Below the pieces are notes generated by a model. That model was given only the letters and a program-made list of their open reading frames with translations. It had not been told where the DNA came from and did no database searches. Positions 1-35,860 of a stretch of 35,860 nucleotides of DNA are shown here, one piece after another. This DNA comes from a virus. The stretch lies in IMG/VR virus record IMGVR_UViG_3300049489_001249, positions 1 to 35,860 of that record; one strand, given 5' to 3'. Every line of letters starts with the position of its first letter. Positions within the stretch are counted from its first letter, which is position 1. A program made the position numbers and the translations under genes.

Positions 1-999
1 GTACTAGATACTGTTTATTCTGGTAAGAAAAATATAATAAAAATATCTACTATGAATAGTTTTTTAGAGCTTTCAAAAGAACATATGGTAATGGTTTTTG
101 AAAATAATAATTTTTGCTATAAAAATGTTGCTGATTTAAAAATAAAAGATTATTTAGTAATAAATAATGATGCAAGAGAACATGGTGAAATTTATAAAAT
201 AAATAAATTTTTTGATAATGAGTTGGGAAGTAAAAACGGATGGAGAAATAAAGGCGGTGATATACCAGAGTTTGTCAATGAAGAATTTGCTTCTCTTTTT
301 GGATATTTAACAGGTGATGGGTGGATACCAACAACTAATCAAATAATAGGTTTAGCTCTAGGAGTTGATGAAGAAATAAATGAAAAATATCTTAATATTA
401 TAGGGAAATATTGTGAAGGTAAAATAAAAATAGTTGAAAATAAATCAAAAACTTCAAAAGCTTCCTCTAAACAAGCTATTGTTCATTCAAAATTTTTAAG
501 AAATGTATTAATAAATATGGATTTAAAACAAGGATGTGATAATAAAATAATACCAGATTGGGTTATCAATGCTCCTTCTAATATTAAAAAAGCTTTTATT
601 ATTGGTTTGATAGATTCAGACGGTAGTGTGAATGTTGATAAATGGAACTGTAGTCGATATCAACTAGAATTAACTAGTAAGAAAATTCTTAGACAATTTA
701 AAGGACTATTAGATGATTTAAATATTAAAGCAAGTCATGTTAAAAGTAGACAAAGAGATATTACTGAGATATGTGGAATAAAATTAAAAAAGAAATCTAA
801 AAAATCTTATTATATTTATTTTTATGAAAGTACTATTAGGCAATTAAAATATTGTGATAATATTAATAGAAAAACAGATAATTATATAATTGAACCTATT
901 AGAAAAATAGAACTATTAGATGAGTTAGCTGATGTATATGATATACATGTAGAAAATGAAAATCATAATTTTGTTGCTAATAATATAGTGGTTCATAAC
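1..999 (+). mobile_element. Intein with LAGLIDADG homing endonuclease (C-terminal part visible)
   Basis: The segment ends in VVHN followed by Ser (base 1000), the standard intein C-terminal His-Asn plus +1 nucleophile. A block-F-like stretch (VYDIHVENENHNFVANN) lies just before it. ELSKEHMVMV near base 70 looks like splicing block B with its His. Two LAGLIDADG motifs are visible: FGYLTGDGW (bases 298-324) and GLIDSDGS (604-627), the expected spacing for a two-motif monomeric enzyme. The N-terminal Cys/Ser junction is left of the window. The element should excise at the protein level and could spread by homing into empty portal genes. Both acidic residues of the endonuclease motifs are kept, so it may be active. 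Confidence 0.93.
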
Positions 1000-2394
1000 T
1001 CCTTACTCGAAGCAGCTGCTAAAGTTGTTAGACAATTAAACTTATTAGAGGATTCAATTGTAACTTACAGATATTCAAGAGCTTCTGAAAAACGTGTTTG
1101 GAATATTGACTGCGGAGAATTAGGCCCAGATGAAGCAATGTCTTTCGTTGAAAGAGTTAAAAATAATCTTAGAAAAAAACCTAAGTTTAATCCAAGAACT
1201 GGTACACTTGATTTCCAATATGACCCGCAATCCGTGACTGAAGATTTTTTTATCCCGATAAGGACTGGAATGACAAATAACTCTGTTACTACATTGCCAG
1301 GTGCTACAAACCTTGGAGAGATAAATGATATTCTTTATTACAAGAAAAAGTTAATGCAAGCACTTAAGATTCCTATGGCGTTTATGGGAGAAGAGGGACT
1401 GTCATATGCTAAATCTAATTTAGCACTTATTGATGTTCGTTTTGCAAGATTTGTGGAAAGGATACAAAGGTATTTTGAGAAAGGATTAGAGAAGATAGCT
1501 ATTGTCCATCTTTCACTTAAAGGTTTTTCTGTTGAAGAGATAAAATCATTTCATATTAAAATGACACCTGCTTCAAATGTTCGAGAGAAGACGATGCTTG
1601 AGAATATGAACGAGAAGTTTACAGTTATGGCATCTGCAAAAGGTTTAGAAATATTTCCTAATACTTGGATTTTATCTGAGATATGGGGAGCAAGTGAAGA
1701 AGAAACTGAAAATATTATTAAGATGATGAATATGCAAAAAGCTGGTGGAGAAGCCGCTGCTGGTGGCGGTGGCGGTGGCGGAGGAGCTTTAGGTGGTGGA
1801 GACTTAGGAGCCGAGATGCCAATGCCAATGCCAGATTCTGGTGCTGAAGCAGGAGCTGAAGCAGGTGGAATGGAAGCAGGAGCAGGAGCTGAAGTAGGTG
1901 GAATGGAAACTGGAGCAGAAGCTGGTGGAGCAGAAGTCCCAGGTGGAGAAGGTGGAGGAGAGCCGTCTATGGAATCAGAAGCATTAAGCATTGAAGAAAA
2001 TAAAACAATTATTAAATTAAGAGAAGAACTTAAGATATTAAAAGCAGAGAAAGATAAGCTTTCATATCAGAAAAAAGAGTTTAAGAAAGAGGCAATTAAA
2101 ATAATTAGTGAAAATAGTAAGTTAAAAACGAAAGAAAAGCTGGAAAATGACTTTAAATTGCAATTAAAATTATTATATGAACAAAAATATGCAAAAAAAA
2201 CTGAAAAAGAAAAAGATAAAGTAATAAACTCTTTAAGAGAATTTAAGATTTTTGGTGAATTAGATGGGTTAGAACCTGTTAATAAAAAGCCAGAAAAAGT
2301 ATTAGTAGAAGATGGGAATAAGTCAGATGACTCTTTATCTTTTTTAAGTACTAAGATTAAAAATAGAACAAGAACTCCTGGAGGAACCAAGTGA
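1..2394 (+). CDS. 20: Portal protein (T4 gp20-like) with in-frame intein; 5' end outside window
   Basis: The frame is open from base 1, so the gene starts left of the window. Codons 1-333 are intein. The C-extein from base 1000 (464 aa) resembles T4 gp20: RQLNLLEDSIVTYR, an arginine-rich SRASEKRVW segment, TTLPGATNLGEI, then the YYKKKLMQAL helix. Portals form the dodecameric ring at one capsid vertex through which DNA is packaged and to which the neck attaches. After the conserved core comes a Gly/Ala/Pro/Glu low-complexity segment (about 1741-1965) and a Lys/Glu coiled coil (about 1999-2250), an extension I do not associate with T4 gp20. The stop overlaps the next GTG start (GTGA). Head genes follow in T4 order, which supports the call. 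Confidence 0.93.
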   Translation, partial: VLDTVYSGKKNIIKISTMNSFLELSKEHMVMVFENNNFCYKNVADLKIKDYLVINNDAREHGEIYKINKFFDNELGSKNGWRNKGGDIPEFVNEEFASLFGYLTGDGWIPTTNQIIGLALGVDEEINEKYLNIIGKYCEGKIKIVENKSKTSKASSKQAIVHSKFLRNVLINMDLKQGCDNKIIPDWVINAPSNIKKAFIIGLIDSDGSVNVDKWNCSRYQLELTSKKILRQFKGLLDDLNIKASHVKSRQRDITEICGIKLKKKSKKSYYIYFYESTIRQLKYCDNINRKTDNYIIEPIRKIELLDELADVYDIHVENENHNFVANNIVVHNSLLEAAAKVVRQLNLLEDSIVTYRYSRASEKRVWNIDCGELGPDEAMSFVERVKNNLRKKPKFNPRTGTLDFQYDPQSVTEDFFIPIRTGMTNNSVTTLPGATNLGEINDILYYKKKLMQALKIPMAFMGEEGLSYAKSNLALIDVRFARFVERIQRYFEKGLEKIAIVHLSLKGFSVEEIKSFHIKMTPASNVREKTMLENMNEKFTVMASAKGLEIFPNTWILSEIWGASEEETENIIKMMNMQKAGGEAAAGGGGGGGGALGGGDLGAEMPMPMPDSGAEAGAEAGGMEAGAGAEVGGMETGAEAGGAEVPGGEGGGEPSMESEALSIEENKTIIKLREELKILKAEKDKLSYQKKEFKKEAIKIISENSKLKTKEKLENDFKLQLKLLYEQKYAKKTEKEKDKVINSLREFKIFGELDGLEPVNKKPEKVLVEDGNKSDDSLSFLSTKIKNRTRTPGGTK
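1741..1965 (+). repeat. Gly/Ala-rich imperfect repeat inside portal gene
   Basis: In-frame low-complexity DNA encodes a run of eight glycines, a PMPMP stretch and imperfect copies of G-A-E-A-G-G-M-E. It separates the portal core from a terminal coiled coil and probably acts as a flexible linker. Such repeats can change length by slippage. Confidence 0.8.
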
Positions 2395-3833
2395 AATTAA
2401 CTGAAAAAAACTTTATAGAACTGCTAAGAAAATCAGACAGCTTTACAATTAAGGAAGCGTTTTCTAAAGTAAAGAATGCAGAGCCAATTGCGATATTTGA
2501 AAGCGATAAATCTCTCGTTTTAAAAGATACGAATAGTAAACAATTTTATTATGCTTCATATACTTTGGATGAAGGATTCGTTAATCTTACAGACATAGAA
2601 CCTTTTGATTTTGAAGAAATGGATTATAAGAAAGTTATTAAAGAAAACATTGAAGATATTTTTTCTTCTAATTCAGACAAAAGCTTATCAGCTTTAAAGA
2701 AATCTATTAGAGAGATTATCTATGAAAATTCTCTTGCAAAAGATAAGATAGATTCTAAAATAAATGATTTAATGAAAGAGGAACACATTACTTATATTAA
2801 TAAACCTAAGTTTGTGTTTAAGAAAGCTGATGAAGCAAAAGCAAAGATAAATAAGTTGAAAGAAAGTGATTATTTCAAACAATTTGCTGTGCAAGTTGAG
2901 AAGAAAAATCTTACACCTCTTGTTCTTGAACAGATGAATTGGGAAAAAGATTCTGCAAAACTTTTTAGAAATAAAATTAATTATAAAGAAGATAAAGTTA
3001 TTTCAGAAGGAACTAAATATTCTTTAAAAGGACTTAAAAAAGCTCAGATTACTGCTAAAGGATATTGGAAAGATGTTACCTTCCGAAAACGACTTAAAGA
3101 AGCAATTAATGATGAGAAAATGGTAGCACCGTTTCTTGGAAGATATAAGAACATGACTCTTCTTGGAGAAGAGGCTTTGATTGAAAGTCTTTCTAAAGCA
3201 TTGTTAGCTATAAGTGAAAGTAACAAAATTGATTCTAAACTTAAATCATTAATGGAAAGTATTAAAAAAAATAAAAACATGATTACTTGGGGTAAATTAA
3301 CTGAAGCTCCTCTACCAGGTGGAGAAGCTATGCCAGCAAGTCCAGAAGCTGCTGATACAATGGGTGCTGATGCAATGGGTACTGAAACAGGGACAACTGC
3401 TCCAGAAGCTGTTGAGCCACCCACAGATGAAGCAGAATTACCAGAAGAACCAACCGATGAAACTGCTGGTCTTGGAACAGAAGAAGACCTTGCAACTGAA
3501 TCATCTAAAGAAGTAGCAATTATAAATGCTTTACTTGGTACTATCGAAGAAATATTCTGGAATGGTAATCAAGAAAATAAAGAACTAGCTAATCTCATTA
3601 AAGAACTTAGAGATATGAGAGAAGGTGGTGAGTTTGATGAAAACAGATTGGAAGAAATATTTAAAGATTTGTTTTCTGTAACACAACAAATACAAACAGC
3701 TGGTGGTGAAGAAGAAGTTGGTGAAGAAGAACTTGCTCCAACTGATGAACTACCGGTAGAAGGTGCTCCAGGTGAAGTACCCGCAACGCCAGAAGTCCCA
3801 GCTGCAGAGCCATCACCATTAGAAAATTATTAA
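2391..3833 (+). CDS. Hypothetical head-module protein, helical with acidic Pro/Ala linkers
   Basis: This 480-aa protein starts at a GTG inside the portal stop (GTGA), so translation is probably coupled. Residues 1-300 are predicted mostly helical and Lys/Glu-rich. Residues about 303-370 form a low-complexity Pro/Ala/Glu/Thr linker, 372-437 a small helical segment, and 438-480 a second acidic Pro-rich tail. No enzyme motif is visible and I do not recognise the family. Its place between portal and prohead core genes suggests a structural or assembly role. The linker style matches the portal C-terminus, so the two may work together. L-x-E triplets occur (for example MGKL-type helices aside, the tail has several Glu-rich sites), but cleavage cannot be judged. 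Confidence 0.75.
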   Translation: MKLTEKNFIELLRKSDSFTIKEAFSKVKNAEPIAIFESDKSLVLKDTNSKQFYYASYTLDEGFVNLTDIEPFDFEEMDYKKVIKENIEDIFSSNSDKSLSALKKSIREIIYENSLAKDKIDSKINDLMKEEHITYINKPKFVFKKADEAKAKINKLKESDYFKQFAVQVEKKNLTPLVLEQMNWEKDSAKLFRNKINYKEDKVISEGTKYSLKGLKKAQITAKGYWKDVTFRKRLKEAINDEKMVAPFLGRYKNMTLLGEEALIESLSKALLAISESNKIDSKLKSLMESIKKNKNMITWGKLTEAPLPGGEAMPASPEAADTMGADAMGTETGTTAPEAVEPPTDEAELPEEPTDETAGLGTEEDLATESSKEVAIINALLGTIEEIFWNGNQENKELANLIKELRDMREGGEFDENRLEEIFKDLFSVTQQIQTAGGEEEVGEEELAPTDELPVEGAPGEVPATPEVPAAEPSPLENY

Positions 3834-3845
3834 TAAGGAGAAATA

Positions 3846-4328
3846 ATGAGTAATTTAAATGAATACCTTGAAAAGATTTTTGTAACAGAGGAAAAAGAAG
3901 AAAGTACAAACTTAGGAGCTGATAGCGGTCCAAGTGAAGAACCAGATAAACCTAAAAAATCTAAAAATACTTTTAAAAAGATGGATGCTTTAAAAGCAGA
4001 AGTTGTTAAAATGCTTGATGATTGTGACTATAAAGGACTTGAAAAAGTTAAGAAATGTTGCGAGAAATGTATAGACAAAGACGATGAAGACGAAAAAGCT
4101 GAAGATAAAAAAGAAGAAAAAGCTGAAGAAAAGAAAGAAGACAAGAAAGAAGTAAAAGAAAGTTTAGATTTAGCTAAAAAAGAACTTTTGACTTTGAAAG
4201 AAGAGCTTAAGAAAAAGAAAGAAACAGCTGAGAAAGAAAAAGTTGATAAACCATTAACTGAATCAGAAGAGAAAGTTGCTAAAGAAGCTAAGGATTTAAA
4301 AAGAATCCAACATTTAGCTGGCGTTTAA
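3846..4328 (+). CDS. Charged prohead-core-type protein (gp67/gp68 position) with C-terminal LAG peptide
   Basis: A 160-aa protein, strongly Lys/Glu-rich and predicted helical, with a Cys cluster (CCEKC) near residue 76. Ribosome site AAGGAG lies just upstream. It sits between portal and protease, where T4 encodes the small core proteins gp67 and gp68; the assignment is by position and composition, not sequence identity. The last residues, KRIQHLAGV, match the peptide found at the scaffold C-terminus and at the N-termini of eight other proteins in this window. PLTE|S about 25 residues before the end fits the L-x-E cleavage rule of T4-type prohead proteases. Probably an inner-core protein degraded or trimmed during head maturation. 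Confidence 0.7.
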   Translation: MSNLNEYLEKIFVTEEKEESTNLGADSGPSEEPDKPKKSKNTFKKMDALKAEVVKMLDDCDYKGLEKVKKCCEKCIDKDDEDEKAEDKKEEKAEEKKEDKKEVKESLDLAKKELLTLKEELKKKKETAEKEKVDKPLTESEEKVAKEAKDLKRIQHLAGV

Positions 4329-4342
4329 GTTAAGGAGTGTCC

Positions 4343-5023
4343 ATGAGGAAAGAACTATTAAAGCAGTCAATTGATTACGATTATCAAATTTTAAACGAAG
4401 ACATTGACATAAACGGCGTTAAGACAAAAAGACTTCGTGGACCACTTAGTGAAGGCGATATCGAAAATAGAAATAATCGAGTTTATCCTAAATATCTTTT
4501 AGAAAGAGAAGTAGAAAGATTACTACCAGATATTAAAGCTAGACAAGTTATAGGTGAATTAGACCATCCAGATGATTTAAAAATACATCTAGATAGAGTT
4601 TCTCATGTTATTACTGAAGCCACTTGGGAAGGTAATAAATTAATGGGAACAATAGAAATTCTTCCACATACAACTGCTGGTAAAAATCTTTTAGGATTAG
4701 TTCAATCTGGAATTAGATTAGGTATTTCTTCTAGGGGAATGGGTTCAGTTAGACAACAAGCAAATGGAAAAAATGTTGTACAAGAAGATTTACGTTTGAT
4801 TACTTGGGATGTAGTTGCACAACCATCTAATTACTCATCATGGCTTTCTTTAACAGAAAGTGCCAATCCTATCTATCTAGATGATATCGGATATATAGGT
4901 GAAAATGTAGAACCAAAGCAATTAGTAAACATTGAGCATATCCTAAGAGGTAAATCTCAAATTTCATTAGTTGGATTTAATTTAGACCAAATTTTAAGAA
5001 ATGGTTTAAAAAAAAATAATTAA
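4343..5023 (+). CDS. 21: Prohead core protease (T4 gp21 family)
   Basis: Serine protease of the T4 gp21 / herpes assemblin-like fold that cleaves scaffold, capsid and internal proteins inside the prohead. Landmarks, numbered from the ATG at 4343: RGPLSEGDIENRNNRVYP near the start, VIGELDHP with catalytic His75, and GISSRGMGSV with catalytic Ser (129 or 130), followed by the conserved DVVAQPS. The length of 226 aa is close to T4 gp21 (212 aa). An upstream GTG at 4337 is in frame, but the AAGGAG site at 4332-4337 overlaps it and sits correctly for the ATG, so the ATG is preferred. It lies between core-protein and scaffold genes as in T4. Confidence 0.93.
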   Translation: MRKELLKQSIDYDYQILNEDIDINGVKTKRLRGPLSEGDIENRNNRVYPKYLLEREVERLLPDIKARQVIGELDHPDDLKIHLDRVSHVITEATWEGNKLMGTIEILPHTTAGKNLLGLVQSGIRLGISSRGMGSVRQQANGKNVVQEDLRLITWDVVAQPSNYSSWLSLTESANPIYLDDIGYIGENVEPKQLVNIEHILRGKSQISLVGFNLDQILRNGLKKNN

Positions 5024-5056
5024 AACAAAGTTAAATAGTAATTTACAGGAGAATTT

Positions 5057-5446
5057 ATGCTTTACAACCAAAAACGACTTAAGACACTTCAGACAAAACT
5101 TTTTGAAAATATCGAAGATATGGAAGATGAAAAACCTATGCCAGGATTCGATGAGAATGGCGAGGATATGGAAGAAGAAGATTATGACATTGATATGGAT
5201 AAGTCTGATGATATGAACGATGATATGGATAAAGAAGAAACTCCAGAATCTGATTTAGAAGCAAGAATAGCATCTCTTGAAGAAAAGATTTTATCTTTAG
5301 AATCTAAGCTAAACGATGTCGAAGAAGAAGAATCTGAAGAAGAAAACGAAGAAGAATCAGAAGATAAAGCTGATGAATACGAAGATGAAGAAGATATCGA
5401 AGACGAAGAAGATGAAAACGTTGACGATGAAGAAATTGAATTATAA
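5057..5446 (+). CDS. Extremely acidic core-type protein
   Basis: A 129-aa protein made largely of Asp and Glu, with one short heptad-like helix in the middle (residues about 70-92, LEARIASLEEKILSLESKL). Ribosome site AGGAG precedes the ATG. It lies between protease and scaffold. T4 gp67 is a small, very acidic prohead core protein, so a similar role is plausible from composition and position. Acidic peptides left after cleavage may help neutral packing in the head; that is inference. Low-complexity sequence makes homology searches unreliable. Confidence 0.65.
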   Translation: MLYNQKRLKTLQTKLFENIEDMEDEKPMPGFDENGEDMEEEDYDIDMDKSDDMNDDMDKEETPESDLEARIASLEEKILSLESKLNDVEEEESEEENEEESEDKADEYEDEEDIEDEEDENVDDEEIEL

Positions 5447-5476
5447 ATAAAAAAATAAAAAAATCTTTATTAAATT

Positions 5477-5485
5477 AAAGATAAT
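5477..5485 (+). promoter_or_regulatory. AAAGATAAT element (putative late promoter) before scaffold gene
   Basis: One of seven non-coding copies of AAAGATAAT in this window, each behind an A-rich tract. Here it is 24 nt before the scaffold GTG, leaving room for the AGGAGG ribosome site at 5499-5504. It overlaps the right arm of a short inverted repeat (ATCTTTA/TAAAGAT). A T4-like late-promoter role is inferred. Confidence 0.5.
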
Positions 5486-5509
5486 TGTAATAACGTCTAG
5501 GAGGACAAA

Positions 5510-6496
5510 GTGAGTCTTTTACAAAATATAAAGCTATCTGAAGCTGAAGAAACAGAATTTAATCAAAGATTATCAGAGTGGCGAGAAAATACTAAAGCTG
5601 AAATTAAATCTGAACTTGAAAAACAGTTTAAGGATAAAGGTAGTCGAATTACCGAAGACGGTGACCTTGATTTAACAGAAGAAGAAAGTGCTATTCTTAA
5701 AGCACAACTTGTTGAATGGAAAGAAAAGATAAAAGAAGAAACTGAAGAATCTCTCGGTGACAAATTTTATCAAGCCTATAAAAAAGGTGAAGATAAGTTG
5801 AAAAAATCTTATTCTGAAAAATTCATTAAAACTCTAAAAGAAATGTATGAAGAAGTAGAAGTTTCTGTTAGAGAAAAACTACAAGAAAGTTCAGAATTTA
5901 AAGCCTTTACTGCAATTAAAAAATCAATTGCTCCTTTTATTATTGAAGGCGAATATTCAGATTCAGTTCTAGAAGATACAACTAAACTTAAAGCTATCAT
6001 CAAAGAACAATCTCAAAAACTTGAAGATATTAAAATCAAAACAAAGCTAGACCAACTTACAGAAGGTATGCCTGCTGATTTTAAAAATGATTTTATCGAA
6101 AGTCTAGGTGCTTTCAGTACCGAAGATGAACTTATTGAAAAGTTCCAAAAACAAATCAATTTAGTAAAGAACGTGAAATCTACTGTTATCAGTGAGATGG
6201 AAGACGTTCAAAAGATTTCAAAAGTCGAGACAGTAAAAGAACCAGAGGTGAAAGAAACTCCTGCTCCTATTAAGGAAGAAGAAGTTATTGCACCAAAAGT
6301 AGTTACACCCGAAGCAAAACCTAAAACTGAAGCCCCTAAAGCTCCAGAAAAAAAAGTTATAGTTGAAAGTGCACCTATTGTCGAAGAGGACCTAGAAGAT
6401 AAAATAGACTATGATGTTCTTACAGAAGAATTCAAGCGAAAAGAAAAAAAGCATGATTCCCTTCAAAGAATGCGAGAACTTGCTGGTCTAATATAA
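5510..6496 (+). CDS. 22: Prohead scaffold protein (T4 gp22-like)
   Basis: A 328-aa, helical, Lys/Glu-rich protein directly between protease and major capsid protein, the exact place of T4 gp22, the main scaffold component. Starts at GTG 5510 behind a perfect AGGAGG. Several L-x-E triplets (DLTEE, QLTEGMP, VLTEEF) fit cleavage by the neighbouring protease. Residues about 245-300 form a Pro/Lys/Glu linker. The C-terminus reads QRMRELAGLI, the peptide that recurs on other proteins here; in T4-type heads scaffold ends contact shell or core partners, so this may be the docking peptide shared with cargo (inference). Sequence identity to gp22 is weak, so the call rests on context and composition. 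Confidence 0.85.
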   Translation: MSLLQNIKLSEAEETEFNQRLSEWRENTKAEIKSELEKQFKDKGSRITEDGDLDLTEEESAILKAQLVEWKEKIKEETEESLGDKFYQAYKKGEDKLKKSYSEKFIKTLKEMYEEVEVSVREKLQESSEFKAFTAIKKSIAPFIIEGEYSDSVLEDTTKLKAIIKEQSQKLEDIKIKTKLDQLTEGMPADFKNDFIESLGAFSTEDELIEKFQKQINLVKNVKSTVISEMEDVQKISKVETVKEPEVKETPAPIKEEEVIAPKVVTPEAKPKTEAPKAPEKKVIVESAPIVEEDLEDKIDYDVLTEEFKRKEKKHDSLQRMRELAGLI

Positions 6497-6526
6497 AAAA
6501 TATTATATTAACAATCGGAGGAAAAT

Positions 6527-8008
6527 ATGTTAAATAATGTAGCTGACAAATCTAGAGAATTTAATTCTTTAGCCGAACAGTATGAATCTAAATGGGCCCC
6601 ACTCTTAGGTGAAAGCTTAAGCGGTTATGAAAGAAGTGTCTGTTCTATTCTTTTAGAAAACCAATTGGATTATATCGATTCACATCGAGGAATGTTAACA
6701 GAAGCAACTGTATCTGGTGACGTTGCTGGTCCAGAACGAATCCTACTTCCAATAGTAAGACGTTTCTATCCATCACTCGTATCAAACAAACTAGTAGGTG
6801 TTCAACCAATGACCACACCTTCTTCTCTTGTTTTTTACCTACGTTACTTTTATAGCAACAACAAAGGTGCTACGAATTCAGGTGATGAATTCTTGGGCAT
6901 CCCTGGTCAACCAGGTCCAAACGCTTGGGGTTATGACCCCTATTACTCAAGTTCAGAACTAGAACTGACTGTAACAGGTCTTGCTCTTAGCTCTGGAACT
7001 ACTTATACTGGTACAGTATCTGCTGCTCAACTTGCTAATAACGCAACTTGGCTAAATCAGCTTGGAACTACTAACGTAGTTACTTCTACTGGTTGGGCTG
7101 GTTATGTTGTTTCTAAACAAGCTGCTGGTGCTACTAACGTTACAGGTAGCGTTGATTACAAAACAGATATTACATCTATTTCTATCAACAAAACTTCAGG
7201 TGCCGTTACTATCGTTTTCGCTGCCGCTCTTTCAGGTTCTCCTGTTTCTAGCGAAATCAGCGTTTACGTTGATGGAGACTTTGAGTTCCGTGAAGACCTA
7301 CCAGAAGTTGACCTTCGTATCCTTTCAGAAAGCGTAGTTGCTAAAACTCGTAAACTGAAAACAAAATGGTCAAACGAAGCTGAACAAGATATGAAAATCA
7401 TTCACAATATCGATGCCGAGAAAGAACTCGTTTCTCTTCTCTCCAACGAGATTGCTCTTGAAATTGACCGAGAAATTCTTCGTGACCTTCTCCTTCAATC
7501 ATATCATAAACAAGTTTTCGCTTTTGACTCAGTAGGTCAAACTTTCGATTACATGAACCCCAATAAGGCTCTTGCTGACCGAATCGTTCAACTCTGTAAC
7601 GAAATTTACAGATACACAAAACTTGGTGTGGCCAACTGGATTGTTACTTCTCCTGACGTTGCAGCTAAACTTGAAACTGTAAAAGGTTTTGAGCCATCTA
7701 GCTCCGGTGAAGGTGATAATAACAATACTGAGTTCGGTATTGCTTATGCAGGTAAGCTCAATGGAAAAATCAGTGTATACAAAGATGCAATCTTCCCAAA
7801 AGGAAAAGTGCTCGTTGGTTATAAAGGTCAAAACTTTATGCAGTCTGGTTATTTCTATGCACCTTATGTGCCTATCCAAATGACTCCAACAATTATAGAC
7901 CCAGAGGACTTTACTCCAAGGAAAGGACTTATGACTCGATACGGTAAAATCCTTGTCGATGGGGGCCAATACAACTATGGCCAATTAGTCGTGAAGAACT
8001 TAGTTTAA
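6527..8008 (+). CDS. 23: Major capsid protein (T4 gp23 family)
   Basis: A 493-aa protein (T4 gp23 is 521). After an N-terminal propeptide, residues 57-60 read LTE|A, the prohead protease site. Then come GDVAGPERILLPIVRRFYPSL-type residues and VGVQPMT, hallmarks of gp23. Residues about 145-250 are a Thr/Ser/Ala-rich insertion. The DLPEVDLRI and VAKTRKLKTKWS stretch and the C-terminal MTRYGK segment complete the HK97-type shell fold of the family. Codon choice shifts to C-ending and preferred codons compared with neighbours, as expected for the most abundant virion protein. Ribosome site GGAGG precedes the ATG. A strong terminator follows. Confidence 0.97.
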   Translation: MLNNVADKSREFNSLAEQYESKWAPLLGESLSGYERSVCSILLENQLDYIDSHRGMLTEATVSGDVAGPERILLPIVRRFYPSLVSNKLVGVQPMTTPSSLVFYLRYFYSNNKGATNSGDEFLGIPGQPGPNAWGYDPYYSSSELELTVTGLALSSGTTYTGTVSAAQLANNATWLNQLGTTNVVTSTGWAGYVVSKQAAGATNVTGSVDYKTDITSISINKTSGAVTIVFAAALSGSPVSSEISVYVDGDFEFREDLPEVDLRILSESVVAKTRKLKTKWSNEAEQDMKIIHNIDAEKELVSLLSNEIALEIDREILRDLLLQSYHKQVFAFDSVGQTFDYMNPNKALADRIVQLCNEIYRYTKLGVANWIVTSPDVAAKLETVKGFEPSSSGEGDNNNTEFGIAYAGKLNGKISVYKDAIFPKGKVLVGYKGQNFMQSGYFYAPYVPIQMTPTIIDPEDFTPRKGLMTRYGKILVDGGQYNYGQLVVKNLV

Positions 8009-8031
8009 TAAACTAGTACTATAACTAAACC

Positions 8032-8078
8032 AAAGGGCGTTTGTCAGATATTAATTTATTTGACAAACGCCCTTTTTT
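8032..8078 (+). terminator. Rho-independent terminator after capsid gene
   Basis: A perfect 15-bp inverted repeat (arms 8032-8046 and 8061-8075, core GGGCGTTTGTCA) with a 14-nt AT loop ends in a run of six T. It is the strongest terminator seen in the window and ends the head operon. Confidence 0.95.
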
Positions 8079-8109
8079 ATTATATACTATGTAAGGCGAG
8101 CGTAATATT

Positions 8110-9051
8110 ATGATAAAGAATGAAAAAACATTAAGTGGAAAATTAGTTATAACTTTAAAAAAAGGTTCTCATGAAAAAGTTCTAGTTCATTGTGATATGT
8201 GTAATATAGAATTAGGTTGGCTTACTTATAGTGGAATAGCAGTAAGAAAAGATGGACACTATTGTAGGTCTTGTGCTAGAAGAAAAATACTTGGATTTGA
8301 CTTTCCAGTATTAAGGATAGAAAAGGGAATAAAGTATAGACATTGTACACACTGTAATAGTTTTAAAGAAGATGTTTCTATAAATTTCTTCAATAGTGAA
8401 AGTAATAAGCATATTTGTAAAGAATGTCGTATACAGCAAAATAAGAAATGGATAAATATAAATAAAGAATATTTTATAGAAAGATGTAGGAGAAATAATT
8501 CTAGAGAACATAATAAGAAAGCTAGAAAAGAATATGAAAAAACAGCAGAAGGAAAAGCTGCAAAGAAAAAGTATAAACAATCTGAAAAGGGTAAGTCTGG
8601 AAATATAAAATATAAACAATCACCTTTAGGAAAAGCAGCTGCTCATCGTGATGCAGCTAGACGAAGAATTGCATTAAGTAAAGCTACTCCAATGACAGCT
8701 GATATGGAATTAATTCTTAGAGAAGAGATACGTCAGTTACATGGAGGAGAATACCGATGCCTTATTTGTGGTAAACTTATGAAAGAGGGTGGCAGGGAGC
8801 CAAATAGTGAGAGCTGGGAACACTTTATACCGCTTAAACTGATAGAAGATGGCACATATGATATAGATGCAAATGATATGAATAATATGACATATATTTG
8901 TTATTCTTGTAATTCAGTTAAAAATGCAGTAACTATGAAGCAATATATAGAAGAAAATGAAATACCGTTTAAGAGTAAAGAGTTTATTCTTAAGAAACTA
9001 AGTAATCTTAAAGGAAGTAAATCAGAGCCAATACTGGTATTTAAGAAGTAA
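8110..9051 (+). CDS. Free-standing HNH endonuclease with zinc fingers
   Basis: A 313-aa protein with three Cys-rich modules. N-terminal CDMC...CRSC (residues about 29-60) and CTHC...CKEC (about 78-112) look like zinc fingers. A middle stretch repeats Y-K-Q-S-x-x-G-K-(S/A) and is very basic, a DNA-binding repeat common in phage HNH homing enzymes. The catalytic domain is C-terminal: CLICG, then WEHFIPL with the HNH His, then MNNMTYICYSC carrying the Asn and second Cys pair. It is not inside another gene; it stands alone right after the capsid terminator, a usual place for selfish phage endonucleases. The upstream ribosome site is poor. Confidence 0.88.
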   Translation: MIKNEKTLSGKLVITLKKGSHEKVLVHCDMCNIELGWLTYSGIAVRKDGHYCRSCARRKILGFDFPVLRIEKGIKYRHCTHCNSFKEDVSINFFNSESNKHICKECRIQQNKKWININKEYFIERCRRNNSREHNKKARKEYEKTAEGKAAKKKYKQSEKGKSGNIKYKQSPLGKAAAHRDAARRRIALSKATPMTADMELILREEIRQLHGGEYRCLICGKLMKEGGREPNSESWEHFIPLKLIEDGTYDIDANDMNNMTYICYSCNSVKNAVTMKQYIEENEIPFKSKEFILKKLSNLKGSKSEPILVFKK

Positions 9052-9057
9052 TCCCCC

Positions 9058-9068
9058 ACGATTAAGTT
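9058..9068 (+). promoter_or_regulatory. ACGATTAAGTT element, copy 1
   Basis: The 11-mer is repeated exactly at 16572 and 28040, each time 6-15 nt after a stop codon and preceded by a C-rich stretch. Here it lies 29 nt before the phosphatase ATG. Function unknown. Confidence 0.5.
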
Positions 9069-9097
9069 ACAAACATATATTTAGGAGAGGAAACTAT

Positions 9098-9607
9098 ATG
9101 GATGATTTAATTATATATAATATACAGCTTAGTAATGAAAATATTGGTAAGATTTATACCCATGACGCACCATTTTTAAATGAAAAGATAGATATAGACA
9201 GCGAATGGGAATTTTATAACATAACTACAGTTGTTTCGTTACTAGAAGAAGATTTTCACAAAGAACAAGTGTATTGTAATGGTATTGAGGTTATTAACTT
9301 TCCTATAGAAGATTATGAAATTCCAGCAGATGATAAAGCATTTGCAGAACTTGTTACTAAATTAGTTGATAAAATTAACAAAGGTGAGAACATTTCCATT
9401 CATTGTTATATGGGACACGGAAGGACCGGAGTTCTTGCTGCTATTTTATATGCTATAATTGAAGGTGTTTCTGGGGACAAATCCATAGAAAAAATAAGAG
9501 ATAACAAAGTTAATTATGTAGAATCAGAAAATCAACGAGAATATGTTAATTCTTTTGTTGATAAATGGAATAATAATGAATACATTTTTAACAGAGAGAA
9601 TACTTGA
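9098..9607 (+). CDS. Dual-specificity / tyrosine protein phosphatase
   Basis: A 169-aa Cys-dependent phosphatase. The P-loop H-C-x5-R-T is at residues 102-110 (HCYMGHGRTG), with Cys103 as nucleophile and Arg109 binding phosphate. The likely general acid is Asp72 in PIEDYEIP. The length and the layout (beta strand plus acid loop, then P-loop) match small DSP enzymes. It would remove phosphate from proteins or possibly from RNA ends or nucleotides; the substrate is not visible. A good AGGAGAGG ribosome site precedes the ATG. The 3' end overlaps the next gene by 32 nt in another frame. Confidence 0.88.
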   Translation: MDDLIIYNIQLSNENIGKIYTHDAPFLNEKIDIDSEWEFYNITTVVSLLEEDFHKEQVYCNGIEVINFPIEDYEIPADDKAFAELVTKLVDKINKGENISIHCYMGHGRTGVLAAILYAIIEGVSGDKSIEKIRDNKVNYVESENQREYVNSFVDKWNNNEYIFNRENT

Positions 9608-10085
9608 ATTATCTGGAATACCGTTAAACGAATCACAGCTTATTGATACTGGTAAAAAAGTATTTGATTCTGGTAAGGTATATTTCCAGCCGGATATTAG
9701 CAAAGAAAGTTTTATTCATTTCACATCTGAAAATAATGTCAAAAAGATAATTGGTAATAAAAGACTTAGAAGAAATAAAGATTCTTTGTTTGAATCTCAT
9801 TTTGCTGTGTCTACTTTATATGGTGATTTTATTGAAGTGGTCCAGAATCCAAAAGTTTTTAAAAGAGATTTTATTGGTGAAACACAAGCTATCTTATTTA
9901 AAACTAAACAATTACCTGAGCGTGGATATATAGAAGAAGTTTCTTTTGGAGATAGAATTGTCTATTTAACAGATGTTAAAAGAATTACTCTTGAAGAAGC
10001 AATGAACTTAATTAAAAAATCACCTATTAAAATAAGTGAAGATGATGTTGTAATTTACAAGAAAGAATTAGTGGAGAAATTTTGA
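9576..10085 (+). CDS. Peptide-tagged protein, possibly ADP-ribosyltransferase-like
   Basis: A 169-aa protein. The ATG at 9576 is chosen because it puts the shared peptide (LTERILELSGIPLNES) at the very N-terminus, as in the sister genes. PLNE|S fits the prohead-protease rule L-x-E. Residues about 46-62 read FIHFTSENNVKKIIGNK, similar to the H-x-T plus helix start of DarT/DUF4433-type ADP-ribosyltransferase folds. A Glu-rich strand (RGYIEEVSF) comes later where such folds often keep a key Glu. The ART reading is tentative. T4 packages its ART Alt in the head, which would fit a tagged cargo. It overlaps the phosphatase gene and joins the next gene by TTGA. Confidence 0.6.
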   Translation: MNTFLTERILELSGIPLNESQLIDTGKKVFDSGKVYFQPDISKESFIHFTSENNVKKIIGNKRLRRNKDSLFESHFAVSTLYGDFIEVVQNPKVFKRDFIGETQAILFKTKQLPERGYIEEVSFGDRIVYLTDVKRITLEEAMNLIKKSPIKISEDDVVIYKKELVEKF

Positions 10086-10996
10086 TACTTACAAAAAGAA
10101 TACTTGAGCTCTCTGGAATAAAGCTAAACGAATCATTCAATAATTATCAATATATTTTACCAGAAAATAGGCAACAAGCTTTGTTTGATTTTTATCTTGC
10201 TACTGTCTATTATAGAATGGACACTAAAATAAAAGATGAGGTTATTGATTTTACAGTTGAAGAAGTATTATCAGACTTATTTGAACAAGTTAAACAAGAC
10301 TTATTACCAGTAGTTGAGGAAGCAATTTATTCAGAAATGGTCTATATTATATTTAATTTAGATTTAGAAGATGCATATAAAATATTTGAAAAAAACAAGA
10401 TGGGAGATTTCTTTTTTAAATATATTGATAGTATTGTTGGCGACTCATCTATAAAAGAAGAAACTGCTTATGACACAATGAAAAAGTATAGTGATTATGT
10501 TGAAAAGATGAATAATTATGTAGAGCAGTTAAATAAAAGTAATAAATCACTACCTTCTAAAAAAAGAATACAAGCAGTAAAAGACACCGGTTATTCTTCA
10601 GAAAAAGTAATTAGTTTTATGAAAAAGCTCTTCACATATAATACTACAGCTGGAAGAACTTTTGGTGGAGAAGCTTGGGTCCAAATTTGTGATGGTTGGT
10701 TTGATTTAAAGAATTCAAGCGGTAACAAGGGAAAAAACGGAAAAATTGCAGCTATTGACCATATATATGACTTACAACACAATAGTGGCTCTGTGCTTGA
10801 TAAATCAGAAAAATTTGAAGTTGATGGTAGCCATGATTGGATAGAAAGTTCACTTGATTTTAAAAAACATAATACTAACATTTGGAAGCTATGGGATAAA
10901 TGTAGTCCTGGATTTAAATCTTTTATGGCCAAAGTTATGAAATATTCTACAGGAACTAGTTACGAAAGGGATAAAGATAAGACATTAGCTTGGTAA
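10082..10996 (+). CDS. Peptide-tagged conserved phage protein of unknown function
   Basis: A 304-aa protein starting at TTG 10082, which overlaps the previous stop (TTGA); GGAG lies 8 nt upstream. The N-terminus LTKRILELSGIKLNES carries the shared tag and an L-N-E|S site. Residues 25-160 are helical. The C-terminal part has FGGEAWVQICDGWFDL, IDHIYDLQHNSG and WIESSLDFK, motifs I have seen in unannotated phage proteins but cannot tie to a reaction. The conserved Asp-His/His-Asn pairs could bind metal. Its place among tagged genes suggests packaging in the head. Confidence 0.7.
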   Translation: MILTKRILELSGIKLNESFNNYQYILPENRQQALFDFYLATVYYRMDTKIKDEVIDFTVEEVLSDLFEQVKQDLLPVVEEAIYSEMVYIIFNLDLEDAYKIFEKNKMGDFFFKYIDSIVGDSSIKEETAYDTMKKYSDYVEKMNNYVEQLNKSNKSLPSKKRIQAVKDTGYSSEKVISFMKKLFTYNTTAGRTFGGEAWVQICDGWFDLKNSSGNKGKNGKIAAIDHIYDLQHNSGSVLDKSEKFEVDGSHDWIESSLDFKKHNTNIWKLWDKCSPGFKSFMAKVMKYSTGTSYERDKDKTLAW

Positions 10997-11013
10997 AATT
11001 TACAGGAGATTTT

Positions 11014-11211
11014 ATGACTATAAAACAAGCCAGAGAAAACATTGGTTTATTATCTGTAAAAGAATTAGAGCAGTTTATTCATCGTTGCAATCAACCAATA
11101 AGTAAAGAAATAAAAAACAAATTCATGAGAACCAAGTTAAATAAAATGATAAACGAGGATAAACTTTTTTTTGAGCAAGAGTTAATAAGAAGAAAAAACA
11201 AGACTTTATAA
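11014..11211 (+). CDS. Small helical hypothetical protein
   Basis: 65 aa. The ATG at 11014 follows an ACAGGAG ribosome site; a TTG further up (10990) lacks one. Predicted two or three helices, basic, with no recognised motif. It lies between a tagged protein and a membrane protein. Confidence 0.6.
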   Translation: MTIKQARENIGLLSVKELEQFIHRCNQPISKEIKNKFMRTKLNKMINEDKLFFEQELIRRKNKTL

Positions 11212-11218
11212 AGATAAT
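11210..11218 (+). promoter_or_regulatory. AAAGATAAT element before holin-like gene
   Basis: It follows AAAAAACAAGACTTTAT and sits 3 nt before the ATG at 11222. That ATG has no Shine-Dalgarno site, so initiation from a leaderless transcript is possible. Confidence 0.5.
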
Positions 11219-11221
11219 TGT

Positions 11222-11566
11222 ATGCATAAAAGATTAAAAGACGTATCTGAACTAGTAAAACATATTATAGCAATAGAAGTTGTTGTGGTTATAGGTTATT
11301 GTACTATTATGGGATTAAATATTCAAAAAGAATTCTGGGCTCTCTCTGGTTCAATTCTAACATATATATTTATGTCATATACACCTGGAATAAACAATAT
11401 TGTATCTAAAAGTAATATTGGTGGAGTTTTTAAGGGGATTATAGCAATTGGACTTATTGGAGTTATAAGTTATTGTACAATAAAGAATATTGAAATTGGT
11501 AAAGAGTTGTGGGGAATAATTGGTGGAGTAATTACCTTTATTTTCAATTCCAAGAATAAGGAATAA
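11222..11566 (+). CDS. Small membrane protein with internal duplication (holin-like)
   Basis: 114 aa. Two similar halves each hold a hydrophobic pair: residues about 16-50 (IAIEVVVVIGYCTIMG, then EFWALSGSILTYIF) and about 75-108 (IAIGLIGVISYCTIKN, then ELWGIIGGVITFIF). This gives four membrane spans from a duplicated hairpin, with a charged N-terminus and a Lys/Glu tail. Small multi-span proteins of this kind are often holins, which open the inner membrane for lysis. No lysozyme gene is next to it, so the role is a guess. It starts 3 nt after an AAAGATAAT element. Confidence 0.65.
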   Translation: MHKRLKDVSELVKHIIAIEVVVVIGYCTIMGLNIQKEFWALSGSILTYIFMSYTPGINNIVSKSNIGGVFKGIIAIGLIGVISYCTIKNIEIGKELWGIIGGVITFIFNSKNKE

Positions 11567-11568
11567 AA

Positions 11569-12135
11569 ATGAAACTAAGCACTATTTTAGAAGAAATATC
11601 AGATAATAGAAAGCCGTGGGAATTATCTAGAGAAGAATTTAGGAAAAAATATTCTAAGGAATGGCGGAATTTTATAAAACCAGTTGCTAAGAAAATAAGA
11701 GATAAATCAAGTGGAAATACTCCACAGAAAATAGTTGATTTTTATATTAATAAATATAAGATTTCAAAGCCAGTTACTATTGAATATGGTCAAAATTTTA
11801 CTGATAACGCAGAAGCTGAAACAGTGGCAATGGGTTCTGGTGCAGATATTAATTCTTATATTATTAAGGTTCCATATGCTGAAAACAATAACTTATCAGA
11901 TGAAGACGTTTTTACTCTTAGACATGAAATAGAACATATTCTTGATATGGAAAAAGGATTTAAATCTACTCAAAAGAAACAACAATATTCTCAAGAGGGG
12001 CTTGGTGACGATAAAATTAAAATAGGGTTACCGGGACATCATAAAGAATATGCTCAGTTTGAAACGGATTATTTACACGACCAATTATCAAAAGATAGTT
12101 CACTTAGGAGTAGTTTTGAACAAAATACTATTTGA
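11569..12135 (+). CDS. Putative zinc metallopeptidase (HExxH)
   Basis: 188 aa. Residues 119-123 read H-E-I-E-H inside LRHEIEHILDM, the zinc-binding and catalytic motif of zincins; Asp126 or the downstream GHHKEYAQFE stretch could supply the third ligand. No signal peptide or membrane segment. The N-terminus MKLSTILEEISD resembles the CCA-enzyme N-terminus here (MKLSELLESVND) and holds I-L-E|E. Possible roles are cleavage of host proteins after delivery or cell-wall peptide cleavage; the sequence does not decide. Its 3' end overlaps the next TTG start. Confidence 0.6.
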   Translation: MKLSTILEEISDNRKPWELSREEFRKKYSKEWRNFIKPVAKKIRDKSSGNTPQKIVDFYINKYKISKPVTIEYGQNFTDNAEAETVAMGSGADINSYIIKVPYAENNNLSDEDVFTLRHEIEHILDMEKGFKSTQKKQQYSQEGLGDDKIKIGLPGHHKEYAQFETDYLHDQLSKDSSLRSSFEQNTI

Positions 12136-12514
12136 AAGAATATTAGATTTAGCTGGTCAATCAAATTCTTTTAGTTCAGTTGATAATATTATGAATAAAT
12201 GGAAAGGTATTGTTAAAACTTTGTATTTATATGAAAATGAAGAAAATATAACTTTAAGCAGTATTATTATACCTAAAGAAAAGAGAAAAGAAGGTTTAGG
12301 AACAGAAATATTAAACGATATTATTGGATATGCTGATAAAGTACAAAAGAGGGTATTGCTTTCAGTTGGCCAAAAAGATGAACTTAATGGTACGACATCA
12401 AGAAGTAGGCTTGTGAATTTTTATAAACGTTTTGGGTTTATTGAGAATAAGGGTAGGAATAAAGATTTTGAAATTTCAGCAGGAATGTATCGTAACCCAC
12501 AGGAGATAAAGTGA
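12116..12514 (+). CDS. Peptide-tagged GNAT-family acetyltransferase
   Basis: 132 aa from TTG 12116, chosen because AGGAG (12106-12110) is 5 nt upstream and the protein then begins NKILFERILDLAGQ, the shared tag. Residues about 50-75 hold the acetyl-CoA pyrophosphate loop (KEKRKEGLGTEILNDII). The C-terminal LVNFYKRFGFIE and MYRNP are classic GNAT motif B features. It would move acetyl from acetyl-CoA to an amine on protein, small molecule or tRNA; the substrate is unknown. It lacks a clear L-x-E just after the tag, unlike most sisters. It overlaps the peptidase gene by 20 nt and the next gene by GTGA. Confidence 0.8.
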   Translation: MNKILFERILDLAGQSNSFSSVDNIMNKWKGIVKTLYLYENEENITLSSIIIPKEKRKEGLGTEILNDIIGYADKVQKRVLLSVGQKDELNGTTSRSRLVNFYKRFGFIENKGRNKDFEISAGMYRNPQEIK

Positions 12515-13617
12515 ATAAACAATTATTTGAAAGAATATTAGATTTAGCTGGTCAATTAAATGAAAGCAATAATGCAGAGATAAATAGTTTTGAAATTAAT
12601 TTCGATGAAACAGATATATATGGCGATGAAATACGTAAAATATTTGAGATGTTTTATGAGTTAGAATATAAATATAATACTATTACTTCACCTCATTTTG
12701 GATTTAATGGTAATCCAGTAAGGAAAGAAAATATCATCAAAATATATGAAAATAAAGCGAGAGAAGTTAATTCGTTTCTGGCAAAAACTTTTATGATAGT
12801 TTTTGAAGAATGGTTGGAAAAACATGCTTTACTAAGTGCAGAGACCTGGGCGAGAGCAAGAGTTCAAGAGACAATGGACTTTGGTTCAATAGAAGAATCT
12901 ATTGGTGCAATGGTAGGTGAATATAAGAGATATAGCGGTATGCAAGTTGAAGCAAATGAAGCATTTAGAAGAATGATTCGCTTAATAACTAGTAATATAA
13001 ATAACTATCCAGAATTTAAAGATTTCCTTGAAATATTTATTGAAGACAGAAAAGATATGTACAGAAATGACTTAACTAATTTAAAAGAGTTTAATGAAAA
13101 TAATAGCAAAAATTTTAAAACAATAAAAAAAGCAGAAGAATGGATAGATAATTTAACTATCGATGATTTTGATGCAGAAGATTTACTTTATATTGATTCT
13201 ATACAAGATTTGGTAAATTATTTTGAAAACTATAATAGCTATGAAGAAGTTTTAGTAGAAATGTATGAGAAAATTGTTTTTCCTCTTTGGTTAGATTACT
13301 GGTCCGGTCAAGGAATAGAAGAAACCAGAGAAAAAGTAGAAGAACAATTTGAAAGTTTAAAGAAATTAGAATCATTACCAATTAAACAGCAATTTGTTGT
13401 TGTTAATCTTGCTACTAATGCTGTTCATCAAACAGGTAGTATGATGGATTATTATGAGCAAAGATACGGAATAGAAAAAAGAGATTTAGATAATCTTTCA
13501 AATCAAGATGTGTCAGAATGGCAATTAGAATTAAAGGAAATAGGTGTTGTTTTCCCTGATTCTGTTAAAAAACCAGTCAAAAAAAATAAAAGAATGCTAG
13601 AATTAGCTGGCGTTTAA
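12511..13617 (+). CDS. Hypothetical protein with the LAG peptide at both ends
   Basis: 368 aa from GTG 12511, 4 nt after AGGAGATAAA. The N-terminus NKQLFERILDLAGQLNES carries the tag plus L-N-E|S. The C-terminus ends KRMLELAGV after a Lys-rich linker. The middle is acidic and helical with a QQFVVVNLATNAVHQTG stretch. No catalytic motif is recognised. Having both peptides makes it a good candidate for an internal head protein that bridges core components. A promoter-like element follows the stop. Confidence 0.7.
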   Translation: MNKQLFERILDLAGQLNESNNAEINSFEINFDETDIYGDEIRKIFEMFYELEYKYNTITSPHFGFNGNPVRKENIIKIYENKAREVNSFLAKTFMIVFEEWLEKHALLSAETWARARVQETMDFGSIEESIGAMVGEYKRYSGMQVEANEAFRRMIRLITSNINNYPEFKDFLEIFIEDRKDMYRNDLTNLKEFNENNSKNFKTIKKAEEWIDNLTIDDFDAEDLLYIDSIQDLVNYFENYNSYEEVLVEMYEKIVFPLWLDYWSGQGIEETREKVEEQFESLKKLESLPIKQQFVVVNLATNAVHQTGSMMDYYEQRYGIEKRDLDNLSNQDVSEWQLELKEIGVVFPDSVKKPVKKNKRMLELAGV

Positions 13618-13626
13618 TTTTTTTTC

Positions 13627-13656
13627 TTTAAAAAAATACTATTTTATGTTATAATA
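13627..13656 (+). promoter_or_regulatory. Extended -10 promoter, TATGTTATAATA family, copy 1
   Basis: TGTTATAAT (extended -10, TATAAT at 13650-13655) has a TTTAAA box 17 nt upstream and an A-tract. The 12-mer TATGTTATAATA recurs at four other gene starts. It drives the coiled-coil gene at 13723. Confidence 0.7.
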
Positions 13657-13678
13657 TCATCATAGGACATATAACTTC

Positions 13679-13697
13679 TTACATGATAAACATGTAA
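13679..13697 (+). repeat. Perfect inverted repeat in 5' leader
   Basis: TTACATG-ATAAA-CATGTAA, 7-bp arms with a 5-nt loop, lies between the promoter and the ATG at 13723. It could be an operator or an mRNA hairpin. Confidence 0.5.
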
Positions 13698-13722
13698 AAT
13701 AAACAAGTTTTATGAGAGAATA

Positions 13723-14268
13723 ATGAGTATTTTTAATAACGAAAATAAAAGAAAGAAGATTAAAGAACTAGACAAAGAAGTAATTGATATGCAATGTGAA
13801 GTTGAAAAACTAAAATTGCAGCGAGATACGATTAAACAGCAAGTAGAGCTAGAAAAAGAAAAACAAGAACATACTTTCAGACTCAAAGAACAAAAATTTG
13901 AAGCTGATAAAATTAACTGGCAAGCTGATATGAAAGCTCTTGAGAATAGACTTAGAACAGAAAGTGAAACCAAGCTTACTGAAGCTATTTCTCTTGGTAA
14001 ACTTGATAAAGAACAAGAACTTGCTAAACAGAGATATGAATATGATAAAAAAATTCAAGACATACAATCAAAACATGTTCAAGATTTTTCTCAATTAGAA
14101 TCTAAACTAGCAAAAGAATATTATGATAAGTTATATGAAGCTATGGAGAGATTTAATCGAGAAGGAACTGTAACAACTAATTTCATGTCAGATTTAGTTA
14201 AGAATGTTTTCGATAAAATACCTCCGGCAAGAATGGAAGCTAAATTTATCAGTAAAGACGAGAAATAA
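13723..14268 (+). CDS. Long coiled-coil protein
   Basis: 181 aa. Residues 8-140 are an almost unbroken charged coiled coil rich in Lys, Glu and Gln (KELDKEVIDMQ, ELEKEKQEHTFRLKEQ, LDKEQELAKQRYEYDKK). The last 40 residues (NFMSDLVKNVFDKIPPARME) look like a short globular tail. No enzymatic motif. The stop overlaps the next ATG (TAATG), so it is cotranslated with the following gene. Possibly a rod or adaptor; no firm role. Confidence 0.7.
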   Translation: MSIFNNENKRKKIKELDKEVIDMQCEVEKLKLQRDTIKQQVELEKEKQEHTFRLKEQKFEADKINWQADMKALENRLRTESETKLTEAISLGKLDKEQELAKQRYEYDKKIQDIQSKHVQDFSQLESKLAKEYYDKLYEAMERFNREGTVTTNFMSDLVKNVFDKIPPARMEAKFISKDEK

Positions 14269-14585
14269 TGGCTCCTGCTTTCGCTTTAAGTTCTAGAACG
14301 TATAACTCTGCTAATGTTAATAACTCAGCAGAGTTATACGACTATAATACTGTTACTACAACAACTGGTGGTACAACTGGTGGTACCACATTAAATCGTG
14401 ATATTTATGATGGTGCTACTAATATCAGATATTATACCAACTTTATAGTAAATAATCATGATGAGATAGTTGTACCAAAAAAACATCTTGTAGATGAGAT
14501 AATAGATTCTTTTCATTTAAGTAAATCTGATTTAGAATTAAAAAAACTTAAAGAAAAAGTTAAACAATTTTGTTTATTTAAATAA
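14268..14585 (+). CDS. Hypothetical protein, first of three with a shared C-terminal helix
   Basis: 105 aa. The N-terminal part is Asn/Thr/Tyr-rich, including a Gly-Gly-Thr-Thr repeat (TTTGGTTGGTT). The C-terminus ELKKLKEKVKQFCLFK is nearly the same as that of the next protein. Its coding DNA holds a perfect 14-bp inverted repeat near the 5' end. Function unknown; the polar N-terminus suggests a small virion or surface protein. Confidence 0.65.
   Translation: MAPAFALSSRTYNSANVNNSAELYDYNTVTTTTGGTTGGTTLNRDIYDGATNIRYYTNFIVNNHDEIVVPKKHLVDEIIDSFHLSKSDLELKKLKEKVKQFCLFK
14299..14340 (+). repeat. Perfect 14-bp inverted repeat inside a coding region
   Basis: Arms CGTATAACTCTGCT (14299-14312) and its exact complement (14327-14340), with a 14-nt loop, all in frame within the gene starting at 14268. 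No T-run follows, so it is not a standard terminator. Confidence 0.9.
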
Positions 14586-14593
14586 GAAAAGTT

Positions 14594-14740
14594 ATGGATA
14601 ATGATAATAATTTTGGTCTAGGAAAAATAACATTTGAAAATTATCCCGAATACATAATGAGATTAGTAAAAGATAAAAAATCTGAATTAGAAATAAAAAA
14701 ACTTAAAGAAAAAGTTAAACAATTTTCTTTATTTAGGTAA
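14594..14740 (+). CDS. 48-aa protein with the shared C-terminal helix
   Basis: ATG 14594 to TAA 14740. The last 54 nt (14687-14740) match 14532-14585 of the previous gene with about four differences, giving the tail EIKKLKEKVKQFSLFR. The upstream half (FGLGKITFENYPEYI) is unrelated. This supports it as a real small gene made by tail duplication. The ribosome site is weak. Confidence 0.65.
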   Translation: MDNDNNFGLGKITFENYPEYIMRLVKDKKSELEIKKLKEKVKQFSLFR

Positions 14741-14747
14741 ATTAAAT

Positions 14748-15272
14748 ATGAATAAAAAACAATCTAAAGCTATTTATGATTATTATAATAAATCCATAAG
14801 TATAGTTGATAAACCATGCGATATTGGCGAGGAACATTGGAATGGTCTAGTTTATGACGGTGAACATTGGGTTAAAAAAGAAATTGGGCTTAATATTAAT
14901 GGGAGAACTTGGGATGGTGAAAATTGGATTGAAACAAATATTTTTAATACTCTTTACTATCCCAGTCCTACTTTGGTAAACCCTATGGTAACTACTGATA
15001 ATTTGGTGGTTAATAGTTTTGATAAAACTACTACTGATGGTGTTTGTATTTCTCATAATACTATTAATCTACAAGGTAAAGTATTAATGAGTGGTTCAAA
15101 TGATGGTAATTGGAATTGGACAACTACTGATAATTCATACTGCTTACAAGATAAAATCTCTATGTTGGAATCAAAATTAGAAAGTGTTACAAAACAATTA
15201 GAAGAAGGAAACAATCTTACACCAATAGAAAAGTTAAAAAGAAAGGTAAATAATTTCTCATTAGAAAAATAA
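14748..15272 (+). CDS. Hypothetical protein with W/DG repeats and related C-terminal helix
   Basis: 174 aa. Residues about 28-65 hold repeats of the form H-W-x-G or Y/W-D-G-E-x-W (EEHWNGLVYDGEHW, RTWDGENWIE), which may form small beta hairpins. A Thr/Asn-rich middle and a coiled coil (ISMLESKLESVTKQLEE) follow, then the tail PIEKLKRKVNNFSLEK, a divergent form of the two preceding proteins' tails. It could be a small fibre or decoration protein, but this is composition only. Confidence 0.65.
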   Translation: MNKKQSKAIYDYYNKSISIVDKPCDIGEEHWNGLVYDGEHWVKKEIGLNINGRTWDGENWIETNIFNTLYYPSPTLVNPMVTTDNLVVNSFDKTTTDGVCISHNTINLQGKVLMSGSNDGNWNWTTTDNSYCLQDKISMLESKLESVTKQLEEGNNLTPIEKLKRKVNNFSLEK

Positions 15273-15281
15273 GAGGCAAAA

Positions 15282-16310
15282 ATGAAAGAATTTATAAATT
15301 ATCCAGAGATAGTGCAGTTTAGACAAGTATGTGATAGTGTTAGAAAACTAACTCAATATATAGGTAAAGATGAAGAGGGGAAATCAAAATATGACCCAAA
15401 TATTATTCTTCCTACATTAAAATTTACTGGAACAGTTAAAGCTCATGGAACAAATGCTGCGGTTTGTTTTTATAAAGATGAACATTGGTTTCAATCTAGA
15501 GATAATGAAATAACTGTAGCTAAAGATAATGCTGGATTTGCTTTTTTTGCTGAAAGTAATATAATTTCATTTAAAGAAATATATAACCAAGTAAAGCACG
15601 AAGAAGATGAAATAGTTGTTTTATTTGGAGAATGGTCTGGTGGTAATATTCAAAAAGGTACCGCTCTCACTGGGTTACCTAAGATGTTCATTTTATTTGA
15701 TGTTTGCATTGCTAAGTCAAATGCCGATAAAACATTCTTAAGTAATAGCGATTTTGAGTCTATTAATGTTAATAATTCTGCCAATATCTATCACACCAAA
15801 CAATTTCAGACATATGAACTTGATATTGATTTTAATAGAGCACAGCACTATTTACCAGCTCTTGTTTCATGTACAGAAAGCGTAGAAAATGAATGTCCAA
15901 TTGGTAAGTTCTTTGGTAGAATAAAAGATACCGATTGTACTACTGGAGAAGGAATTGTTTGGAAACATAAACATGAAAGAGGTGTATTTAGCTTTAAAAC
16001 TAAAGGGGAGAAACATAGTGGTTCTAAAACACTAAAGATTAAAGTTACTCATGAACCAGAGGTATTGGAGTCGATAGATAAATTCGTTGCATATGCTTTA
16101 AACGAAAATAGGTTAAATCAAGCATATAACTTACTAGAAAATAAAGCTGTGGAAAGTACAGGTATTTTTATTAAGTGGGTTATAACTGATATTCTTAAAG
16201 AAGAAGTAGATGTACTTATAAAAAATAAATTAGAGCCAAAAATGATAGTTGGACAAGTAAATTCTGAAGCTAGGAAATGGTTCTTTAATAAATTAGATTC
16301 AGAGATTTGA
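15282..16310 (+). CDS. rnlB: RNA ligase, Rnl2 type
   Basis: 342 aa (T4 Rnl2 is 334). The nucleotidyltransferase motif I K-x-H-G-T-N is at residues 53-58 (KAHGTNA) with Lys53 as the AMP-binding lysine. Motif III-like FGEWSG, motif IV EGIVWK and motif V FKTKG follow in order. Rnl2 enzymes seal 3'-OH/5'-phosphate nicks in double-stranded RNA using ATP and repair broken tRNA or mRNA. A C-terminal helical domain (residues about 250-342) agrees with the family. AGAGGC-type ribosome site before the ATG. A second ligase of the Rnl1 type is encoded at 28477. Confidence 0.92.
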   Translation: MKEFINYPEIVQFRQVCDSVRKLTQYIGKDEEGKSKYDPNIILPTLKFTGTVKAHGTNAAVCFYKDEHWFQSRDNEITVAKDNAGFAFFAESNIISFKEIYNQVKHEEDEIVVLFGEWSGGNIQKGTALTGLPKMFILFDVCIAKSNADKTFLSNSDFESINVNNSANIYHTKQFQTYELDIDFNRAQHYLPALVSCTESVENECPIGKFFGRIKDTDCTTGEGIVWKHKHERGVFSFKTKGEKHSGSKTLKIKVTHEPEVLESIDKFVAYALNENRLNQAYNLLENKAVESTGIFIKWVITDILKEEVDVLIKNKLEPKMIVGQVNSEARKWFFNKLDSEI

Positions 16311-16311
16311 A

Positions 16312-16557
16312 ATGCAAGTTGAACAATATTATTCAGATGATTATGCCGGATTAGATTCTGGAAACCTAAAATTCTACTATGGTTACGAAGTAACTGACCC
16401 TTCAACAGAAGAATGGTGTTTTCAAGTCAAAAAAAATGGTATAGAAATTTATAAAATAACTACTTCAAAAATTGAAGAATCAATAGATAACAGGCAATTA
16501 GATAAGCCACAAGACTATCTAATTGCTGGCATTGGAATTTGGCTCCTTCTCAAATAA
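16312..16557 (+). CDS. Small hypothetical protein
   Basis: 81 aa, starting 1 nt after the ligase stop. It has a Tyr/Asp-rich N-terminus, a WCFQVKKNGIEIYK strand pair, and a C-terminus with IAGIGIWLLLK, short for a membrane span. Family not recognised. Confidence 0.55.
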   Translation: MQVEQYYSDDYAGLDSGNLKFYYGYEVTDPSTEEWCFQVKKNGIEIYKITTSKIEESIDNRQLDKPQDYLIAGIGIWLLLK

Positions 16558-16571
16558 CTAATAGTATCCCT

Positions 16572-16582
16572 ACGATTAAGTT
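16572..16582 (+). promoter_or_regulatory. ACGATTAAGTT element, copy 2
   Basis: Exact match to the copies at 9058 and 28040, 14 nt after a stop codon and upstream of a TATGTTATAATA promoter. Confidence 0.5.
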
Positions 16583-16605
16583 TTTAGAATTTATTAACAA
16601 AAAGC

Positions 16606-16635
16606 TTTAAATAAATAATTATTTATGTTATAATA
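16606..16635 (+). promoter_or_regulatory. Extended -10 promoter, TATGTTATAATA family, copy 2
   Basis: TATAAT at 16629-16634 within TATGTTATAATA; TTTAAA lies 17 nt upstream. It starts the small-gene cassette. Confidence 0.7.
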
Positions 16636-16657
16636 AATTAAGAAAGCAGGAGATATT

Positions 16658-17038
16658 ATGGGTTTTGAAATAAATAAAAATAAAATGGAATATAGTTTAA
16701 TTAAGATTGAAAATGAAGGAGCACCAAAACCATCATATAATTGGATATATTCTACTATATCTTTTAAAGACATAGAGGAACTAAGTGTTTGTCTTAATAA
16801 TTATGTCTTAAAAGAAAAACAGAGAATAGCGGATGATTTATCTAATAAAAACAAATGTATAATTTATGGCTGTTGTAATGAAAAACATCAGGGAGAATTT
16901 ATCGGTGATATTTGCAAACCATGTTATGAAATAATTACAACTGGCAAAGCTGAACACAATAGTACAAACTTCATTCACAATCTATATGATGAATATAAAT
17001 CGCTAAGAGATAATGCTTGGAAAAAGGAACAAAAATGA
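16658..17038 (+). CDS. Small zinc-binding protein
   Basis: 126 aa. The middle part CIIYGCCNEKHQGEFIGDICKPCYE has four or five Cys and a His spaced like a zinc knuckle, a common layout in small phage proteins. AGCAGGAG precedes the ATG. The first gene of the Cys-rich cassette. Role unknown. Confidence 0.65.
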   Translation: MGFEINKNKMEYSLIKIENEGAPKPSYNWIYSTISFKDIEELSVCLNNYVLKEKQRIADDLSNKNKCIIYGCCNEKHQGEFIGDICKPCYEIITTGKAEHNSTNFIHNLYDEYKSLRDNAWKKEQK

Positions 17039-17250
17039 ACAACAACTTAAGAAATTTAATTTATTGGTTAAAAAGATTTGTACTGGATACGATTCTAAGA
17101 CGTTACCATAATATAGACATTGATATACCAAATAAACTTTATAAAGAGATTGTCGCATATTGTATTGAAAACGAATTAACTATGAATCAATATTTTGAAC
17201 TAGCACTTAAAAAACATATTAAAAACAAAAAGATGGGTATTAAATGTTAA
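17035..17250 (+). CDS. Ribbon-helix-helix-like small protein, paralog A
   Basis: 71 aa. The ATG at 17035 is chosen over TTG 17017 because AAGGA is placed well and the paralog at 23996 begins the same way (MNNNLRNL). After an amphipathic helix (LIYWLKRFVLDTILRRY) comes IDIDIPNKLYKEIVAYCIEN and a final helix, the strand-helix-helix pattern of Arc/CopG regulators. It may bind DNA or serve as an adaptor. It overlaps the genes on both sides by a few bases. Confidence 0.6.
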   Translation: MNNNLRNLIYWLKRFVLDTILRRYHNIDIDIPNKLYKEIVAYCIENELTMNQYFELALKKHIKNKKMGIKC

Positions 17251-17648
17251 AGTGTCCAAACTGTAAAAGTGAAAATATAAACCAATATAGAATGCCAACT
17301 GGTAAAATATGGTGCACTGATTGTAATTTTACAGTTGATAATAAAGAGGTTTATAATCCATTTATTTGTAATGATACTCCTAGTCCTCTTTCCCCAGAAG
17401 AACAAGAAAGAATCTACAATGAATGGAATAAAGAGTGCGATAGATTAAAAAATTTAAGTGCATGTATACAAAATTATTATCCTAAAATGATAGCTGATAA
17501 TTACATTACAAAAGAAGAAATTAAGAAATCAGTTGTAGATTTCAGAAGTTCATATGTAGAATCAGTTAAAAAACTTCATAAACTAACAATTGACCTTGAA
17601 GATTTAACCTATAACCCAAGAAATCCCCTTCCTTTAGGTGGGGGATGA
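17244..17648 (+). pseudogene. 5' part of zinc-ribbon gene interrupted by TnpB element
   Basis: N-terminal zinc ribbon CPNC...CTDC (residues 4-27) and a helical body (NYITKEEIKKSVVDFRSSYVE is its middle). Native sequence runs to base 17607; the last residues (TYNPRNPLPLGGG) are encoded by the inserted element's left end, including its hairpin. Removing 17608-19110 joins the frame exactly to the 3' piece at 19111-19256, giving a 169-aa protein. The current 134-aa product may still fold, since the zinc ribbon is intact. Confidence 0.8.
17623..17646 (+). repeat. Left-end hairpin of the TnpB element
   Basis: ATCCCC...GGGGAT with inner CCT/AGG pairing, 16 nt inside the left boundary. Such imperfect subterminal hairpins are bound by Y1 transposases. 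Confidence 0.8.
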
Positions 17649-17672
17649 ATTGGAGTTTTTTCTTTGAAAAAC

Positions 17673-17701
17673 TTGCAATTTATTAATAAATAGATTATAA
17701 T
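17673..17701 (+). promoter_or_regulatory. Sigma-70-type promoter inside the element
   Basis: TTGCAA (17673-17678), 17-nt spacer, TATAAT (17696-17701), then GAGG and the ATG at 17715. The best -35/-10 pair in the window; it would drive the RHH-tnpB pair. Confidence 0.7.
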
Positions 17702-17714
17702 TAAATGAGGATAT

Positions 17715-17861
17715 ATGAAAATGAAGTTAAAACGAGTAAATGTTGAAGTAAACGAAGAAGAATATCTTGAATTAAAGAAAATATTAATAGATAAAAAAAA
17801 GACATTCAGTACTTTTATCAGAGAGCATATAACAAAAGAAGTTAAAAATAGTAAAAAATGA
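17715..17861 (+). CDS. 48-aa ribbon-helix-helix protein coupled to tnpB
   Basis: KRVNVEVNEEEYLELKKILI, then a turn and FSTFIREHITKEV, fits the strand-helix-helix pattern of Arc/MetJ/CopG DNA-binding proteins. Its stop overlaps the tnpB ATG (ATGA), so the two are translated together. Likely a repressor of its own promoter (17673-17701) that limits TnpB level; this is inference. I do not recall RHH genes as a standard part of IS605 elements. Confidence 0.7.
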   Translation: MKMKLKRVNVEVNEEEYLELKKILIDKKKTFSTFIREHITKEVKNSKK

Positions 17862-19096
17862 ACAAAGCATATAAATTTAGATTATATCCAAGTAAAGAGC
17901 AGGAAATATTACTTGCTAAAACATTTGGCTGTACTAGATTTATATGGAATCAAATGTTAAATGAAAGAACTAATTTTTATAATGAAAACAAAAAAGACAA
18001 AGAAAAGTTAAGAAATCATAAATATAAAACAGAGAAACAATATAAGTTAGAATTTGATTGGATGAAAGAAATTGATTCAATAAGTTTACAACAATCAAGA
18101 ATTAATTTAGAAACAGCATATAAAAACTTCTTTCGTAATAAGAAATTTGGTTTTCCTAAATTCAAGAATAAACATAGTTCAAGAAATAGTTTTAGAACAG
18201 TTAGTGTTAATAATAATATTAAACTTGAAGAAGGAAAAATAAAGTTACCAAAGTTAGGTTTAGTTAAAATAAAACAACATCGTGAAGTAATTGGTAAAAT
18301 AAAATCAGTAACAATATCAAAATCGGCAAGTGATAAATATTTTATATCAGTTCTTGTTGAATATAATTTGGAGGTTAAATATCAAAAAGATATTAACAAA
18401 GTAGTAGGACTCGACATGAGTTTTGAGAATTTTTATGTATCAAATGAAGGTGAGAAAGCCAATCATCCTCATTGGTACAGAAAATATCAATCAAAACTTA
18501 AACGTCAACAACAATCATTAAGTAGAAAACAGAAAGGCAGTAAGAACAGAATCAAACAAAAAAAGAAAGTTGCTATCGTTCATGAAACTATATCAAATAA
18601 GAGAAATGACTTTATTGAAAAGACATCAAGAAGTCTAATTAACAGATTTGATTATATAGTTTTAGAAGATATTAACTTACAAAACATGTCTCGCTGTTTG
18701 AATTTTGGTAAATCTATTTCTGATTTAGGATTTGGTAAATTCAGAGATAGACTGCAACAAAAAGCAAATGAAACTGGAAAACAAGTTATCAAAATAGATA
18801 AATGGTTTCCTAGCTCTCAATTATGTAATTGTTGTGGTTATAAATACTCTGAACTTAAACTCGGTGAAATGAGTTGGACTTGTAAAGATTGCGGGATAAC
18901 TCATGACCGAGACATAAATGCAGCAATAAATATCAGGAATTATTTCCTAAAAAATACCGTGGGAACCACGGAATTTCAAGCCTATGGAGAGGTAAGCTCT
19001 GGTTTAATCAATAACTGGTTAAACGAAACTGACCTCGATGAAGTAGGAATAAAACATAGCCAGCTAAAACAACTGGCTAGAAGCCCTTCCCTTTAG
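17858..19096 (+). CDS. tnpB: RNA-guided endonuclease TnpB
   Basis: 412 aa, full length. N-terminal KAYKFRLYPSKEQE and CTRFIWNQMLNE are typical TnpB starts. RuvC-like catalytic residues: Asp186 (GLDMS), Glu270 (VLEDINLQNMS) and Asp352 (HDRDINAA). The zinc finger is C323/C326 and C342/C345. TnpB uses a guide RNA from the element's right end to cut DNA next to a TAM, which keeps the element at its site by prompting repair copying. All key residues are present, so it is probably active. The stop codon lies inside the right-end hairpin. Confidence 0.96.
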   Translation: MNKAYKFRLYPSKEQEILLAKTFGCTRFIWNQMLNERTNFYNENKKDKEKLRNHKYKTEKQYKLEFDWMKEIDSISLQQSRINLETAYKNFFRNKKFGFPKFKNKHSSRNSFRTVSVNNNIKLEEGKIKLPKLGLVKIKQHREVIGKIKSVTISKSASDKYFISVLVEYNLEVKYQKDINKVVGLDMSFENFYVSNEGEKANHPHWYRKYQSKLKRQQQSLSRKQKGSKNRIKQKKKVAIVHETISNKRNDFIEKTSRSLINRFDYIVLEDINLQNMSRCLNFGKSISDLGFGKFRDRLQQKANETGKQVIKIDKWFPSSQLCNCCGYKYSELKLGEMSWTCKDCGITHDRDINAAINIRNYFLKNTVGTTEFQAYGEVSSGLINNWLNETDLDEVGIKHSQLKQLARSPSL

Positions 19097-19110
19097 GGGA
19101 GGGTAGTTCA
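18950..19110 (+). ncRNA. Predicted omega RNA (reRNA) of TnpB
   Basis: By family rule the guide RNA scaffold covers the tnpB 3' end and right end. Hairpin CCGTGG-GAA-CCACGG (18957-18971) and a second small stem (GAGAGGTAAGCTCT) fit. The guide part would start at 19111, just outside the element. The 5' limit is approximate. Confidence 0.5.
19084..19103 (+). repeat. Right-end hairpin of the TnpB element
   Basis: CCCTTCCC-TTTA-GGGGAGGG, 8-bp stem with one G-T pair, 7 nt before the right boundary at 19110; overlaps the tnpB stop. Confidence 0.85.
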
Positions 19111-19256
19111 CAGATGAACTCGTAAATAAGTACGGAGTAGAATTGGACCTGCATTCTTGGCGAGCATTAAAGAAGATTCTTGATAAGGCTGAAAATGTTG
19201 AAGACGTAAATAAACATGAAGAAAAGTGGACTACATTTGATGTAGATAACGCTTAA
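19111..19256 (+). pseudogene. 3' part of the interrupted zinc-ribbon gene
   Basis: The open frame TDELVNKYGVELDLHSWRAL, ending EKWTTFDVDNA, has no start codon or ribosome site of its own. It joins in frame to base 17607 when the TnpB element is removed: the last A of TTTAA plus CA gives the Thr codon. Confidence 0.8.
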
Positions 19257-19265
19257 GGAATAAAT

Positions 19266-19505
19266 ATGGAATTTGTAGAAGATTTAATACCTGATGAAAT
19301 GAGAAAGCATTCTGATTTTGGTGGTGAAAGATGTAAAAACGAAATGGAGCAGAAAGAAATAATCCAAGAAAACATGAATGTTAATAATATCGATGACAGA
19401 TGGAATATGATAGGTGAAGTAGTAAACAAATATGGTACGAAAGATGAGAAATTGGCATGGGCTTTATGCAGAGGAGACGCAGCAGAATGGAAATTAAAGA
19501 AATAA
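19266..19505 (+). CDS. Small acidic hypothetical protein
   Basis: 79 aa behind TAAGGA. Charged, helical; the C-terminal half ends in a Trp/Ala-rich helix (KLAWALCRGDAAEWKLKK). Its last bases overlap a 28-bp repeat also found at the start of the gene at 19757. Function unknown. Confidence 0.55.
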   Translation: MEFVEDLIPDEMRKHSDFGGERCKNEMEQKEIIQENMNVNNIDDRWNMIGEVVNKYGTKDEKLAWALCRGDAAEWKLKK

Positions 19506-19523
19506 CTATTGATGATTTTCAAT
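19496..19523 (+). repeat. 28-bp direct repeat, copy 1
   Basis: Exact copy of 19763-19790. Read in frame from an ATG at 19487 it encodes KEITIDDFQ then a stop, the truncated beginning of the gene at 19757. It is probably a scar of duplication or recombination. Confidence 0.9.
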
Positions 19524-19541
19524 AACTAATGGGGATAAAAA

Positions 19542-19760
19542 ATGAAAATAAAATTACTTAAAGATATTGATTGTATGAGTGGTACAGGATGGATGCCAGA
19601 AGATGGTGATTGTTTTGAATGTCCTAATTGTTTTCAGGAAATAGAAATTTATAATAAAGTAAAGATTAAATGCCATCAATGTGGAAAACAATTAAAAATA
19701 GAAAAAGGCATTCAACATATGATTCGTATAGTTGAAACCGATACATCTGAGGAGAAATGA
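19542..19760 (+). CDS. Small zinc-ribbon protein
   Basis: 72 aa behind GGGGAT. CPNC (residues about 28-31) and CHQCG (about 44-48) form a four-Cys zinc ribbon. A likely gene gain between the two 28-bp repeats. The stop overlaps the next ATG. Confidence 0.65.
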   Translation: MKIKLLKDIDCMSGTGWMPEDGDCFECPNCFQEIEIYNKVKIKCHQCGKQLKIEKGIQHMIRIVETDTSEEK

Positions 19761-20053
19761 TGAAAGAAATAACTATTGATGATTTTCAATGCCCGCAATG
19801 CGAAGCAGATATGAAAACTGTATATAAAGAAGACAAGTTTTTTCATTGTGGCAGTTGCGGAAATGTATACACGCTTGCACGCTACGATAACAAAGACTTC
19901 GATGTTTCATTTTCAATTATACCCAAATTGCCGAGTTTTGAGGATATAATAAAGTCAATGAAAATTGAAGACATTATTTCTAAAAAACAAAGACTCGAAT
20001 TACATTTATTTTATAATGAATTGAAAAAACTCGGAAACTTTACACAATCTTAA
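19757..20053 (+). CDS. Small zinc-ribbon protein
   Basis: 97-98 aa; ATG 19757 or 19760, the second better spaced from GAGGAG. CPQC...CGSCG (residues about 12-35) makes a zinc ribbon; a helical C-terminal half follows. Its first codons carry copy 2 of the 28-bp repeat. Confidence 0.65.
   Translation: MMKEITIDDFQCPQCEADMKTVYKEDKFFHCGSCGNVYTLARYDNKDFDVSFSIIPKLPSFEDIIKSMKIEDIISKKQRLELHLFYNELKKLGNFTQS
19763..19790 (+). repeat. 28-bp direct repeat, copy 2
   Basis: Exact copy of 19496-19523; encodes the N-terminus of the zinc-ribbon protein starting at 19757. Confidence 0.9.
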
Positions 20054-20065
20054 AAGTTGTGTAAA
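20039..20065 (+). repeat. 9-bp perfect hairpin across a stop codon
   Basis: TTTACACAA-loop of 9-TTGTGTAAA spans the stop of the preceding gene and ends 14 nt before the next ATG. No T-run follows, so it may be an RNA stability or attenuation structure. Confidence 0.6.
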
Positions 20066-20078
20066 ATAAGAGGCAAAT

Positions 20079-20294
20079 ATGATTAAATGGAACAGTGTAA
20101 AAATTATCCCAAAATATGATGAACATTATTTAGTCTATACTGAAAGCGGTCATATGCATACTATCTTTTATTGGGCAGATACCTGGGATAACTTTATAAA
20201 ACCTAAACCTAATGGAGAAACTATTACACATTGGGCTAAATTACCACCAGCACCTACATCTGGTAACTATCAGCAAGAAGGAGAAATAAAATGA
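20079..20294 (+). CDS. DUF551-family protein
   Basis: 71 aa. W-N-S-V-K-I-I-P at the start and ITHWAKLPPAP near the end are the two ends of the DUF551 pattern, common in phages and prophages; function not known. AGAGGC ribosome site. ATGA overlap with the next gene. Confidence 0.8.
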   Translation: MIKWNSVKIIPKYDEHYLVYTESGHMHTIFYWADTWDNFIKPKPNGETITHWAKLPPAPTSGNYQQEGEIK

Positions 20295-20761
20295 AACGAA
20301 ACATAATAATAGGTTACCTACAAGGTTGTGCTTTGGCAGGGTTTTTAAACGTTATAATGAATGCAGCATTACGTATACTTAGCAACAATGAACCTTTAGA
20401 TAATTTTAGTAGCTGGGCTGCTACAATCATCTCAGTAATACTATCCTACACCATTTCATATAAAATGTGGTTTGAGGAAAAAACAGAGACTAAAGAACCA
20501 AAACCTGAAGATAATACTAAAGATAACACTCCAGTTTATTTTGGTGGATGGTACTTTTGTCCAAAATGTAAGAGCATTATTACAAACGGTCACAGTTGCA
20601 AAAAATGTGATGAGAAAGAAAATATACTTATGGAAGTAGACAATATACTATATCCGTCTTGCAGTACTTGTATCCATGCAATAACTGATATTAATAATTT
20701 AGAGATATGTGCTAAGTGTAGTAAACCTGGCAATACTTATACTGAATACAAAAGGAAATAA
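20291..20761 (+). CDS. Membrane-anchored double zinc-ribbon protein
   Basis: 156 aa. Two hydrophobic spans (residues about 5-27, GYLQGCALAGFLNVIM; about 40-60, SWAATIISVILSYTISY) then a cytosolic linker (Lys/Glu/Pro) and Cys motifs: CPKC, CKKC, CSTC, CAKC. It would place zinc ribbons at the inner membrane. Unknown family. Confidence 0.65.
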   Translation: MKRNIIIGYLQGCALAGFLNVIMNAALRILSNNEPLDNFSSWAATIISVILSYTISYKMWFEEKTETKEPKPEDNTKDNTPVYFGGWYFCPKCKSIITNGHSCKKCDEKENILMEVDNILYPSCSTCIHAITDINNLEICAKCSKPGNTYTEYKRK

Positions 20762-20764
20762 CGA

Positions 20765-21028
20765 ATGACGCAAGATGAGTGGAAAGCCATATTAGAAAAT
20801 CCGATTAACATTTGCCCAAAATGCAATGCTAATATGGATAATGGTGTTACAACATATAGAGATGGTGGAACTAGAGCATGTAATAATTGTAATCATGTTT
20901 GGCATAGATGTCACATTCATAAAGATAATATTCATATTCCAGGGCAATATGTTCATCATGAATGTTCATGTAAAAATATAACAGAGGAAAAGGAAATAAC
21001 AGATGGGCATAACATTAGAAGTAATTAA
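20765..21028 (+). CDS. Small Cys/His-rich protein
   Basis: 87 aa. CPKCNANM...CNNCNHVWHRCHIH then HHECSC; at least one zinc ribbon plus extra His/Cys. 3' end overlaps the next gene by 26 nt in another frame. Function unknown. Confidence 0.6.
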   Translation: MTQDEWKAILENPINICPKCNANMDNGVTTYRDGGTRACNNCNHVWHRCHIHKDNIHIPGQYVHHECSCKNITEEKEITDGHNIRSN

Positions 21029-21443
21029 AGAGGCTATTGAAATAATCAGCAAAAATCCCAATGATGTTGATACTATGATAGAGCAATATTCCATAATACA
21101 GAAGTATGCTAAAGAAGCAAAAACTAGTCTGATTTTTACCAAAAAACAAATAACAGATAAAACACAAGATAATAAGAAGGAAAAACCATTAACATTTAAG
21201 TTCAAGAAAGGAAATAAGATTCCATATGGCCAAGACTTTAGGTTTAATAAAGGAATTCCTCACGGTATTAAATTTGTAGTAACACCTGCATCTACTGAAA
21301 TGATAAATTTAACTGGCGAAGGGTATGGTAAAACTGGAAATTATGGAAATGGAAGTTTACATGTTTTGTTAAAAGACTTTCCTGAAGAATATGTAAAATT
21401 AATACATGAAGAAAACTTCACATATACTTATGGTCCATTTTAA
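21003..21443 (+). CDS. Hypothetical protein
   Basis: 146 aa behind AGGAAATAAC. Helical N-terminal 50 residues, basic linker, then a Gly/Asn-rich beta-looking C-terminal half (GYGKTGNYGNGSLHVL). No known motif. Confidence 0.6.
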   Translation: MGITLEVIKEAIEIISKNPNDVDTMIEQYSIIQKYAKEAKTSLIFTKKQITDKTQDNKKEKPLTFKFKKGNKIPYGQDFRFNKGIPHGIKFVVTPASTEMINLTGEGYGKTGNYGNGSLHVLLKDFPEEYVKLIHEENFTYTYGPF

Positions 21444-21457
21444 TTAAGGAAACCGTT

Positions 21458-21832
21458 ATGATATTAAGAAAACAATTTGAAAAAGAAACTGGATTTGAAA
21501 TAGATTACGATAATGGCACACCAGAGACGTTACACAATGGTATGCTAGTCTCAACTAATTCAGCATCATATTTTATTGAACTAGCAAAATGGTTGGAAAA
21601 TAGAGATAAAATTAGAGAACTAGAATATAAAAAAGCTATTGAATTACTTGATGGAGCTCTTCCAATTATTGAAATATATAAACCAGAAGGTAATTATTCA
21701 ATCGAATGGAAGTATAACTGGGTTACAGATGCAAGAATGTTGGTAAATCATTTTCATACCAAAAACGATGGAATACAATCTGATGGCAGCATTGTAAAAG
21801 ATGGTGTTGTAGTTGACCATATAAGAGGTTGA
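21458..21832 (+). CDS. Hypothetical protein
   Basis: 124 aa behind TAAGGAAA. Mixed helix/strand, with a long central helix (NRDKIRELEYKKAIELL). Not recognised. Stop overlaps the sequence just before the next ATG. Confidence 0.6.
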   Translation: MILRKQFEKETGFEIDYDNGTPETLHNGMLVSTNSASYFIELAKWLENRDKIRELEYKKAIELLDGALPIIEIYKPEGNYSIEWKYNWVTDARMLVNHFHTKNDGIQSDGSIVKDGVVVDHIRG

Positions 21833-21834
21833 AG

Positions 21835-22206
21835 ATGAATTGTAAAAGTATAACTATTAAAACATTAAACGAAAAATATGCCACTCTTGTCTGTGATAAT
21901 GTAAATTTATATAACACGAAAGAAGATGTCGAGACATCATTTCAATTATTAGATTATCTAGGCTACTTATATATTCCTAAAGATATGGCACACAAAATAA
22001 ATGGGTATTTAAGTGAAGCAGATGATAAAATTTGTATCCAAAATCATTTAAGTGAATATTATAAAACTAAGGTAGTAGAAGTAACAGATAAAACAACTAA
22101 AATAATATTTGTAAATTATCATATAGGTTATTTATGTATGTGTGACATCGAAAACGAAAAATATCTAGTTGAAGGAAATGTTTTAATAAAAAAGGATAAC
22201 TTATGA
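21835..22206 (+). CDS. Hypothetical protein
   Basis: 123 aa. ATG 21835 is placed 6 nt after GAGG; an in-frame TTG at 21829 is less likely. Mixed fold, few Cys. ATGA overlap with the next gene. Its first 17 bases around the start match those of the gene at 22397. Confidence 0.6.
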   Translation: MNCKSITIKTLNEKYATLVCDNVNLYNTKEDVETSFQLLDYLGYLYIPKDMAHKINGYLSEADDKICIQNHLSEYYKTKVVEVTDKTTKIIFVNYHIGYLCMCDIENEKYLVEGNVLIKKDNL

Positions 22207-22400
22207 AGATATTAAAGTGTGATTCGTGTGGCTATATACAACCATTCACAAAATACAAATGTAAATGTTGTGCTGACGGATATAATCTTCGTGAAATTAC
22301 TGTTAAAGATTTGTTGATTGAATATAAAAAACTATTCTTTGAATATGAGAAAGCAAAAATACGAGCAAGTTGTTATAAAGACATAGTGGATGGAAGATGA
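22203..22400 (+). CDS. Small zinc-finger protein
   Basis: 65 aa. CDSCG...CKCC in the first 25 residues forms a zinc knuckle; helical tail. ATGA-coupled on both sides. Confidence 0.6.
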   Translation: MKILKCDSCGYIQPFTKYKCKCCADGYNLREITVKDLLIEYKKLFFEYEKAKIRASCYKDIVDGR

Positions 22401-22588
22401 ATTGTAAAAACATATACTGCAAATATACAAAGCCTAAGAAGTGCCCAATATCTGTAACTGAATGGTACATTTATAAAGATTATTGCTGGGGATTTGCTAC
22501 AACAATAGATGAAAGACAACCATGGGATGAGAATAAATGTCCTTGTGAGTTTTTTAGTTTAAATACAAATAAGGAGAAAACAAAATGA
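22397..22588 (+). CDS. Small Cys-rich protein
   Basis: 63 aa with seven Cys and several Trp (MNCKNIYCKYT, KKCPISVTEW, DYCWGF, KCPCEFF). Likely zinc-binding. Coupled to neighbours by ATGA. Confidence 0.6.
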   Translation: MNCKNIYCKYTKPKKCPISVTEWYIYKDYCWGFATTIDERQPWDENKCPCEFFSLNTNKEKTK

Positions 22589-22920
22589 TAACAAAAGAAG
22601 AATACCAAAATGCGGTATCAAATAGGGATGCTGCCCAAGAAATAATTAATAATTATACTAAACAGAAGTTAGAACTTTTTGAAGAAAGGCTAAAAACAAA
22701 TCCAATATTCAAGGATACCGAATTGTTTTACAGCAGAAGTTCTCGGTGTCCTTGTGGTGCAGGACTAGCATATCCTAAAGAATGTTCGCCATTACATTAT
22801 TGGGACTGCTCTGCTATATTGTTAGGAAAAGCAGATAAACATGTCAAACATACTGCACAGTTGCCTTTTTCAATGTACGATATAAAGGGTGAGCGTGAAA
22901 ATGAATCAACAAGACCTTAA
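22585..22920 (+). CDS. Conserved phage protein with CPCGAGLAYP motif
   Basis: 111 aa behind AAGGAG. SRCPCGAGLAYPKEC, then HYWDCSAILLG and LPFSMYDIKGE. I recognise this pattern from many unannotated phage proteins; the Cys/His set probably binds zinc. Function unknown. Confidence 0.75.
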   Translation: MITKEEYQNAVSNRDAAQEIINNYTKQKLELFEERLKTNPIFKDTELFYSRSSRCPCGAGLAYPKECSPLHYWDCSAILLGKADKHVKHTAQLPFSMYDIKGERENESTRP

Positions 22921-23110
22921 GCCAGGATGCAAAGTCAATCTAGACCATCTGAATAAAACATCAAAGAGTACGATTAAAACAATGAAAGCCTCTCAGCAAG
23001 CACCTGCACCTAAAATAGAAAAAGTGATTGCACAGATGAAGGCATGTAACAAAGTAAAAGAGATGCATGAAATAATCTGGAAAGTCTATAAAAAGGAGAA
23101 TAACAAATGA
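22901..23110 (+). CDS. Small basic hypothetical protein
   Basis: 69 aa from ATG 22901; GTG starts further up are possible. Lys-rich, helical, with a Gln/Ala/Pro linker. Overlaps the previous gene's end. Confidence 0.45.
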   Translation: MNQQDLKPGCKVNLDHLNKTSKSTIKTMKASQQAPAPKIEKVIAQMKACNKVKEMHEIIWKVYKKENNK

Positions 23111-23400
23111 GTAATATAATATGTCCATTTTGTGGACAAGAAGATTTTGACCTTATAGGTTTAAAAGACCACTTTAGAAAAGGTTATTGTGATATTTATA
23201 ATAATACTATATCGCCACAAGAAGAATCCATTATTGGTAAAACTGGATTAAATACCATACAACAATTAGAAGTTGAGGGTGCTGATAAAATACTTGACCC
23301 CAATTCTCCATTTTTTGAAGAATCAATAAGGCTAACAATAGATGCAATTAAGCCAGAGCCCTATGTTAAGAAAAGTTACTATAAAGGAATTCTAATATGA
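23107..23400 (+). CDS. C2H2-type zinc-finger protein
   Basis: 97 aa. ICPFCGQEDFDLIGLKDH...GYC: a C-x2-C ... H-x(4-5)-C/H finger at residues 6-28. Helical remainder. AAGGAG before ATG; ATGA overlap with next. Confidence 0.65.
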   Translation: MSNIICPFCGQEDFDLIGLKDHFRKGYCDIYNNTISPQEESIIGKTGLNTIQQLEVEGADKILDPNSPFFEESIRLTIDAIKPEPYVKKSYYKGILI

Positions 23401-23567
23401 AAACATTATTTAGTTGGTTTATGTTAAGTGTAAGTTCAGTATTACTTAGTTCATGGTTTAAACCAAGTACATTTGTTGATTATTGCGTAATGGTAGCAGT
23501 ACTTACAGTTGTATTTAATTCAGGTAGATTGATGGAGAAGGATATTAATGAAAAAAGAATTAACTGA
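23397..23567 (+). CDS. 56-aa membrane protein
   Basis: Starts at ATG 23397 within the previous stop (ATGA) and ends at TGA 23567. Two hydrophobic stretches (LFSWFMLSVSSVLLSSW; VDYCVMVAVLTVVFNS) suggest two membrane spans. Supported by coupling and hydrophobicity only. Confidence 0.6.
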   Translation: MKTLFSWFMLSVSSVLLSSWFKPSTFVDYCVMVAVLTVVFNSGRLMEKDINEKRIN

Positions 23568-23979
23568 GAAAGAAATTAAAGACCTTATTAAAATTCCTGC
23601 AACTCATTGCTCTTGGTGCGATTTTCAGTATGCTGGATGTCCCGAATCTGGAAATGAAAATATAGATATTACTAATTGCAAATCATTTAAAAAGCATGAT
23701 AAAGAATTTATAATTTGTGCAGCAGTAAGAGTTGTAGGTACCGATAAAATATACTATGGACATAGGCATTGTCATTGTATAACAGCTTTACATGGAGAAT
23801 TATCTTGGGAATTAAGTAGAAAAGAAATACAAAAAATAGATATAGAAGATGGATTTGTAACCAATAAGAATCGCTTTGTTAATAGAAAAGATGCTTTAAT
23901 TATCGCAGTAGAAAATAAGCAAATCCTAGATTTAGGAATAACTGGAAACGGTGAACTTTATAGTGAAGATTTATATTAA
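23548..23979 (+). CDS. Conserved phage protein with HRHCHCI motif
   Basis: 143 aa behind GGAGAAGG. CSWCDF near the start, ICAAVRVVG and GHRHCHCI in the middle, then GFVTNKNRFVNRKDALIIA. I recognise this layout from phage proteins of unknown role; the His/Cys cluster probably binds metal. Overlaps the 56-aa gene by 20 nt. Confidence 0.75.
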   Translation: MKKELTEKEIKDLIKIPATHCSWCDFQYAGCPESGNENIDITNCKSFKKHDKEFIICAAVRVVGTDKIYYGHRHCHCITALHGELSWELSRKEIQKIDIEDGFVTNKNRFVNRKDALIIAVENKQILDLGITGNGELYSEDLY

Positions 23980-23995
23980 ACAAGGAGAAAACAGA

Positions 23996-24214
23996 ATGAA
24001 TAATAATTTAAGAAATTTACTATACTGGTTAAAACGATTTGTATTTGATACAATATTAAAACGATATACAAATATCGATATTCAGGTTTCAGATAAAGAC
24101 CGTAAGAAGATAATAGAACACTGTATTGAAAATGAATTATCTCTTAGTCAATTTATAGAATGTTCCTTAAAAGCACAGATTAAAAATAAGAAGGAATTGC
24201 TAAATGAAAAGTAA
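23996..24214 (+). CDS. Ribbon-helix-helix-like small protein, paralog B
   Basis: 72 aa from ATG 23996 behind CAAGGAG. About half identical to the protein at 17035, including LRNLLYWLKRFVFDTILKRY. The RHH-like part begins IDIQVSDKDRKKII. A duplicated regulator or adaptor at the two ends of the cassette. Confidence 0.65.
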   Translation: MNNNLRNLLYWLKRFVFDTILKRYTNIDIQVSDKDRKKIIEHCIENELSLSQFIECSLKAQIKNKKELLNEK

Positions 24215-24548
24215 TATATCACAAAAAATAAACAGTAATGTACGTCTTCTTAGAAAAGAGATAAAAAAAATAGAAGAAGATATATATGAACACAAATCAG
24301 TAAATGTATTTGCACTGTTTCAGGAGATAAGGAAAGTAATTCTTAACTTAGAAGATATAGCAAAAGAGGCTAAGAATTATACCAATACTAAAAGGATAAC
24401 TTCTGCTGATATTGAAAAGGAACTTAAAAGAATTAAGAAACTGTCAAAGGAAGAACAAGCAAAAGAGTCCAGAGAATTCCTTGTAGGTGCCGGAATCGTG
24501 ACAAAGAAAGGTAATCTCAAGAAACCGTATAAAGCAAAAAAAGGGTAA
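24204..24548 (+). CDS. Helical basic hypothetical protein
   Basis: 114 aa; two coiled-coil-like segments (LLRKEIKKIEEDIYEH; ADIEKELKRIKKLSKEEQ) then a Lys/Gly tail (KKGNLKKPYKAKKG). Overlaps the previous gene by 11 nt. Unknown. Confidence 0.6.
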   Translation: MKSNISQKINSNVRLLRKEIKKIEEDIYEHKSVNVFALFQEIRKVILNLEDIAKEAKNYTNTKRITSADIEKELKRIKKLSKEEQAKESREFLVGAGIVTKKGNLKKPYKAKKG

Positions 24549-24551
24549 AAT

Positions 24552-24791
24552 ATGTTAGAACAAATTTTAGAATGGTTCCCCGAAGAAGATATATTAAAAG
24601 CTGATGATTTTGACGAAGCAATTATAGGTATTGATAAGGAAACAATGCGTCTCATATATTCGGTGTCAAAGTGTATAGAAATATTATCTAATGATATGAG
24701 TGAAGAAGAGGCAGTAGAATACTTTGATTTTAATGTTAGAGGTGCATATATGGGTGAAAAAACACCTATTTGGTGTATTGATAATTTGTGA
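24552..24791 (+). CDS. Conserved small phage protein
   Basis: 79 aa. DDFDEAIIGI, then MSEEEAVEYFDFNVRGAYMG and KTPIW: a pattern I recognise in many phages with no known role. Confidence 0.75.
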   Translation: MLEQILEWFPEEDILKADDFDEAIIGIDKETMRLIYSVSKCIEILSNDMSEEEAVEYFDFNVRGAYMGEKTPIWCIDNL

Positions 24792-24809
24792 ATAAAAACA
24801 GTCTTATTT

Positions 24810-24818
24810 AAAGATAAT
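24810..24818 (+). promoter_or_regulatory. AAAGATAAT element before tagged gene
   Basis: Preceded by AAAAACAGTCTTATTT; the ATG at 24823 is 4 nt downstream and has no ribosome site. Confidence 0.5.
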
Positions 24819-24822
24819 CTAC

Positions 24823-26343
24823 ATGAATAAGAATCTGTTTAATAGAATATTAGAGTTATCTGGATTATATGAAGACTTAGACACAATGAGGGATAAGAGT
24901 TATCAAGATATTCCAAGAGAAGAATTTAAAGAAATAGTTTTACTAGACCCAACTGCTACAGCTGAAAGACCGGGTAAATATTTTAAAGATTTAATTAACC
25001 TACATAAGAAAGGTAAAATAACTAACTTATATAAAGATGGTTTAAAACACATAATGTCAAAAGCATTAGATGATGTTATTTTATCTAAAAACATATCTTG
25101 GCTATTTAATCTTTATGTCAGTGGTAATCTAAAAACAGAAGATTTGTATAAAGCTTCCCTATATTTAGACAAATATAATACTTTTAAAAAAGAAATTGGA
25201 AAACCATTAAATAGTTACAGAAATCTACCTCAACTTTTCACCGATGTAGAACAATACTTAGAAAAAGAAAAAGAAGTAGAAGTTTCAGAAAAGAATCAAG
25301 CTAAAAAAGAAGCTAAAAAAGTATATGAAGATGACGAATGGCTTGTAGTTATTCCAGAGACACATCGAGCAGCTTGTATATATGGAGCTGGTACACAATG
25401 GTGTACAGCTGGAAAAAATGATTATTATTTTAACGATTATAATAGCGAAGGACCACTTTACATATTAATTAATAAACAAGAAAAAGATAAAGAAGGAAGA
25501 CAAGTAAAATATCAATTTCATTTTCCAAGTCAACAATTTATGGATGTTAAAGATAGACAAATAAATAAAGAATCCCTTTTTAATGATTTAAATGATTCAA
25601 TAAAACAATTTTTTATAGATGTTAATTTTAGTAAGTTAAAAAACTTTGATAAAGAAACTAATACTATAACTTTTGAAGCAGATTTTGATACACTAGTAGA
25701 TGGTTTCGATAGAGAATATCGTAGCTTTGCTGAAAATGTTCTAACGGGAAATACATCTGGATATTTTGAGATGGAATCAGAAAATGTAAAAGACATTCTT
25801 AAATATCTTGAAATTGATGAAGAAAATAAAAATAATATAGAGAGCTATTTGGATAAAAACTATCCAGAATGGCGAGCTCAAAATGAAGACTTAGAAGATT
25901 TTATTAATACTTCTTCATATGCTAATGATGTTATAGATGCTATTGTTTCTGCTAATCGAAGAGCAAGAGAACATGCTGCCGAATCAGAAGCTTATAATGA
26001 TATAATAAATTCTATAGAAGATTATTTTGGACCGTTTAAGTTTATAGATGATGGAGTAAGGTTAAACATAGATGTAAGTAATAACTATAATCTATTTTTT
26101 GCTCCTTTTATTGATTTAGGTGAATATTGGAGTGCATTAGATGATAGACCTCTTAATTATTCTGAACCCTATAATGGTTATGACGGTAGTATAGATGATA
26201 GTGACTTTAATGAAGCACTTGCAGAAACTATTAATGAACTTCCGGCAGTAAAAAGAGGTGTAAATCACCCAGACCAATTAAGATTTGACGGAATGGAATC
26301 AGAAAGAATATTATTCTTAGCTGGAGTTAAAAAACTCGTATGA
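24823..26343 (+). CDS. Peptide-tagged large protein with WCTA motif
   Basis: 506 aa. N-terminus NKNLFNRILELSGLYED holds the shared tag and L-Y-E|D. C-terminus has ERILFLAGVKKLV, so it is tagged at both ends. Residues about 175-215 read VVIPETHRAACIYGAGTQWC then TAGKNDYYFNDY and GPLYILIN, a conserved module I know from phage proteins with no proven activity. The rest is acidic and helical. It lacks a ribosome site and starts 4 nt after an AAAGATAAT element. Probably head-packaged cargo (inference). ATGA overlap with the next tagged gene. Confidence 0.75.
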   Translation: MNKNLFNRILELSGLYEDLDTMRDKSYQDIPREEFKEIVLLDPTATAERPGKYFKDLINLHKKGKITNLYKDGLKHIMSKALDDVILSKNISWLFNLYVSGNLKTEDLYKASLYLDKYNTFKKEIGKPLNSYRNLPQLFTDVEQYLEKEKEVEVSEKNQAKKEAKKVYEDDEWLVVIPETHRAACIYGAGTQWCTAGKNDYYFNDYNSEGPLYILINKQEKDKEGRQVKYQFHFPSQQFMDVKDRQINKESLFNDLNDSIKQFFIDVNFSKLKNFDKETNTITFEADFDTLVDGFDREYRSFAENVLTGNTSGYFEMESENVKDILKYLEIDEENKNNIESYLDKNYPEWRAQNEDLEDFINTSSYANDVIDAIVSANRRAREHAAESEAYNDIINSIEDYFGPFKFIDDGVRLNIDVSNNYNLFFAPFIDLGEYWSALDDRPLNYSEPYNGYDGSIDDSDFNEALAETINELPAVKRGVNHPDQLRFDGMESERILFLAGVKKLV

Positions 26344-26843
26344 ATAAAAAATTAATTAATAGAATATTAGAGTTATCTGGGTTAGTTGAAGATAAAGACA
26401 CTACTAATGATGAATATTATACCGCAATAGAACAATATTATAGTCCAAGGTTGTTAGACATAATTAAGTCTGGCGAATCTATGGCCAAACGTATGACTGG
26501 AAGCGGTTCTTTAATAACAAAAATAAGTGATAATGATAATGTGATGGTTAGATGGGTAGAAGGAAATAATACTCTAGTTATATTGGGTTTAGTTAGTAAA
26601 ATAGGAAAGATTTTCAAAAGTGATTTACCAGATATTTCAAAGTGGTCAGACTATTTGATAAAAAAGATTGAAAAAGGATTTACTATCTATACTAGTCCAA
26701 ATGATTTGTCTATGCCTATTCTCAATAAGATATTAAAAAAAGCTGATAAAATGGGTATTCCTATTGAGAAAAATGTAATGTCTGGCTCATTTTCTGATTC
26801 TGGACAAACATGGACCACTCTACAAATCAAAATTAATTCTTAA
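26340..26843 (+). CDS. Peptide-tagged hypothetical protein
   Basis: 167 aa, ATGA-coupled. N-terminus NKKLINRILELSGLVED holds the tag and L-V-E|D. A compact alpha/beta domain follows (VMVRWVEGNNTLVILG...KGFTIYTSPNDLSMPIL), which has the feel of a GNAT-like or related fold but lacks clear motifs. Likely cargo. Confidence 0.7.
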   Translation: MNKKLINRILELSGLVEDKDTTNDEYYTAIEQYYSPRLLDIIKSGESMAKRMTGSGSLITKISDNDNVMVRWVEGNNTLVILGLVSKIGKIFKSDLPDISKWSDYLIKKIEKGFTIYTSPNDLSMPILNKILKKADKMGIPIEKNVMSGSFSDSGQTWTTLQIKINS

Positions 26844-26869
26844 GAAAATTCAATTTTTATGTTATAATA
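26840..26869 (+). promoter_or_regulatory. Extended -10 promoter, TATGTTATAATA family, copy 3
   Basis: TATAAT at 26863-26868 preceded by TG at -14/-15; TTAAGA 17 nt upstream. Confidence 0.7.
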
Positions 26870-26884
26870 ATATAAGGAACTATA

Positions 26885-27124
26885 ATGAAACTTATCTTAG
26901 ATACTAAAGCATCAATAGCTAATTATATTTTAACTACAATTCCATATAAAAATGATTTAGATAGAAAGAAATTTAAAAAATCCTATACAACTTTTGTAAA
27001 AGATGATGAATGGAAATGGAATCATATTTCACTATTTGAAGCTGATATTAAAAGACTTAAAGAGATATTGGAAGATGTTAAGAAAGAAGAAGATGTGATA
27101 ATCTATAAAGGCCTCACTAGATGA
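26885..27124 (+). CDS. Small hypothetical protein
   Basis: 79 aa behind AAGGAAC. Lys/Asp-rich, helical (EADIKRLKEILEDVKKEE). ATGA overlap with the next gene. Confidence 0.6.
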   Translation: MKLILDTKASIANYILTTIPYKNDLDRKKFKKSYTTFVKDDEWKWNHISLFEADIKRLKEILEDVKKEEDVIIYKGLTR

Positions 27125-27450
27125 CTTTATATAAAATTATTGGTAATTTTGACATTTTATTTCAAAATACTGAAAAAGAAAGATATAATGAAAATATTAT
27201 AATAGATGTAATTAACTTCATAGAATTCAATGGTTATTCAGTAGATGAATGTATTTTAATAGACAAAGGATTTCGTGAAATAAACGGTTCGTTATATCAA
27301 TTTAAGACGTATAATTACGAGCTTGGGAGCCTAGAGAGAGACTTAACGATAGAAAACGCAAAAGATATCGCACTTCTATTAAATAAGGCCTTAGAAGGCT
27401 CCAAATACATTATAAATGCAACAAAAGTAAAATATAAACAAATTAGCTAG
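27121..27450 (+). CDS. Hypothetical protein
   Basis: 109 aa, mixed alpha/beta, no recognised motif; translationally coupled to the gene before it. Ends before an AAAGATAAT element. Confidence 0.6.
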   Translation: MTLYKIIGNFDILFQNTEKERYNENIIIDVINFIEFNGYSVDECILIDKGFREINGSLYQFKTYNYELGSLERDLTIENAKDIALLLNKALEGSKYIINATKVKYKQIS

Positions 27451-27469
27451 AGAAAAACCAATAGTCTTT

Positions 27470-27478
27470 AAAGATAAT
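27470..27478 (+). promoter_or_regulatory. AAAGATAAT element before Ntn-hydrolase gene
   Basis: Preceded by AAAAACCAATAGTCTTT; ATG 27483 is 4 nt downstream with no ribosome site. Confidence 0.5.
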
Positions 27479-27482
27479 TTTT

Positions 27483-28028
27483 ATGACTTGCATAATAGGC
27501 TTTTTAGACAAAAAGAACAGGAAAATGTATATTGGTGGAGACACGGCTTTAACTATTCCAGAAGACGGCGGAAAAACAAAAATAAAAGGATTTAAGGTGT
27601 TTAAAAAGGGAGAATTCTTACTTGGAATAAGTGGTTCATTATCTATTTTAAATATTATAAAGTATCGTTTTTTACCCCCAGTTTTAGATAATAAGCATAA
27701 AATAGATAATTATCTAAATGTTATTTTTTTTGATTATGTAAAATCGTTATTATTAGATAATATTGGTACAGATTCTGGTACTGTAACGGTTTTATATAAA
27801 GGAAGACTTTTAAGATTTGAAGTAATTAACGGTATAGATTTCTTTATAGAGGAAAGTGATGGCGTTTTATCTGTAAGCGGAGCAACTGATATAGCAATTG
27901 GAGTGATGGAACTTGGATTAAAATATAAAATTCCAATTAAAAAGCTAATAAGAGAGTCAATTATCATTTCTTCACATAATAATGCCTTTGTAAATGAAAA
28001 AATAAAGATAATTGAGATGAAATTCTAA
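27483..28028 (+). CDS. Proteasome-beta/HslV-like Ntn hydrolase
   Basis: 181 aa. M-T-C-I-I-G at the start leaves Thr1 as the catalytic nucleophile after Met removal. IGGDTALT gives the conserved Asp (Asp20), FKVFKKGEFLLGISGS the conserved Lys (Lys38) and the SGS loop, and SGATDIAIGVMELG a later family feature. HslV is about 175 aa, so the length fits. It would be a self-contained ATP-independent chamber protease or need a host unfoldase such as HslU; no ATPase is nearby. The gene lies behind an AAAGATAAT element. Confidence 0.85.
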   Translation: MTCIIGFLDKKNRKMYIGGDTALTIPEDGGKTKIKGFKVFKKGEFLLGISGSLSILNIIKYRFLPPVLDNKHKIDNYLNVIFFDYVKSLLLDNIGTDSGTVTVLYKGRLLRFEVINGIDFFIEESDGVLSVSGATDIAIGVMELGLKYKIPIKKLIRESIIISSHNNAFVNEKIKIIEMKF

Positions 28029-28039
28029 TTGTTCCGCTA

Positions 28040-28050
28040 CGATTAAGTTA
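28040..28050 (+). promoter_or_regulatory. ACGATTAAGTT element, copy 3
   Basis: Exact 11-mer, 11 nt after a stop and 30 nt before the ATG at 28081, nearly the spacing of copy 1 to its gene. Confidence 0.5.
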
Positions 28051-28080
28051 TAAGAAGATAATTGGTATAAGGAGACTAAA

Positions 28081-28422
28081 ATGATACTAGAAGATAACAA
28101 AACTTATTTATACCACAAATTAATGATTGCCATTGAAGCAAATGAGATTAAAGGCATTGTAAATGTAAAAAAAGAGGATACAAAGCAAAATCAAGAAGTT
28201 AGCCTGCAAGCACAGCTGGAAGGACTAAAATATAGAAAGGGATGTTTAATTTACATGGATAATGAAAATTATGATGTCCATACGTGCTATGTATCTCCGT
28301 GTGCTGACTTATATATCTCACAATATGAAAGATATTCTAGGTTTATTGTAAATAGTAAAGTTAGAATAATTAACATTCAAAATAAAATTAAGAAGTTCAT
28401 TGATTTTTTTAAGTTTAATTAA
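28081..28422 (+). CDS. Hypothetical protein
   Basis: 113 aa behind TAAGGAG. Mixed fold with a Lys/Phe-rich tail. No known family. Followed by a promoter. Confidence 0.6.
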   Translation: MILEDNKTYLYHKLMIAIEANEIKGIVNVKKEDTKQNQEVSLQAQLEGLKYRKGCLIYMDNENYDVHTCYVSPCADLYISQYERYSRFIVNSKVRIINIQNKIKKFIDFFKFN

Positions 28423-28432
28423 AATTTTCTTT

Positions 28433-28462
28433 TAGAAAAAACTGTATTTTTATGTTATAATA
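28433..28462 (+). promoter_or_regulatory. Extended -10 promoter, TATGTTATAATA family, copy 4
   Basis: TATAAT at 28456-28461 with TG extension; 15 nt before the rnlA ATG. Confidence 0.7.
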
Positions 28463-28476
28463 AACCAGAGGATTTA

Positions 28477-29586
28477 ATGTTTAATAGACACGAAGAACTT
28501 GTAAAAGAAGGTTATTTAGTAAAATCTACTTTAGATAATCTAGTTTTATATAATTATACAGATAAGTGTACTTTTGATAATTTTTGGATTCCAGAAACTC
28601 TAAACTCTAGAGGAACAATATATGATAATAACACTGGAAAAGTTGTTTCATGGGCTTTCCCTAAATTTTTCAATATAAATCAAAGATTTGAATCTGAAAT
28701 AAAAAACCTACCAAATTGTGATTTTAATGCCTATGAAAAAGTTGATGGAAGCTTTGGCACTCAATTCATTCATAATAATCAATTTATGGTTGCAACCAGA
28801 GGTTCTTTTTATTCTGAACAAGCCGTTGAAGCAACTAAAATGCTAAACGAAGTTAACCCAGAATATTTAAAGATTTTAACTGAAAAAAACATAAATCTAG
28901 TATTTGAAATAGTTTATCCTGAAAATAAAATAATAATAGATTACGGAACTAAAAGAGAATTAGTTATTTTAGGTGGATTTTATATAGACACCGGTAAAGA
29001 AATAGAAGATGAATTATTAAAAGAAATAGCTTCTTTATTTAAAATGAGACAGCCTAAATATTATGATTCTAAAGATATTAATTTCTTTGTAAAAGCTTCT
29101 GAAAGTATTCCATCAAATGAAGAAGGGTGGGTATTAAGATTTAATAATGGATTTAGAGTAAAAGTTAAAGGTAAAGAATATATGGAATTGGCTAAATTTA
29201 AATTCTATATGTCTCCAATATCAGTTTGGGAAGCAATGAGGGATGGTAAGATAGGAGATAGATTACTATTATGTCCAGATGAATTCCAAGAAGAACTGAA
29301 ATTATTATATAAAACCTTAAAAAATCAGTTTTATGAAATACTTACTTTTTTTAATATTATTCCTGTCATTAGAGAATGTTATTATTGTGATTTAAATGAT
29401 AAGAAAGAAACAGCTATTAGAATAAATAAGTTAACCAAAATAATTAGAGGATATTGTTTTGCTGTGTTATCTAAAAATTTTACATCTATAGAAAAAATTA
29501 TATATGAATTAATTAGACCAGATTCAAATAAATTAGTAGATTTAAAAGAAATAAAAAATAGGATACTAAATGAGAGCGAAGATTAA
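28477..29586 (+). CDS. rnlA: RNA ligase 1 (T4 RnlA type)
   Basis: 369 aa (T4 Rnl1 is 374). The AMP-binding motif I is EKVDGS with Lys88. The upstream RGTIYDNNTGKVVSW and FPKFFNINQ are Rnl1 hallmarks. Later motifs LVFEIVYPENKI, EEGWVLRF and KVKGKEYMEL match motifs IIIa, IV and V. The family joins 5'-phosphate and 3'-OH RNA ends and repairs tRNA anticodon loops cut by host defence nucleases. No kinase-phosphatase (Pnkp) gene is in the window. RlaP and the CCA enzyme lie nearby. Confidence 0.95.
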   Translation: MFNRHEELVKEGYLVKSTLDNLVLYNYTDKCTFDNFWIPETLNSRGTIYDNNTGKVVSWAFPKFFNINQRFESEIKNLPNCDFNAYEKVDGSFGTQFIHNNQFMVATRGSFYSEQAVEATKMLNEVNPEYLKILTEKNINLVFEIVYPENKIIIDYGTKRELVILGGFYIDTGKEIEDELLKEIASLFKMRQPKYYDSKDINFFVKASESIPSNEEGWVLRFNNGFRVKVKGKEYMELAKFKFYMSPISVWEAMRDGKIGDRLLLCPDEFQEELKLLYKTLKNQFYEILTFFNIIPVIRECYYCDLNDKKETAIRINKLTKIIRGYCFAVLSKNFTSIEKIIYELIRPDSNKLVDLKEIKNRILNESED

Positions 29587-29716
29587 AATTGGTAAAAAAA
29601 CATGGATTATCGACAGTGGTAATATGTCTGATGAAAAATCAAAGACATATATTAACAAGGTTATCAATACAGTTATTCTAAAAAAACGCTTTAATTATTT
29701 TACTTTTTTTATTTAA
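29570..29716 (+). CDS. Possible 48-aa hypothetical protein
   Basis: ATG 29570 overlaps the ligase end by 17 nt; basic (MRAKIKIGKKTWIID...ILKKRFNYF). No ribosome site beyond weak purines. It may be real given the coupling habit here, but support is thin. Confidence 0.35.
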   Translation: MRAKIKIGKKTWIIDSGNMSDEKSKTYINKVINTVILKKRFNYFTFFI

Positions 29717-29841
29717 AAACAAAACGAGTAAAAAAAACTATTATCAAAGATAATGATGAATATGATAAAACATAAAGTGTTTAGCCAAAATAAACACATC
29801 TATTTTTCACTAATAAAAAAATAATATAAAACGGAGAAAAT
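29717..29841 (+). other. Gene-poor gap with AAAGATAAT element and hairpin
   Basis: Holds AAAGATAAT (29746-29754) behind AAAAAAACTATTATC, a possible 22-codon frame (29756-29824), and a small inverted repeat GTGTTTA...TAAACAC (about 29777-29797) followed by TCTATTTTT that could act as a weak terminator. Confidence 0.5.
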
Positions 29842-30150
29842 ATGATACAAATTTTAACAGAAGAAAATGTGCACCATGAAATAAATAATGGAGCTGTTGC
29901 AATAGATTGTTATACAAGTTGGTGTAATCCATGTAAAATGATGGAACCAATTATTGAAAAAATAGCTTCTTCTACAAAAAAAACAAGGTTTTATAAGATT
30001 AATGTTGAAGACACACCTGATTTCTCTGATTTATATAATATTACAACTGTCCCAACTGTTTTATTCTTTAAGGAAGGACAATTACTAAAAACAGTTTCTG
30101 GTGTAAAAAAATCAGAAGATTTTATTAAAATAATAGATGAGATTTATTAA
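29842..30150 (+). CDS. Thioredoxin
   Basis: 102 aa, a full thioredoxin domain. Active site W-C-N-P-C with Cys28 and Cys31; cis-Pro loop TTVPTVLFF. It reduces disulfides and, in T4-like phages, usually feeds ribonucleotide reductase. CGGAGA before ATG. Confidence 0.95.
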   Translation: MIQILTEENVHHEINNGAVAIDCYTSWCNPCKMMEPIIEKIASSTKKTRFYKINVEDTPDFSDLYNITTVPTVLFFKEGQLLKTVSGVKKSEDFIKIIDEIY

Positions 30151-30157
30151 AAAACTC

Positions 30158-30187
30158 TTTAATATTTAGCATTTCTATGTTATAATA
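30158..30187 (+). promoter_or_regulatory. Extended -10 promoter, TATGTTATAATA family, copy 5
   Basis: TATAAT at 30181-30186; the ATG at 30192 is only 5 nt downstream, so the transcript should be leaderless. Confidence 0.65.
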
Positions 30188-30191
30188 GGTA

Positions 30192-31181
30192 ATGACATAT
30201 TATAACAAACAAGAAGAATTAATTGATACTATTATAAAAAATAATATTATTTTTGAAGGATACTGTGGTTCTATTCTTTATGGAACAGATACGCCTCAAA
30301 GTGATAAAGATACCGTTGGTGTATACATGCTACCAAAACAAGTTTTATATGGTATGCAAAACATAGAAGAGATAGACCATAGTACAAATAAGACATCTTC
30401 AAAAAACACCGCTTCAGATGAAGATATTAAATATTATTCTATTAAGAAATTCTTTGAAATAGCAATAAAAAATGGACCAAACGCAATAGAAATGCTTTTT
30501 ACTCCAGGTTTAACCACTAAATGGAGCACTGACATCTGGGAAAATATTCGTAATAATAAAGATTTGTTTGTTTCTCAAATAGTTTTTAAAAGCATGTTCG
30601 GTTATGCCTATAGTCAAAAGAGTTTAGCTAGAACAAAAAGAGATAGATATCTATCTATTGAAAAAGGTGTAGAATATTTAAAAAATATATCTAATCAGGG
30701 ATTCATCAAGCTAGATGATAATATCATCAATGAGCTAACATTAAAAACTTCTAGCTATGTTAATAAATCAGGTAGACAGCGTGAATATCTAGCTGGCCAA
30801 CCAATAGAACAAATATTAACAAGTATGGAAGAAGAATTAAATCGTTATGGACACCGAGCTAAAGAAGCAATGAGTAATCAGGATATTGAATTAAGATATG
30901 ATTGGAAATTTGCTAGCCATTCTATACGGCTACTTATTCAATGTATTGAACTTGCTGAAACAGGTAATATAATTTTTCCACTAAGGGAAGCTGATTTAAT
31001 TAAAGATATAAAGTTTGGTAAATATGGTGTTACAGAAATAGAAGAAATGTTTACCATGTTAGATAATAAATTTAATTTTATTAAACATAAAAGTTTCTTA
31101 CAAAAAACACCAGATTATCATAAAATTAATAAATTACTTATTGATATTACAGATAATTATTTGAAGGAAACTTATGGATAA
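30192..31181 (+). CDS. rlaP: RlaP-type nucleotidyltransferase
   Basis: 329 aa of the polymerase-beta-like family linked to RNA ligases. GSILYGTDTPQSDKDTVGV has the G-S-x-x-Y-G and D-x-D (S-D-K-D) active site. IEMLFTP, YAYSQKSLAR and the C-terminal helical part fit the family. These enzymes are thought to act in RNA repair, but the reaction is not settled. It lies just downstream of the Rnl1 and thioredoxin genes. There is no ribosome site and the promoter is 5 nt away, so leaderless initiation is likely. ATG overlap with the next gene. Confidence 0.88.
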   Translation: MTYYNKQEELIDTIIKNNIIFEGYCGSILYGTDTPQSDKDTVGVYMLPKQVLYGMQNIEEIDHSTNKTSSKNTASDEDIKYYSIKKFFEIAIKNGPNAIEMLFTPGLTTKWSTDIWENIRNNKDLFVSQIVFKSMFGYAYSQKSLARTKRDRYLSIEKGVEYLKNISNQGFIKLDDNIINELTLKTSSYVNKSGRQREYLAGQPIEQILTSMEEELNRYGHRAKEAMSNQDIELRYDWKFASHSIRLLIQCIELAETGNIIFPLREADLIKDIKFGKYGVTEIEEMFTMLDNKFNFIKHKSFLQKTPDYHKINKLLIDITDNYLKETYG

Positions 31182-31722
31182 TATAACATTTGATTTAGAA
31201 ACTTTAGGTATTTCACACAATGCTCCAATCGTTCAAATAGGAGCGGTTAAGTTTAAAGATGATGGCACCATAACAGATAAGTTTATTAGAAATATAAAAA
31301 TTACTTCACTTAAGAAATATAATTTTAATATAGATTATGATACTATACAATGGTGGTTTGAACAAGAAGATAAAGCAATTAAAAGTGTTTTTTGTGTAGA
31401 AGATGCAATTGATTTACGATTAGCTCTTCTTAATTTTAATGAATGGCTTGGTAAGCCAAGCGAATATATATACTGGAGTCATAAAGATTTTGACCCTCCC
31501 ATCTTAAATAATAATTTAAAAGCAGTTGGATTTAATTCAGTTATCCCATATAAATTACAAAAAGATATTAGAACTATAACACATTTTGTAAATGTATCTG
31601 AAATTAAACATGATGGTATTGCTCATAATGCTTTAGATGATTGCATATTTCAAGCTGCTTATATATCAAAAGCAATTAGGACCATAAATGAAGCTCTTAC
31701 TAACAAGCGACCTACATTATAA
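31174..31722 (+). CDS. DEDD-family 3'-5' exonuclease
   Basis: 182 aa. F-D-L-E-T (Asp7, Glu9), QIGAVKF, WWFEQ, WSHKDFDPPIL and HNALDDC give the four acidic residues and His of the DEDDh fold; layout like T4 DexA and Rv2179c-type exoribonucleases. It degrades DNA or RNA from the 3' end. It overlaps the next gene by 35 nt. Confidence 0.88.
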   Translation: MDNITFDLETLGISHNAPIVQIGAVKFKDDGTITDKFIRNIKITSLKKYNFNIDYDTIQWWFEQEDKAIKSVFCVEDAIDLRLALLNFNEWLGKPSEYIYWSHKDFDPPILNNNLKAVGFNSVIPYKLQKDIRTITHFVNVSEIKHDGIAHNALDDCIFQAAYISKAIRTINEALTNKRPTL

Positions 31723-32410
31723 TAAAAATAACCATTCAATCTTAGAAAGCTTTTTTTTTAAAATTAAAGAAGAAAATCCAGATATTATCATTATTGCTGG
31801 AGATATTATATCAAGTAATCAATACGAATGGGAAAAAGTATTTGGACTATTGAGATATATCATAGAAAAAATACCAGTATTTATAATAAAGGGAAATCAT
31901 GACTTTTGGAATGAAAGTGAATCATTAAAAATAATTACCTATAGCCAATTAGAGTTATATCAATCAATTATTTTAAATAAGTATAATATTCATTATTTAC
32001 AAGAAAAGGCTTATGAAGACGAAACTATAAAAATACAAGGATTTAATGGTTGGTATAAATATATTCCATATAGTAATGATTCTAATTACTTAATTAATAA
32101 ATATGATAAAGATTGTCATAAGTTTTTTATGAAAATTTCCAATGATAACTTTTATAATGTCTTAGACGGTGTATCTAAAAAAAAGATTAATATTCTAGTA
32201 ACACATTTTAATTGTATATCACAATTTGATGATGAAAGTAATTATAAAATGCATGGCGATTTTTCCTATATGGATTTTATTAAAGATAATTTCGATTATC
32301 TTATTTTTGGACATACTCATAAAGAATTAGATATTATGGTTGATAAGTGTCATGTTTTAAACCCTGGCTCAGATTATAACAACCCAAAATATAAAATCAT
32401 AGGAATATAG
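31688..32410 (+). CDS. Calcineurin-like metallophosphoesterase
   Basis: 240 aa. D-x-H (SDLH), GDII, GNHDFW, a later THFNC and GHTHKE supply the two-metal site of this superfamily. Substrates range from nucleotides to RNA ends and DNA. Follows the exonuclease in an overlapping frame, so cotranslated. Confidence 0.9.
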   Translation: MKLLLTSDLHYNKNNHSILESFFFKIKEENPDIIIIAGDIISSNQYEWEKVFGLLRYIIEKIPVFIIKGNHDFWNESESLKIITYSQLELYQSIILNKYNIHYLQEKAYEDETIKIQGFNGWYKYIPYSNDSNYLINKYDKDCHKFFMKISNDNFYNVLDGVSKKKINILVTHFNCISQFDDESNYKMHGDFSYMDFIKDNFDYLIFGHTHKELDIMVDKCHVLNPGSDYNNPKYKIIGI

Positions 32411-32411
32411 G

Positions 32412-32759
32412 ATGAAATTAATTTATTTAGCTGGTAAGTATTCTGGTAATAGTTATGCTGAAGTGGAAAATAATATACAATATGCTGAATCTGTGATGAT
32501 TAAATTACTTCTTGCTGGTTGGAATGTGTTTTCTCCACATAAAAATACTAGCCACTTAGATAGATTTAAAGATTCTATTAAAGAATTTACATATGATTTC
32601 TTTATGAAAAGATGTTTTGATATGATAGATAGATGTGATGCTATATGTTTTCTTGAAAACTGGGAGTCATCTCCCGGCTCAAAAGAGGAACTAGAATACG
32701 CTAAAAAGAAGAATATGACTATTTTCTTCATAAAAGAAGGAATTCCAACAATAAACTAA
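32412..32759 (+). CDS. DUF4406 / nucleoside 2-deoxyribosyltransferase-like protein
   Basis: 115 aa. YLAGKYSG at the start, NNIQYAESVMIKLLLAGWNV, SPHKN, then MIDRCDAICFLENWESSPG and EELEYAKK match the DUF4406 branch of the nucleoside deoxyribosyltransferase fold. May handle nucleotides; activity not proven for this branch. Confidence 0.85.
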   Translation: MKLIYLAGKYSGNSYAEVENNIQYAESVMIKLLLAGWNVFSPHKNTSHLDRFKDSIKEFTYDFFMKRCFDMIDRCDAICFLENWESSPGSKEELEYAKKKNMTIFFIKEGIPTIN

Positions 32760-32777
32760 TAAAAAACTTACTTAAAC

Positions 32778-32786
32778 AAAGATAAT
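32778..32786 (+). promoter_or_regulatory. AAAGATAAT element before tagged gene
   Basis: Preceded by AAAAAACTTACTTAAAC; ATG 32790 is 3 nt downstream, no ribosome site. Confidence 0.5.
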
Positions 32787-32789
32787 TGT

Positions 32790-33272
32790 ATGTCAAAAAT
32801 AAATGAAATAGAAAGAATAGCTTTTCTATCTGGCGTTAATTATACTATAGAGAAAAAACAAGTTTTTATTAAAAAAGAATTACCAAAAGTAAAGCTTATT
32901 GAGACAGTTGAATACAAAGATAAAATAAAAAAAGTAATACCAACTCTCATAGATGACTCAGATAAAGATAGCCAGATTGTAGAAAAAGATGGAAATGATG
33001 CAATTGGAGAAATAACTCTAATTATTACAAAAGATTCTATTTCAGAAACTAAATATAATGCTCAAGAAATTGCCTATGAAATTAAAGAAAACAAACAATT
33101 CTATAAAGATATGATTGATATTAAAGAAATATCTTTTGGTAAAGATGTTAAAATAAATGAATTATTTGTTGGAATAGAAAATGATAATGTAATTATTAAA
33201 GTATATTATTATACAACGGTAGAAGATAAAAAAGAAAAAAGTGAATTAGGCGAATATCTTAAAAAACTTTAG
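32790..33272 (+). CDS. Hypothetical protein with divergent LSG tag
   Basis: 160 aa. N-terminus INEIERIAFLSGVNYTIEKK keeps R-I-x-x-L-S-G. The remainder is charged, mixed alpha/beta, without motif. It lacks a clear L-x-E after the tag. It lies behind an AAAGATAAT element like other tagged genes. Confidence 0.65.
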   Translation: MSKINEIERIAFLSGVNYTIEKKQVFIKKELPKVKLIETVEYKDKIKKVIPTLIDDSDKDSQIVEKDGNDAIGEITLIITKDSISETKYNAQEIAYEIKENKQFYKDMIDIKEISFGKDVKINELFVGIENDNVIIKVYYYTTVEDKKEKSELGEYLKKL

Positions 33273-33281
33273 GAATAAATC

Positions 33282-33632
33282 ATGAAGCTATCCGAACTAC
33301 TTGAATCAGTAAACGATAAAACTTTAGAAAATGCTACAGAAATAGTTAGAAAACTTCAAGATGCTGGTTATAAAGACAGTTATTTTGTTGGTGGCTATGT
33401 AAGAGATAAATTATTGGGATTAGATAAAGCTAAAGATATTGATATCGCTACTTCTGCTAAACCAGAAGAAATTAAAAAAGTTATAAAAGAATTTATACCA
33501 CAAGCAAAGTTCATAGAAGTAGGTGAAGCGTTCAATATTGTTATGGTTATAATTGATAGCGAACAATACGAAATTGCAAGTTTTCGCTCTGATAACTATA
33601 GAATACCCAAATTTGTAAGAAAAATAAAATGA
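33282..33632 (+). CDS. cca: CCA-adding enzyme, N-terminal fragment of split gene
   Basis: 116 aa. FVGGYVRDKLLG (GGxxRD) and DIDIAT with the catalytic Asp52 and Asp54 form motif A of class II tRNA nucleotidyltransferases; VGEAFNIVMV and EIASFRSD follow. The native protein should continue to RRDFT, which is found in the gene at 34533. The last residues (NYRIPKFVRKIK) look like insertion-derived sequence. The N-terminal 14 residues (MKLSELLESVND) are an unusual extension. GGAATAAATC before the ATG gives a weak ribosome site. Confidence 0.9.
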   Translation: MKLSELLESVNDKTLENATEIVRKLQDAGYKDSYFVGGYVRDKLLGLDKAKDIDIATSAKPEEIKKVIKEFIPQAKFIEVGEAFNIVMVIIDSEQYEIASFRSDNYRIPKFVRKIK

Positions 33633-34540
33633 TTATATACTATTTGAAAAATAAAATAAATAATAAATATTATGTTGGAAGAACAACTCAGACTCTTAAG
33701 AATAGAATAGGGGCTCATTTTATAAAAGCTAAAAAAAAAAGATATAAAATAGAAAAAGCAATTTTTAAATATGGTATAAATAATTTTGAATATGGTATAT
33801 TATGTATATGTAATGATAATTTTTCTATATTCTTTGCTGAAAGATTTTATATAAAAAAATATAATTCTCTTCTAAAGGGATATAATTGTACGGAAGGAGG
33901 TGTAGGAGGAGCATTCTCTAAAGAATCTAGGGATAAAATAAGTAAGTCCAATAAAGGCAAGAAAGCTTGGAACAAAGGACTAACAGCAAGTACAGATGAA
34001 AGGGTTAAGAAGTATTCTGAAAAAAGAAAAAATAAAAAATTAAGTAATGAATCTAAGCTTAAAATGTCTATTGCTTCTAAAATACGAGCAAATAAGCCAG
34101 AAAATATTATTAAATTTAAAGAAAATAATCCTTCTAAAAACAGAGAAAGCGTTGAGAAGGGTAGAAAAACAATTATTGAAAATAAGTTATTAGCTGGAAA
34201 AAATAATCCCAGATATAAAGAAGTAGATATAGAAAAATTAAAAAAACTTTACTATAATGATGTTAGACTTATAGAAATACAAAAAGAATTAGGTATTTCT
34301 GAAACAACTTTAACTAAAAGAATAAAAGACAACAACTTAAGTAGAAAGAAAAGATATTTAAATAGAAAACTAGACCTGAATGGTAAAAATAATCCAAGAT
34401 GGAATAATGAAATAGATGAAAAGCAAATTACCAATCTATTTGCAAAAGGTCTATCTGTTAGTAAGATATCTAAAATTTTAGATATATCGCAATCAACTTT
34501 ACGGAGAAGGATAAAAATTTTAGGATTAAAAAATGAATAA
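33629..34540 (+). CDS. GIY-YIG homing endonuclease
   Basis: 303 aa. IIYYLKNKINNKYYVGRT holds the GIY-YIG-type motif with the conserved Arg soon after (LKNRIGAHF) and Glu in FFAERFYI. GKKAWNKGLTAS is a NUMOD3-type DNA-binding motif. Two helix-turn-helix segments at the C-terminus (IQKELGISETTLTKRI; SKILDISQSTLRRRI). It overlaps both CCA fragments (ATGA at its start, 8 nt at its end), leaving no space for a group I intron. Confidence 0.93.
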   Translation: MIIYYLKNKINNKYYVGRTTQTLKNRIGAHFIKAKKKRYKIEKAIFKYGINNFEYGILCICNDNFSIFFAERFYIKKYNSLLKGYNCTEGGVGGAFSKESRDKISKSNKGKKAWNKGLTASTDERVKKYSEKRKNKKLSNESKLKMSIASKIRANKPENIIKFKENNPSKNRESVEKGRKTIIENKLLAGKNNPRYKEVDIEKLKKLYYNDVRLIEIQKELGISETTLTKRIKDNNLSRKKRYLNRKLDLNGKNNPRWNNEIDEKQITNLFAKGLSVSKISKILDISQSTLRRRIKILGLKNE

Positions 34541-35735
34541 AATAGAAACATATGATAAAAATAATCCAGAACATAATGATAAAACTAAATACGAAGTTGT
34601 AGAGTGGGAAGATGATTTTACAGGCAGAAAACCAAATGAAGTATTTTTTACTAATTCAGAAGAAGATGCTAAACGAAGAGATTTTACTGTAAATGCTTTA
34701 TTCTTTGACCCAATCACTGGTGAACATATTGATTACGTTGGTGGTAAGAAAGATTTAGAAGAAAAGATATTGAGGGCAATTGGTGAGCCAGCTGAACGTT
34801 TTAACGAAGATTATTTGCGGATGATAAGAGCCGTAAGATTCTCTGCACAGAAAGGTTTTAAGATTGAGGAAAAAACCTATGAGGCTATAAAACAAGCAGC
34901 TGGAAATATTAATAAGATTTCTAAAGAAAGAATTAAAGATGAAATGGAAAAAATCCTTTCTTCTAGCAATCCTGGCGATGCTTTAGAAGTATTAGCAGAT
35001 ACTGGATTACTACAAGAATTGTTTCCAGAAGTTGCTGAGTTAGTAGGTGTAGACCAGAATCCAAAACATCATCCTGAAGGAAATTCTTTTATACATGTTA
35101 AAAATGCCTTAAATTCTTCTGAAAATGATTTAGTTCTTAGATGGTCACTTCTTTTACACGATATAGGTAAAAAAGAAACTACCAGAATAAATCCTAAAAC
35201 AAATGCTTTATTCTCTCCTGGACATGAAGCAGTTTCTACTAAAAAAGCAGAAGCTATTTTAAATAAATATAAGTTCGACTCTAAAATGAAAAAAGATATA
35301 CTTTGGTTAATTGAAAATCATGGTAAGTTTATGTCATGGGATAACATGGGTGATTATAAGAAAAAAATAATTGCTTCACATCCTTTATTTCCAATGCTCA
35401 TAAAACACTATGAAGCAGACAGAAAATCATCAATGAACGATGAAATAACGGCCAGTGTAATAGAAAAGATGAAAAACTATAATAAATATCTTGATGATTT
35501 TAAAACAGATTCTGATAAATTTCAACAGATGAATAAGTTTAACATTATAACTGGTGATGATTTAAAACAAGCTCCTTTTAATTTTAAACCTGGTCCTATT
35601 ATGAAAGAAATTCTTGATGATGTAAAAGAGAAATATATAACTGGCGTTTTAAAAGATAAAGAAGCAATACTAGAATATCTTAAAAAGAAATACGCCAAAA
35701 GAATAAAAGCTAATTCTCCTAATTTTTTTATTTGA
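34533..35735 (+). CDS. cca: CCA-adding enzyme, C-terminal fragment of split gene
   Basis: 400 aa. AKRRDFTVNALFFDP (motif B), YVGGKKDLEEKILRAIG, NEDYLRMIRAVRF (motif D), then an HD domain (LLHDIGKKETT...GHEA) and ENHGKF. Together with the 116-aa piece it covers a full class II CCA-adding enzyme with an HD domain. It has its own ATG with TAGGA upstream. If both parts bind each other the enzyme may still work. It adds or restores the 3' CCA of tRNAs. Confidence 0.92.
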   Translation: MNKIETYDKNNPEHNDKTKYEVVEWEDDFTGRKPNEVFFTNSEEDAKRRDFTVNALFFDPITGEHIDYVGGKKDLEEKILRAIGEPAERFNEDYLRMIRAVRFSAQKGFKIEEKTYEAIKQAAGNINKISKERIKDEMEKILSSSNPGDALEVLADTGLLQELFPEVAELVGVDQNPKHHPEGNSFIHVKNALNSSENDLVLRWSLLLHDIGKKETTRINPKTNALFSPGHEAVSTKKAEAILNKYKFDSKMKKDILWLIENHGKFMSWDNMGDYKKKIIASHPLFPMLIKHYEADRKSSMNDEITASVIEKMKNYNKYLDDFKTDSDKFQQMNKFNIITGDDLKQAPFNFKPGPIMKEILDDVKEKYITGVLKDKEAILEYLKKKYAKRIKANSPNFFI

Positions 35736-35751
35736 AAAAACCAACTATATT

Positions 35752-35760
35752 AAAGATAAT
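35752..35760 (+). promoter_or_regulatory. AAAGATAAT element before last tagged gene
   Basis: Preceded by AAAAAACCAACTATATT; 16 nt before ATG 35777, which also has a GAGG site. Confidence 0.5.
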
Positions 35761-35776
35761 ATAGTGAGGATAAAAT

Positions 35777-35860
35777 ATGAACTTAAAAGAAACAAATAGG
35801 ATGCTTGAGCTTGCTGGACAGAAGCCTCTTATAGAAGAAAAGATGACACCGGCAGAAGCT
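35777..35860 (+). CDS. Peptide-tagged protein, cut by window end
   Basis: The first 28 codons, ETNRMLELAGQKPLIEEK after MNLK, show the shared tag and L-I-E|E. The rest is beyond the window. Confidence 0.75.
   Translation, partial: MNLKETNRMLELAGQKPLIEEKMTPAEA

Follow-up and report, generated by a model that had tools for sequence, protein, structure and literature searches.

A peptide resembling a scaffold tail stands at the ends of unrelated proteins in an uncultured T4-like phage and probably serves to load them into the head

Eight proteins of an uncultured T4-like phage, with bodies unrelated to each other, start with versions of one short peptide. The scaffold of the same phage ends in this peptide. 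The sequence next to it is usually a putative site for the prohead protease, and similar peptides are found at protein ends in many other phages. The tag, as it is called here, is probably a head-targeting propeptide, which would mimic the docking tail of the scaffold and be cut off by the prohead protease. The window is the whole stretch of DNA analysed, the 35,860 nucleotides of IMG/VR record IMGVR_UViG_3300049489_001249. All features below are on its plus strand.

Head genes of the T4 type are present in the window, namely those for the portal, the S77 protease and gp23. At 1..2394 lies the C-terminal portion of a gp20-type portal protein with an intein inside, judging from ORF translation and gene order. 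The prohead core serine protease (gp21 type, Peptidase_S77) is at 4337..5023 (Pfam PF03420 E=1e-22, phrog_207 E=2e-48), and is presumed to be the enzyme that removes the tag. The major capsid protein (gp23 type) is at 6527..8008 (Pfam PF07068 E=2e-81). The scaffold (ORF 5510-6496) ends in QRMRELAGLI, with the tail RMRELAGLI at 6467..6493. Its identity as gp22 type was set by its position and this tail, and a tblastn search with it gave no phage relatives. A small prohead-core-like protein (ORF 3846-4328) similarly ends in KRIQHLAGV (tail RIQHLAGV, 4302..4325), and has LTE followed by a serine upstream of its tail.

The strict form of the motif is R[IM]xxL[AS]G. A scan of all six frames of the window delivers 12 matches, all on the plus strand, and 12 out of 12 at the ends of ORFs. 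Eight are N-terminal and four C-terminal (4302, 6467, 13591 and 26305), and two of these four sit on the prohead core, that is, on the gp22-type scaffold and the core protein. The original prediction had listed the eight N-termini, all of which are indeed there, as carriers of a new, N-terminal signal. It missed the four C-terminal copies; the peptide is not confined to protein starts. The signal does differ in sequence from that of T4, but apparently it is the tail of the scaffold itself and not something unrelated.

The motif consists of few residues, all common ones, and composition or plain chance could make short hydrophobic protein starts look alike in a genome rich in AT. Complete genes hold 11 of the 12 matches; the 35777 ORF runs off the window. 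Against these 11, composition-preserving shuffles of the 59 plus-strand genes (11,348 amino acids) lead one to expect 0.0225 matches, or 0.0035 terminal ones, and no shuffle out of 2,000 had more than 2. In 462,025 amino acids of other T4-like phage genes, the strict motif occurs 17 times at a C-terminus, once at an N-terminus and once in the interior. The shuffle test and this count refute chance as an explanation, which leaves it a negligible probability.

The 9576 protein starts with MNTFLTERILELSG, and its tag plus putative protease site, MNTFLTERILELSGIPLNE before a serine, spans 9576..9632. This protein had been called ART-like, which found no support in searches or in structure prediction; given that the predicted structure has a pLDDT of 44, the call is neither supported nor excluded. 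The 10082 protein has a TTG start and begins with MILTKRILELSG (with putative site MILTKRILELSGIKLNE before a serine, 10082..10132). Its homologues in LR756511 have different leaders, yet these likewise end in [IL]xE. The 12116 protein, also with a TTG start, carries the tag MNKILFERILDLAG (12116..12157) on a GNAT domain, without [IL]xE after it. This GNAT domain, rightly recognised in the original prediction, has up to 57% identity to domains of phage proteins annotated DarB-like or PLxRFG.

Two proteins in the window bear tags at both ends. One is the 12511 protein, which has a GTG start, MNKQLFERILDLAG at its beginning (with putative site MNKQLFERILDLAGQLNE before a serine, 12511..12564) and RMLELAGV at its C-terminus (13591..13614). 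Searches with tblastn gave no phage relatives for this protein, nor for that at 9576. The other is the 24823 protein, which starts with MNKNLFNRILELSG (with putative site MNKNLFNRILELSGLYE before an aspartate, 24823..24873) and ends in RILFLAGVKKLV (26305..26340). Its WCTA module holds up as a shared phage domain, and its relative in PA5oct is a structural protein detected in virions by ESI-MS/MS. The 12116 GNAT domain (through the DarB-like and PLxRFG proteins) and the 24823 protein (through PA5oct) are putative cargo that has domains in common with virion-packaged proteins, a trait of the virion-ejected polyvalent effectors of the DarB-like kind.

The 26340 protein starts with MNKKLINRILELSG (with putative site MNKKLINRILELSGLVE before an aspartate, 26340..26390). 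At 32790..32834 the tag reads MSKINEIERIAFLSG, again without [IL]xE after it, and of all window tags this one is nearest to MKKQINEIKRMQQLAG, a tag from an aquatic set that is described below. The 35777 protein starts with MNLKETNRMLELAG (with putative site MNLKETNRMLELAGQKPLIE before a glutamate, 35777..35836). AGGAG, GGAG or GAGG, which resemble ribosome-binding sites, are found upstream of 10082, 12116, 12511 and 35777. Once the tags are taken off, the eight bodies have no significant similarity to each other (best E about 0.07). This agrees with the claim that the downstream domains are unrelated, and the eight share no extended homologous domain to which the peptide would belong.

The 12116 and 12511 tags have 33 identical nucleotides in common (12129-12161 and 12524-12556). 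Such near-identity of neighbouring tags would fit a DNA or RNA element, like a translation operator or recombination hotspot, moving from gene to gene and translated by accident. This was rejected, as synonymous positions differ among the other copies, the same peptide appears in frame at C-termini, and no Rfam family matches. The gp22 tails moreover keep the peptide across great divergence, and such an element is very improbable.

The site beside the tag went unnoticed in the original prediction. In the window, [IL]xE follows six of the eight N-terminal tags, where the control has 14%; 12116 and 32790 are the two without. It follows 26 of 27 tags in the aquatic set (control 6%), and 91 of 94 in an IMG/VR scan for the sister tag. 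Among 56 proteins with a scaffold-type tail, 42 have [ILV]xE at most 12 amino acids before it (control 47%), and the distance from E to R peaks at 6. For the scaffold tail of the window itself, the nearest site is 13 residues off, not 6. In T4, gp21 cleaves after L/I-X-E, and IPIII with Asp at position 10 is packaged yet uncleaved (PMC9026906). Because the tag matches the scaffold tail and usually adjoins a putative protease site, its role is very probably that of an address label for head loading. The idea of T4-like capsid targeting by a different sequence is supported by the unrelated bodies, the head genes, the protease consensus sites and the scaffold and core tails alike.

The peptide may instead be an exosite, read by the prohead protease to mark its maturation substrates, while cargo enters the head in another way. 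It is true that [IL]xE nearly always adjoins the tag, in both orientations, and that scaffold, core protein and cargo would all count as substrates. The T4 consensus (L/I-X-E), however, is described as surprisingly short and exosite-free (PMC9026906). The 12116 and 32790 tags, and several scaffold tails, have no site nearby, and the entry of cargo is left unexplained. An exosite is considered unlikely.

The ORF upstream of gp23 has the tail R-[MIFLW]-x-x-L-A-[GN]-[IL] close to its C-terminus in some 50 divergent T4-like contigs from IMG/VR, and also in isolates. RM378 has LERIKRLAGL and Mel-JY01 has VERMKKLAGIVK, with a looser likeness in PA5oct, XacN1 and Atu_ph07 (LKRLAGIKK). The scaffolds of T4 (RB51), KVP40 and S-CAM3 lack the tail. 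In Flavobacterium phage immuto, an isolate, two proteins start with MKKQILSEQF[KR]RMQ[FK]LAGIITES and the scaffold ends in SEQVSRWQKLAGIIK. One relative, whose capsid protein is 73% identical, has the tail at the end of its scaffold and at the C-terminus of one other protein. Full scans of two phages with the scaffold tail (252 kb and 124 kb) gave no convincing N-terminal tags.

The sister tag MKKQINEIKRMQQLAG was found in 94 copies in IMG/VR, using a pattern that contains no start codon. An in-frame ATG nevertheless lies 1-28 residues upstream in 93 of the 94, and within 5 in 89. The 86 bodies that carry this tag fall into 60 clusters, so these too are unrelated, and at least 15 of the contigs also have a scaffold-type tail. 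With the scaffold tails of some 50 contigs and these 94 copies, versions of the peptide recur at protein ends in many phages; the original prediction had proposed such a search. DNA-pattern scans of IMG/VR, narrow as well as broader, gave no match to the window's own wording. A profile built from the aquatic N-terminal tags matches only weakly in the window, so the two wordings are related by pattern and not close by sequence.

Another profile was built solely from the scaffold tails of other phages, with the window left out. This short model scores the 35777 tag best (i-E 0.0013), with the window's scaffold tail at 0.0027; 12511 and 12116 are weak (i-E 1.5-1.6) and the remaining N-terminal tags negligible. 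It is conceivable that the tag directs proteins to a different compartment or assembly (tail, baseplate, replication body), and that its likeness to the scaffold tail is convergent, since short helical peptides serve many assemblies. Yet the sole identifiable carriers that are not cargo are the scaffold and the core-like protein beside the protease. The short model does pick up N-terminal tags, most of them weakly or negligibly, and outside the head a prohead protease site next to the tag would have little purpose. Such a destination is quite improbable. Amphipathic-helix character of the tag segments is suggestive only: the moment averages 0.50 versus a background of 0.33, with 3 of 12 segments average or below.

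The preferred reading, head loading by scaffold mimicry, would work as follows. The gp22-type scaffold of this T4-like group has a short, helix-like C-terminal end, R-[hydrophobic]-x-x-L-A-G-[I/L]. Through it, the scaffold probably docks in the growing prohead, to the shell or the core. The phage would have copied this tail onto the N-terminus, and sometimes the C-terminus, of unrelated proteins, which could then enter the prohead core via the scaffold-tail contact. The gp21-type protease would cleave at the [IL]xE that separates tag from body, whereupon the tag would be lost. The body would stay in the head and presumably enter the host together with the DNA on ejection. For a phage known from sequence alone, we infer the docking partner, cleavage, packaging and ejection.

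The balance tips slightly towards a wider claim, that in a large part of the T4-like phages the scaffold's C-terminal tail is a portable address label for either protein end, a copy of which would bring co-assembly into the prohead and release by the protease. Tail mimicry is not universal, since the N-terminal leaders of Atu_ph07 and LR756511 are unlike the scaffold tail.

In engineered scaffold fusions of P22, a scaffold-derived segment carries cargo into the procapsid. The logic proposed here is the same, but in P22 it is laboratory engineering, and here it would be natural. If the label is indeed portable, it is the natural counterpart of such cargo loading, and injected effectors could be read straight from phage metagenomes. 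For most phage genes no function is known, and which products are injected into the host at infection usually comes to light only when the virions of isolates are analysed by proteomics. Should a dozen residues and [IL]xE be a mark of head cargo, about 60 uncharacterised protein clusters from uncultured T4-like phages would turn into candidates for injected effectors or anti-defence proteins. It would also mean that T4-like targeting signals can originate as copies of a scaffold tail, and would provide a short tag for loading proteins into non-T4 phage heads.

The T4 CTS sequence is of the MKTYQEFIxE type. The window leaders do not match it, so the tag is not placed in the CTS sequence family; the two sequences are unrelated. 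The CTS traits that the window does have are a shared short N-terminal peptide, L/I-X-E (as a putative site), and an S77 protease, scaffold and gp23. In T4 too, a short N-terminal leader with an L/I-X-E end sits on unrelated internal proteins (IPI, IPII, IPIII, Alt). Internal proteins of T4 are co-purified with gp22, and processing of Alt takes place at both of its ends, which recalls the doubly tagged window proteins (PMC9026906). Unlike the CTS, the window peptide is also on scaffold and core protein, and can be C-terminal; the T4-type scaffold (RB51) has no tail of this kind.

The N-terminus of P1 DarB sends a reporter into the head, for which 30 residues suffice and 9 do not (PMC9024508). 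This is an N-terminal signal as well, and DarB-like-annotated proteins contain the GNAT family that is tagged in the window. Unlike the window phage, P1 has no separate scaffold, and no consensus emerged among its Dar N-termini. The head propeptides of SPN3US and phiKZ are N-terminal, and a prohead protease removes them at A-X-E, with a preference for Ser just behind the cut (PMC10052503). Unlike the window tag, many are long (111-254 residues), and the passages on them describe no shared short tag. The literature outside subscription journals gave these propeptides of SPN3US and the targeting sequences of T4 and P1, and no description of the present tag.

Atu_ph07 has at least 10 consecutive genes with a common short N-terminal leader, M[KR]WxQLxE, ending in LxE. 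This leader is unlike the phage's own scaffold tail, and many of the genes look like paralogues. The next gene encodes a GNAT protein related to that at 12116, with the leader MRLFQLLE.

A six-frame search of the window finds 12 matches to R[IM]xxL[AS]G, all 12 on the plus strand and all 12 at ORF ends. Eight are N-terminal and four C-terminal. The original prediction was that eight otherwise unrelated proteins open with this peptide, as a candidate capsid-targeting tag. All eight N-termini it named do carry it, and the bodies without their tags have no significant similarity. The four C-terminal copies were not on its list. In complete plus-strand genes of the window the motif is observed 11 times, versus 0.02 in shuffled proteins, and the genes of related phages, 462,025 aa in all, hold only 1 protein-interior match.

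The 35.9-kb IMG/VR fragment has a T4-type head cassette. This consists of a portal with an intein (based on gene order and translation), a core-like protein of small size at 3846, a prohead protease of the S77 type (4337, Pfam E=1e-22), a scaffold, so assigned by its gp22 position (5510), and the gp23 capsid protein (6527, E=2e-81). Immediately after the capsid gene there is an HNH endonuclease ORF (8110-9051), with a similar ORF at the same location in a related phage, L002.

Of the C-terminal copies, one ends the scaffold (HDSLQRMRELAGLI) and another ends the core-like protein (KDLKRIQHLAGV). The 12511 and 24823 proteins have the peptide at both termini, which parallels T4 Alt, itself processed at both ends (PMC9026906). 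The tag DNA at 12129 and 12524 is identical over 33 nt, so it can be copied between adjacent genes. Other copies diverge at synonymous sites, and selection therefore appears to act on the peptide. Separately, two adjacent proteins at 14268-15272 have similar C-terminal peptides, KLKEKVKQFCLFK and KLKRKVNNFSLEK, and an exact 33-nt repeat is found at 14539 and 14694.

The ORF directly upstream of gp23 has the same ending in some 50 divergent T4-like contigs, and also in isolates. The scaffold of Rhodothermus RM378 ends in LERIKRLAGL and that of Microcystis Mel-JY01 in VERMKKLAGIVK, while PA5oct, XacN1 and Atu_ph07 have a looser form. The tail is absent from this ORF in T4 (RB51), KVP40 and S-CAM3. 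A profile built solely from scaffold tails of other phages, window excluded, gives its top ranks to tags of the window. The 35777 N-tag leads (i-E 0.0013), followed by the window scaffold tail (0.0027) and by weaker matches to the remaining C-terminal tags and two N-tags.

A first IMG/VR scan with the degenerate pattern MKKx..EIKRM..LAG found contigs where two or three different genes open this way. Against bias, the scan was repeated with the start codon left out. This gave 94 occurrences; for 93 an ATG in the same frame lies 1-28 residues upstream (exactly five residues in 78, within five in 89). Of the tagged bodies, 86 fall into 60 similarity clusters, and at least 15 of the contigs also have the scaffold-type C-terminal tail. 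Two tagged proteins occur in the isolate Flavobacterium phage immuto_2-6A, whose scaffold tail SEQVSRWQKLAGIIK is almost identical to its own tags, SEQFRRMQKLAGIITES. A 250-aa protein of another phage (G026; L149, minus strand, start 3338) has the full tag twice, N-terminally and internally ahead of a second body; it resembles a fusion of two tagged genes.

The T4 gp21 consensus is L/I-X-E (PMC9026906). Among the tagged window proteins, 6 of 8 have a putative site of this type, [IL]xE, within eight residues after the tag (control 14%); among aquatic IMG/VR proteins with sister tag wording the figure is 26 of 27 (control 6%). In the larger IMG/VR set this is 91 of 94, the next residue usually being Ser or Asn. 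Proteins with the C-terminal tail have the mirrored order: [ILV]xE is within 12 residues before the tail in 42 of 56 (p = 2e-5; the proteins are Glu-rich, with an expectation of 47%), and the E-to-R distance peaks sharply at six. The window scaffold is an exception, with VLTE/E (slash for the presumed cut) 13 residues off, as is its L002 relative. In either orientation, a cut at the putative site would part tag from body.

By function the tag is probably a capsid targeting sequence, a kind known from T4 and P1. It differs from the T4 signal in sequence, can be at either protein end and coincides with the scaffold tail. Such coincidence was not found reported in the targeting-sequence literature examined. 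As a general idea, scaffold-tail mimicry is a more novel reading than capsid targeting as such.

Next to the observed location, scaffold-tail likeness, statistics and spread of the tag, we infer a docking partner, cleavage, packaging and ejection. By its sequence pattern, the peptide would form a short, glycine-capped helix; helical moments of tag segments are suggestive only. Scaffold, core protein and cargo would all dock in the growing prohead through it, and the prohead protease would subsequently release the bodies.

The 12116 GNAT has 44-57% identity to domains of large phage proteins with the annotation DarB-like or PLxRFG. Its Atu_ph07 relative, the 63rd gene, has the leader MRLFQLLE/T. 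It adjoins and follows at least ten consecutive genes (L204/L208, ~39.5-50.6 kb), all with M[KR]WxQLxE starts, in wider form M[KR]W-x-[QD]-L-x-E. Many of these have a YRGM motif, suggestive of ADP-ribosyltransferases. All are inside the CDS 31-76 cluster, for which 29 proteins are given as detected in virions, a figure for the cluster as a whole (PMC6102473). The PA5oct relative of 24823 is annotated as a structural protein, with detection by ESI-MS/MS. Another PA5oct protein, which starts with MFNINDILRLAGVQAVKES, is likewise MS-detected.

For the 10082 body there are two matches in LR756511, with leaders different from its tag, MVREFVSWVKKKRLDE/G and MLESFIGWIKNINE/V. Both leaders terminate in [IL]xE just ahead of the homologous region. 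Relatives of a tagged WYL_2 protein (G027) in other phages align solely outside the tag. From the Atu_ph07, LR756511 and WYL_2 comparisons, similar cargo thus occurs with differing leaders.

Several proteins of LR756511, a 595-kb phage (L199, L003), have another common leader, F-x-x-W-[VIF] then [IL]xE, apparently its own targeting peptide. Within the window, 11569-12135 starts with MKLSTILEE and 33282-33632 with MKLSELLES. These short LxE-type leaders, comparable to MRLFQLLE of Atu_ph07, may be a second head-targeting class in this phage.

The tRNA nucleotidyltransferase gene (33282-35735) is interrupted by a GIY-YIG homing endonuclease-like ORF (33629-34540); no Rfam intron was found there at gathering threshold. 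A lone TnpB-like (IS605-type) ORF is at 17858-19096, with no transposase partner seen nearby. Finally, 27483-28028 encodes a small protein (MTCIIGFLDKKNRKMYIGGDTA...) that resembles a proteasome/HslV-type Ntn-hydrolase subunit.
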